This document shows, one piece after another, positions 1-64,000 of a DNA stretch of 64,000 nucleotides. The position numbers and the translations under genes were made by a program. Each line of letters opens with the position of its first letter. Position 1 is the stretch's first letter. The stretch lies in the NCBI GenBank assembly GCA_963920765.1, contig OY987248.1, positions 2,857,001-2,921,000 on the forward strand, written 5' to 3'. The notes under the pieces were generated by a model. It had not been told where the DNA came from, did not search any database, and worked only from the letters and a program-made list of their open reading frames with translations. Origin of the DNA: Ulota crispa. Taxonomy: Eukaryota > Streptophyta > Bryopsida > Orthotrichales > Orthotrichaceae.

Positions 1-3000
1 TTACAGCAACTTTTGTTAATAATTATTGTGATAAACAATGGAGGAAGGAAGGAGAGGTTAGGAGTAGCAACAAGTGTCAAAGGCAGAGAGCACAGATGCT
101 CAAACTTTAGACAAAACCATGAGTTTTTGTAGTATAATGAGAGTTGCATGCCCCCTAAGTGGCCAAGACTCCCAAGAGTAAAGCATGAGGTAACATTGCC
201 AAGGTGAAACAACCTAATTGTTAAGGCAACCTAATTGCACTATTTTAGTGTAGCGTATTAATGTGCACTTAATCCTAATACACCATGACACCGCTCTTTA
301 TTGTAAAAATGCATTACAAACAACTTAAGGAAATAACTTGGTATATGTTTCTTTCCAATGGATGTAGATTAAGAATTTTTTTATCCCATCTATATGGTAA
401 TAGTTTTTCAATTAGTATCACCTATACTTGTAAGTTGAAGTTCAAATTTCAATTTGAAAACCTATTTCAAACATTTCAAATCTTGAAAATTTTAGAAGAA
501 ATAAGATAACATAGGTTTGTAATTGGAAATGTACTAATGGGTTTATATTTTGTTTTTGTATAGGAAAACTAACTAGTGAAACCGATTGTATGAGATTTCT
601 TTTTTAAATATAACAAAATGTGTTTTGTAACTTGACATACTTCTAAGGTTCTCAATATACAAAATATGATTAAAAACAATTTTGAAAGTTCCACTATTTA
701 AACCCTAAACGCCCTAGAGGACTAAAAGTATCCTCAATTCAATGCATTTTTGAAAACCTTGGACGTTCACAGGTTAAGTAACATATAATTAGGGTAGCAC
801 CAGAAGTACAAACATTTTTTGTTGGATGAAAAATGTATAAACTAAAAACCAATAAACATTGGACAATAATACAAATTGTACCTTGAAGATTTTAAAAGTA
901 AGGTGCTAAACCTTTATGTCTTTTGTGATTCTATGATTTTGAAACCATATGTCATAACTTGAAATTCACAAAGATATTTTGGAATTGAATTATCATCAAA
1001 AATTGTAGGTTTTGATCTTTAAATTATATGGATTAACATAGATCTACCACCACCATTACAATGTGTTGTTTTCAAATAATAAACTTAAGTATTTTTTGTC
1101 ACCATTATTTAATATCATATTAGTTATAAGTGTCTTCAAGTATTGAGCAATACTTGACCTAAAACACACCCTGATATTCAAGTTTGATTTGAATTTGTAT
1201 GCCATGATGCAATTTGACATAGTTACTACAAAGTTCAAGAAAAATATTCAATGAAATTACACACAACAAATATCATCAACTTCAAGTGGGATATTTTAAG
1301 AATGTAATGACTAAGATTGACAAAACTTTCAAATTGAGTTGTTCTAATGGACTCTTGATACAAGGCATTAGTGAAAAATAAATTTGCAAGATGTAAAAGT
1401 ACAATCATTCCAATATTCAAATATGAGGTTTGATTATTAAAATCAAAATAATAGAATTACAAAGCAAACCCTCTTTTTGGAATTTGATTAATTAGTAGTG
1501 AAGACAAGCTTGCCAATGCTGCAAAAACACATGAAAAACATGTTGTTGTGTAAATAGATATCGCTAAACATAACACATTGTATACTATCACTAAAAGTGG
1601 ATAAAAACAAAAATGTAACCCAAAAACATATATACAAATATGCTCTCAATGATAAGATACAAAATTTAAGCACTTAAGCGTCAATTAAGCTGCCTCTCAC
1701 TCCGTTCACGGGATAATCTAAGAGTGCAAGGAGAAATGTGAAAGATAATATAAAACTCAGGAAAACATAACAAGCGTACTCTCTCTCAAAAACACCTCAC
1801 AAGACTTGACTTGGCAAAGAATGCCAAGTCAGGGAAGTAAAGTGCCTTAACTAACCCCAAACCCTAAGTGGCCTCAAATGAGGTGCCAATTAGAATGAGG
1901 TGCCAACTAGAATGAGGTGCCAACTAGAATGAGGTGCCAACTAGAATGAGGTGCCAAAGGCCCTAACCTTCCCCAAAACTACTAAAAACAAAGATCATCC
2001 ACTAATGAAATACATCCGATGTGGCATAGCCACGATGCCACATTACGTGACAATACTTTTATCAACTTTTCACAAATTGTGCAAATCGCCTCTAGAAAAT
2101 TGAGGGCAATCCATAAAAGATATAAATCTCATGCTTCGTTACAAAAAAAATTCAATTTGGGAGGTTGAGATGTTGAAAGCCTCAATTTATAGCCTGAAAC
2201 TATGTTCCAATTCTCATGTTTCACTTTACTTGAAAATATTCACTTGGTAGCACTTTTTGAAGCTTTTGGTGTCAAGAAACTAAAACTTTGTTTCAAGAAT
2301 TGGATCTAATATAATGAAATTCCAACTTGGGAGCCAAATATCAATAATTTTATTTCACAAAATATGTAATTTTTTTATTACATATTTCATTTGCCTAACA
2401 TGCTACTCTATTCAAGTAGAAATCCCAATAACTTACTATTGAGAGTTTATTGTAGCTAATTGAGGCTTAATTGGAATTTCATAATTTTAGATTCAGGGTG
2501 TTAGCTTAGTCAAGTTTTATTAAGAACTTACAATCCTCCAAATCCCGTATAGGTGGAGGAAGGCTTGATGAAAATCACATAATTGTAGTCCAATCTTATC
2601 TCAAATCTACAAGCCCTCACAATATTCCTTTTTTAAATTTGAATAATATAGTATTTCATTTGTTGATTTCATAATTAGAATTGTTTGCACCATATTGTCT
2701 AGCAAGAGTACTTTCTAAAATGGCTTCTTATTCATGAATCATCATGAATTATAGCACTCAAATAACAAAGTCTTGCAAGTCACTCTTCAAGTAGCATTGT
2801 TTCACACTTCATGAAAATTAGCTCTTGTGCTACAAACAAATCAAAAAACTCATAGTCAATTTTTTAGAAAAGTTTTTTGACAACAAGTTATTGCATTTTT
2901 TCAAGGTTTAGCATAAATGTGACAAAGAGCACATATAAAAAAAACCTCTCCTAATTTGCAACTCTATTACACAAAATACTATCAAACAAGAAAACCTTGG

Positions 3001-4100
3001 ACATCCAACCACAATAACAACTATTTTCACACTTGCAATAAAAACTAATTGCATGTAGTGTTCTTCTTTCTATGTGTTGCATATGATTACTGTTAGTTTT
3101 AGGTGGAGTGTCTTAGTCAAACAGAGGTCAGTTGCAAACCTTCTTAAATTAGGCAATTTATTGATAGAGGACTATTTTGCCTAAATTTGAATTTTGAACT
3201 TGATTCTATGAGACAAACAACAAACAAGTAAAACATCATTTTCTAATGTGTCCTAATAGTGTCTTCCAACATAATGCTCAACATACCTATTTCTATTAGA
3301 CTTTGATACCTTAATTACCCAAAACTAAACATTTAAAACATTTATCTAATTTTAAGATGGTTGTCCATTGTTACAGGGTGGACAATATTACAAGACCCTA
3401 CAACAACAGTTTCTCCAAATTTGAAATGCTTCAACATGTCCTTCTCCTATGTATATGGTAAGGCACCTCCTCAAGGAGTCTTTCCCAAAACAATGTGCGC
3501 AAAGTCAAAAGACAACTTGAAATCAAACAATACCTTATTTTGAGAAAGATCAAAGAGGAGGTGCCTCACACAATGTAAGTCCCTCATAGCTTCTCTAGCC
3601 TTGCATTGGTAGTGTCTGACACATGCCAAGCATGTATGAGAAATGTTTAGGGCCCCTCAAAATTCTCTCATGACACTCCATTCTAGAGTGTCAAAGCAAG
3701 GACCCTTCAAAACATTATTCATCCTAATTTTAGTAAACTTTATCCTATATTTCCTTTGGTGCATGGGCAAATGACTATTTATAAGGCACGCTTGAAATGT
3801 AGGAACCATGTTTGAAGTGCATGACTAGAGTGCAAGAATTTTGAAGGCCCTTCCAAAATAGATGTAATCTATTGGAGTGCCAAGTTTGAAGTGCAAGGCT
3901 GGAGCTGCTCTTACTTTACCAAAAAAGGGAGGGCTGGTTTAGAGAGTGAAAATGAGATGTGATATTAGAGAAAGTGATATTAAAGAGGAGGTCAGAGTGA
4001 GCCACGCTGAATCCGTAGCGGAGAGAAAGGACCGCAACGCAGTCGATGTACTGAGCTTGCATTGAAGAGAATTCTAGGGTTTTACAATTTGGTGTCAGGA
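1..4100. other. AT-rich intergenic DNA, no gene seen
   Basis: No open frame here has recognisable domains, plausible codon use or splice-linked partners. The stretch holds a 17-bp minisatellite near 1.9 kb (listed separately). The sequence at about 3650-3790, including 'attcatcctaa' and 'caaatgactatttat', resembles part of the foldback element near 43.5 kb and is probably a decayed dispersed repeat. The motif GTGATATTA occurs twice near 3960-3985 and recurs in other parts of the window. Confidence 0.6.
1878..1958. repeat. 17-bp minisatellite, about five copies
   Basis: The unit gaggtgccaactagaat is repeated about five times head to tail. The copies differ at single bases (aatt versus aact), and a partial copy precedes the array. 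Confidence 0.9.
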
Positions 4101-4182
4101 TTCAATGAAACAGGGGGATCGGAGAATACAGCAGTGAAGGATGTGGCAAGTTTTTAGTGATTATTTGATGTAAACGGAGGAA

Positions 4183-4763
4183 ATGTCGTACGATGGTTGG
4201 AAGCAGATAGGCAAGGCCGCGGTGGCGACTTATGCTCTCATAGGGTTGGCATGGTGGTGGGATGAGACGTCTCCGCTTGGCTGGTGGACTTTGAAACCCC
4301 GAACCAAGGTAAACGCATTTCCCTCTCACTCTCACTTCACAATTGTCGTAACAAAAACCCTAAACCCTAAATAATAAGGTTTCTTGACGGAGAAGTTCTA
4401 CTGAATCTGAGATAAGTTAGTCGTGTTTCGAATTAGGGTTTAGTTCGAGATATTTTATTCATCGGTTTGTGTTGTGAGCAGGAAGAAAGGGATATGGCTG
4501 CATCATATGAACGGAGGCTGTTCCCATATCCTGGCGACAAAGAAGCAGTGAAAGAGTTCATAGAGCAAGGCGGTGCTTCCGGCACATCCATAGGAACGAA
4601 ATCCGACGGACAGAATGGTGGAGATGATAGAGTGTCCGAGCTCCAGAAAGCGAAATTCGACAGAGAAGCGCAAAAGCTTTGGTCGCGAATGCAGCAAGAA
4701 GCCATGCGAGAGTTTCAGGAACAAGGCTTTGAGCCTGTGGTTACAGAGAATGCCAAGCTTTAA
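4183..4763 (+). CDS. Mitochondrial complex I ESSS/NDUFB11-like subunit, 2 exons
   Basis: The gene is join(4183..4308, 4482..4763), giving 135 aa. Exon 1 (42 codons) ends at AAG before GT; exon 2 begins after GAGCAG with GAAGAAAGG, so the frame runs through the junction as KPRT-K-EERDM. A single hydrophobic stretch near residues 10-27 (AAVATYALIGLAWWW) is followed by DETSPLGWWTLKPRTKEER and a YERRxFPYPGD block, then a charged, helical C-terminus. This matches from memory the small plant family annotated as the ESSS subunit of NADH:ubiquinone oxidoreductase (Arabidopsis At3g57785/At2g42310). Such proteins are accessory subunits of the complex I membrane arm in the inner mitochondrial membrane. 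A role in this species is inferred from that resemblance. Intron 1 carries a telomere-like AAACCCTAAACCC run near 4350-4372. Confidence 0.72.
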
Positions 4764-6148
4764 ACCAGGCATGTACAATAGATCTCTAGCTAGTGACGCC
4801 TCAGCTGATGAAACATAAAATGAAACCCCCCTAATCTGCTACAAATCCCATTTAGTGTAGCATTTATTTTTCTTTGTAAAGTATCTTACACTCTCCTGCG
4901 TGTTGAATCCGTTCTTAATCAGCATGATTTGCTCTTTGATTCTGGACCAATTGAACAGCTGAGCGCTTGAACATCAAGTGAGTATCCTGCCTTGTTAATC
5001 ATGGTGGACGTGGTTTACGAGACAGAGGATATTATTTAGATCACTTAATGCATCTCTGAGTGCGATTTTTAGGAGGTGTATAGAGATGTTTGGTTGCAAA
5101 GAGTGAACTTCATTGGGATCAAATTTTTATCACTTGTGGATTACTTATGCAATCATTCAAGAAGGATATAAACAAGTATCAGTGGCAGTAGTCCAACCCT
5201 ATGTACATTCAAAGCTTAGTTGCAATGGACATTTAGCTTTAATGTGGCTTGATTTAGTAGCCTCTCTCTTATGTGCTGAGGTGCCATATGTTGCAGTCTG
5301 TTTTCTTTTTTTAACAACTTGGGCAATTTTATGCAGGAATTCATGATTCGTTTTACATAGCTTTGGCAGATGGATGCTGTTTCAGTGTGTACTTCAATCA
5401 CAATAGTTTATGAGGGTTGGGGTTATTATAATTTTCATGAGAGAGGAGTAGTGCAAATTTTACCTTTCATTGGTGTGGACTCCAGGGCAAGTCGCATAAG
5501 AGTAGACAAAATATGTTTGCAAGACTGCAAAGCATCCTCTTTCCCTGGTTTGTTAAGCGTTAATTACGAGGCACAATGTTACATTCTCATTTACATTTCC
5601 ATCAGTCTGGGTGCTCTGCAGGAGATAATTGGTGTTATGGCTTGATATTTTTATCACTCTGAAATGTTGATTAATTACAATAATAGAGCAGGATTGGGAG
5701 AACTATTTGTCAAAAATTACTCAGCAAATTGCTATTGAGCTATTGCTTTAGTAGCTTGGGGTATTTGAATACTTAAATACTATATAGTTTGGGAGCAAGT
5801 GTGACATATATCAAAATTCATGAAATCATCGGTTTAAGGAGCCCAATGGCTAAAAGATTGGAATTTTTCTAAACAAATAGTTAAATCACAAGTATTCAAT
5901 GCATCAAATCTGTATCCGATTTGAAAACTATTTGAAATTCAAAGTATTTAAATGGGGGTATTTGAAGGATTCAGCTACGTTTGAATTACATTAAATGCAA
6001 GAAATGAGAAAGAGCTTTCTTCTCAAAAAAACTACAATAAGAACTTGAAATATGATGAATTAGATCTTGAGGATGTGAAAGTGCTTTGATAAGTAGAGAT
6101 GATGGCTCTCTAAATGGATTGTGTTGTATGCGCACAACTTGATACATA
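4764..6148. other. 3' flank of the ESSS-like gene and intergenic DNA
   Basis: The first few hundred bases are probably the 3' UTR of the upstream gene. The open frames at 5113-5645 are short, lack recognisable motifs and have no convincing splice partners, so they are not called as genes. Confidence 0.5.
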
Positions 6149-6566
6149 CACTAGGGGTAGTCACAGCTTGAAAAGAGAATGGAGATTGAGAATCGGCTTA
6201 GTGAAAAGTAGGAGTCAATAGGAGCTCGTTCTTCATGAAGGTGGTGTTGTGACATCCCATTTGTGTGTGATGGAGAATAGAGAATGGTTTACTTAGAGAA
6301 AGGCACCACGGCTAGCAATTAGAGGAGCAAAAAGAGCTAGGGTGAAAAATGATTCACAAGAGGGAAAAACAAGCAAACCATGGTAAGAAGTTCACACGCT
6401 AACTCATTCTCCACTCCATTCTTCACCTCGGAAGGAGAAGAAAGGGAATGTGAGAAGTTTAGCACGCAAAGAACAACAGAAGTTCCGGCAACCACTGGCG
6501 ATGCGACATGTTTGCATTCTCATTCTCCACACTTGCCCAAGAAAGTGCTATGAGTACCCCTACTAA
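6149..6566. mobile_element. Small TIR element with CACTA-like ends (tentative)
   Basis: The left end reads CACTAGGGGTAGTCACAGC and the right end, reverse-complemented, reads TAGTAGGGGTACTCATAGC. The next 30-40 bp inside also resemble each other (GAGAATGGAGATTGAG against GTGGAGAATGAG). No coding capacity. No clear target duplication was found, so the exact edges are uncertain. Confidence 0.4.
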
Positions 6567-7128
6567 ATATTGCAAATATTGCATTTAGGTTGTATCATAC
6601 TAATTTCTTGACATTTTATATTGTATAAAGACTTATTGACATTGCTGTAATTTTCATTAGTAATTGCTGCAATAAGCAATTTTCAAAAGGCCTGGTAACA
6701 ACAACAAAGTTGCAAAAAACAAACTAACAATGCCCAAGTCGTAAACCATGTGATATCCTAATATCTAAAGAGTTGCATGCACTTTCAAGTGGTCAATCCA
6801 TGAGTCATGTAGTAACTTTCCACAATCAGGCAATGTAATTGCTAAGAAACCAAAATCAATATCTAGTCTAGAAATTATTTAATTAGATTTACTGACAGCT
6901 CAAGAGATTTTTGTTGGTGTTAAAATTCATAGTTGTTGTAATTTTATTCTAAGGTAGACATACCCATTCTTGAATCTTTAGCAATTCCGACCCCTATTTT
7001 CTTGGGGTGTCCATTTTGGTTCTAAAATGAGCACTCTCTATACATAGGGGCCAAAATTGCTAAAGGATCGGGAATGGGCTTACCTTACTTTTTTTTTCTC
7101 CAAATCTAACCCTTCGCATGAATGCTAA

Positions 7129-8080
7129 GAGCATCTCCATCGGATGGGGCAAACTGCTCAACTAGCGTGGCAAGTGGGAGTTTTTTACTTTTACAATCTC
7201 CACTGGTGGGATGGGCTGCCAAATTTTTTTCGCAGCCTTGTCAAATTGGCCTCCAAGGACTGGGTCTTACTGGGACATTTGCATCTGGAATTGCGGATCT
7301 GAGGCAATGTCAGGTTGTCCCAACCCCAAGTAGTAGATGTTGCAAAAACCTCTCATACATACAATAGTGCTTGGATAAGATGAAGGTATCTGGACAGCAT
7401 ATTCCTTTCATGTAAGGAAAACATTCATTGTAACTAAACAAGCTTTTATAGCTCCCCAACCACCAAAGACAGTCATTTACTTCATCTTAGCCAAGCATTT
7501 TTCCTTATAAAGGTTCATCTTAGGGAGGCATTACTGTATGTGGCAAACTTGTCTCGTCTAACAAGCTAGCATTGCCAAAAAATGATCTTTTTAAATCTCT
7601 CTTGCACTGGTAAGGTAGGCGCACCCATAAGCGTGGAAATAAGGGTTTTGGAGTAGGTAAAACAATTGACTAACTTTGAAAAAAATACTGTAAGTTAGGA
7701 AATGGAAACCAAAAATATTGGTATCAATTTCAAGGTTCCAACTGCAAGCATTTGTTCACAAAGATTTTTCAAAGTCCAAAATCATTAAAATTGTAAGGAC
7801 CATGTGTAAGAGATGCTAAAAACAAGGCTTGTTGGTCCTTAAGTAGTGAGATGGGTACTCAAAACCGTCATGGAGTCACCCACAACCATCACTTTGTCAC
7901 TCATGAATATCACTTAAATATCCATAAACACCTTGACTATGTCAGTGATGCCCATGAGTACGGTTACCTTAAGTGGAGGCACCTGTGGACATATGAAAAA
8001 TAGCCCGGTCAAATTCACCTGTCAGCCCCGTGTATCCAGCTCTGGCGCGTCTGGCTTTGCCCCATCCGGTGGAGATGCTC
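7129..8080. mobile_element. 0.95-kb non-autonomous TIR element upstream of RNC1
   Basis: The termini are near-perfect inverted repeats: GAGCATCTCCATCGGATGGG at the left, and the right end reverse-complements to GAGCATCTCCACCGGATGGG, both continuing GCAAA. There is no transposase. GAGCATC-type ends also occur at 21.37/21.86 kb and near 43.45/44.08 kb. No clear target duplication is visible. It ends about 250 bp before the RNC1-like start codon, so it may lie in or next to that promoter. Confidence 0.7.
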
Positions 8081-8327
8081 AAGTGAGGCCACGTGTAAAA
8101 ATACAGCATATGGCATTGCTCTTTGTGCAATTAGAGAGGGATCAGTGTACTTTAGGGTTCGGGGCTCTCGTAAAACCCTGAACCCTCACGAAAACCTTAT
8201 CCATCCACTGCATCCCCCTCGCTCTCGCAGCACATCCGTGCTCGTCTTCGAAGCTCGGTGAAGAAAGAATGATCGCAGCGATGGTTCTTCCGTGGTAGTG
8301 TAATTTCACTCTCTCCTCTTTCCTGCA

Positions 8328-11052
8328 ATGGCACCCGCAGCAGGCGCCTTGCAACAGAGCATTACGCCGCTGTCATCCGTTTTCAAGTGCCCCTGCGCTC
8401 GGATCTCCTTCGCCCAATCGTGGACCACCTCGACTTTCTTCCGCCATTGCCTGGTCAGTCCTTCGTCGCAACAAGGAGGAGTGCGAGGGGTGGTGACTTG
8501 CGCTGTCGGTGTCCCCGCGAAGAATTGGACCTCCGGGGCGAACACACCGAAGGAATGGCAGTGGACACCGCACCGGGAGCCCCGGCGACCGGGGGAGAAG
8601 CGGAAGAAGATCCCGATGCCGAGGCCGAAAAAGGAGCGCGTGTTGCTCCGCCCTCCGCTTGATGACACGAGGTTAGCTGAGAAGCTGTTGAATTCCCCGC
8701 AGTTGTCGTTGAACAATTTCCCTCTGTTGAGTGCTTGCCTCCCTCCCGCGCCGTTGAACGAGCATGACGAGGCGTGGATGGAAGAGTTTTTGTTGGAAGC
8801 CAAGGATTCGTTAGGGTTAGCGTCTTTCCAGCCCGAGGAAGGCTCCCCGTCGACGCAATTGGACACCCTGCTTTATCTGGCGTTTCAGCATCCTGAGAGT
8901 GCCAGAGGACGGAAGGCGCCGTATGTCCGGAATGGCCACACGCGACTGGCGTTCCTTGGAGAGTATGTTCTTGAGCTTGCTATGGCGGAGCTCGTGCTTC
9001 AAATGTTTCCGAGAGAGATGACTGGCAGCTTAAGAGAGCGTGCTTTCGGACTTACGAACAAGAAGGTCCTGCCGGCTTGGCTGAAGGCCGCGTCAATGGA
9101 CCGCCTCGTTTATCCCGATGGTGACTTCGATTTCGTCAAGTGGAACGACAAAGTGAAGCCCTGCAAGTAAGTCGGCCGATTTCAAACCTCTATTTTGCAT
9201 CGGCTGAGCAAATTCTACCATATCCTCTCAAAAGCCAACAATTCATGGTTTGAAACTGATCCGTTATTTGTAAGAAATAAAAGTCAGACAAGGCCAGTTT
9301 TTACATCACTAGAATCGATAAAGCACAGTGCATGTAGTTGGCAGTAAACTTGCAAAAAAAAGAAAAGTCTCTATACGAGTTACTCAAGAATGCTAAAAAA
9401 GACATGCAGCTGAATTTAGAGTTTGTATTGCAGTAGTCATGACGGGAGCTCGTTTAGTAATGTATAGAAATCTGCTGATGGTTGTTCGTACCGTAATTAT
9501 TAGGGTTTCATTATGTAGTTGAACTTATGGGCATTGGATTCTTGGCTTGATTCAGATCAGTATTCCACGCGTTGATCGCAGCCATCTACTTGACACTGGG
9601 TATGCCTGAAGTGTACCGTGTTCTTTTTGAGGTTTTTGGATTGGATGTGGACGCTCCGGAGTGTCAACCCAAGCCAAGGATGTACGAAGATTTGGATCGC
9701 GTATCGCCGGAGCTTGATGGAGAGAGACTTACTTGGCAAGAGATTGCTTATTATCAGGTATTATAAGATTTCTACTCTCATTTTTGGTGTGTGCAGACGA
9801 AAGCATCAATATTAATACTGTAAGGTTTAGAAATCCTTTTTGATGCCTGTACAATATCTTCCTTTTTCCTAAAACGGTTTTCCTTTTTCCTTCCAGCCTC
9901 CTGAAGGAGCTCTGTTTTCAGAACCCAGGCTATTTCGAGCATGTGTCCCTCCTGGAATACATCGGTTGCGCACCAATTTGTGGGAACTGGAGAGTTTACC
10001 AGCTGTTAAGCGAGCGCTTGGGTATCCACAGTTTGTAAGGGAGGACAGTCCAGAAATGGAAGCTGCACGCAATATTGAACTAGATCTTGGACTTCAGGTA
10101 AATTTTAAGGTCATCAATGGGAAAAAAACTAAGGGTGTGGCGCTTTGCACATTTCGATCGCAATTGATAGAACAGAAATAAGCTTGTGTTCTGGGGAGCT
10201 AAACACCGATTGGTCTACGTGTGGTTTGTTGTTTGTTGACCAGCTGTGTTTTCTGCATCCTTCAACTCATAAAGCAGAGCATCCCCGATTCTGTTATGAG
10301 CGATTGGAGTACTTAGGATCTAAAGTACAGGTATGACAGTTTTTTCTACCTATATAGTCAAACATTACTGTAAAGTACACTATTCGTAGCACTTTGAGTA
10401 TTTTAATACGCGTAAGACGGTGATTTCTGGGAAACTTATACAGCAGTGGAGAGACCTAAGAGCCCAAATCTGCTCAGATCATGAATGAATTAATGGTTAT
10501 GTAGCTTCGGGTTGTAGATCACACTTTATGTGTCAGTAGACAACTTCATACTATTTAAAGGTCAGTGATCAGAGGCATTTAGCCAGGTCATGCGTACACC
10601 ACTTGCTAATGAGTCTAGCAAAGGGTATGAACAGATGATTTTTCTTCTCAGTAAAAGGTCCAGTTGGTTTTTATATCTTCTACCTTGACTCTACTAGGGC
10701 AGTGCTGAAATTCTTGCTGGAACTTTTGTGACAGGATGTAATAATGGCGGAGAAAATCCTCATGAAATACTTGGATGCGCCGGGTCATTGGATCGAAGAA
10801 AGACATCGCAGAGTCCTGTTGAATCGTCTCTGTGGACTCTATCTTCGAAACCTGAAGCTGCATTACCATGTGGTTTATTCTGAAGAGCGACAAGAGCTGT
10901 TCGCGAAAGCCCGAAAGCTAAGGAACTTTGCCACAACCGGTGTTTCTCATGCACTGCATGGTCTCGGGTACACTGTATATGGGCGACCTGAAGTTCGACG
11001 CCTAATGTTCAGGGTCATGAATTTTGAACAATTAGAATCACCCATAGAATAA
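8328..11052 (+). CDS. RNC1: Chloroplast RNC1-like protein, two RNase III domains, 5 exons
   Basis: Proposed gene: join(8328..9166, 9556..9757, 9897..10097, 10244..10330, 10735..11052), all GT-AG, 548 aa, close to the usual RNC1 length. A Ser/Thr-rich N-terminus suggests a transit peptide and is followed by a basic, Pro-rich linker. Domain 1 (about residues 185-325) has RLAFLGEYVLELAMAE and continues across intron 1 as KPCK-SVFHALIAAIYLTLGMPEVYR. Domain 2 has RLEYLGSKVQDVIMAE. In active RNase III the signature is ERLEFLGDxVL; here the Asp is Glu in domain 1 and Ser in domain 2, so cleavage is unlikely. In maize, RNC1 binds plastid group II intron RNAs and promotes their splicing. Introns are 130-405 bp. 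The same role here is inferred from family membership. Confidence 0.88.
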
Positions 11053-12690
11053 AAGAAACCTGATCATCTCAGTGAGTTCTCAACATTCAGATCCATGTTT
11101 CAGAAAGGTCTGCACCTCAGTTTTGTATGAAACTCTAGGCAACTCAGGAAACGAGGCCAGTGCTGCTCAGGTTCAAGGTAAAACTCATTTATCTGGGCTA
11201 GACGCGGAGCTTGTTACGGTCAAAATGTTCTCTGCATGCTCATACAGCCCACACAAGATGTACATGTCTATTACAGGAGCTACTCTTGTAGAGGCATGCA
11301 AATTTTGATAGCGACTATCAGGACACTTGCTGTGACAGGGCAACGATCAGCATCCTCACCAGAGCCGAACGAGTATCTACACCGGGGTTATCAACGACTA
11401 CATCAAACCTTGAACGAGGTACAATCGAGCTAGATTTGGTTGAACAGAAATCTGTAACACAATTCTTATACAGTTTGTTTATTGCCATTTTAAGACAACG
11501 TTGTCGTCTGTGAATGTATCAGGCCTTGCATTTCCTTTTTCATCAGATGCCGGTGTATCTGTTCAGCGTTTGCAACATTCGTTTTGTACTAATACATACA
11601 TTATGTGAGCATCCAAACATTTGGAGCCCTCCAAGCCAACTTCTCTCGGTTACGAGGGAGAATGCTAGAGACTTGGTCAAAGATGATCCATTTTCCACTC
11701 AAACTCTTCCCACACGGTTAATTCCTTACCAATTTATATTTAATTACAGAGAGTTGAAGAAAGCGAAGTGGTAGTAAAATAACTTTGAAAAATATTCTCA
11801 AATCATGGTCAATAGGCTTCCATCCTCCACTAGTCTATCTCCAATCCATTTAAATGTACGGAGTTGGTGCACTCCAAATTCTAAAATCCATTTTAACTCC
11901 GCAAAGTGGAACAATACACTGAACGGTCAAAAAGTGTAACGAATCTTTTTGGTTGGATCTCTATTGCAGTATCATATATTGCTAACTAGGCCATTTACTT
12001 GTGATGCTACTGGTGCCTATCTGTGATTTTGGCTGACTCACCCAAAAAATGGATTTTTCCTTATCAAATATTCAAGGAACTTGATCAAATGTGACACTAA
12101 ATTTCATGCTAAACTTAATGACTTTGACAGCCTAGGGTGAGAACCCTATGCTTTTTCACATGTCAGGGTGAGAGTAAGAATCTATCCCTATTTTATAGTT
12201 GGTCAATTTACCCCCTTCCAAGGTTCCTAATCTAAATCAGGGTTTTTGAATTTAAACGTGACTCCAAAACTCCCAAATTCAATCTCTTAATAGTAAATTT
12301 TCAAATCCTTACAATGTCTTTCATCTGAAAAAGCGTAACTTTTGCACCCTGGCCTCATAAACAAGCTGTCTAGCGTGAGATTTAGTATTCTCCCTTTTGA
12401 AGACCTTTCAACTAATTTTTTTCCATTTTACCTTGCTTGTCAACATTGTTAGAGGAAAGGGTAGACAACTGTATACTTACATACTTCACTAAGACCAACA
12501 GAAAGGGGGCATTCTTTACTAACAAACAATGTGTTTAACACTTTTGGCATAAGTTTCAACAAGTCTTGTTGAGGTCAAAACTCTTCTCCTAAACTCAGAA
12601 GTGTCAAAACCCGGCTATGACAATACTCGTATCTCACTCTAATGAGCTCTTCTTTCTAAACATGCACGTATGAGCATCCTCAATGCAACC
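11053..12690. other. RNC1 3' flank and repeat-bearing intergenic DNA
   Basis: The first part is probably the RNC1 3' UTR. Open frames near 11072-11774 show no recognisable features. About 12180-12370 resembles the dispersed repeat also seen near 22.4 kb and 44.9 kb ('caaattcaatctc' followed by 'ggtaa'-like AT-rich text). It ends at the plastid insertion breakpoint inside petD. Confidence 0.5.
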
Positions 12691-13618
12691 TTAGCCATTA
12701 AAAGAACACCTAACAATTTGTTGGGAACTGTACGAAGTATTTGAAAAACAGGAAAAAAATACCATTCAGGTAATATTTCCAATGGAGTTGCAAAAGGATT
12801 TGCTGGCTCACCAATCATAGAGGGTTCTAAAACGGCTAAACCTACACTACATGCAATAGTACCTAAAATAACTACTGGAAAAATGTATAAAAGATCATTA
12901 GGCCAGGCAGGTTCTCCGTAATAATTATGTCCCATACCTTTAGCTAATTTAGCACGTAATATAGGGTCACTTAAATCAGGTTTTTTTGTTATTAAGATAG
13001 GTTATTTAATTCCCCTTACAGAATTGGACCTGAATTTTTTATTCATCCAACTCAAATTATTTTTATTAAAAAAAAACTTATTTAATAGTTATTTAATATA
13101 TATAAAATAAATATATTAAATAAATTTATTTCATTAAAAAAAATTCAAAATCCAAGTATACGTTTTTTATTTTTAATAAAAACTAATATTATTATTAGTA
13201 TGATTTTTGGATTGTCTTATTTTTTATAAGTTTTCTTTTTTAAAACTAAATAAATTATATACTTACTTAAAATTAACTTGTTAATATATTCACTTTTTTT
13301 TTCATTAGATTTTTTTTTTACTTCTATGATTTTTTATATTAAAAAAATCAAAAGAAATGAATGTAGTTTTTTTATCATATAATGTTAATAAATATATAAA
13401 TGTAATAAATATGCTTATTTTTTTTATTGAATTTTATGAAGCCTTTTTTTTCATTTATTAAATCATAGAAAAAATTTTATTTAAAAATTTTACCCAAGTT
13501 TTTTATTTTCCTATTTTTTTATAAAATAAGTTGGGATAACAATACATTTTATTTTTATAATGTAGTAGATTAAAAAAGCTACAAAGTTTAACAATTAATT
13601 CAAGTCACACACTCCCAT
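12691..13618 (-). pseudogene. petD: petD (cytochrome b6-f subunit IV), 3'-truncated NUPT copy
   Basis: Exon 1 is the 8-base ATGGGAGT at 13611-13618, exon 2 starts at 12990, and the 620-bp group II intron begins GTGTG. The protein reads [23 protein letters not shown]... through [26 protein letters not shown], the first three membrane-associated blocks of subunit IV. It then leaves the petD reading (KVALRMLI...) because the plastid DNA ends near 12690. The last third of the protein, with its final membrane segment, is missing. In plastids this subunit anchors the b6-f complex; here it cannot be functional. Confidence 0.92.
12991..13610 (-). other. petD group II intron (NUPT)
   Basis: The 5' end is GTGTGACTTG, the group II GUGYG start, directly after the 8-base petD exon 1. 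The 3' end is ...CTTAAT before AACAAAAAAACC. It is extremely AT-rich with no intron-encoded protein. Confidence 0.8.
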
Positions 13619-13818
13619 AATTAAATTTGTCTCAAAAAATAAATATATTTTTTATTTAAATAAAACTTTTAAATAAAATACAGAAAATCCATAAATTTTT
13701 TTAAAGACCTAAAGTATTAAAAAACTAATGGCAATAAATAATTTTGATTTGTAGGTATTTTTTTAATATAAAAAAATTACTACATTATATAAATTTGTTA
13801 AAATTACATTCTAATAAT

Positions 13819-15063
<1,245 letters not shown>

Positions 15064-15197
15064 AATCCATAAACCCTTTAATTAATTGATTACACGATTA
15101 AACTACCTTAAATACCTAAAACATATTTGAAATAAATAATAACTTAAAAAGGTTCAATAAAAAATTTTAAAATATTTTATTGAACCTTTTTAAGTTA

Positions 15198-15422
15198 TTA
15201 CCAACTTACAGGAACTCCATCTAATAATACTGAAGAATTATAAAGTTCAAGAATAATAACTAAAAAAACTGCAAATAATGCCATTGCAATGCCCATTAAA
15301 GGTGTTGTGCCCCATCCCGGAGCAACTTTTCCATATTCTGAATTAAGTGGTTTTAATATATCTCCTAAACCACTTCATTTTCCTTTTGTTTTAGGAGTAT
15401 CATCAATAATTTGTGTAGCCAT
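15198..15422 (-). pseudogene. psbH: psbH (photosystem II phosphoprotein), NUPT copy with early stop
   Basis: The coding length is normal (74 codons plus stop), from MATQIIDDTPKTKGK to LLDGVPVSW, with [18 protein letters not shown] intact. Codon 16 is TGA where bryophyte PsbH has a basic residue. CGA to TGA is the simplest path, the same C-to-T type of change seen in neighbouring genes. PsbH is a small single-span photosystem II subunit. With the stop this copy cannot encode it. Confidence 0.9.
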
Positions 15423-15510
15423 AAAATTTTATTGCATTAGTTGAGATTTATTAACTTTGTGTACTATTATATTAATTAAAAATAAACCATTCTTTTGGAA
15501 CTACTTAAAA

Positions 15511-15642
15511 ATGGAAACTACAACATTAGTCGCTATATTTATTTCATGTTCACTTGTGAGTTTTACTGGTTATTCTCTTTATACAGCTTTTGGACAACCT
15601 TCTAAAGATCTTAGAGATCCTTTTGAAGAGCATGAAGATTAA
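15511..15642 (+). pseudogene. psbN: psbN, complete open NUPT copy
   Basis: A 43-aa frame reads [23 protein letters not shown]... to DPFEEHED, with the N-terminal membrane span. This is the usual PsbN length and sequence. It lies opposite and between psbH and psbT, as in plastomes. PsbN assists photosystem II assembly in plastids. The frame is undamaged, but a nuclear copy without targeting is presumed silent. Confidence 0.9.
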
Positions 15643-15729
15643 GTTAATTATTAAAGACCTTCCCTAAAATAAAGGGAAGGTACATAATTTTTTACTTTTG
15701 TTAAAAAAATAAAATAAACTTAAAAAACT

Positions 15730-15837
15730 TTACTTTTTTTCTTTAGTTTGAATTTTAGGTGGTTCACAAAAAAAAATAGCAAAAAAAATTATTCCTAAAG
15801 TACCTACCAATAAAAATGTATAAACCAATGCTTCCAT
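15730..15837 (-). pseudogene. psbT: psbT, open NUPT copy with R24C
   Basis: A 35-aa frame reads [20 protein letters not shown] then [15 protein letters not shown]. The conserved FFREPP is FFCEPP, consistent with CGT to TGT. PsbT is a single-span photosystem II subunit encoded just downstream of psbB, as here. Otherwise intact. Confidence 0.88.
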
Positions 15838-15998
15838 AGATTTTATTATAAGTGAGAAGTATAGAGATAGCTTTCGTACTAATTGAAAATAGATTTTCTT
15901 TAAAAAGTTTGAAAAAAAAAAAAATCAATATGTTATTTTTTTGTTAAATTAAATTTGTTTTTTTACTTTAAAAAATAGAAAAAACTTATTAAATTAAT

Positions 15999-17525
15999 TT
16001 AAACTGTTTGTTTTTTAGTAGTAGAGTCTCCTAATTTCTGAAATGCTCCAAATTCTAGTTGTGCATCTAGATCTGGATCAATACCAGCAAAAACATCTCT
16101 AAATAAAGTTCTAGCACCATGCCAAATATGACCAAAAAAGAAAAGAAGAGCAAATGTAGCATGACCAAAAGTAAACCAACCTCGCGGACTACTACGAAAA
16201 ACACCATCTGATTTTAAAGTAGCACGATCAAATTCAAAAATTTCACCTAATTGAGCACGTCGAGCATATTTTTTTACAGTAGCTGGATCACTAAAACTTA
16301 CTCCGTTAAGTTCACCACCGTAAAATTCAACAGTTACACCAACTTGTTCAACACTATATTTAGATTCAGCTCTTCTAAATGGAACATCAGCTCTAACAAT
16401 TCCTTCTTCATCTACCAAAACTACTGGAAAAGTTTCAAAAAAAGTAGGCATACGTCGAACAAAAAGTTCATGTCCTTCTTTATCTTTAAAAACAGCATGG
16501 CCTAACCATCCAACAGCTATTCCATCTCCATTATCCATTGCACCTGCTCTAAATAATCCACCTTTAGCTGGATTATTACCAATATAATCATAAAAAGCTA
16601 ATTTTTCTGGAATTTTAGACCAAGCTTCAGATAAATTAAGATTTTCATTTTTACTAGCACGAATTCTTCGATCTATTTCTTGTTGAAAAAAACCTTGATC
16701 CCACTGATAACGAGTAGGACCAAATAATTCTACCGGAGTTGCAGCAGAACCGTACCACATAGTCCCAGCAACAACAAAAGCAGCAAAAAATACAGCGGCA
16801 ATACTACTAGATAAAATAGTTTCAACATTCCCCATACGTAAACCTTTATATAATTGTTGAGGAGGACGAACACTAAGATGAAATAAACCTGCTAATATAC
16901 CCAAAATACCTGCTGCAATGTGATAAGAAGCTATTCCTCCTGGAACAAAAGGATCAAATCCTTCAGCCCCCCAAGCTGGAACTATAGGTTGTACTTTTCC
17001 AGTTAATCCATAAGGATCCGACACCCATATACCAGGACCAAATAGACCTGTTACATGAAACGCTCCAAAGGTAAAGCAAAGAACGCCTGATAAAAATAAA
17101 TGAATCCCAAAAATTTTAGGCAAATCCAAAGAAGGTTTTCCTGTACGTTCATCGCGAAATAATTCTAAATCCCAAAATACCCAATGCCAAATTGCTGCTA
17201 AAAATAATAACCCTGATAATACAATGTGTACTGCAGCTACACCTTCGTAACTCCAAATACTTGCATTATTAACAGTTTCTCCAGTAATACTCCAACCTCC
17301 CCAAGATTTTGTGATACCTAAACGAGTCATAAAAGGTATAACAAACATACCTTGTCTCCACATTGGATCCAAAATAGGATCGGAAGGATCAAAAACAGCT
17401 AATTCATATAAAGCCATAGAACCAGCCCAGCTAGAAACTAAAGCAGTATGCATTAAATATACAGCAATTAAACGACCGGGATCATTTAGTACAACAATAT
17501 GAACACGATACCAAGGCAAACCCAT
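15999..17525 (-). pseudogene. psbB: psbB (CP47 apoprotein), open but decayed NUPT copy
   Basis: The frame is open for 508 aa, the full CP47 length, from MGLPWYRVH to [11 protein letters not shown], with an AGGGGT-type ribosome-binding sequence upstream. CP47 is the core antenna of photosystem II, and its chlorophylls are held by histidines. Two of these appear lost: position 23 is Tyr (AVYLMH for AVHLMH) and position 201 is Tyr (IASYHI for IASHHI). Other differences are T10I, G32S, G89S and RPPQQLY for RPPQRLY. They include C-to-T and G-to-A in the sense strand, so mRNA editing cannot explain them all. A nuclear fossil of a plastid gene, apparently young because no stop has yet appeared. Confidence 0.9.
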
Positions 17526-17889
17526 GGAAATACCCCTTTCTCAAAGAGAATTAGAGACTATGTAGCTTTTTTGCATTAATTAATAACTATATCATAATAA
17601 AAAAATTTAAATTAGTAAAAATAGTTCTAAATTTTAATAAATTTTTTTTTTACAAATTAGATATAATATATATGTAAAATATATATAATAATAGAAGTAT
17701 TATTAAAAAATATAATATAATCTTCTTAATAACATTATAAACTAATTTTTTATTTATTAGCTACTTTTTTTTCTATTTTCATCTCAAGTGCTATTATATA
17801 TTTATTTTAAATAAAAAAATGCCCATTGGTGTTCCAAAAGTGCCTTTTAGGCTTCCAGGAGAAGAAGATGCTGTTTGGATCGACGTATA

Positions 17890-18573
17890 GTGCGTTTATT
17901 AAACATATTGGTTATATGGAAATTATCCATCATCTTTTATTTAGTTACTCTAGATGTTTTTATTTCATTTTAAACTTAATAAATTATTAAAGCTTTAATA
18001 GCATGACATAATATTTTTAATAAAAATTATTAAGTAAAAAGACTTAGTTATCTTTTCTATGGTTAGTCAACCAAAAAATAAAACTTTAAACTTCATTAAA
18101 GATTTAAAAATTAAAATTTAGTTACATTTAATAATTAAAAATTACATTTTGAAAACTGCTAAAAAATAAAAAAAAGTAACAATAAACTTATTTTTATACG
18201 TAAGTAAGACTTAACTAATTTTTACCGAAGTAGATAATAAACCTAAAGATATTACTAAAAACCGTTTGTAAAAAAAAAAAGATACAAAATAAAAAATTAT
18301 TTCAAATAAAAAAATAAAAAATAAAAAATATATTAAAAAATGAATTGTTTAATATGTTGTTTATTAACTATATAAAAAACGAACTTAAACTATTAAACAA
18401 AATTATGATAATAAGCTAAAAATATTTATAAAAAAAAATAGAAAAAATTAAATTTGCTATAAAAAATTTAAAAAAATGAATAATATTTTTTTTAACTGCT
18501 TGAGCTGTATTGAGCAAATAAAAACGCTAATACAGTTATATAAAAAAAAAAAATTTGTTAAATTTTATTATAA
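17890..18573 (+). other. clpP intron 1, group II (NUPT)
   Basis: It starts GTGCG after ...ATCGACGTATA. The 3' edge is set by reading frame: TA from exon 1 plus C from exon 2 gives Tyr before Asn-Arg-Leu-Tyr. The bases before the join are TATAA, not the usual AY, which may be a decayed splice site. Confidence 0.7.
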
Positions 18574-18865
18574 CAATCGACTTTATCGGGAAAGATTACT
18601 TTTTTTAGGTCAACATGTAGACAACGAAATTGCAAATCAACTGATTGGAATTATGATGTATTTAAATGGAGAAGATGAAAGTAAAGATATGTACTTATAT
18701 ATTAATTCTCCTGGCGGAGCTGTTTTAGCTGGAATATCCGTTTATGATGCTATGCAATTTGTAGTTCCAGATGTTCACACAATTTGTATGGGATTAGCAG
18801 CTTTGATGGGATCATTCATTTTAATTGGAGGAGAAATTACTAAACGTATAGCTTTACCTCACGCT

Positions 18866-19324
18866 TTGCGCCAATATTTGCTTTTTTTTTAACTAATAAA
18901 AAAATGTATACGCCTTATAAAAGGTAATAATAGCATGACATAAAAAGCTTGATAAAACTATCTTAAAAAGATTTTTAATATTAAGATAATTAATTAAATT
19001 TTTTATTTATTCCAGTGTTATAAATATTATTTTCTTTACTCTTGAAAATAAAAAAAATAAAAATTTAAAATTTTAGTTAAATTAAATTTTAACCAGATTA
19101 AAAAAAAACTTTGGCATTGTTTTATAAAAAAAATATAAAACAACAGAACCATAATAGTATTTAACAAAAGAAATATGGTATATAAATTTTAAAATACTTA
19201 ATTACATTAACTGAAATAAATTTAATTTTTTTTTAAAACTATTTTATTAATTTATTTTTAAAGCTGTATACAATAAAAAATGTTTGTACAGTTTCTAAAA
19301 TCTTTTATATCACATTTTATAATT
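18866..19324 (+). other. clpP intron 2, group II (NUPT), altered 5' end
   Basis: It lies between ...LPHA and RVMIDQP. The expected GTGCG start reads TTGCG, a single-base change at the most conserved position. The 3' end is ...ATAATT. Confidence 0.7.
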
Positions 19325-19700
19325 AGGGTAATGATTGACCAACCTGCTAGTTCTTATTATGATGGACAAGCAGGTGAATGTATGATGGAAGCTGAAGAAG
19401 TACTAAAACTTCGTGATTATATTACTAGAGTTTATGTACAAAGAATAGGTAAACCTTTATGGGTTATTTCTGAAGATATGGAAAGAGATGTTTTTATGTC
19501 AGCAAAAGAAGCAAAAATGTATGGCATTGTAGATCTTGTTGCTATAGAAAGTAATAGTTAAAATTTTGAATAACTTTTTTTATTTAAAACTAAATTTCCA
19601 TTTTATTTGATATATAAATTTAAATAAATTAAAAAAATTTACATTCTATTTTTTATGGTTAAAATTAATTTAAACCAAAAAATTCTGCATATAAATTAAA

Positions 19701-19814
19701 ATGCCTACTATTCAACAATTAATTAGAAATCGAAGACAACCAATAGAAAATAGAACAAAATCTCCAGCCCTTCGCGGATGTCCTCAACGACGAGGAGTTT
19801 GTACTAAAGTGTAT
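19701..19814 (+). pseudogene. rps12: rps12 5' exon (trans-spliced gene), NUPT copy
   Basis: Thirty-eight codons read [20 protein letters not shown]... to RRGVCTKVY, followed by GTGCGACTTG, the 5' end of the split group II intron. In plastids this exon joins by trans-splicing to exons far away; only the first exon is in this insert, so the gene is incomplete by origin. The sequence itself looks undamaged. About 590 bp of intron half and spacer follow before plastid similarity fades; rpl20 is absent. Confidence 0.9.
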
Positions 19815-20593
19815 GTGCGACTTGTTATGATTATAAAAGTTTAAAAAAGAAAAAAAGTTTAGTATAGCGGAAAAACTTTTTTTATTTTAACAAATAATCT
19901 ATCATTTATTTTTAAATAAATGAAATTTATGGCTTTTATTGGTGCAAATCCATGTAAAATAAAAAAGTAAATTTTCAATACTATTGATTTAATTACAAAC
20001 GTATTAAGCAAAAAAAAAATACACTAATAAAATTTATTATAAAATAATTGTATGATTGGAAAAACAGATTAATAAGGTCAGCTGCCCAGCAAATTATCAA
20101 AATAACATATCGTTACTAGATAAAAAATTTGATTTCAATATTTTTTTTATTTAGTCAATCAAATAAAGCTAAATTTGAAAATTATATAAATTACAAATAA
20201 CATTTTTAATTTTAAAAAGCTTCGGTATATAGAAAAGACCTCACCGTTGAAGAAAAAGTCATAGAAACAATGGAATCCATTATTTTCTTATTTCAAGGTC
20301 CTATTCTTTTGAGAATAAGAAAATTTTTAACGTAATGGTTAGGAAGGTTAAAGTAGCAAAAGCCATTAGACTTTTTACTTTCTACATTAGAAAAAGTCAG
20401 TTTTTCTGATCAATAGCTGTGACATGTAGACATTGTAATGGTACTCCTATATGGAGGTGGCAACCAAGTTTTGCAAGAACAGTAAACAATGCTTGTGGTT
20501 GGGATGTGCACCAACGAAGAGCTTACAGTGGGATTTGGAATTTTGTGACTTGTTGCTTCACACGTTAAGTGTGGCAACAAAGCATAATCAATA

Positions 20594-21224
20594 GGGGAAA
20601 TTACATAATGAGTAACAAAAAGGAAAGAAATTACAATTTGGGTTACGATTTGAAAGTAATTACAATTTGGGTAACAAAATCCATATATCTCAATGGGTTC
20701 AGCAAGGGAATCGATATATGTACCATTCCTTTTCAACTATTCTACTACACCTACTATATATGGCCGATATTTGCAATATTAAAACGGGTGTGGAATAAGG
20801 AAAAAACATCACTAATTTGAAAATTCAGCTGATATAGACATTACAACTGTTTTTTAGCTTTGGATCTCATTCATATTATCAATTAAAAAATCTAAATTAT
20901 GCTTAGTTTAATTTAGATCTTTTAATTGATATTGTGAGCAAGATCCAGAGCTATATATACAAAATTAAAGTTGCAATGTCTGTGTCAAACTTTATTTTCA
21001 AATTAGTGATGTTTCTTTTTTGGTACACACCTACTTTAATATTGTAAATGCCAGCCATATATAGTAGGTGTGGTTGAATAGTTGAAAAGGGATGGTACAT
21101 ATATCAATTCCCATACCGAACCCATTGCGATATATGGATTTTGTTACCCAAATTGTAATTACTTTCAAATCGTTACCCAAATTGTAATTTCTTTCCTTTT
21201 TGTTACTCATTTTGTAATTTCCCC
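20594..21224. mobile_element. Mutator-like foldback MITE with 9-bp target duplication
   Basis: The element is 631 bp and almost wholly palindromic. The left arm starts GGGGAAATTACATAATGAG; the right arm ends CTCATTTTGTAATTTCCCC. The fold point is near 20904, where TCTAAATTA pairs with TAATTTAGA. It is flanked by a perfect direct repeat taatcaata at 20585-20593 and 21225-21233. A 9-bp duplication with long inverted arms is typical of Mutator-like elements. It has no transposase. Inside each arm attacaatttgggtaac-like text is repeated. It lies about 190 bp beyond the plastid insertion. Confidence 0.85.
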
Positions 21225-21370
21225 TAATCAATAACGTCATAACAATGACCAACCTTGTGTGAGGTTGCTAATTGAGCCAATAGCATTGGTCCCTCCATTA
21301 GGCAAGCATACTACACCTATATCATTGGATCCTTCCACCCCAAATTCTACATCTCAAGTAAAGGAGCCTA

Positions 21371-21864
21371 GAGCATCATCAATCCAACACAAGGAACAAC
21401 TCACCAAAAATATTGCTATTTTTTAATTGGTGTATGATTAAAAGTATGATTATTATTATTGGAAACATACACAAAAACTCTTTATATAAATAAGATAATA
21501 TATGGAATTGGAAATTGGACTATAAAAATAAAGCCTATTGAAAGCAAGCTAAAGGACAAAAGAGACATCAAATCAAGCTTTAGAGGGGAATTTATGGTAA
21601 TGGCACACCAAGTTTTTAAATTTTGGTGTGCCATTACCTTGGATTTTCTTTCTTAAGCATAGTTTGCTATGTTGTTTGTACTTTAGCCTGCTTTCCATGG
21701 GATTTATTTGTATTGTCCAATTTCCAATTCTACACATTATTTTATTTATTTAAAGATTTTTTGTATATGCTTCTAATAATAGTAATCACGCTTCTAATTA
21801 TACATTAGTCAAAAAATAATAATATTTTTGGTGAGTCGTTCTTGGTGCTAGATTGATGATGCTC
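21371..21864. mobile_element. Foldback MITE with GAGCATCATC ends
   Basis: The termini are GAGCATCATCAATC and its exact reverse complement. Further similarity runs inwards (CACCAAAAATATTGCTATT, GGAATTGGAAATTGGAC, AAAGCAAGCTAAAG), so the whole 494 bp can fold. The centre is a hairpin at about 21596-21640, GGTAATGGCACACCAA against its complement. Flanks are CTA and TTA, perhaps a mutated 3-bp TTA duplication as in PIF/Harbinger elements. No coding capacity. Confidence 0.75.
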
Positions 21865-22410
21865 TTAGGATTTTAACACTAGAGGTCTTTTATTGCACCC
21901 ATATACCATCTTGCCAATGAGGCTACCATTTGAGTATCTCTTGCCATACGCTTAAAGAAGCCCATGGAAACTAGGTTTGGAGGGGGCCAAGAGCAAGTAG
22001 TGAAGCAGGGAGTGAAGTTCCCCTGCAACCTAGTGTGAAGTCCTTGCAATAAAGCGACAACAATGCCAGGGAACCCTCCCGCCCTAATTTCCTTGTTTTT
22101 GCTTCCATGCGTGTCGGGAGCCATGAGGGGGTTTAGTATAAAGCTGAAATTTATTGTGAATGTGGCTCAACCTCAAAGGCCCAGCGTTTGCACATCAGCT
22201 AGTATAGTGCTGTTGAAAACTTGAAACAAAGAAGTCATTACGGTTGAATCTGCATACTCATTTGGCAGGTGGCAGGAGATGCTCTTAGATGGGCCTTTGG
22301 TAACAGAAATTACAAGTTGGAGCCGACGTGGAGGAAGAAAAAGGGACCCAATGCAACCTATATCATTCTCTCCATTCTAGAGGGCTTGTCAAAAGTGGCT
22401 CAATCTACTG

Positions 22411-22598
22411 CACACAAGTTGATGTGGGGCTGGGGTGGAAAACCTCAAGCTTTTTTCACAAAGAAGAGTAATGGTAATAATTTGTCCTCTATATTTGTAA
22501 TGTTCAATTGTACCTCCTCTGTGCTCTAGACTAGTGAAGTGTCATTGAATTCAAAAATGAATTCAAAACTCCCTAAATCAATCACTAGATGGCAATAG
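22411..22598 (+). repeat. Left part of a dispersed repeat split by a TTAA element
   Basis: This text (ending ATCACTAGATGGCAATAG) matches 44838-45020 in the same orientation. Its continuation lies at 23251-23345 on the far side of the inserted element. The family is unknown. Confidence 0.65.
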
Positions 22599-22602
22599 TT
22601 AA

Positions 22603-23246
22603 CCCCTAAATGCCAAAGGCACCCAATTTGGGTGTTTACAAAAATTTGAAGATGAATAAAATCTTATCAAATCACTATTTTTGGCATTTTCTTTTTAATA
22701 CAAGTTTGTTTTGAAGTCTATTTTCAATATCAAAAATCCGATTTTGAAAATGAATGTTCATGATTTTTCTATTCAAGATTTTGTACAAGGGTGTCCACTG
22801 CAATCTTGAGTTTTCTAGTGTTGGAAGATTTTGAAAATGAGCCCCAAATACACTAGAGCTTGGAGAAAAATCCACATTAGAAATCCATTTAAAAAAAATG
22901 TAGGAGTAAATTTTGAAAGCAATAAATTGGGTGAGGTTAAACATGTAATGACCTTAAACCTCATATTTGTTTGAAGACCAACTTTTTAGATTTGAAATGT
23001 GAAATGAGGATTAGGAGACTTCAAGTCACTTTTACAGTTCTAATACCCTCATGTTTAAACGTTATAATCTTTCAAACTATAAGTGATATTGTTGTGTTTT
23101 CTTTTTCCATGTAATCTCTAACATGTCAAGTTTAAATTTGTACGGTTACAGTTTTAAAAATCTTGATGAGATGTATGAAGAGGTTGATTGTTTGTTCACT
23201 TTCCTAAAACGTCGAGAAGTTCAAAAAAGCCTTGGACATTTAGGGG
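22603..23246. mobile_element. TTAA-flanked piggyBac-like MITE, copy A1
   Basis: It is 644 bp. The left end is TTAA-CCCCTAAATGCCAAAGGC; the right end is GCCTTGGACATTTAGGGG-TTAA. TTAA is therefore an exact 4-bp direct repeat outside inverted termini. A related copy lies at 52958-53594 in the same orientation, sharing internal blocks such as 'gatttttctattcaagatttt' in part. It interrupts a dispersed repeat whose uninterrupted copy lies near 45.0 kb. It has no transposase. Assignment to piggyBac rests on the TTAA target and CCCY start. Confidence 0.75.
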
Positions 23247-23250
23247 TTAA

Positions 23251-23345
23251 ACTCTCACTTTTTTGGAAAGTGAAAAGCCTGAGGTTTTCCACCCGGGCCC
23301 CACATCGACGTATGTGCGGTAGACTGAGCCGTCAAAAGTTGCCTT
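23251..23345 (+). repeat. Right part of the dispersed repeat split by A1
   Basis: ACTCTCACTTTTTTGGAAAG followed by TTTTCCACC, CACATCGACGTATGT and GAGCC matches 45026-45110 (ACACTCACATTTTTTGGAGG and onwards). Confidence 0.65.
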
Positions 23346-24752
23346 GGAGGCGTGGACTTTGTATTATTGTTCGCTTTGCTGAGCCCTAAACCCAAGATTC
23401 TAAATGCAGTCAACGGCCATCATGATAACGACCGGGCCTCTCCTCCATCCATGGCAAAGCAAAAATCACAAGCTGAAGTTCCGGAGAAAACATGACATTG
23501 TTTACGAGGCTGAAGTAGCAGAGTCCACAATGGGAAGCTCCAGCCGTCAAATGGCTCTGAATCCTCATGGGCCTCAAAGCACCCTCTGCCTTTTGTTCCC
23601 AGGGGACACATACAGGCACTACAAGAAAACTGCCATAATTGGCACATCCAAATTGATTAAATGTATCTAAATTGACAAAAGAAAAAAGAAATCCAAATTA
23701 ACATGTTTGAATTGAAGTTGACCCTCTTCCCTTGTAATGAGAGTCCCCATTGAGCTTGGTGAAAGGGCGTTCTCAGCTGAGACACAGAAAAGAACCTTGG
23801 AAAAGACAGAAAGAGGCTAGGGTCCTATCATGTGTGCAATATTTGTAGCGGCTTGCAAAGGAGTTTGTAGGTCCAATGTGCCATTAGTTTAAGAACTGCC
23901 AAGAACATGAGAGGTAGGAGCACGTGGTTTGGGAGGCTAATCCCAAGGATGGAAAAATTGCACAAGAATTTGTTAAAGAATCAATTGCACTTTCCAACCA
24001 AATTAACAGAGACCGAATTTCCAAGCTCTACAAATTTGTTTTGAGTGCCAATTAGGACCAAGACATTTTCTTTTGGCAAAAGGAAGCCAAACTAACAACA
24101 GATTTAATAGACTTGGACAAATGTGAACTAATCCCTCCATTTGTTATCCACTAGACTATGGACATCTTTGATCTAGCGAAAAATGTTAGATCCAAAAAAA
24201 ATACCTTGGTTGAGACTTGAGACTACTTTTGTGCCGTGGCCATGAGAATCCCATTTGACTTTGTGGCCAAATTGTGGACAATTTTCTCCCATTGTGCATG
24301 AACCCACCTGCACCATTAATTAACCCTCGTCTTGACTGAGGACATCCTAAGCAATTTAGATAGCCCACGGGAACAACATTCACAAAAGTGGCTTGGTAAA
24401 AACATACCAGCTTTTTCTAGCTACAAAAGAAATGTGTTAAAGTTGGATTTTGGTGCACACTTGGCAGAGTTTTAGCCACTGGAGCTACTTGTGAAAATCA
24501 CATTTTGGGACTACTGCATGGGCGTACAGATTTACCAGTGAATTATGCACAGGCTGTCAATTCTGAGCTTGGCCGGCTTCTTCTGCAGAGCACTCAACTG
24601 GACTGAGTCCCAGTAAGTTTAAATACACAGATGGACATGTGATGCTGCTCCTTGTCAGTCAGTGTCTGCCTGGTCAGATTTCTCCTGTCTAGCAGAGGTA
24701 GCCTGACAGAAGGAAAAATCTCACCACTAAGGTAGAAGCACTCACACCCGAT
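23346..24752. other. Intergenic DNA, no gene seen
   Basis: Short open frames of 65-90 codons on both strands overlap one another and show no domains or conserved motifs. No tRNA or promoter could be supported. Confidence 0.45.
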
Positions 24753-25068
24753 AAGGTAGGAAGATCCATAAGCGTCAGTGTCCCCATAACCGTCATATCT
24801 CAAACCTTGGAAAATCTATGGAAGTGAATAGATGTAATGACAAGGATGTACAACATGTGAACATGAAATTTTAAAAGTGATTATGTGTGCAATGACAATT
24901 TGCTCTTTAAAATTCACAACTTATTCTCATAGTATCTACATAATACATTTGAAAGTGCAAACTTTTTTTTTTTTCTATTCCTAATAGGATTTTATAATTT
25001 GCTAGTTGTTTACTAATAGCCGTAATGTTCAAAACCCTTAGTTTGACGATTATGGGTGCTCCTACCTA
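24753..25068 (-). mobile_element. TIR element of the AAGGTAGG family, inverted copy
   Basis: The left end is TAAGGTAGGAAGATCCATAA and the right end is TTATGGGTGCTCCTACCTA. It is a reverse-orientation relative of 45389-45700: 'gaagtgaatagatgtaatga' here matches the complement of the block near 45.62 kb. About 316 bp, non-coding. Confidence 0.65.
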
Positions 25069-26001
25069 GTGTTTTTTTTTTCACCTACCACATGCCACAT
25101 GCCCTCCCAAGAATGGAGAATTTTGAGAGGGAGAGAGGAGCATTGGTCCAATTTCTGACAGGGTGGCCTCATGAGGCCCAAAAAAAAACACTGCTCCTAC
25201 CTTAAGTTAAGCAATTTTGCAACAAACAACGATCCCATGCAGGAAGATAAGAAACACTGGGATTGCAAATTTTTCATATGTGCAAAACTGAAATTATTAT
25301 GAATTTTGGGAGTTAGAAAATGCTTTGAATCTATTATCAAACTCTAAACTCATATAATTCCAATAATAACCAAATTACTTTCTACTTATTACTTTCTACT
25401 TATTACTTTCTACTTCACTTTGAGACATGTAACATGACTTAAATGATCCTAACCTTGAAAAGAACTAGTTACAAAGCACCAATCTCTGCTGATACTGGAT
25501 ATAGCGCCTTGTACAGTACAAGGTGGGTATGAGACGTTGTTGATTATGCGTGCTTCTGCCTTACGGGATTTCAAAACTCACTGACAAACCAAATTATCTT
25601 AAGAAGTTTTTCCTCAAAAAAACAAAACCGATAGTTTTTTTCTTTAGAAAACAAAAATTTCTCAAGCAGATTTGCATGTTGTCATGAGAAGATTATTAGT
25701 TTTTTGCACAATGAGGGGTGCAAAAAAATTCAACCTTTCCTTTCGGAGCGGCCTTGCATGAGAATCTTGGCTAAAAAGAAAAGAAACTACCATTTCAAAA
25801 ATCTATGAATTTGGGAGGGGAGAGGACAATTTTGAAACCTATGTGAGAAACGTCAATCCTTCTTTTACAAAAGGGGTGGAGAAAACCGTACTCAAGAAGA
25901 AGCATTTTTCGAGAAAAATAACATAGTTTTGAAACCCCTGGTACAAACAAGAAACACACAAAATAAAATGACGCCAGTTTTCCCAAGAAATTAAATCAAA
26001 A
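25069..26001. other. Intergenic DNA, no gene seen
   Basis: AT-rich, with poly-T runs and a short tandem ATTACTTTCTACTT repeated about three times near 25373-25415. No supported gene. Confidence 0.45.
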
Positions 26002-26005
26002 TCAA

Positions 26006-26844
26006 CCCCTAAAACTCCTTTGTGTTTACATCAAATGGCTTAAAATTGACCTCTCTCAATAAAACATTGAGTGGATCAAATTTTTGAATTTTTTTCAATA
26101 ATTTAACCTTAAAGATCTATTTTGTTGCTTACTTATGTACACCCTTTCAAAATTTTAGACTTTGTAAGGGCATATTTCATAAGATAATAACACTCAAAGT
26201 AGGATCAAAACTTTTTTTGAAGTTTCTCGAAAGCATCAGTTTTTATTTTGGTCATCCAAAATGATATCTTCCACTTTATGAATTTCTTGTGCAATTTTTT
26301 TTTTCTTGTAGAGCATGAAATTGGCTATGTGCCTCACAAATGTATGATCTTCCAATGATTAAAACATAGTGGAAATTTTTTGGAAGCAAGAATTACTTCA
26401 TTGAAATTATTATTTCACTAAGAAACTTCACTAAAGAGATTCTTATAGCAATAAATCTCAATTACAAAATATACATCAAAGGAATTATTTTCTAAAAATA
26501 AAAAGTAAATTAGAGATTATTACGTAGTCAAGAAGAGTTGACTACAATTTTTTCTCATTGACCAAGCCATTGTAAAGTGCTTTTGAACACTTTGTTGGGC
26601 GACACCTTTCTCAATCTCTTTGTTTCTGATTTTTTTAGGGATGCTTGTGTTGACACCTAAATCACATAGGATACCATATCTCACTAAAAAATTACTCAGT
26701 TCCAATTTCTTTTGGGTGGAACGCAACCTTTTCGATATGAGCACATACACCCTTATTTTCATAGTCTTATCTCAAGTGTTTACACAGAAAATGCTTGCCC
26801 AAACATCCAAAAAGCCCAAAGTGGGCTTCTTGGTCCATTAGGGG
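26006..26844. mobile_element. TTAA-type element N (tentative)
   Basis: The left end is TCAA-CCCCTAAAACTCC; the right end reads GGTCCATTAGGGG-TTAA, whose complement is CCCCTAATGGACC. The ends fit the CCCYTNA pattern of the other TTAA elements, with one flank base changed. The interior is non-coding and was not matched to another copy. Confidence 0.45.
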
Positions 26845-26963
26845 TTAAAAGATTTTTTTCCATTTTGCAATCAATTGGAGGCTACAATATATAGGGCATC
26901 CTAGCTTGTAGTTAAGTGAGCCCAAAAATAAGATTCTAAGGCCAAGAATTAGATCCATACAAT

Positions 26964-27580
26964 TGAACTAAAGGACCAAGCCCCCTTTTGGGGGACAAAT
27001 GGGAGTTTGGGAATGTACCTATGGTTAAACTACTTTGCGTGATTTATTTAATTTTTTATGGAAGATGGGGAATTCAAAGATCTACATGGGTATCTAATTT
27101 TTTCTTTATTATAACATTTATTGAAGAAGTTAAAAATGAATTTTTGGAAAAAGTCCAAATTGGGCAGCCCAAAAAATCTTAAAAACTGTATAAAAAATAA
27201 ATATAAATATAAATTAGGTTCTTTAGACTTATATATAGGTGGGCAGCTTTGAACTATTCAATTTTCATCTCATCAATTAAAATTGCATGATTCAAAGCTC
27301 CCCACGTCTATATAAGTCTAAAGAACCTATTTTAGATTTTTATTTGAAAAAAATGCAATTTTGAAAGAGGTTTTTGGGCTGTCCGGAGTCCCTTGTTTTC
27401 CATAAATTCATTTTTAGCTTCTTCAATACATATTGGAATAAAGAAAAATTTAGATGCCCACATAGATATTTAAGTTCCCCATCATCCATAAAAGTTTCAA
27501 AAAATCACACAAAGCAGTTTAGCCAGGTACATGCCCAAAATCCCATTTGTCCCCCAAAAGGGCCAACAGTCCTTTAGGGG
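26964..27580. mobile_element. TTAA-type foldback element B
   Basis: The two halves are inverted copies of each other. The left arm holds AAAGGACCAAGCCCCC and GGGGGACAAATGGGA; the right arm complements to CCCCTAAAGGACTGTTGG and GGGGGACAAATGGGATTTTG. Pairing continues to a fold point near 27.27 kb, where AGCTTTGAA faces TTCAAAGCT. The right flank is TTAA; the left flank is eroded (TTGAACTAAAGG). A related half-copy lies on both sides of the element at 51597-52262. Transcribed, it would make a hairpin of about 300 bp. Confidence 0.7.
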
Positions 27581-27832
27581 TTAAGTCATGCCACATGTCC
27601 CAAAGTGAGGTAGGAAGTAATGAGCTAAAATTAGTTTGGCTAGTATCAAAATTGCATATATCTAAACATCAGCAATGGATGTGGAACACTTTTTGACCCC
27701 CAAAATTCATAGCAATTTCAATTTTGCAAATAAAAATATAGAAAACTTGTAATCCCAATATTTCTTATCTTCCTACATGGGAAAATTATTTTTCGCCTCA
27801 AACTCTTTGTAGTTTTCTGCAAAATCGAGTAA

Positions 27833-28190
27833 CTCTTAAGAGTCAGATGGATGGCCGTGCTTGCCCTCTACAATGATTTCTACAGTAGTGTGGCAGGTGC
27901 CCACCCACTAAAATTTTGTTCTATAAAGTTGCAAAAGTCGTGCATGGTGCCCTCATGAAAGATGCAAGAAGGGCAGCTTGGGACCTAACACCATGTTTTC
28001 GAATCTTATCACAATTTGGGTTACAAAAAAAATGAATGCATCTCATGAGGTAATTTTTACCTTACATGATGGACCAGATGTTTACGGTCACTTCTGAAAA
28101 AAATCAGATTGAAAAACGACTTTTTTTTAGAATCACAGAATCTTTTTCCAGAGCAAAGGGACGTTTTTCATCCTTCTCGACATTTAGGGG
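27833..28190. mobile_element. TTAA-type element E2, decayed
   Basis: It matches 54114-54469 almost end to end (GTGCATGGTGCCCTCATGAAA and following, CACAATTTGGGTTACAAAA). The size is nearly the same (358 against 356 bp). The flanks are GTAA and ATAA where the sister copy has TTAA, and the left terminus is altered, so it looks like the older copy. Confidence 0.65.
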
Positions 28191-28194
28191 ATAA

Positions 28195-28813
28195 GTTATC
28201 GGTTAGGGGTGCTTCCACCTTAGTAAAACGAGAAGTGTGCCACCGAATCCTGACAATTTCCATGAAACCTTCCGAGGCGAATGCAAGAAACAACGGCCAA
28301 CGGGTACCAAATCAAGTGCCTGCATGCAGGTTTCAACTTGTCTCAGAATACTCACCTACTTTGAGAGTAACACGCTTCGCAAAGCCGCGCATGTTTGACA
28401 ACTGTCGAACCAACTGTTTCAGAAAATAGATTGCAAAACGGCAGCTTTGGATGTGCTTTCGCGCTCAAGTGCTCGACCCACAAAGCCAAAAATCTATTCC
28501 TCTGGAACACAGCGATGGAACTCGACGCAGATATCACGAATGCCTCTCTCGAAACTGCACAAGTACATTCTGACCGGAATTTACTTTCACATATTGTATT
28601 CTAAATTTGCGATGACGCGAGTACCAATCATCTCAAAACAGAAAGAAAACCGAAAAGTAGCATATTCCTCCATCGACTTTCAATACGCGATATCCGGGCA
28701 TTCACGTCAGACCATCTGAGGATGCTGGTCACAAAGCTGGGTCTGAAGAGAACAAAACATTCTCGAAAGATCCGCTTACTCTGGATACCGAAAAATGAAT
28801 ATACTTCCATGAA
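28195..28813. other. Unassigned DNA between E2 and the inverted-repeat arm
   Basis: G+C rises here and several open frames of 60-106 codons overlap on both strands. None has a recognisable domain. It could be a degraded gene end or a longer untranslated region of the neighbouring transferase gene. Confidence 0.35.
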
Positions 28814-31283
28814 ATAATTGTGTGAAAAAGGCTATGCAATAAAGAAGGTCCCGCTGCCACGTAAGATGATGATTCACCAGCCACACGAACGTTCCCGATA
28901 TAGAAAGACACCTGAAAGTCCAAATTTGCAGAGAACGAAATGCCTACAGTCCCAGCAAACTTGGACTTCCAAGCGCACTTCCATCAGCTCATGACGACAA
29001 TGCTCTTGCACAACACGATCAGCACCCACTCGCTTGGCTTCGTCCGCTGCAGCTCGCGTAATCCACCAATCCACCTCCGCATCAATCAGCGTCACAAACG
29101 CATTCTCACACGCAAAAAGCAACCAGACACAATCACAACTCCCGAAGAAATGTCCACAATGTACACCTGACAAGAATCAATCATCTACCAATTACAAATG
29201 CCTCCACATGCTTCCTCTGCTGCCGGTCCGCACAGCGCACAGACCTCCAGGCCGAGCTGCGTCCATCTTCCCATGGATCCTCGCAGGTCCGCTCCTCTCT
29301 TCTACTGACCGATCGCTGACCCTGGACCTTCAGGCCCGGACAACGTCTCCTCAAACGCTTCAATCGCAAGCCCAGCTCGTCGATCCGACTCAAAGGGCTC
29401 GTCCTATCCTCGCTCCAGCTACCTTACAAAATAAATGGAACGCTTCTGCCACGGACGCCCTACCCGCCGCTACGTCGCTCCACCTGGCTCCCCGGCGTTG
29501 CACTAGATCTGGCTCCTCGGCGTTGCGCTCTCCGCACAATGGGTGCTCGGGTTCCTCTCCCGCGACAAAATAAGCGCTGGGGACTCGCCCTCGGCTGCAA
29601 CGCAAGCTCTCTCTCGCCCCGTGACTTGCTTCGTCTTCACGCGCTCGCCCCGCCTCCCCGGTCGCGTCACGAAAGCTGTGGTGCCCCGACCGGACACGAC
29701 GCCTCCAGGGGTCGGTCGCTCTACGCGAACGAGGAGTTCCAGATGGCGTCGTCGCCTTCGCCGCAGCGCTGATGCACGTCCTTGAGCCGCTCCACGGACT
29801 TGCAGATGCCGCTGCACGTCCAGTCGAACGACGCCACGCACACGTTCCCCGCCTGCGCCTTCCACTCGCAGTCCGGCGGCGTGCCGCAGCACATGCTGCG
29901 GTCGTCGATGTGGTCCACGTCCAGCCCGATGATCCACGCCCCCAGCGACACGTCCTCGTTCGCGTACCGGTGCAGCAGCGGCCGGTTCACCTCGATGTAC
30001 CGCGCCAGGTCCTTGGAGATGGCGTAGATCTGCCCCGTCGCGTGCCGGAAGTACTTGTTCCCCTCCTCGCCGAACTTCCAGTACTCCGGCTCGTGATACT
30101 TCACGCCCTTCTGCGCCAGCACCGGCCCCGACTTCATGCACCCGATGTACACCCGCGGCTTCGCCCGGTGCCGGAACAGCGTCGCCCCCAGCATGGCCAC
30201 GTTCACGTGCACGTCGTCGTCCACCTTCACGTAGAAGTCCGCGTCCCACAGCCGCACCGCCGTCGCGAAGTAGATCTTCGTCTTCATCGACAGCTCGTGG
30301 TACCCCTCCACGTGGTCCAGCCGCAGGAAATCCTCGTGCTGCGCCGCCTCCGCCTCGATGGCGCGGTCCAGGATCCCCCCCGGCGTCGCGCTGTGCCCGA
30401 TCACGAACCGCATCACCACGCCCTTCTCCGCCTCCAGCTTCCGCAGCTTCTCGCCCTGCGGCATCCACGTCTCGCGCACCGAGTCCCGCCGCTTGCGACT
30501 GCTGAACGCCGTGTTGATCCCGATCACCACGAACGCCTTCTTCGGCCCCCCGCTCGGCCCCTGCGCCGCCCCCGCCGTCTCCAGCACCGTCGCCGCCTGC
30601 CGCGACTCGCCCCCCGTCCCCTTCTGCGACCGCGCGGCCGACAGCTCCGATTCCAGCGACGCTATCGTCTTGTCCAGCCTCTGGATCACGTCGTGCGTCC
30701 GCGACGCCTCGCCCACGATTTCCGTCTTGCCGTCGCTCGACCTAGGCTGCGGATCGCACTCCGTCCTCACGTCGTCGTTGAACTCCGGCCCGCTCCACAT
30801 GCGATTCGTGAACAGCAGGCCCACGCAAAAGCTCGCCACGCACAACACCAGCACGCCCCTCCATGTCACGCCCCCACTGCCCACTATCTTCCCCCTCATC
30901 CGCATCGCTGCCCTCCCGGCCACACCACGCCCCGCCTCAAGATCGCACCCAATTTGTGGCCCTCCGAGCCCTCCTGCTCTCGTCCGCTCGGTCACATCAC
31001 TCTGTTCCAGCCCTAGCTCGGCCCCCGGCGTCCCACACCGAATCTCACAACCTCTCCTTCAATCTTGAAAACCCAGGACCGCTACAGGTAAGGACAAAAC
31101 CTAGGGTTATCTCGAGAAAATCTGCACTCACCGACGAGGACAAAGAATGATGCCACCACGCAATCCCTCAAAGTTTAACCTAAATAACAGATGCGAGCGC
31201 TCCTGCAGAACAAGATGATGAAAGAAAAAAGTGTGGAGATGATGTTAAAGCGCAATACCAGATCCGAGGGCGCAATGCGTCAC
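28814..31283 (-). repeat. Left arm of a 2.4-kb inverted duplication
   Basis: It is the reverse complement of 55327-57752. Identity is essentially complete across 29721-31052 and a little beyond the stop codon. Outside that, the 3' flank (28814-29500) is clearly homologous but carries scattered changes, and the 5' flank (31053-31283) is more diverged with small indels. Similarity ends at CACACAATTATTT at one edge and CGTGACGCATTGC at the other. Confidence 0.88.
29721..30905 (-). CDS. Beta-1,3-galactosyltransferase (GT31), copy 1
   Basis: A single-exon frame of 394 aa starting [13 protein letters not shown]. Upstream in-frame sequence lacks another ATG, so this start is chosen. It has a type II signal-anchor (about residues 15-33, [15 protein letters not shown]), a DUF4094-like stem region ([11 protein letters not shown]... 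[18 protein letters not shown]), then a galactosyltransferase domain with [19 protein letters not shown], the DxD motif KVDDDVHVN and [17 protein letters not shown]. The C-terminal [15 protein letters not shown] and [14 protein letters not shown] blocks are typical of plant B3GALT1-8-type enzymes, Golgi transferases adding beta-1,3-galactose to glycans. It is very GC-rich against its AT-rich surroundings. The protein is identical to that of the inverted copy at 55675-56859. Confidence 0.93.
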
Positions 31284-33070
31284 GAAGCGAGGCACATGTC
31301 CTGAATTGTGAGACACAGACGCGGCAGCGAGAGATCCGACTCCGAAGCTCCAAACGACCACGCAGCGCGCGGACGACGTCGTCCACTCGCGTACTTGGAC
31401 TCTTCGCACATCCCGGTGGGCTTGTATTTTGAAAGGCGAGACAAAAGGAATAACTCGAACCCTAACGCTAGTGTGAAGCGCTTTCGAGTGACGATGTTTG
31501 CTGGCTCGGGCTCACGCTGGCCGTCTGCTAAAACTGTCTTCACTCCCAACGTATGCGAGACGACGAACTCTACGGGAGGACGAGGTGCAGAAAACTTTTG
31601 TGTCCAGCTTTTTGGAGAGGCTTGCACTTCCCAAACATATTTTTAGTAAACTTTTTCTTTAAAGAAACTAGTGTGGCCCTGTGCCGTTGGCCCAATTTTC
31701 ATCCTAATTTTATCAGGTTTTTTTTGTTCCCCATTTTGTACATAATAGTAAGAATAAAAGTAGAAAGTGAAAGTAATTCCAAATCCCACAAAATCAAGCC
31801 CGTGCACACCTCCTTGGCGAGAGCTTTCCAATGATATCAAGAATGTTACCAAAATAAGAACAAAAGTAATTTTCTAAATTTTTAATTCATACAGAGTTTT
31901 GAAATTCAATGACTTTCCCACTGTAGGCCCAAATGTCACAAAATCAAGCCCGTGCATCCCTTCTTGGTGAGAGTTTTGTGATGGTACCAAGCAAGCAACA
32001 GGGACACACGGTTTGAGAGATCTCAATGTGACAAACAAACATCCAAACAAACAGCCTAATTTAAGATATTGATTATGCTATATTTAACTGAGTATGAACT
32101 ATACAAAGTCCATAAACAATAACCAAACAATTAAAAGTTGGATAAATATATGCAAAATTTTGGGAAATCTTCCTATATTTTACATAATCCATAGTTATAC
32201 ACATAGTTCACAGTTATAGACATAGTCCATAATTACATGAATATTCCAGCTTTAGCTAAATACTAATAGTTGGTGCTTGCTACGCTATGTATGTACCATT
32301 AGATTTTATTAGAATTTTCATATGTTAGGTAGAATGTAAAGGAAAACATTTAGCAAGTTTTTAAATTGTACCTATGTGATGATATCACATAGTGTAAATG
32401 CAATATTACAAAGTTTGGGATGTGATATTATAGAGATCTTTGTAATTTTAGTAGTATGGTATGGTATTAAATAGATTGGAGATGTGATATTTTAGAGATC
32501 AAGTGTGATATTACAGACGTCACTATGATTTTAGAAGTATGATGACCTAGTTGCATCTAGTTCATTTTTGTTCATATTTTTTGAACTCATGTGGAAATAG
32601 CTATGAATTTTTCAAATGAAAATCATAAAGGCTCTATAAGCATATATGTATACCCTAGAACATTCAATGTTGTTACATTGAAGAATCCAAGATGTATTTT
32701 TTGTGAATCCAAGATGTAAGTTTGTGTTAGTGGATGCATGCTTGTAGAGCCAAAATTTGTTTTCAAACCTCTTACCTTAGTTTATTATAGAATCCACCAA
32801 AACCAGTTCCTTAATTATTGAAGATTGCCAAAGAGGATGAAGCATACAAATTTGGAGCTTTTGAAGCAAAGTAAATAATGGCCTAAGTAGATTCCATGCA
32901 AAAAATCTTCATTTTTGCAAAAATATTTGTTTCTTTTATTTTTACTATTACTAAGGCGATTACCCTTGTACAAAAATCATGAAGCACTTAATGGTCAAAC
33001 TAGTTACACAAACAAAAAGGGACACTTGCTCTTTTCGCATTTAAGTTTGCTTCTGAATTTTAAATAATTA

Positions 33071-33072
<2 letters not shown>
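31284..33072. other. Intergenic DNA with a duplicated 65-bp block
   Basis: AAAATCAAGCCCGTGCA followed by CTTGGCGAGAG occurs near 31790 and again near 31940 with a few changes, about 150 bp apart. Near 32385-32530 GTGATATTA-type words recur, related to the arrays at 47.6-48.5 kb. GAATCCAAGATGTA occurs twice near 32685-32720. No gene is supported. Confidence 0.5.
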
Positions 33073-33129
<57 letters not shown>

Positions 33130-33133
33130 TATA
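33073..33133. repeat. (AT)n microsatellite
   Basis: About 25 uninterrupted AT units, then ACATATATATAC. Confidence 0.97.
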
Positions 33134-33621
33134 CTTCATTTTTTCCATCCATTCATATGTTGTTGAATAGTTGTGTTGGTTTTTTAACATTATCTTGTAT
33201 ACACTTCCACATTTTCCTTTTCCAAATGTTTCATTTGCCAGTATTCTACTATTTGCAATGTGCAAGTATGTTTCACCTCAATAAGTGATTGTCTTGTGCA
33301 AGAGAAGGAGTTCAATGTATGACTTGAAGAAGTAAATTTAAAATTTAAAAAATAACAATAATAATAACCAGGCACAAACGTGACTCTACATCGTAAAGGA
33401 AACAATTCTTTCAGAAAGGGCTATCCTTTAATCCATGTTCAATTTTAGAATGAACTTTGAATCATTTGTTTTGAATTTTATTCGTGATTGCAAAAAATGG
33501 ATTTCACCATACAAATGTGGTTTATAGATCATAGCCAAAAAACTTGTATGAAGAAAATCCTTCAAAAAAATCTTTTAAATTACACATTGTTATAATTTTA
33601 GAAATCCACCTTGGTCCTTGA

Positions 33622-34545
33622 CCCTTTAGTGATCGGTTGACCACTTTTGGGTTGATTTTGGTACTCTGTGATTTTTGTCATTTTTGTTCTATTTAATTTG
33701 CAAAAACACAAAATGTAATGGAGTTGGGGCATCAACTTGTGCTCCTCGTGGAATAAATTCCAAAGTAAGACATAAAGAAACATGGTAGTTATGTGTGTTT
33801 TACATATGAAGCTAGGACTTTCATATGGGTATAACAAATGAAATACTAATTCAATGCAACCATGACGTGGCCCCAAAGCCCACATATTACACCCAAAGCA
33901 TAAGGTGCTAACTCTCTACTAGTTGTGCAAAAGATGCATGGTTTATTTAGAAGTCCTACTTGTGGCGTATTTTAGCTACAACATTGCATAATCCATGAAA
34001 TCTTAGGCTCCAAAGGTTTGCAATGCTAAATGTAGGACCTTGTACCTCAAATGACACCCAATGTAGATGATATTGACCAATTGGATTTTGTCAAAACATG
34101 TTCCATGCATGATGTATCCAACCGTATATGTGTGGACACGTTTGTATTCTTTCAATGCTCAATTTCACATTTGTGAAATGCATAGATTGACTCGAATTTT
34201 TTATTATTTTTTAGAAGTGCAGTAACCTATAATGGGGCAATAGCCTTTACAAATTCCACCACTATCAAAAGTTTCAATTGCACAATTGACTCTAATTAGT
34301 TAGAGTGTCTCACATTTTTGCACAACAAGTTTTTTTGAATCATCAAGCTTCTCACAATTCTCACGTGGAATTATCCTGATAGATCAAACTTTTTTATATA
34401 TATTCATATCGCCAAAGTTTATAACTTTGATATGTCCGATCCGATTTGATTTTAGAACCACAGATTTTGTCCTTGAATGTATTTTGCATACCGTATAGTG
34501 AAAAATTTGAGGTGCTCCCCCAAATGGTTGATGGTCACTAAAGGG
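33622..34545. mobile_element. TTAA-type element F
   Basis: The left end is TTGA-CCCTTTAGTGATCGG and the right end complements to TTAA-CCCTTTAGTGACCATC. It is 924 bp. The left flank TTGA is one change from TTAA. The termini match those of element G at 45899-46802 (CCCTTTAA-GACCAC), and the sizes are similar, so they appear to be one family. Non-coding. Confidence 0.65.
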
Positions 34546-34708
34546 TTAAGTGATGAAGAGTTTGAGCATCCAATTTATGCATTCCGTGTCATAATCATAT
34601 GATCGTGTCATTGGCACAAGATCTACATATCCTTTTTAAAAGGTCCATTGTGCTATACCAAAAATCTAGGTCAACTCATAAAATGAAATTGAGTTATATT
34701 ACGTGATA

Positions 34709-35285
34709 CTTCCTTTGTTTCACTGAAGAACCTATATTTGAGAATTTGTGAGGCATTAAAGAATATTAACAAGAAATTGTAATTGGAAGTTACTAGGAAT
34801 TAGGCTTAAATTATTCCAAACTTAGTTTTAGTTTTTTCTAGAATTAAGGCTTTTTAAAAAGGAGAGGAAATTAGTACCAAAGTTTTGAAATTTCAAGTGT
34901 TTTGTTATTGTCACAAATAGTTAGATAAATGATTGATATGAAGTGTGTCAATGCAATTGTAAGAAAAGAACAGGTTATCCTAGTTGCTCAAGTTGTCCCA
35001 TCTATGAAAAAATCAAATCTTAATGTTGATACTATTGATGATTCTAGCTTAACAATAGGGGCAACTTGCAAACAAAAATCACTAAATCAAGTTTGCCTTG
35101 CTAACTTTAGCAATGGTTGAGCATGAAATGTTCAAAAAATATCATCAAACATGCCAAACAATTCACTTTATTTTAGAGATAAGCATAGGTTTTTTTTACA
35201 AAAATCAAGTCAATAGACAAACATAGTTTTTTTTTTAACAAAAAATAAGTCAAAACACAGGTTTTTTTTAGTGAAACAAAGGGAG
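34709..35285. mobile_element. Stowaway-like (Tc1/mariner) MITE
   Basis: The ends are TA-CTTCCTTTGTTTCACT and AGTGAAACAAAGGGAG-TA, close to the plant Stowaway consensus CTCCCTCYGTTTCA with a TA target duplication. Length 577 bp. Subterminal 'ggttttttttacaaaaa(t)aagtcaa' text is repeated near 35187-35265. No coding capacity. Confidence 0.82.
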
Positions 35286-35420
35286 TATGACTTTACATTA
35301 TGAAGACTTCATATTCTCCATATGTGTGCATTTTTTTTACATAAGTGAATACAAGTGTACACAAATCTATACTACTAAGTGGGAGGATTACCCTTAGTGC
35401 GCCCTTTTCTAGAACCTTTT

Positions 35421-35600
35421 AGAACTTTTGGTATAAGTTGAAGCAACAAAGAATGCCTTATATTTAGAACACCAAGTGCCCTCCAACCATGTTCATTTCC
35501 AAAATTTTGTAGAACTTTTGGTGGAAGTTGAAACACTAAAGGATGCCCCAAATATAGAACACCAAACGTCCTCCACCCATGTGCTAGAAATCAATAAAAC
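35421..35600. repeat. 90-bp tandem duplication
   Basis: AGAACTTTTGGTATAAGTTG at 35421 recurs as AGAACTTTTGGTGGAAGTTG at 35511. Both continue through ATGCC, TAGAACACCAA and CCTCC-ACCCATG. A shorter third piece (AACACCAAGCGCCTC) follows. Confidence 0.75.
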
Positions 35601-38600
35601 ACCAAGCGCCTCTTAGCAAATATAAAAGAGCAACATTGTAATAAAAGCAATTGATATTGTTGATCTCAAAAAAGGACTAAAATGATAGTGCATATATATT
35701 AGATTTTAAATCAGTAATAAGATATAAATTTTTTGTATAGTACATCATGATTAGATTCTAGACCAATTAATTTATGAGACATCAATTTTTTATAAAGTTG
35801 AATGTACATTAATCATACATGTCTTACTCATGCAAAGCGTGTGCCTCTATACTAGTATATAATAAGCATGGGAAAACTGATCATTTTGATATACGGATGT
35901 GTTGTAGAGAATGAATTTGCATATTATTGTTTATTACAAAAAAAACATTGAGTTTTTTTTTTGAACTGCTTATTTACAGTATGAATATAAGGAACACAAA
36001 TGGGTTTAAACAGTTAGTTTAGCTAGCGTAATATTTTTTGGTGGTTTTTTACGCTTACATATTATAATGTTTTCAGTTCCAAGATAATAATAATGTCACA
36101 AATATCTTGCCTGTTCCTTTTAAATGTCATCTTTATGGAAGATTTTAAGAAATGTTGTGTGATGTATTTAAAATCTTAATTATAATACCTTTGCATTTGT
36201 ACAATGTCACGTTATGTTTTTCCAAACGACAAAAATAATAATAATAATGATAATAATATTAACAATAATAATAACAACAACAACGCTTTCATACATTTTG
36301 ACTTTATTCTTCTCTTTGTAGTACATCTTGAGAGTTACTTCATATAATAAAGAAGTTAAGGATATTTTAAAACTGGACTCCCCACTTTTACAAATTTTGT
36401 GATTTTAAATTTGTTTACTAAAAGCAAACTATGAAGTATAGTACAATGCTTTTTATTTTATATTGTTTGAAACAATGCTTATAAATTGGTTCTCCTAGAG
36501 TTTTGATGTTTTTGAAATTCAAACATACAAGTAGATTCATATGATTGTATTTAACATCTTCTATAAGGACTTTCACTTGCTAAAGTTTGTAAAGATCATG
36601 TTTTTAGTACTTTTAGTTCTATAAAAAAAACCCAAAACATCTAGGAATTAAGTAAGAGATTATATTTGTTACGACTAGTAATGTGACCTCTTAGAGGGTG
36701 CAATAAGGTAAGAATGGCACTTACAAAGAAAGACACAAGTGAGATGGTATTGTTTTAATAATGTGGCTAGTTTACATGAATCTTTAAATTTTGTATCTAC
36801 AAACAAAGAATGAATTGCACTAGCAACCATTCATCAATGTCAACAAAAGAATACATGTTGTCTAGTGAAATGTTTCTATATAGGCATTGAAAGTTGCAGC
36901 TTTTATAATAATATGATGGAATCCCCAATTTCTAATGAAAATGAGGTTGATAACCAATTTTTGGTAACAAGTAAAGTTAATTCAACATTTAAGGACAATT
37001 TAAAGCACTTTAAAAATAAGGTTTTTTCAAAAAGAATTGACTTTTTCCTACAACTGAATATTTAAAAAGAATGTTATTGCAAGTCTATTGCAAGTAAAAA
37101 GGACTTTTTAAAGAAAATGACACAAAATTCATTATATGATATTGCTTTTCAAATATTATTACAAAGAGAGATCAATGATGCTTTTTAAGATCAAAAGTTA
37201 AAATTTGAAATTGTCAAATTCATTTAAAAGCTAAAAAATATGATCTGGAATTCTAGATGTGTATTTTAAGTAAAATATTTTTAAATGGATTTAAGTGGAT
37301 TAATCATCATGCCTAATATCCTGTTTTTTGTTGCAAACTTCTAAATATTAAGTGACAAAATCACATATTACAATACATCTAATTATTGGGATTATCCCAT
37401 TGACATCAACTTCTAAAACTTAAATATGTCATGATGGATCCTGATTTTTTGATGGTCTCTTGATGATTGTTAATCATTTTTTTAGATTCTTTTAATGAAG
37501 GATCATGAGCATTTTCATACTCTAGAAAATGGTATTTCATGTCTTCAACGAAACCATGATTTGAACATGTATTAGTGTTTTCACTTCTTTTTAATATAAG
37601 AATAGGATAGAGTTGGTTAAACAAGTGCAACTACCTTAATTATTTATGTATACAGTACTTCTTTTTTACTTTGCATATGTATGTAAATTTACTTTAGAAG
37701 AACATATATCAACTACTACATTGTTTATTTTACTTTGTGACACTTGCTAAAACAAGTAAATGTAGGTTATGATTCTTTCATTAAAGATGAAATGTTTTGT
37801 TCAGGGTATTTTCAACATGATTAGCATAAAATCTACGTGAACACACTAAAACAACAACTTTTAGTAAAATATCATTACCTAAATTTACTTGTAGTAGCAA
37901 GTGAGATTAATTTAGAATACTTTTTTTTGTTTTGTTATGTGGGTTAAAATCAAGTATGATTTGAAAGTCCATTCCAAAAGCTAAAGGAAAACCATTAACA
38001 TATGATATTATTTTTATTTTTATTTTTGTTTTTGAACCACAATTAACATGTAATGTATCAATTACAAATGCATGTGGAATACACATAATTCTTTATGACA
38101 AGCCTTGGCATTATTACATTAATGTATGTTTTTAACTTTCTTAAATAACCCTCTTCTATCTCACACATGAATTTTTTTCAAATTGCTATTAAGTTAATTT
38201 GTAAAACATATGTTTAGTTTCACAAATTCCTAAATACTAAGTAAAAGGTATTTTTTGCTTTATCTTCATGACAAACTAATTGAGTATAAATTCAAATCAT
38301 GATTAATCCAGAAACTCATTGCTTTCATTTACTAGGTAATTAAGACCAAGGTGGCTATCCTAATAAATTTTATCTTTTTATGGATGGCTAAATATGCCAA
38401 TTTGAATTATATGATGAATATTTGAGTGATAATCAAGAAAGGTTGTTACAAACAAATATGATATGTATAACTACATTATATGGAATCTCATGTTCATTCT
38501 AAAAAAATGCATATAATTTTAAAAACTGATAAATGATTCATTTTATAATGAACGTTTATTAAGACATGTTTGCACTTAGTATGATCAACGACATTGGCAA

Positions 38601-39310
38601 AGTGAATATAGTCCACAAATGTACTTAAATTCATTTCCTGTCCCTAACTAACACCACAGGAGTATATAATCTTCAAGACATGGATTCTCGTAACAAACAC
38701 TTGTGTTATTTTATTTTTTTCATTTTTTTGTGATGCATAAACCTATATTGAAAAAATCCCACTCTATAACTTTAGTAGCGGTGAATAAGATTAGCACCTA
38801 AGTCATTGTTCACCTTTGAGAAAATATAAGACTATTGCACATATGAAACAATTGTTGAAACTTTAAAACCATAATGACATACAATTTGAGGATATACTCT
38901 AAAAGCAACTTAAGTATAGTTGTTTACTTTTGTTACTATTTCCTCTCATTTTTTAATCTAAGTAAGATAAAAAATTTGGTTATAAGAAATCAATTGAGAA
39001 CTCTCATAATTGTGTAAGATATATGATTCATGTTGCACTATAAAATTGAAGTAAGAGAAAATCACAAGAAAATTCAATTGTGCTTGGGGAGTGCACTCCC
39101 CATTTTATTTAAGAACACATGCAATCAAATGAAGGGTTGTTTTGATTACTTTGGTCCTAAATTTTTGACATGTCTTTAAAATAAATAAGGATCATTGTAA
39201 TGTGTATATGGTTTTTATAAATAACAAAGGGTATTTTATATTGATGAGTTTTATATATTTTTTAGTTCTACAATAGGGTTATTTTATTAGAAACAAAAAT
39301 CCAAGAATAT
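35601..39310. other. Long AT-rich gene-free stretch
   Basis: 3.7 kb of low-complexity AT-rich DNA. It has an ATA/ACA trinucleotide run near 36228-36285 (aataataataatgataat, then aacaacaac). No frame longer than about 75 codons and no recognisable product. Confidence 0.55.
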
Positions 39311-39375
39311 AATAGGGTAGGATCTAGAATAGGTTTAGTATTAATAGGGTAGGGTCTGGTATAGGTTTTAGTATT
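39311..39375. repeat. 32-bp tandem duplication beside element C
   Basis: AATAGGGTAGGATCTAGAAT, then AGGTTTAGTATT, is repeated immediately with small changes (GGGTCTGGT). It ends exactly at the TTAA of the next element. Confidence 0.75.
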
Positions 39376-39377
39376 AA

Positions 39378-40294
39378 CCCCTAAGTCCCTAGGGCCTTTA
39401 TTTTGTCAAAAGACACCCAAAATTGTGATTTCTACTGCAAAGAGTAAGTTTGAAAATTGGTCTTTTTGTATATCTAACCATGGGATCTTGTACTAGACTT
39501 GTATAAGAATGTGCACACAAAAATCCATAAACTTTGACTGCACAGATTGCAAGATATTTGCATTTGAATTGTAAAAAACAAGCTTCTTTGCACCTTGCAT
39601 GATTAGATTATTTGACTTTGAGCTTTTTTGACATAAATTTTTTGTACTGCAGAGTTTTGAGGTTTATTTTTTTATGGTGGGAAATTGAGTTAAGAATCTT
39701 AAAAAAAACAAAAACCAAAAATACCTAATTTTCATTCTTAAAGAAATCATTAGGTGGATGAAGGTTTGAGATTGAACAAAAATTTAAATTGTTAATAACC
39801 CTACAATGGAATTGAAACGCAATAATTCCAACGATGGGATTGTTCTAAAAATCAAACTTCACCCTCCTCAACAATTTTTTTTGAAAAAATGTTAAACTTG
39901 CATTCAAAAATGAAGTTTATAAGTTGTTTTTTCAAGAAGATGCTTGAATTGCCCAAAAAACAAGATTGTCCATAACTTTCTCACAACTAGTCCAAATGGA
40001 ATGAATCAAAGCTTCAGATGTATACAAAACTTTAGCCTTTTTTTTTTCCTTTTTTTTTTTTAATTCAAAATTTTTAATTTTTTTTTCTACCTGATTTATA
40101 TAAATCTTTGCTTATCTAGGCATAACTTTTGCTTTTGGACAGATTGGAATAAAAATTATATTCTCCAAAGGCAAAAGCTAATGTGTTTTCCTATCTTCAA
40201 AAAATGTTTCAAAAAATCAAGACAAAAATTGAGGCTGTAGGTACCTGCCCAAATTCTCATTTGTCCCCCGAGGGGACACTCAAGGATTTAGGAG
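39378..40294. mobile_element. TTAA-type element C
   Basis: The left end is TTAA-CCCCTAAGTCCCTAGG; the right end complements to TTAA-CTCCTAAATCCTTGAG. The right end also carries GGTACCTGCCCAAATTCTCA followed by TTTGTCCCCC, the same subterminal block as element B. Length 917 bp, non-coding. Confidence 0.55.
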
Positions 40295-40298
40295 TTAA

Positions 40299-41733
40299 AT
40301 GTATCCGTAAAATCCAAAGCAAGTTTCCAATACGTCATATATGCCAGCTGTACTAGGGTTTACAATGGGTGGCGCTCTCTCTATACTACACGTGGCGGTA
40401 CAAGGGGAGGATGAAAAGCAAAATTTGTGGTTCAAAATTATGGATGAAATTTAGTTACACTATGGTTTAGGGTATTACTTGTCAATGCAAGAGGTTGGGT
40501 AGGGTTTCCTTATCTTGTTACTCTAGAGCTTTGAAAGTTTTGTTGTTCGTCCAGTACATGTCTTTATAATGAAAATAGGGTATCCTAAAATATCACATTT
40601 TATTTTTTATAATGAAGCATAGGGTTCATTTAATATGATGAATTTAGAAATTTACCTAAACATAGCCCTATGAAAATACACAAAATTTACCTACATAGCC
40701 CCCCTCTAATAGGGCCTTGAACGCAAGGTACCCATGAAAATTTGGTATAGTGCACTCTCCGAGCAATTGTGTATGCTTGGGCAACAAATCTTGCTCTATG
40801 AAAAGTAGGAACATATCATTAACTTACCTCAAAGTTATAATATAGATAAAAGCTAAACTAAAGTTTGAATTAAACATGTTTAAGATTTAACTTTTAAATG
40901 AATATGGGTTAGGTAATTTTAAGGCAAATCCAAAACATTAACTCTCAAGTTGTATCTATTATGAGGAATGCTATACTGTGAGTGGGGATTTGTGAGCCTA
41001 GATTTCTTTTATCAATATACCAATTTTTACTTATAATCATGTACATAGGGTTCTATTATTGTGCATTTTGAATTTTAATGTCTAGAAAAACTTGTTGTTC
41101 TTTTAAAAGTTCCATTGATTTTGAACTCAAAATCGATTCCCGCTAACAAAATCTTGACTCACTCTCATAACTTACTGTTTTTTACTCACAAAGTAGCGTC
41201 ATCCTCTCAGCTATTCTTTATTTTATTGATGATCTTTGTATGTTTTCTAAACATTTCAATACATGGTGTTTTTATTTAGAATTACCTATAATGAAGGGAC
41301 ATATTTGTTTTCTTGCAAAACTAGAAATCCCTAAACCTACGAATAAAAATATTTAAAATTTGTTTTGTTTTTTCATCATTTGAAATATCAAAAGTCAAGT
41401 AAAATAATACAAAAAACAATGATCTAATATCGCGAAGCCACTGCCACAGTGAAACAACCTAACTTTCGCAATGTAAACCCTTCCGGGGGACACTTGCAGA
41501 AAAAGTAAAAACCACGTGCGATAAAGTATAGAATCTAATATATTAATTATGAGTAAAACTTGTAAGAAAAATACATGCAATATAGGGTATTCTAGTAGTG
41601 AAAATTATAATTATATATAATATAGGGTTGACAAAAAATGATAATCATGTAAGTCATAGATATAAAATAGAATGAAAAAAAGGGTGTAAAATCATGTTGC
41701 CATCCTTGATTGTGTTCTTCAACACAAATTGTA
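40299..41733. other. Intergenic DNA, no gene seen
   Basis: AT-rich with no supported coding region, tRNA or clear repeat ends. Confidence 0.5.
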
Positions 41734-42315
41734 CTCCCTCTGTCCCAATATAAAACTTCAAATTAGGCAGTTCTTGTCCCACTAAAAAGCTCTCTTTTGT
41801 TAAATTTAATTATTGAGAAAGCATTTGTCATGTCCAATGATCTCACGCGGGTGTAAGTTAAGCAATTAAAAAGCATTCCTCTCCTAACAAGCTTGGCCTT
41901 GCCCATATGAGGTACCATTGTTGCTACTAATCTTTAAATCATCAATAATGAGGAGCTAGCAACATGTACAAATATGGTACTTTTTGCATGGAATTTGGGT
42001 GCCCAAACGGCAACATCAAAGCTGGAGATTTTGCATACATTTGGTAGATGGTGCATTGATTCTAAAACGCAAGTGCCATTAGTACAAAGATTAAAATAAT
42101 GAGGAGCATGCGGCCTTCACAAACTATGCACAAATATGGTACTTTTTGCATGGAATTTGGGCATCTAAATGGCAACATAAAAACTTGAAATTTTGCAGAT
42201 ATTTGGTAGGTGGTATATTGCTTCTAGAATGCATTTGTTACTAGCATAATGACTAAAAATACAAATAATCCCTCATGGAGAAGTTTTTCGGAGCTTTATA
42301 ATGGGACAGAGGGAG
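41734..42315. mobile_element. Stowaway-like (Tc1/mariner) MITE
   Basis: It is flanked by TA and has the termini CTCCCTCTGTCCCAATATA and TTATAATGGGACAGAGGGAG, the classic plant Stowaway end. Length 582 bp. Two related internal blocks (ACAAATATGGTACTTTTTGC, then ATGGAATTTGGG) lie near 41967 and 42130. No transposase. Confidence 0.88.
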
Positions 42316-43444
42316 TATTCTTTTGGTATTTGTTTTGTTTTTATATGTATTACCAATGCTTCTATTGGCTTCTCTTTGCGTGCAGTTCTTTCTTGTGTTG
42401 AAATTGTGTATATGTCATTGCAACATGGCTCTTAGTGTTTTACACTTTCAAGACAATAGAGAACTTAGAAAAACAATTGGATATAACAAAAAGAATGGGT
42501 TACAAGGAAAAAATGAGGTATAAGGAAAAAAATGAAATGTAAGTAATATACAGTACCTTAAAATGCCACCCTCCAAGGAAACATTATAAGTACCAATATA
42601 GTGAAATTAATCACTAAAATTTACCTTTATTTTAAAAAGAATATCATGTCTTATAATATATTTCATAAGGTTATAAATAGCCCCCCATTAAATAGGTCAT
42701 TGTCACATGTGTATGCAAAATGTAAGAGGGACTATCCCCTCAAGTGTAAATCAATCTTAGAGAAACAAACTAACCTTTCTTTCTCACATTTCGATGAGTG
42801 CTAGAATGGTATATAGATAAACAATACGCTGAAACCACAAGTTTGAGGATTTAGATATATTTTTAATTACTTTTTACATATAAAGCATTAATTTGCCTAC
42901 ATATTATATCATGTTAATCAAAATATTATTATTATTATTTTAAGTAAAATATGAATAAAAACTCAAGTATTGCAATGTGACTTTATACTTAAAAAAAAGA
43001 AGGACCTTAAATAAGGCTTGACATAATCATCTACATGTTTGGATCCAAGATGGAAATCTTATTCATTGGTAAGAAAATGTGAGAGTTTAGAAACCTACAA
43101 TCAAGAGGTTAAATTTAGAAATCTTGGAATATATTTTTAAATTGAAGGACTCTCATATAGAGCAAATTTCCATGCTAGCACATAATAGTAAAACAAAAAC
43201 AACAAACAAGTTTGTAGAGTGTTAATTGATTGATTAATTAAATTTTTTGTAGGTTTTTCAATTCTAAAGGCAAACTTCTATGTTGTATTGGAATCAATCA
43301 AGGTGAGCAATGATTTTCAACTTGGTAAAACTCAAATTTCCAAAATTTGTATGCTTCTTGCAAGAAACTTGTTAGAGCACCATTATCAATTTCCAATTTT
43401 TTTCTTTCTAGCACACCTTTCATATATGATTAAGTAAATCCTTT
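42316..43444. other. Intergenic DNA, no gene seen
   Basis: Short frames only. AT-rich; nothing supported beyond small simple repeats such as ATTATTATTATT near 42925. Confidence 0.5.
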
Positions 43445-44080
43445 AAAGCATCTACATCAATGCCCTCCTAGGGTTTGACACTTGCTAGAATTGGATGAGA
43501 GGTGCTCTAGGCTCTTTGAATCCTTCTTATGGGACTATATTCTAGCGTACCTAACAATCTCCATTGAAAACACTATTCATCCTAAGTTTGGTGAAATTTC
43601 TTCTATATTCCCCTAATGAATGACCAAATGACTATTTATGGGGCATGTTGAAGTGCAATGGCCACCTTGCCAAAGAACATGCATGAGTGGAGATAAAGGA
43701 GTCCAAGCCAACATATGCACTGGTCCGGGCTCTTTCATAGTTTTCTATATGTTTTAGCCGGCCCTCAAGTCCCTTGACCTCCATCCATGCTCTTAAAAAA
43801 GGTGGCCTTGCACTCCAACATACCCCATAAATTATTAGTTGACCACTTGTCAAGGATTGTGAGGATAAAGTTCTCTCAACTTAAGATGAATAGTGTCTTG
43901 AAGGGCCCTTGCTAAGCACCGTGGGACAAAGTGTCTTGAGGGGATTTTGAGAAGGGCCTCAACACTTTTCATCCACTTTGAGCATGTTTGAGCTATTGGT
44001 GGAGATGCCCTAAGGACACTTCAATAACAAATGTAAACTTTGAACAAGCCAAGTATGACGAGCAACTATGGAGATGCTCT
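43445..44080. mobile_element. Foldback element with AGCATCTMCAT ends
   Basis: The outer ends are TAAAGCATCTACATC and GGAGATGCTCTTA. Inside, TGACCAAATGACTATTTATG and GTGCAATGGCCACC (43620-43670) are mirrored by GGTGGCCTTGCACTCC and TTGACCACTTGTC (43801-43860). ACACTATTCATCCTAAG (43570) is mirrored by CTTAAGATGAATAGTG (43881-43896). Part of the left arm resembles 3700-3790. No coding capacity; edges approximate. Confidence 0.6.
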
Positions 44081-45388
44081 TAAGGTAGTCTGCTCATAAA
44101 TTGTCCAAGCATTAAAACCCCACCTTCTCAAATGTACCCTTATTGTACATGTTTTTTTTCATAAGTTTTCAAAATGTACACAAAGAATACATTTGAGAAG
44201 GTGGGCAATTTTAGAGACTTATGACCTTTCCACTTTAAAATTTCATAACTAATTCCACAAAGTTCCAAAAAATACGAAATAACTTGGATTGGATGTCAAC
44301 TCTTCTTGTCTCTCAAGAAAAATTTACTAAAAAAATAGTTCAAGAAGTTTCACCTCCCAAAAATTCAGTTTCAGCTGTTAGATGGATGGTTTATGAGCAC
44401 ACTACCTTAGTTCCTTTATCTTTCCCAGAGCTCTAGGATTCCTATGCAGCAGGAAAGTTGACATTGGAACCAAACATGGAAGTTTCGGACCTCAGTACAA
44501 ACCCACCAAAGGAGATGAAATTGACCACCTACAGAATATAGGCTGATAGGCATATACTTGCCTTCGCAAAAGAAGAGAACTGAGCTTTAATTTCCACCTG
44601 GCCCCACAAACACTTCTGTGCAATATACATAACATTGTTAACCAGACGCTGACCTCCCCAGCATGTTCCCCCCGATGCCTGGGAGGGGAGTTTAGTTATA
44701 AATATGTAGCTCTCATTGGTGAAGGGGCAGGGCCATTGCATGTCATCCGCTGAAATTCTTCTCAGATTGAGAGAGTAAAAGGGTCCCTTTTAGCAAAGGT
44801 AAACAATGTTATGTACCACTTCATTTTACTACATATTTGTTGATGTGGGTCAAGGCGGAAAAGCTCAAGTGTTTTCCTAAACAAGGGTAATAGTAATAAT
44901 TTGCCCCCTATTTTTTATAGTTCAATTGTATTCTCCTCTAAAGTTTGAGACTATAGTAGGGGCATTGAATTCAAATATGCATTCAAATTTCTCAAATTCA
45001 ATCTCCCAATGGTAATTATCTAAACACTCACATTTTTTGGAGGGTGAAAAACATAGTGCTTTTCCACCTTGGCTTCACATCAACATATGTACATTAATAT
45101 GAGCCCAATATATCAAGCCCAAAAACAAGGGAATTGATATGTGCACATCTAGGGTTCAAGATATGCACACAGCAGGAGGGGTAAATTTTAGATGTTTACC
45201 ATCAACAAGTTGAATTTGAAAGTTTTGAATTCAAATTTAAATTTAAAGACCTTCATATTGTCTAGAACTTCAAAGGAGGTTACAATTGAACAAAGCCTAG
45301 TGGAAAAACTTAGCTAGGGACAAAATTATTACTTTTATCCTTGCTTATAAAAAAAAAGTAAGCTTTTCCATTAGGCATTGTATAATTG
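44081..45388. other. Intergenic DNA holding an uninterrupted dispersed-repeat copy
   Basis: Positions 44838-45110 match 22411-22598 plus 23251-23345. The point where the other copy carries element A1 is here plain TAATTATCTAAACACTCAC, near 45013-45030. No gene is supported. Confidence 0.55.
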
Positions 45389-45700
45389 AGGTAGCAGCAC
45401 CCATAATTGTCAAATTCAGGGTTTTGAACATGATTATCAACAAACATCTAGCAAATTATAGGATCTTATTCGGAAGAGAAAAATGATGAGTTTGCACTTT
45501 CCAATGTATTATTTTGATACTATGAGAATAAGTTGTGAATTTTTAAAGAGCCGACTGCAATTGCACCTAATACCAACACTAAGGTTTCATGTTCACATGT
45601 TGTACATCCTTGTAATTACATCTATTCACTTCCACAGATTTTCCAAAATTTTAGAGGTGATGGTTTTGGGTATAGTGATGGTTATGGGTGCTTGCTACCT
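45389..45700 (+). mobile_element. TIR element of the AGGTAGC family
   Basis: The left end is AGGTAGCAGCACCCATAATT and the right end is ATGGTTATGGGTGCTTGCTACCT with one indel. It is the inverted relative of 24753-25068, sharing the block CATGTTGTACATCCTTG and onwards. About 312 bp, non-coding. No certain target duplication. Confidence 0.65.
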
Positions 45701-45898
45701 AACAACCTCCTTTGTAGATCTAGCCAAAATGAAGGTTTCTAAATCCAAATTTGAATTCAAAATTTTCAAATCCAACTTATTAATGGTAAATATCTAAAAT
45801 TTATTCCTCTTGCAATGTGCATATCTCGAACCCCGGGTGTGCACATATCAATTCCCAAAAACAAACTCAATTTATAAAGTGATGGAATATGGAATTAA

Positions 45899-46802
45899 CC
45901 CTTTAAGGACCACGCAACCATATTTTGGTCGCTGGGAGTGGTTTTTGGCTTGTAGGTTGAAATTGCTCAATAATTTGGAATTTGGTCTTGAAGTACGCAT
46001 GTGATCACAAGAATTTTGCATCCATCTAAAAAAATAACAATGCAATTGGGTATGTGAGTTGATAAATAATGGTGTTTATACGGCATGGCTTCAAAATATG
46101 TAACCAATTTTTGTCAAAGATGGAACAAAGCAACAACACAATACATCAAGTATGCAAGAAGAATGTCAAATTTTAATTGCACAATTCTAAAAAATTTCAA
46201 ATTGCTTAAGAATGCGTGTATTGTTTTCATATACGGTAGTAATATAATTGTAGTATTTGAAGATCTACTAAAATGTTGTTGTCATTTTGGCTTTAAAATT
46301 TGTCATCTTACATTTAAGGCCAATTCTTGATTGTTTTCACCAATTGGATTTTCTAGAATAATTATCAAATTTCTTGTAGAACCGTTTTAGGGTAGCAAAG
46401 AAAGTGGGTTTTTTGACCCTTTTTGTCCACTTAGCTACACCTTGTGATTGCTATTTTTGTCTATTTTGTGTGAAACTAGTCTTGTTGAAAAGGTGGGAAA
46501 TCTTGCTTTCTAGAAATGTAAGGCTCTTCTCAATTGAAACTTGCATGAAAGGTTAACATTCAAAACTAAACAAGAATGAAACACAAGAGATTTTTTGTAT
46601 ACGGCTCACTCAGTCAGTATAATATTTCACCTCCAAAGGTAGATCTAGCAGAAATTTTGGTGCTTTACAATAAACAAGATGTACTTCCCATTTGTACGGT
46701 TGGATTATTGAAAATGGGTCCATATTTGAGTCAATTCCAAATCTAAGCTTAGAGCCCCTGTTTTCAGTGGATTCTGTGGAAATGGGTGTGGTCGTTAAAG
46801 GG
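45899..46802. mobile_element. TTAA-type element G
   Basis: The left end is TTAA-CCCTTTAAGGACCACGC; the right end complements to TGAA-CCCTTTAACGACCACAC. It is 904 bp, non-coding, with termini like element F. The right flank reads TTCA on the plus strand, one change from TTAA. Confidence 0.68.
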
Positions 46803-46806
46803 TTCA

Positions 46807-47444
46807 CTACGACAAGGTACCCACTCAAGTTCCTAAATGCAGGCCAAGACAACAGTCAAGTGTCCACGTGTCGACATGCAGTCCAGTCCTTTGTTTTTTC
46901 AGACGTTTCATGGAATCAAATTGGACCCCTTGTTCTTTTCTAATCATACTCAAACATTTGAGAACTGCTGCATGACACTTTTCCTCATGTACACTGTCAA
47001 CCTCCATAATTGCACAATCTCTTTGGATTTATATGGGGTTATCACTGCTCATGTGGACGTTCACCATACCAAGCAGGGTTTTTTTTTATTTTTTATTTTT
47101 TATTTTTTTATTTTATATAAAGAAGTGCCAAAGTGGCAATTTAAAATGTTATAATGGTGCTTCAAATTTCAACATTCATCCACATATTGGATAGAAAATA
47201 TCACAGTAGCGCATAATACATGTCTATAATTTAGTTTTCATCCACAATTTGACAATTTCATCCACATTCTTTTTTTAAAATTTGAAGCGTTTTTGGCAAT
47301 TTCATCCAAGTAATCATGTTTCTTTTTCTATAGGCTTGGTGGCAATAAAAAAAATTGGTGCTTTTTTGCTCCAAATTGCCAAAATAAAATAAATGATACC
47401 AAGTGATTTTGAACACCACCAAAATTCTGACCCCCTACTCATGC
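46807..47444. other. Intergenic DNA, no gene seen
   Basis: It contains a T-rich low-complexity run (TTTTTTATTTTTTATTTTT type) near 47079-47115. Nothing else is supported. Confidence 0.5.
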
Positions 47445-47654
47445 CACTAGGGGGTGTCAAACCCCTTGTTTTTTCACATGATAAATTTTGGTGATTTTGC
47501 CCATAACTTTATCACCTTTTGCAATTATCATGTGTGATAACTCTATTACCCACCTCCAAAGGTGGGTGATAGAGTTATAAAGTTATGACATAAAAGTTAT
47601 CAAGTGATCTTGTAAGTTGTAACTCTCTTCTAGCAAGCTAACCAATGGTTATGT

Positions 47655-48045
47655 GATATTAAAGAGGTAAGAATGTGATATTAAAGAGGGAGAATGTGAT
47701 ATTAAAGAGGTAAGAATGTGATATTAAAAAGGTAAGAATGTGATATTAAAGAGGGAGAATGTGATATTAAAGAGGTAAGAATGTGATATTAAAAAGGGAG
47801 AATGTGATATTAAAGAGGTGAGAACATGATATTAAAGAGGTGAGAACATGATATTAAAGAGGTGAGAACATGATATTAAAGAGGGAGTATGTGACATTAA
47901 AGAGGTAAGAATGTGACATTAAAGAGGTGAGGATGTGATATCAAAGAGGGTGAGGATATGATATCGAAGAGGGTGAGGATATGATATCGAAGAGGGTGAG
48001 GATATGATATCGAAGAGGGTGAGGATGTGTTATTAAAGAGGTAAT
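47655..48045 (+). repeat. 22-bp tandem array, forward arm
   Basis: The unit GTGATATTAAAGAGGTAAGAAT repeats about 17-18 times with variants (gagggagaatgt, gaggtgagaacat, gagggtgaggatat). The variants occur in runs, as expected of unequal exchange or slippage. Confidence 0.93.
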
Positions 48046-48109
48046 TGTGCTTTTAGTGGTATGATTTGAAGCAACATTATATTACTAAAATCACAATTAC
48101 CTCTATAGT

Positions 48110-48475
48110 ATCACAACTTTGCTCTTTGTGATAATATGGATACAATTATAGTGACCTTTGTAATATCACATTTAGACCTTTGTAATATCACATTTAGACC
48201 TTTGTAATATCACATCTTGATCTTTGTTATATCACATCTTGACCTTTATGATATCACATCCTCACCTCTTTAATATCATATTCTCCCTCTTTAATATCAC
48301 ATCCTTGCCTCTATAGTATTGCATCTTGACCTTTGTAATATCGCATCTTGACTTTTGTAATATTGCATCTTGACCTTTGTAATATCGCATCTTGACCTTT
48401 GTAATATCGCATCTTGACTTTTGTAATATTGCATCTTGACCTTTGTAATATCACATCTCCACTTTTGTGATATTA
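48110..48475 (-). repeat. 22-bp tandem array, reverse arm
   Basis: The unit TTTGTAATATCACATCTTGACC is the reverse complement type of the forward array (GGTCAAGATGTGATATTACAAA) and is repeated about 15-16 times. The side nearest the middle keeps CTCTTTAATATCACAT forms identical to the forward array; the outer side has the TTTGTAATATCGC form. Confidence 0.92.
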
Positions 48476-48817
48476 TCACATAGATATAATTTGAAAACTT
48501 ATTGAAATTTTTATTTTGCATTTGACTTAAAATATGAAAATCCTAATTAAATGCTAATGGTGAATGTGCAACGTAGCTAATGTCAATTGCTAATTTTAAT
48601 AAGAAAAATTTGAAGTTTTTCGTAACAATCCACTCCATTATGCATTTAGGGAAAAGGGGAAAGAGTTATGTAGGGAAAGTGGTCATAATTATCAAGTGAT
48701 TTGTGAAGCTTTGTAAAGGTGATAACTTCTAGGGTTGCCTTGTGAGCAACTACCCATACCTTTGAATGAATTTCAAGATAAAATTATCCCAAAATCAAAA
48801 GTTTGACACCCCTAGTG

Positions 48818-50158
48818 AATAGCCTATTCACGAACAAGATAAACTATTCCATTGTAGACATTGCTTCCGTTGTGGGGAGTATGAATATAGCCCCATTCAA
48901 TCAAAATATTGAAAAGAATGTTGAGGCCCAATTTTCATCTTATTTCATCTGGAAGAATCATTTTGACCGTCAGTTGGGATTAAGAATTGTTACGTTGTAG
49001 GAAGTAATTTGTTTCAAATGAACACCAATGTTTTTGGGTTGACATGGTTACTGTGGACTAATGCAGCCTATGTAACATGATTTCCACTTGATCACAATGA
49101 ACAAAACAACCAAGTCAAATAGTTAGTAATTTGTATAATGAACGTTGGTATTGTTGATTACAGAACATTTCCAAACCTTTCAAGGCCCATGCACTTTCGC
49201 GAGTATTTCAGAATTTGTTCTTGTATGAATAAAATGTCAACATTTTGACAAGCTCCATTATTATTTTTTAAACTGTAATCGTACAGATTCAAACTAGATA
49301 AGTTAAAGATCACACAGGAAAAGAAAACATAACAATAACATTTATGGATTGAAAGATTATAACATTTGATCCAGAGGGTGTTAAAAGTGTGAAAAAGAAT
49401 TTGAAGTCTTTCAAATCTTCTTTTTACATCTCAAATTTAAAATTGAGGATACCAGAAAAATATGAGTATATAAAGTACAACATGCATAACCCTAATCATT
49501 TTAGAGCTTTTTAAAATCTACTCTACAAAATTTTACATTAATTTTCTAATGTGATTGTTTCTCCAAGTTCTAATATACTTTAGGCTCATTTCCAAGAGCT
49601 CTCAACACTAGAAAGTGAAGATTTGTAATGGGCACCCTCGCACAAAATCTTAAATAGAAAAATGATAATTAGTCATTTTCAAAATCAGACTTTTAATACT
49701 AAAACAAGACTTCAACAATAACTTAAAAAATAATAAAAAAATCACTGCAATTAATCAATCAATCCTGAAGAAAATTTAGGCATCACAAATTACAAACAAG
49801 AAGGGACAGTTGTGATCCAGGTGGGCCTTGAGGGATAAAACACTTTATGATACTGGCAAACCATGTTGTGTCCTTTATAAAATCACATTTGCTCCAACAC
49901 TTTCACAGTTTTTAACAAATGGTGTAATATACATCCAGTATTAACTTCTACCACGTGTTTATCTCATGTTTTGTACTTCAATCTGACTTGTCAAATCAAC
50001 ACTTGTGTTCACAAAGGATGGGGTGCTTCACCTTAACTGCTGTCATGCATAAATGGTCATGGATTATACACTAAGCTTAGATCTTGGGACATTTAATTTG
50101 TCTGATAGAGACCACCAGTGTAGAATTGAATCGGTCATCAATCGTGTTGGATGTCAGG
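48818..50158. other. Intergenic DNA, no gene seen
   Basis: The segment near 49540-49700 (CCAAGTTCTAATATACTTTAGG and onwards) resembles, in reverse, part of the A1/A2 element interior, so it may be a fragment of that family. No coding region. Confidence 0.4.
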
Positions 50159-50540
50159 TAAGGTAGAAATACCATAAACGGTTAAAATAAAATAAGCCAC
50201 TTTAGCCTGTAAGATATGGGGATTTTTTGAGAAATTATGCTCAATTTGTGCAGGAACAAGGATAAAGAAGAGTGAAAAATAAAAATAAAAATAAAAATAA
50301 AAACAAATATTTACATAAAATATGGATTTAGGGTTTGGTCCAATTCTGGTTTCATAGGTGCACCTTAAACGGTTACATTTAGAATTTTGTTCCGAAACAA
50401 GTTTGAACCAATCAAATGTGAGGAAATAGCATTTTCTTAAAATGTTTCAAAATCTTTTTCAGATGCAGCTATTGTTGGTTTCAGAACAGTCTACTTCTCC
50501 AAGTAGAGGTTAATAACGGTTTATGGTATTCCTACCTTAA
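50159..50540. mobile_element. TIR element with TAAGGTAGAAATACC ends
   Basis: The left end is TAAGGTAGAAATACCATAAA and the right end TTTATGGTATTCCTACCTTA, about 25 bp of inverted repeat; 382 bp, non-coding. The ends resemble those at 24753 and 45389 (AAGGTAGG, CCATAA). Confidence 0.7.
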
Positions 50541-51592
50541 GTGGTTCATTCATAGAATGTTGTGTCAGTCTCTAAAAGCCGCTTTACATTAGGAGTCAAG
50601 GTCATGAAAACTTGGGTCATTATGACCAAATTTTTAGCCTAAATGGTTTCAAGAATGGCCCCAAGTGCCCATTTTAATACGAATATAATGGGGTTAACTC
50701 TCTTGGGTGTAAAGGCTTTGAGGTCAAAAAGTCAAGGACACTAGAACAAAATTTGAAGATTTTAGGAGAAAAGGGATAAAAAAAGAAACCAAGGATAATT
50801 GTTGATATTTTTACTCCATCTTACAGTGTTGCGTATCTGAAAAGAATGTTTTTAATTCAAAAAATTATATTTAACCCCTAAAGGCTTTTGACTACGTTTT
50901 CACCAAAATTGCTCCAAAACTACCATTTCTAATACAAGTACCAAATTCTATAAAAAATATTTTTGGACACTTGTAGCCGTAAGATCTTATAGTACACTAG
51001 TACCAAAAGATATGGAATTTTTTCAAAAACTCCCACCATGTAAATTGTAAGATATTTGAGTTCAAGTTGACAAAAAGCCATTTTTTGTTCTTGCAAAAAT
51101 ATAGGCAATTGCATTTGACAAGGCCATATTTGTACGAAAACATTTCCAAAACAATTGTATTTCTCTGATTCATTCTTCAAGGCAAGTTGGGTACACACTA
51201 CACACTACACACTTGAAAATTTTCATATCATTTGGAACTGTACAACACATGGAAAAAAATAGCAAGTAAAAGAAGTAGAAAATGATTCAAAACACTAAAT
51301 TGTTAAGAACTTAAGTATTGAAATGAAACATGCCGATCCCAATAGTTGTAATGTGGTAATAAACAATCTACATCCTTTGGCTTTATTGTTTTTCCAAAAT
51401 ATTGAAAATTGAGTAAAATAAAGGACTTAAAAAAATTTAGGGTACAAAATCCATATTAACTACTTGCAAACAGAATCTCCTCATTGCTTTCATCTCATTG
51501 ATCAAAATGGAATGATTCAAAACTTCCCACGCATACATAAATCTAAAGAATTAGTTTCAGTTTTTTTTGTAAATGTAATTTTTTAAAAGTTT
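50541..51592. other. Intergenic DNA with a half copy of element B
   Basis: A lone TTAA-CCCCTAAAGGC terminus lies at 50871-50885 with no partner found. Positions 51490-51592 resemble the right half of element B (ATGATTCAAAACTTCCCACG against ATGATTCAAAGCTCCCCACG). No gene. Confidence 0.5.
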
Positions 51593-51596
51593 TTAA

Positions 51597-52262
51597 CCCT
51601 TGAGCGCCCAGGCCATGTTCCAGGAAATACCGGCGTGGGTGACCTGTGGCCAAAAACTTATCCCTCACTGATTGGATACTGCAAATGAGGCAAGTTGACC
51701 GCTGAATCTCATGGTCAGGGTGAGGGCGTGGTTGAACTGATTTCTTTTGGAAAGAACGAGCGGTTAGATCTGGAGATTATACAGGTCAAAGTCCCCTTGA
51801 CTTCTGCAGGTTTAGCAAAAAATGGGGGTTCATTTTAGTTTGGGGCATCCTATTCCTATCAATAGCTTCACAGATTGTGGCAAAATCAAGAGGGTAGGTG
51901 GGGGTAGAAGTGTAGTACATGCTTGCAAAATTTGGGCAGTGTTTGAGCATCCCTTGGTAGTGAAATCTGCCTTCAAAGCAACGACCTCTGCATCAAGAAG
52001 TTCAAAATGGTCAGTCACTCTGGTTACGAGCCCCCCACCCCCATCAGCCAAAAACTAAGATTTCCCAGAAAACCCAATCTTTGGGCAATTCCAAGGCAAG
52101 ATACGGCCTATGGGAACTCAATCGGCCCACTACGTCCCATAACCCTTGTACCAGCCCACGACTAGGTACTGCTCCTAGAAAACAACCACTTGGATCTTGA
52201 CAAGGGGGACTCAAAAATAGAATTATGGGAGGCCGGTTTTGGGGACGTGGGCCGCTCAAGGG
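51597..52262. mobile_element. TTAA-flanked piggyBac-like MITE D, nested in a B-type repeat
   Basis: It has perfect TTAA on both sides. The termini are CCCTTGAGCGCCCAGGCC and, complemented, CCCTTGAGCGGCCCACGTCC. Length 666 bp, more GC-rich than its surroundings. It sits inside a B-type sequence: GAATGATTCAAAACTTCCCA lies to the left and GCTGCCCAAATTGCCCAA to the right. No coding capacity. Confidence 0.75.
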
Positions 52263-52266
52263 TTAA

Positions 52267-52957
52267 GCTGCCCAAATTGCCCAACAAACAAAGAAAACTA
52301 CATATCATGAAATAACTTTTGAATCATGTAGTCAAAAGTTATGAATTTTTTTGGATCTTAAAGCTATTCTTTGAAAAAATCATGTGTGAAAATTTCAAAG
52401 AAAAAAATGATAGACCCATTTGTATTGAGTTGCCCAAAATTGCTATGTTGTCAAGAAACACTATTTGGGCTTTTATTAGAATTAGCTATGGAGGACATTA
52501 AAATTGAGCACTAAAGCTAACTTCAGCCAACAACTTCTAAAAAAAAAAACTAGTAGAAGGTAGGTAGCTCAAATTACGTCCATTCACATATAATGCATCC
52601 CATACGTAGCCCAAGAATGGGTATGAGGTGGTTCTTGAATGGAAGCTTTTTAGTGTTAAAAGAAAAGGCATCTTTTATAGCAAGAGCCAATCACACTCCT
52701 TGATTTCACCTCATCTTTTTATAAGTTGCACATGGACGGTTTATGGGAGATATAGAATTACAAATAGGTGCCTACTACAAAAAACTTTGAAAATTCATCA
52801 ACAATTCAATAATGCCTGAAAAAATATGAAAAAAATTGTGTTACATTTAGCATCCATGTCTCTTTGTCTAAAAATTAGATAAAAAATCTTTGTGTCTTGG
52901 AGAGGCCATGAAAAAGTAGATCAGCCCTTAAATTGCTGCTTTTCTAGCTACCTACCA
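52267..52957. other. Intergenic DNA, continuation of B-type repeat
   Basis: The first tens of bases (GCTGCCCAAATTGCCC) continue the B-type repeat broken by D. The rest is AT-rich and unassigned. Confidence 0.4.
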
Positions 52958-53594
52958 CCCCTAAATGCCCAAGGCACCACATTATGGTGTTGAAAATACT
53001 TTGAACTTGTATAAAACCTAACCAAGTTTCTATTTTTAGTATGTTTTATTTTGAAACTATTATTTCTAGAGGCTAGTTTTAGAATCAAAAAACCAATTTT
53101 GTAAATGATAGATTATGATTTTTCTATTCAAGATTTTTGGCAAGGGTGTCCATTGCAATCTTGACTTTGTTAGTGTTGAGAGCTCTTGGAAATGAGCCTC
53201 AAGTACAATAGATCTTGGAGAAAAAATTACTCTATAAATTCATTTAAAAAAGTTGTAAATGAATATTTGAAAAGCGGCAAATTGATTGGAGATATGTATT
53301 TTATGTCCTTTAACCCCATATTTTTCATGTGACCACTTTTTTTAGATTTGACATTTGAAAAAAGGATTAAAAGACTTCAAGTCATTTTCAGAGTTTTAAC
53401 ACCCTCTTGATGAAACATTATAATCTTTCGATGAGTGTGTTTTTGTTTCCTCTGTGATTTCTAACATATATATGTAGTTTGATTTTGTATGGTCACAATT
53501 AAAAAAAACTAATATAACTTATCAAAATTTTGGCTTTCTTTTCCACTTAAAATAAATTCCTAGAAGCTCAAAAAATGCCTTGGACATTTAGGGG
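52958..53594. mobile_element. TTAA-type MITE, copy A2
   Basis: It is the same family and orientation as 22603-23246 (637 against 644 bp). The left end is CCCCTAAATGCCCAAGGC and the right end is GCCTTGGACATTTAGGGG-TTAA. The left flank is ACCA, so the duplication is eroded on that side. Internal blocks shared with A1 include GATTTTTCTATTCAAGATTTT in part and GGTGTCCA-TGCAATCTTGA. Confidence 0.72.
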
Positions 53595-53598
53595 TTAA

Positions 53599-54109
53599 CA
53601 GTCAAACATTTACCTTCAACACGGTTTCAAAGTTTCTTGAACATCCATAACATTCAGTAGCACTCAGCAGGCCTACCTTCCCTCCAACTGAAGAGTGTGG
53701 AATATTCCACACTCATTAGTAGCTAAGAGGATACTTGGCAAAATTTGTCAGAGAGTTTATGAAAGAGAGGCTCAGTTTAGTGCACATACGTCGATGTGGG
53801 GGCCAGCCATGTCAGAAAATTTTAATTTAATTTAAATTTTTTAATTTAAATTTTTTTTGTTAGGATGAAATTCGTGGATGTTACTTGAAGAGAATGAAAG
53901 GCAGCCTCTCTTTAGGCTACTGAATGCATAACATTATTGACCAAGGTTTATTCCTCCCCTCAACCCTTGAGGAATATCCCTCCCTATATGCCTGGAGAGG
54001 GTTTAGTTAAAGATTGTGAAAGCTGATTGGGCCTCGGTTTAGATCTGACGAATGGTATTCACTAGGGGCTTCTCATATTTGGGAAGCAAGAGGGACTCCC
54101 CAATGAAGG
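53599..54109. other. Intergenic DNA, no gene seen
   Basis: It has an AT palindromic run near 53818-53862. TGCCTGGAGAGGGTTTAGTT near 53990 resembles 44678-44700, suggesting another dispersed repeat. No gene. Confidence 0.45.
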
Positions 54110-54113
54110 TTAA

Positions 54114-54469
54114 CCCTTAAAGGACGGATGGATCACCGGGGCTTGCCCTGCCTATAGAATTCTATAGTGTTTTGCACATGGGCACTAGTAGTATTGCTTC
54201 AAGAAGTTGGAAAAATTAACAGTGCATGGTGCCCTCATGAAAATTGCAAGAAGTGCAGCTTTGGGAGCTAATACCATGTATCACAATTTGGGTTACAAAA
54301 TAAAACAAATGTATCTCAAAAGGAAATTTTTTGCCTTCCATGATGCACTACGCTTTTATGATCACATTTGAAAAAAATCAAATCAAAATTGGTCTTTTTC
54401 TGGGATACAGAATTCATTTTCAGAGACAAAGGACGTTTTTTTTTTTTTGTCAGTGCCGACGTTTAGGGG
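54114..54469. mobile_element. TTAA-flanked element E1
   Basis: It has perfect TTAA on both sides. The left end is CCCTTAAAGGACGGATGG; the right end complements to CCCCTAAACGTCGGCACTG. It is 356 bp, the better-kept sister of 27833-28190. A T-run near 54436-54448 is internal. Confidence 0.72.
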
Positions 54470-54473
54470 TTAA

Positions 54474-55326
54474 CAATGTTATGTGTTATGCCCAAATTTG
54501 GTGCCGTGGGCATTTAAGCGCCTTGACCTCTGAGGGGAGTATAACTGCACTTACGAAACCACCCTATGACCGTGCTTCATCTCGCATTATTTGACCAACC
54601 TGTCGTCCCGGCCGCGGTCGCTTCGCAGCGAGGCAGAGGGTCCTGCGTGGCGAGGAGGAGCATTGGGCGATGGGGGCGAAGCGGACTTTGAACGACACCT
54701 TCATTTGTTGTGTTTTTTCATCAATGCAAGATCGTGACGTTAACTCATTGGTCGTGATAAGTGAAGGCAGCATTGATTGAGAAGCGATGGAGAGACAAGA
54801 AGCGCAAAGCGGGTTGCCAACACCACGTGAGCTTGCTGTCAGGCCTTCCTCCCAAATCTGGCGTGCCACAACATTCGAACGAGCATATGCTCTAGAAATG
54901 CGAGCGCTTCAATGCCGCGTGATGGAATTCTGCTGAGCTCTTGATTGGCTGCTACATTCACGCTACAAGAAATTTGCCTTCTGGTGGTGTTTCAAACTTT
55001 CGGTTCCTTGATTCTTGGGTCGGCGAGATGTTGGTCGTCAACAACGGTGGAAATACCGAGAAAAATGGGTGTATGCGAAACTCCCTTCCCCGGAGGGTTC
55101 GGTCAATTTGCTTATGATGGGACGCATTACACATTTTCTCTTTCCCGGAGGGTTCGGTCAATTTGCTTATGATGGGACGCATCACACATTTTCTTATTCC
55201 AATCTCTGCATTAAAAAGCATTCGGCGAAAATTCTTCCTGGTACTGCTGGACATACTTCGCACTGCGTTGTGAGCTTTGAAGATCCCTTCCTCTTCGAAA
55301 TCACTGCATCAGCCCCGTTGGAGATC
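54474..55326. other. GC-richer 5' flank of galactosyltransferase copy 2
   Basis: The 101-codon frame on the minus strand (54564-54869) has no domain and no partner exon, so it is not called. A 55-bp tandem duplication lies at 55090-55197. The region may hold promoter and 5' UTR sequence of the downstream gene. Confidence 0.4.
55090..55197. repeat. 55-bp tandem duplication, two copies
   Basis: CGGAGGGTTCGGTCAATTTG starts at 55091 and again at 55146. The copies run through GACGCAT(T/C)ACACATTTTCT and differ at few bases. Confidence 0.92.
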
Positions 55327-57752
55327 CGTGACGCATTGCACCGCTGGATCTGGTATTACGCTTTTCATCTCTCAAGATATCGCCTTTGTCATTCTTGCTG
55401 TTCAGGAGCGCTCGCATCTGTCATTTAGGTTAAGCACTGGGGGATTTGGCATCATTATTTGTCCTCGTCGCTGGGTGCAGATGCGATAACCCTAATTTCA
55501 TCTCCCCTTCGGAGGTCCTGGGTTTTCGGTTGTGAGATTCGGTGTGGGACGCCGGGGGCCGAGCTAGGGCTGGAACAGAGTGATGTGACCGAGCGGACGA
55601 GAGCAGGAGGGCTCGGAGGGCCACAAATTGGGTGCGATCTTGAGGCGGGGCGTGGTGTGGCCGGGAGGGCAGCGATGCGGATGAGGGGGAAGATAGTGGG
55701 CAGTGGGGGCGTGACATGGAGGGGCGTGCTGGTGTTGTGCGTGGCGAGCTTTTGCGTGGGCCTGCTGTTCACGAATCGCATGTGGAGCGGGCCGGAGTTC
55801 AACGACGACGTGAGGACGGAGTGCGATCCGCAGCCTAGGTCGAGCGACGGCAAGACGGAAATCGTGGGCGAGGCGTCGCGGACGCACGACGTGATCCAGA
55901 GGCTGGACAAGACGATAGCGTCGCTGGAATCGGAGCTGTCGGCCGCGCGGTCGCAGAAGGGGACGGGGGGCGAGTCGCGGCAGGCGGCGACGGTGCTGGA
56001 GACGGCGGGGGCGGCGCAGGGGCCGAGCGGGGGGCCGAAGAAGGCGTTCGTGGTGATCGGGATCAACACGGCGTTCAGCAGTCGCAAGCGGCGGGACTCG
56101 GTGCGCGAGACGTGGATGCCGCAGGGCGAGAAGCTGCGGAAGCTGGAGGCGGAGAAGGGCGTGGTGATGCGGTTCGTGATCGGGCACAGCGCGACGCCGG
56201 GGGGGATCCTGGACCGCGCCATCGAGGCGGAGGCGGCGCAGCACGAGGATTTCCTGCGGCTGGACCACGTGGAGGGGTACCACGAGCTGTCGATGAAGAC
56301 GAAGATCTACTTCGCGACGGCGGTGCGGCTGTGGGACGCGGACTTCTACGTGAAGGTGGACGACGACGTGCACGTGAACGTGGCCATGCTGGGGGCGACG
56401 CTGTTCCGGCACCGGGCGAAGCCGCGGGTGTACATCGGGTGCATGAAGTCGGGGCCGGTGCTGGCGCAGAAGGGCGTGAAGTATCACGAGCCGGAGTACT
56501 GGAAGTTCGGCGAGGAGGGGAACAAGTACTTCCGGCACGCGACGGGGCAGATCTACGCCATCTCCAAGGACCTGGCGCGGTACATCGAGGTGAACCGGCC
56601 GCTGCTGCACCGGTACGCGAACGAGGACGTGTCGCTGGGGGCGTGGATCATCGGGCTGGACGTGGACCACATCGACGACCGCAGCATGTGCTGCGGCACG
56701 CCGCCGGACTGCGAGTGGAAGGCGCAGGCGGGGAACGTGTGCGTGGCGTCGTTCGACTGGACGTGCAGCGGCATCTGCAAGTCCGTGGAGCGGCTCAAGG
56801 ACGTGCATCAGCGCTGCGGCGAAGGCGACGACGCCATCTGGAACTCCTCGTTCGCGTAGAGCGACCGACCCCTGGAGGCGTCGTGTCCGGTCGGGGCACC
56901 ACAGCTTTCGTGACGCGACCGGGGAGGCGGGGCGAGCGCGTGAAGACGAAGCAAGTCACGGGGCGAGAGAGAGCTTGCGTTGCAGCCGAGGGCGAGTCCC
57001 CAGCGCTTATTTTGTCGCGGGAGAGGAACCCGAGCACCCATTGTGCGGAGAGCGCAACGCCGGGGAGCCAGGTGGAGCGACGTAGCGGCGGGTAGTGCGT
57101 GCGTTTGCAGAGGCGTCCCATTTATTTTGTAAGTAGCTGGAGCTTGGATAGGACGGATCCTTTGAGTCGGATCGACGAGCTGGGCTTGCGATTGAAGCGT
57201 TTGAGGAGACGTTGTCCGGGCCTGAAGGTCTGGGGTCAGCGATCGGTCAGTAGAAGAGAGGGGCGGGCCTGCGAGGATCCATGGGAAGATGGACGCAGCT
57301 CGGCCTGGAGGTCTGTGCGCTGTGCGGACCGGCAGCAGAGGAAGCATGTGGAGGCATTTGTAATTGGTAGATGATTGATTCTTGTCAGGTGTACATTGTG
57401 GACATTTCTTCGGGAGTTGTGATTGTGTCTGGTTGCTTTTTGCGTGTGAGAATGCGTTTGTGACGCTGATTGATGCGGAGGTGGATTGGTGGATTACGCG
57501 AGCTGCAGCGGACGAAGCCAGCCGAGTGGGTGTTGATCGTGTTGTGAAGAGCATTGTCGTCATGAGCTGATGGAAGTGCGCTTGGAAGTCCAAGTTTGTG
57601 AGGACTGTGGGTATTTCTTCTAGTATAATTTGGACTTCCAGGTGCTTTTTTATATCGGGAACGTTCATGTGGCTCGTGAATCATCGTCGCACGTGGCAGC
57701 ATGACTTTCATTGCTGTGTTCTTAGTATAAGCTTGCTCACACAATTATTTAA
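55327..57752 (+). repeat. Right arm of the 2.4-kb inverted duplication
   Basis: It is the reverse complement of 28814-31283. Identity is essentially complete from GGTTGTGAGATTCGG at 55528 to about 57060. There the left arm has an extra imperfect copy of about 25 bp of GCCGGGGAGCCAG-type sequence. Flanks on both sides are homologous but diverged. Confidence 0.88.
55675..56859 (+). CDS. Beta-1,3-galactosyltransferase (GT31), copy 2
   Basis: A single-exon 394-aa frame from MRMRGKIV to [10 protein letters not shown]. The protein equals copy 1 at every residue, and the antisense frames of the two copies also match, so the DNA is identical through the coding region. Domains are as in copy 1: signal-anchor, DUF4094-like stem, GT31 domain with DxD and a Cys-rich C-terminus. 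The frame stays open upstream to 55459 but without another ATG. The two copies are transcribed divergently about 24.8 kb apart. Their 5' flanks differ, so regulation may differ although the product is the same. Confidence 0.93.
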
Positions 57753-59410
57753 GGTTGGGATAGTCCGTGTACAGTAATGTGGCTGCAGGAACATTTGTGT
57801 TCACTTCAAGCCAGTGTTTGGGAAGTTTTTCGAGCTTTACCGGCACTTATTCTTCATTTCTAATATTCAACCTGATATTGAAAACTGATGTCTTTATTTA
57901 GTGTAATTGCATTTTTAAATTTTTAAATTTTTTTAAATTTTATTTTTTTTAAATTTTTTAAATTTTGACATTTTTTAAAACCGGAGAGGTATATTGAAAT
58001 TGGAGCCGTATATTGTTTTTTTTTTTTTTCACGGGTATACATTGTACCAACTGCTCGTTCTCCCTCAGCACAATTTCGGGCTTCAGGGACCAAGATTCTC
58101 AAAATTTGCCAAATCTTCAGCCTCTCGAAGCACAATAGGTAGGCATTTGAGATTTGTGCATTGCCTGCTTATTGGCTCTTGACCGCAGAGGAAAATTTGT
58201 ATTGTAAGAAGCAATCTGACGTCGTTACTTTGTTTGACCGTAGCGTTCTCCGATGTTTAGAGTTTACACTGTGAGGCTTTGGTAGGCTCTCTCAAGATAA
58301 AGTTTGATGGATGCAAAGAATTTAAAGCCTAATATGCAATTTAAATCAATTTATTAGATTGGAAGTATTTTGCCTAGAGATGCTCTCAATGGCTTGGATT
58401 CTTGTTATTGATACAAGTATGCCTTGCACACTTATTGTGCTTGGAATGAGATAAGTGTACATTTGGTCATAGACGAGATTATAATCTCCAGGACTTCAGT
58501 TTTGGACATCCATAACTTAAAAGGTAGTGATCCGTCTTGCAAATCCCAACATCTCAGTGGGGTTAGATAATCCCTCAGTATAAATGTACCAATGTGAAGC
58601 TTATGTTCAAAACACACAAACTTCGTGAACTCAAAGGCTGCACGAAGGTTTCAGGAACTCAACAGCAAAAGTGCTATCAACAAGCACAGATTGTAACCTT
58701 GTACTGACACGTGCCAAATTCACACAGAACAACAACCTTCGCACAATAATTCTTGAGAACTACATCAAAGAACTGGAAAAAGAAAAAGAAATTCATGCAA
58801 ACCCACAACAAATCGCAAATTCCTCCTAGTGCTCCCATGTGAATCCTTTATAAATAAACAAAACTTGTTGAAACAGCATGACCTCATCTTCACTATTCCT
58901 GCCCGAGTGTGTCACCGAACCTCAAAACTTCCCACGAGAATTATCCCCAAAAACCCACACCTTCACACTCTCCTGCTTAGCTAATTGTGTAGCAAACTCG
59001 TCAAACAGAGTGTAGCCAACGGCCACAACCAAAGCTAAATGTGAAGAAATACGTAACTCTGCGACTATCACTCAGCCCTACCAAAAACAAAGTCATCCTC
59101 AACATTGAATCCTTCGTGTAAAAGCATGACCTTGCAATAACTATTCCTGCCAGGGAGTATCACCGAACTACAAAAATTCTGTTTTTTCTCACAAGCGAAC
59201 ACCTTGAAAACATATTGAGCGCCTCGAAATGAGCTTGGCACTCTCCTGTTCAGAGATATGTGGAGATACTCAATACACTCGGAGAGGATAATGGCCGCAA
59301 CTAAAGCTAGAAAAACCGTAACTCTAGATTGGTATTCAACTCTGCGAGGACAAAACTTGATTGCATATGAGAAAGTTTGTGCACACAAGTCAGTGTGTAC
59401 CTGAAGGGAA
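57753..59410. other. Intergenic DNA between the duplication and the ASD gene
   Basis: It holds an AT low-complexity run (TTTTTAAATTTTTTAAATTTT type) near 57908-57975 and a T-run near 58015. The 124-codon minus frame at 59068-59442 overlaps the end of the ASD gene in another frame and has no recognisable features. The 3' UTR of ASD probably lies in the right-hand part. Confidence 0.45.
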
Positions 59411-60643
59411 TTAGAGGAGGAGTTCGGCAATCTGGACGGCATTCAAGGCAGCGCCCTTGCGTATTTGATCGCCGCAGACGAAGATGTCGAGGCCATGGTT
59501 GCCTTCTTGTGAGACGTCCTGGCGAATGCGGCCGACGGCGACGGCGTCCTTGTTTGACACGCCGAGAGGGGTAGGGAAGTTATTTGCAGCACGGTCGTCG
59601 ACGATGATCACGCCCTCGGCGTGCGAAAGAATCTCCTTGGCCTTCTGCTCGTCCAGCGGCGACTCGAATTGGAGGTTGATGCTCTCGGCGTGCGCTCTCA
59701 TCACGGGGACTCGAATGCACGTCGCGGTGACTCGCACTTCGTTGTCATTCCAAATCTTGCGCGTCTCCTTGACGAGCTTCATCTCCTCTTCGTTGTAGCC
59801 GTTCCCCGTGACCGGCGAGTTGTGGGAGAACAGGTTGAACGCGTATTGGCGGTCGAAGATGTTGCAGGTCGGCTCCTTGCCTTCGAGCACTTCCTTCGTT
59901 TGAAGCTCCAACTCCGCCATCGCTGCAGCTCCGGCTCCGCTCGCAGCCTGGTACGTGCTCACCACCATCCGCTTCACCTTGGCGTGGCGGTGGAGCGGCG
60001 TCGCCGCCATGAGGCAGATGATTGTGGAGCAATTAGGGTTTGCAATCAGCGCGCCCGTCTTGTGGCTCAACTTGATGTGCGACATGGCGTCGGCATTGAC
60101 CTCGGGGACTACTAACGGCACGCCCTCGTCCATTCGGAATGCGGAGCTGTTGTCCACGACGATAGTCCCTTGCGCTGCCGCCATCGGACCGAACTTCTTG
60201 CTTATCGAGCCGCCGGCACTGAAGAGCGCGATTTCGACGTCCTTGAAGCTCTCCTCCGTGGTGTCCTCGATCACGTACTCCTTCCCCTCGAACGTCATCT
60301 TCTGCCCTGCGGACCTCTTGCTGGCCAGCATCTTCATGTCCCTGTAAGGAAAATCGCGATCCGACAACACGCTCAAAAACTCTTGCCCCACGGCGCCCGT
60401 CACTCCCACTATCGCCACTGTCGGCCCGCTCTCCGTGTACCCCATCCTCACCACTCTCGACGTCCGCGGCGCACAAGACAAAGACACGGAGCTGAAATCA
60501 TCCCTCCCATTCTGGTGCCGCACTCCAGAGCTGATGAATGTCGAGAAACACGCGCTTCGACTACCACTCTTCCCTGCTTGCGACGTCCCCCTGCCTGCGG
60601 TACCAGCAACTGCAGCCTGGCTACAACGCAATGATGCAGCCAT
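59411..60643 (-). CDS. ASD: Aspartate-semialdehyde dehydrogenase, chloroplast, intronless
   Basis: 410 aa in one exon. It catalyses NADPH-dependent reduction of aspartyl phosphate to aspartate semialdehyde, the branch to Lys, Thr, Met and Ile, in the plastid. Residues 1 to about 65 are Ser/Ala/Arg-rich, a likely transit peptide. The NADP-binding motif GVTGAVG is at 80-86, the active-site Cys205 is in ANPNCSTI and the likely catalytic His318 is in RVPVMRAHAESI. The C-terminal GDQIRKGAALNAVQIAE segment is complete. Total length fits a plant enzyme with transit peptide. It is divergent from the next gene, with starts 359-470 bp apart. Single-exon structure is unusual for a plant housekeeping gene and could reflect retroposition or lineage-wide intron loss. 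Confidence 0.94.
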   Translation of the reverse strand: MAASLRCSQAAVAGTAGRGTSQAGKSGSRSACFSTFISSGVRHQNGRDDFSSVSLSCAPRTSRVVRMGYTESGPTVAIVGVTGAVGQEFLSVLSDRDFPYRDMKMLASKRSAGQKMTFEGKEYVIEDTTEESFKDVEIALFSAGGSISKKFGPMAAAQGTIVVDNSSAFRMDEGVPLVVPEVNADAMSHIKLSHKTGALIANPNCSTIICLMAATPLHRHAKVKRMVVSTYQAASGAGAAAMAELELQTKEVLEGKEPTCNIFDRQYAFNLFSHNSPVTGNGYNEEEMKLVKETRKIWNDNEVRVTATCIRVPVMRAHAESINLQFESPLDEQKAKEILSHAEGVIIVDDRAANNFPTPLGVSNKDAVAVGRIRQDVSQEGNHGLDIFVCGDQIRKGAALNAVQIAELLL

Positions 60644-61002
60644 CGCTACTCACGAATACACCAGAAAACGGCAACAGGATCGCTGCGCACGAGCAGCAAC
60701 AGAAGATAGAGAACAAGCCTCAAGCCACCTGCAGCTGGTGCACCAAGAGCGATAACTTGGCCAGCCAGCAACCTAAAACCCTAAACCCTGAGCACCTTCA
60801 GTTCCTCGTTCGTTATGGTCTCGCGACATTCGTCTGTTTTGTCTGACTAGTCTTAGAAGGTAACTACAACCAAGTGGACCAATGGTGACTTGACACTGCT
60901 GCTTTTGGAACTTTATATATAGATTATTATTTCGAAAAAAAAAACACTTCCGGAAATTAGTTGCTGCTTATAAGGTACAGTACCTGGTTGTGATCATGCG
61001 AG
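60644..61002. promoter_or_regulatory. Shared upstream region of a divergent gene pair
   Basis: This region separates the ASD start (minus) from the M41-like gene (plus). TTTATATATAG at 60912-60922 is a good TATA candidate for the plus-strand gene, about 90 bp before its first in-frame ATG. A telomere-box-like AAACCCTAAACCCTGAG lies near 60777-60793, towards ASD, an element common in plant housekeeping promoters. No TATA is evident for ASD. A short upstream ORF starts at 60996 in another frame. Confidence 0.55.
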
Positions 61003-62286
61003 ATGGAAGCCTGGAACGTGACTGGCAGGGGCGTGGTTCACAATCCTTTTTGTAAGGGTTTGTGTTTACTCTACCGAGAGCAAGTTGCATGTGGATTCAC
61101 GAAACAGTTGGCTATGGCCGCCGTTGACGCCCTCTGGAGTGGTGCCGCCTTCTGCAACAGCAATTCCAGAAACATTCAGAGAGCTCAACCGCCATTCCCT
61201 GCTCTGAGTTCTGGATCGTGCTTCTCAAACCATTGTTTTTTCCTGGCGCCTCTTTCTTTGAGAAGTCGAAAGCATGTGAAATTATCGAGGAGAGTAGCTT
61301 GCAATTTAAGGCTGAGCGAGAGCGACGAGGGGAAGAGAACCCCGCAGCTGAAGCAGCAGTTGGATGCGGAGCTAAGCGCCGTGAAGAAGGGGAAGCTCAG
61401 CAAACAGGAGGTATCGAAATTGATCGATGACTCATTGCGAGAGGATCGAGACAGAGATGCAGTCGCCTTGGCGTCGAATTTGTCTGCTTTCGGCAAAGCA
61501 GCTATGGTACCGCAGCGGTTATACACCTTGGAAGAGCTGCGGTTAAACAAGATCGACGCGACAAAGTTGTTGTCACCAACGGACCAAACACTTGGCGGGG
61601 TGAAACGGAACTTACAATTTGCTGCCATTGCCGGTGGTGTGGTCGCCTGGTGGCAGCTAGGGTTAGACCAGTACCAGCTTCTGGCGGCATCTGTTCTGTT
61701 TCTGTTTCTCGGCACACTCGACCAGATTGCGAACGGCGGAGGCGTCGAAGCGCTCTTGCTCGACTCCATCGGACGAGTGTTGAGCCCGAAGTATCAAGAC
61801 AGGGTTGCGCAACACGAGTCCGGCCATTTCTTAGTCTCCTATTTGGTTGGAATTCTTCCCAAAAGCTACACGCTGTCCAGTCTTGACGCCTTTCGCAACT
61901 ACGGCGCGCTCAACGTGCAGGCTGGGACGACGTTTGTGGATTACGACTTCCAGGAGGAGGTGAGCACCGGACGGCTTTCTGCGCAAACCTTGAACAAATT
62001 CTCCTGCGTGGCTTTAGCTGGAGTTGCAACTGAGTATCTGCGTTACGAAGTCGCCGAGGGAGGTCTCGCCGATGTCCTTCAGCTCGACGCCATTTTGAAG
62101 GGGCTGACCTTCACACAAAAGAAGGCCGACTCGCAGGTGCGATGGGCGGTTCTCAACACGGTGTCCATTTTGCGACGACACTTTGACCTGCAGGCCAAAC
62201 TCGCGGCCGCAATGTCAGCCGGCAACTCTGTAGGCGATTGCATCTTGTTGATTGAAAACGAACTTAGCGGATCCTCAGACATATAA
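61003..62286 (+). CDS. M41/FtsH-like chloroplast membrane protein with HESGH motif, intronless
   Basis: The frame is 427 codons from 61003. The ATG at 61114 (MAAVDALWSG..., 390 aa) is the likelier start because a Ser/Arg-rich plastid transit-like segment follows it. In the long numbering, two probable membrane segments lie at about 204-219 (LQFAAIAGGVVAWWQLG) and 224-240 (YQLLAASVLFLFLGTL). The zinc-site motif HESGH is at 271-275 in QHESGHFLVSYLVGILPKSY. ALAGVATEYLRYEVAEGGLADVLQLDAI at 338-365 resembles the region of FtsH that supplies the third zinc ligand. There is no AAA ATPase domain. It resembles from memory the plant chloroplast family that includes Arabidopsis At5g27290. Proteolytic activity is inferred, not shown. 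Confidence 0.72.
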   Translation: MEAWNVTGRGVVHNPFCKGLCLLYREQVACGFTKQLAMAAVDALWSGAAFCNSNSRNIQRAQPPFPALSSGSCFSNHCFFLAPLSLRSRKHVKLSRRVACNLRLSESDEGKRTPQLKQQLDAELSAVKKGKLSKQEVSKLIDDSLREDRDRDAVALASNLSAFGKAAMVPQRLYTLEELRLNKIDATKLLSPTDQTLGGVKRNLQFAAIAGGVVAWWQLGLDQYQLLAASVLFLFLGTLDQIANGGGVEALLLDSIGRVLSPKYQDRVAQHESGHFLVSYLVGILPKSYTLSSLDAFRNYGALNVQAGTTFVDYDFQEEVSTGRLSAQTLNKFSCVALAGVATEYLRYEVAEGGLADVLQLDAILKGLTFTQKKADSQVRWAVLNTVSILRRHFDLQAKLAAAMSAGNSVGDCILLIENELSGSSDI

Positions 62287-64000
62287 ACAGGATCTCAAAT
62301 TGTATCATGTTTGTATACTTGCAACGGTTGGTGTGTAATGCATCCTCTCAGACGACCTAGTAACCCTAACCCTAATGATACAAAACCGATTTTTATCAAA
62401 AATGTATTCAACAGCGCCAACCGCAGCGTGCTTGCACAAGCCTCAGCAATGGCCTGATCATATCTTGTGGCTAACCTTTCGTGTGCTGCTTCGTTCGATT
62501 TGAATCAAGTTGTTTCATGACGCATTCTTTCACGGCAATGTTTTCAAATAGTTGCATTACAGACGATGTCGCCAGCCATCTCTCTCTCTCTCCTTGCTTC
62601 GGATTGTTTGAGAGCTCTATGTGCTTCTGCTTCTCTTCAGCGTGTGCTTAGCAACTGTGATGCTGCGTGAGGAAAATCTCTGTCCTGCTTCTTCGCATGG
62701 TTTGAGGAACAAGACACGTTTGATTACGAAGGCGTTTACCTCGGAAAGAAGGAAAGTAGATCACAATGAAACAGCCTCAAATACAAAGACATCTGAGGGT
62801 GAAATCTCCTGCAACGACCTCCGATGAACTTAATCTTCGTTGTGTCAAACGTTTACACTCGTGAATAAAACTCGTGCAATCAGGAAATTTGATCTGGTGC
62901 ACCCCAGACAGGAATGCAATGAAGCTCGAGGAGCGTCGTGGCAGGCAGAAAGCTTCACATGTTGGAGTGACACGTTCAGCACAGCTCAGGACCCTCACAC
63001 CCAGGGTTTATTTTTGGTTTTCTGACCAATGGCTGTGTGGCATTCTTTGAAAATGGTTTGTAGTTTGTTGGTTCCATTCCTATTTTTGGTTGGGTTTGTA
63101 GGTGGCCCTATGTATGGATTTTTGCAACATCTTGGCTATTAATAATGAAATTAAGGAGAAGTTGGCACAATCAACTGTGCTTTTGGATTTGTCTCATTAT
63201 ACAATGATGGCATCAATTCTCAATTTGGTAAGAATATTATGAAAGCTTAGGTTGCAATGCAATTTTCCTTGTTGCAGTTTAGCATTTTTTGACTTTTTTT
63301 TTCTCCTTTTTTTTCTTTAGGTTTCAAGCTCACATTTTTTTATCCGAGGCAATTGGGTCTTTAATTGCCCAAAAAAAAATCTTGCTCACACGTCTTTAAA
63401 GACACAACTTAGGTGCCCAAATTGCATGTGATATTACAGAGGTATGAGGCAGTTGATAACGTTGCATGTAAAAGCAACGTTAATGAAGAGGATTTGTTGT
63501 TCAAATTTTCTTTCACACTAGTAAAACTCTTTGTTCTTATGCAACTTCTTGTGACATGATAGAGAATGATACGAGGTAGGAAACAAGTATGGAACAAGGT
63601 ACCATTGTCTAAAAAGGTCTAGAAAGAAACAAAGTATGAAAAGAATATCTCACTTTGTTCAAGAGAACAAGATAGAATGACTTCAGAATGACTTTGGTTC
63701 AATACTCTTATTTGAAATTTGGTGGACTATTGTGGAGTTCTGAGCAAATCTCCTTTTTATTTACAATAATCTTATAAAAGGGATGAGTTTTTTTTTTTTT
63801 TGGAATAATATATCTTACATTGAAAAGTTAGAAATGGTATAGCTAAATGTTGAAAGCTTGGCTTCCACCAGTTTCGACTACTTGTAAAGGCTTAAACATG
63901 TGGCCTAAGCTCTTGTTTACAGTTTATCAATCTTGTGAGAAACATAATATCTAGTTAGCATCATTTGGAATACACTGGTACAATTTTTGAAGTTTTCATT
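62287..64000. other. 3' flank and intergenic DNA to window end
   Basis: The start is probably the 3' UTR of the M41-like gene. Small items: CCCTAACCCTAA near 62363-62375, a CT run near 62580-62592, and another GTGATATTACAGAGGT word near 63428. Short frames between 62621 and 63025 lack recognisable features and are not called. Confidence 0.45.

Follow-up and report, generated by a model that had tools for sequence, protein, structure and literature searches.

Elements in the window

The analysed sequence, hereafter the window, is a stretch of 64,000 nucleotides of Ulota crispa (OY987248.1, positions 2,857,001 to 2,921,000 of the forward strand), and all positions given below are window positions. 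That the host is a plant, as the initial annotation had it, is supported by a LEAFY gene and by plastid psbB in a chromosome; more closely, it is probably a moss. A LEAFY SAM-domain search gave six loci in the genome, only one of them with the DNA-binding exons. The window contains the following elements:

22603-23246 (22599-23250 with TTAA), plus strand: A1, non-autonomous element of piggyBac type, 644 bp, TTAA on both flanks
About 26968-27580 (to 27584 with flank), plus strand: G, degraded, right end of the CCCCTAAAGGAC type, TTAA on the right
About 27835-28190, plus strand: E2, degraded relative of E1 (71%)
33622-34545 (33618-34549 with flanks), plus strand: F, 924 bp, TTGA on the left, TTAA on the right
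39378-40294 (39374-40298 with TTAA), plus strand: C, 917 bp, TTAA on both flanks
44821-45090, plus strand: relative (75%) of the repeat that flanks A1, without A1 and thus an empty site, CTAA at the junction position
45899-46802 (45895-46806 with flanks), plus strand: B, 904 bp, TTAA on the left, TTCA on the right
49226-49739, minus strand: N, relative of the A1 interior (72%), degraded, interior match only, ends not definable
51597-52262 (51593-52266 with TTAA), plus strand: D, 666 bp, low copy, TTAA on both flanks
52958-53594 (52958-53598 with flank), plus strand: A2, relative of A1 (72%), TTAA on the right only, left TTAA lost
54114-54469 (54110-54473 with TTAA), plus strand: E1, 356 bp, ends CCCTTAAAGG and CCCCTAAACG, TTAA on both flanks

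The window sequence bears out both the exact TTAA claimed on either side of A1, C, D and E1 and the altered or one-sided TTAA claimed for F, B, A2 and G. The ranges that can be delimited sum to about 6.5 kb, close to the 6.9 kb first estimated. The terminal inverted repeats start with CCC(Y) and are short, 10–18 bp in A1, B, D and F; compared with these four, the two ends of C and those of E1 match each other less well. Inverted repeats are also found inside G. The left flank of D resembles the interior of C (58%), so that D may lie within an element similar to C.

Counted on both strands, exact TTAACCCY termini number 16 in the window; 20 sequences from a first-order Markov model had 5.0 on average and never more than 10. 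When one substitution was tolerated, nine pairs of such ends with matching inverted repeats were obtained, versus a mean of 0.5 and a maximum of 2 in the controls. Only four of the nine correspond to named elements (A1, F, B and D); the other five, three of which share one left end, look like chance or mispairing. C and E1 were missed by this pairing because their two ends differ.

Genomic copies and target site

A1, C, E1, F and B each have at least 40–42 matches in the assembly, mostly full length, and D has only two other near-full-length copies in the genome. Forty candidates were scored per query, and the TTAA counts are those of the best-scoring copies. Copies across the genome end at identical bases. 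An exact TTAA is present on both sides in 5 of 8 copies of A1 and 14 of 21 copies of E1 (window copy included in each case), and in 8/10, 6/10 and 8/10 of the other copies of C, F and B, respectively. The E1 copies show a sharp 4-bp boundary: on each side four flanking bases hardly vary, whereas the fifth does. Of 2520 exact A-type termini counted genome-wide, 2118 (84%) come directly after TTAA; with the pattern reversed the count was 0. The A-type copies in the genome probably number more than 1000. The genomic copies show the TTAA target duplication that had been proposed from the window, and no other.

A1 is inserted within another repeat, 38 copies of which align across the A1 junction. 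Among the best 20 of these 38 paralogous copies, which serve here as empty sites, none carries A1 and 14 have a single TTAA at the junction point. Since the flanks are conserved and the uninterrupted copies of the flanking repeat mostly have a single TTAA, this tetranucleotide is a target duplication. For D, a possible empty site is suggested in L050, L024 and L038, with low-complexity sequence at the junction. For 17 other insertions (6 A1 copies and 11 transposase elements), no empty site was found among the loci fetched at the filter used.

Transposase-bearing elements in the genome

The PF13843 profile (DDE_Tnp_1_7) gave at least 120 matches in at least 116 loci, all those listed being above the cut-off and the best reaching 254.5 bits; none of 14 control genomes gave a match. 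Identity between the transposases has a median of 35% and goes down to 25%. Twenty of the at least 116 loci were fetched and examined for ends. Full transposase-bearing elements measure 5.0–6.0 kb, and two of them, L021 (5742 bp) and L029 (5212 bp), have an A1-type left terminus around a transposase with DDD motifs. The open frame of L021 is similar to piggyBat (9c0f, E 1.7e-16) and to T. ni piggyBac (6x67, E 3e-13). The motifs ITVDEMMV, ILMDNFFSS and MRGVDVADQ agree with a DDD triad: the first two Asp of L021 align with 9c0f and 6x67 and its third motif lies in the next frame, and in L023 all three motifs are in one open frame. This motif pattern was matched in some, not all, of the 20 frames. 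Both L021 and L029 have their transposase domain spread over more than one frame, and in both a Gln/Glu-rich frame of 430–464 aa, on the strand of the transposase, separates it from the left end. A Cys/His-rich C-terminal pattern is seen in L021, L029 and L034; a search of L021 and L029 gave no Pfam zinc-ribbon match at E<=0.001.

Exact TTAA-ended pairs surround the transposase at 7 of the 20 loci, one of which (L028) is probably mispaired. Markov controls gave 0 such pairs per 20 loci, and flanks swapped between loci gave 39/380. These pairs thus exceed chance and are not universal; given the result with swapped flanks, one pair alone is not proof for a single locus.

Relationship of the short elements to the transposases

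Thirteen ends of the short elements were compared with 24 ends of transposase loci, with 2000 shuffles each; the counts are uncorrected for the number of ends. The left terminus of A1 is matched at 27/30 bases by L021 and 26/30 by L029, and no shuffle in 2000 reached the best match. The right end of A1 is weaker (best 21/30, reached by 46/2000 shuffles). Past about 30–40 bp of terminus, no match is seen within the element between A1 and L021 or L029; A1 is therefore not a simple deletion of either. Its terminus strongly links A to these piggyBac transposase elements. The A1-ended elements encode DDE_Tnp_1_7 (piggyBac), as the initial annotation would expect of an autonomous partner, and not a transposase of another superfamily.

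The ends of F resemble L026 (23/30) and L025 (22/30), with 0/2000 shuffles for either end. The left end of D resembles L024 (23/30; 0/2000 shuffles), and its right end gave 711/2000. For both elements this likeness is suggestive of a link to transposase loci. The ends of B reach 22/30 and 20/30 with a different best locus on each side (left 1/2000 shuffles, right 13/2000), which would point only weakly in the same direction. A clean same-ended pair for F, D or B was not present among the 20 loci examined, which offered similar ends only. Shuffles reached the best match in 17/2000 (left) and 876/2000 (right) for C, 63/2000 (left) and 1379/2000 (right) for E1, and 69/2000 for the right end of G. 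No same-ended transposase element for C, E or G was found among the 20 of at least 116 loci, so the assignment of these families rests on their CCCY ends and, for C and E, on the TTAA duplication.

Discussion

Other superfamilies could in principle leave similar traces. Stowaway-type MITEs of Tc1/mariner duplicate TA, which stands at the centre of TTAA; the tetranucleotide would then be a T-TA-A coincidence around an element of the form A-CCC...GGG-T, and such a symmetric A...T end also fits the four exact window elements. The outer T and A should then vary, yet in E1 they are conserved (T on the left in 21/21 copies, A on the right in 19/21) with a mixed base next outwards. With these flank statistics, TTAA at 14/20 empty sites of A1, and PF13843 encoded by A1-ended elements, a Stowaway origin was rejected as very improbable. 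PIF/Harbinger (Tourist) MITEs, frequent in plants, duplicate TTA or TAA, and TTA is contained in TTAA. However, four bases, not three, are conserved per side, the two inverted ends would differ by one base if the duplication were of 3 bp, and the partner transposase is of piggyBac type. The 4-bp boundary in E1 led us to reject the Tourist duplication also, and we find it scarcely credible.

The near invariance of TTAA beside the ends would equally be expected if TTAA were part of the element and nothing were duplicated. Against this, the empty sites of A1, the one element concerned, mostly have one TTAA and the occupied site has two, which makes such an explanation highly unlikely. The piggyBac-like, non-autonomous identity first proposed for the elements is thus supported by the TTAA duplication, the CCCY ends and the PF13843 transposase of A1-ended elements. 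They are almost certainly protein-less MITEs of piggyBac type in a land plant, moved by transposases of 5–6 kb elements that share the CCCY ends and lie elsewhere in the genome.

Mobilisation would occur in trans, and C, E and G (and B) may depend on further piggyBac lineages within this genome. If the chemistry of T. ni piggyBac (PMC7351741) applies, the transposase would free the 3' end and form a 4-nt TTAA hairpin, which would be opened so that the ends can be joined to a new TTAA; the donor site could be repaired without scar. Genome engineering relies heavily on piggyBac because it leaves no scar, and a land plant with a large, diverse natural population offers transposases that are already adapted to plant cells.

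According to the initial annotation, the superfamily is seldom described in land plants. This fits the literature found, but a 2015 survey, in the part available, already records PiggyBac in all the taxonomic groups that it covers, among them land plants (PMC4438587). Available portions of other articles name plants among PBLE hosts (PMC10813416, PMC8086355), and repeat tables list 1230 PiggyBac fragments (122 kb) in a fern (PMC6890710) and one PiggyBac in feather grass (PMC8319324). For Physcomitrella, the accessible text of PMC5505980 names the transposon of T. ni as a tool still untried in that moss, and the accessible text on Physcomitrium transposons (PMC7466625) contains 0 occurrences of piggyBac. 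A moss genome article (PMC10619864) was set aside, "piggybacking" having another meaning in the portion available. The searches made of an open-access library showed no account of piggyBac in mosses. The superfamily itself is thus known, and its presence in land plants has been recorded before; what is unusual here is the abundance of the A type and the divergence of the transposases. Mosses could harbour a piggyBac radiation that is old, independent and heavily amplified, with many transposase lineages, one or more MITE families of over 1000 copies and possibly continuing activity, a tentative idea to which we give somewhat less than even weight. Whether piggyBac was inherited or horizontally acquired in mosses is a question raised by these data. 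TTAA MITEs may also stay unclassified in plant repeat annotation.

Compared with T. ni piggyBac and PBLEs, the elements have in common the TTAA duplication, the CCCY ends and a PF13843 transposase with three Asp motifs; the Cys/His-rich tail of L021, L029 and L034 may be a further likeness. T. ni piggyBac is about 2.5 kb long, whereas the full elements here reach 5.0–6.0 kb in a land-plant host, and L021 and L029 hold the additional Gln/Glu-rich frame. Animal piggyBac MITEs are short, protein-less and TTAA-flanked, and share little beyond terminal bases with transposase-bearing elements. The same is seen here, but in a plant, with several families side by side and with the ends of E1 differing in sequence. 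In size class and high copy number the elements are like the plant MITEs Stowaway and Tourist, from which they differ by a TTAA instead of a TA or TTA/TAA duplication and by their transposase.

Termini, copies and the TTAA boundary

Exact TTAA tetranucleotides lie immediately outside the ends of A1, C, D and E1, as the initial annotation had it, and these ends are of the CCCY...RGGG type, with C terminating in AGGAG. The protein-less elements (MITEs) considered here, and the repeat that A1 has entered, are located as follows.

Features around the TTAA elements (window positions)
22603-23246, element A1
22397-22454 and 23273-23330, inverted arms (~58 bp) of the ~286-bp element entered by A1, with at least 38 other copies
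33622-34545, element F
39378-40294, element C
45899-46802, element B
51597-52262, element D
54114-54469, element E1

That the other six elements keep TTAA on one side or with single changes was borne out for F and B (one altered flank each) and for A2 (one side only); E2, G and N are degraded. The window holds 16 exact TTAACCCY termini, both strands counted, against a mean of 5.0 and a maximum of 10 in 20 first-order Markov sequences. It also holds nine end pairs with matching inverted repeats versus 0.5 in the Markov sequences, and only four of the nine correspond to elements discussed here.

The 275-Mb assembly, in which the window is C7:2857001-2921000, was searched for further copies. For A1 at least 40 matches were scored; apart from the window copy they are 91-94% identical and mostly full length. 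The picture is similar for C, E1, F and B, each with at least 40 at its own identities, and D has two close copies plus several sharing termini or parts only. Aligning the genomic copies, as had been proposed for defining ends and target site, places TTAA on both sides in most copies of A1 (5/8), C (8/10), F (6/10), B (8/10) and E1 (14 of 21 including that of the window; left 19/21, right 16/21), fractions that may lean high because they are taken from the best-scoring copies. Position 5 outward is mixed on both sides of the 21 E1 copies. A count of the 17-base A terminus over the entire assembly gave 2520 exact occurrences, with TTAA directly in front in 2118 cases; the pattern read backwards, as a control, gave 0. 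With two ends per element, this count implies a predicted A-type population of more than 1000 copies.

Empty sites of A1

With the joined A1 flanks as query, we found 38 other copies of the surrounding repeat that span the junction at 81-89% identity. A1 is absent from all 20 copies fetched (the best 20 of the 38). A single TTAA stands at the junction in 14 of these, one of which hinges on the placement of an alignment gap, and the remaining six have one or more base changes there. A relative inside the window (44821-45090, 75% identity) is also without A1 and has CTAA at this point. Since the uninterrupted copies mostly have one TTAA and the occupied site carries it twice, the TTAA at A1 is a duplicated target and not part of the element end.

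Transposase loci elsewhere in the genome

The PF13843 profile (piggyBac transposase domain) gave at least 120 matches in at least 116 loci, each above the curated cut-off, with 116 of 528 candidates scored, and no match in 14 control genomes. Among the 120 matches listed none lies inside the window, and the closest on C7 is ~160 kb away. We fetched 20 of these loci with 3.5 kb on each side. TTAA-exact inverted ends flank the transposase in 7/20 at the set threshold, one of these pairs, that of locus L028, being probably mispaired; loci L026, L029, L031 and L038 have inverted ends with up to one base changed per end. The ten elements with paired ends, L028 left out, measure 5.0-6.0 kb. As controls, Markov sequences gave 0 paired ends and flanks swapped between loci gave 39/380. 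The cores of L028 (G000:C2:36765124-36766008, plus strand) and L029 (C2:36779670-36780554, minus strand) share 978 identical bases in opposite orientation, ~14 kb apart, and the two loci differ outside this core.

The frame of locus L021 matches piggyBat (9c0f) and 6x67, which we take to be T. ni piggyBac, in the PDB. Its ITVDEMMV and ILMDNFFSS align with the corresponding motifs of both, and MRGVDVADQ comes after, in the next frame; locus L023 has all three motifs within one open frame. Cys/His-rich tails are visible in transposase frames including those of L021 and L029, for which a Pfam search gave no zinc-ribbon match. Between left end and transposase, on the same strand, lies a Gln/Glu-rich frame (430 aa in L021, 464 aa in L029) that has no Pfam match in either locus and may be an N-terminal exon. 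Over the transposase core, the 20 loci have open frames of between 108 and 476 aa. Given pairwise identities of 25-100% (median 35%, 103 pairs) among the 16 frames above 200 aa, many transposase lineages coexist in the genome.

Shared ends and proposed mobilisation

The left terminus of A1 agrees with L021 at 27/30 bases and with L029 at 26/30, and its right terminus with both at 21/30. The left end of D matches L024 at 23/30, the F ends match L026 (23/30) and L025 (22/30), and the B ends L029 (22/30) and L020 (20/30). When bases 11-30 were shuffled, the best match was reached rarely or never for A1 left, D left, the F ends and the B ends; D right, C right and E1 right had no match above chance in this test against the sampled transposase ends. 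The same-ended transposase element that the initial annotation had called for was thus found for A, which is linked, as judged by these matches, to L021 and L029. The tie is suggestive for F, D and B, and C, E and G appear unlinked within the 20-locus sample.

The T. ni piggyBac structure paper (PMC7351741) describes excision via a hairpin and integration at TTAA, and the same steps may operate here. Alongside the observed ends, target duplication, A1 empty sites and transposase elements with A1's end, the MITEs would be mobilised in trans by the transposase, possibly retaining only the ~30-40 terminal bases that it recognises.

Neighbouring sequence and host genes

Plastid-type feature (window positions)
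13819-17540, minus strand, psbB and a presumed petB within the chromosome

The psbB sequence matches photosystem II CP47 chains at >1000 bits, and the adjoining gene is presumably petB. The psbB frame is unbroken from end to end, which points to either plastid DNA that was inserted recently or a join in the assembly. An inverted duplication of ~2.4 kb (about 28853-31284 and 55327-57700, 95% identity) includes 1473 identical bases (29580-31052 / 55528-57000); its first arm encodes a DUF4094/galactosyltransferase protein, the identical part being common to both arms. Tandem repeats of 21-23 bp occupy ~900 bp at 47629-48522, in two mutually inverted blocks.

LEAFY is present in the genome, the DNA-binding domain search having matched C4:16277526-16279258 alone. 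Its DNA-binding exon reads KMRDYVHCYALH; it has an Asp at a place where we take Arabidopsis to have His and mosses Asp, a difference for which a literature search brought up no confirming paper. The assembly has ten contigs of 16-41 Mb, a set compatible with many mosses, and taken together with the plastid-type genes and LEAFY this makes a moss the probable host. The SAM domain only was seen at five loci (C1:33973746, C3:21851572, C10:3335821, C5:13921926 and C2:25193267).

Comparison with known piggyBac elements

The piggyBac superfamily itself is already known. A 2015 survey (PMC4438587) records it for land plants as for other groups, and two reviews (PMC8086355, PMC10813416) name plants in passing in this context. 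No account of piggyBac in any moss was found in the literature searched, a partial collection without Repbase. What is notable here is the unusual host, abundance and divergence of the piggyBac elements.
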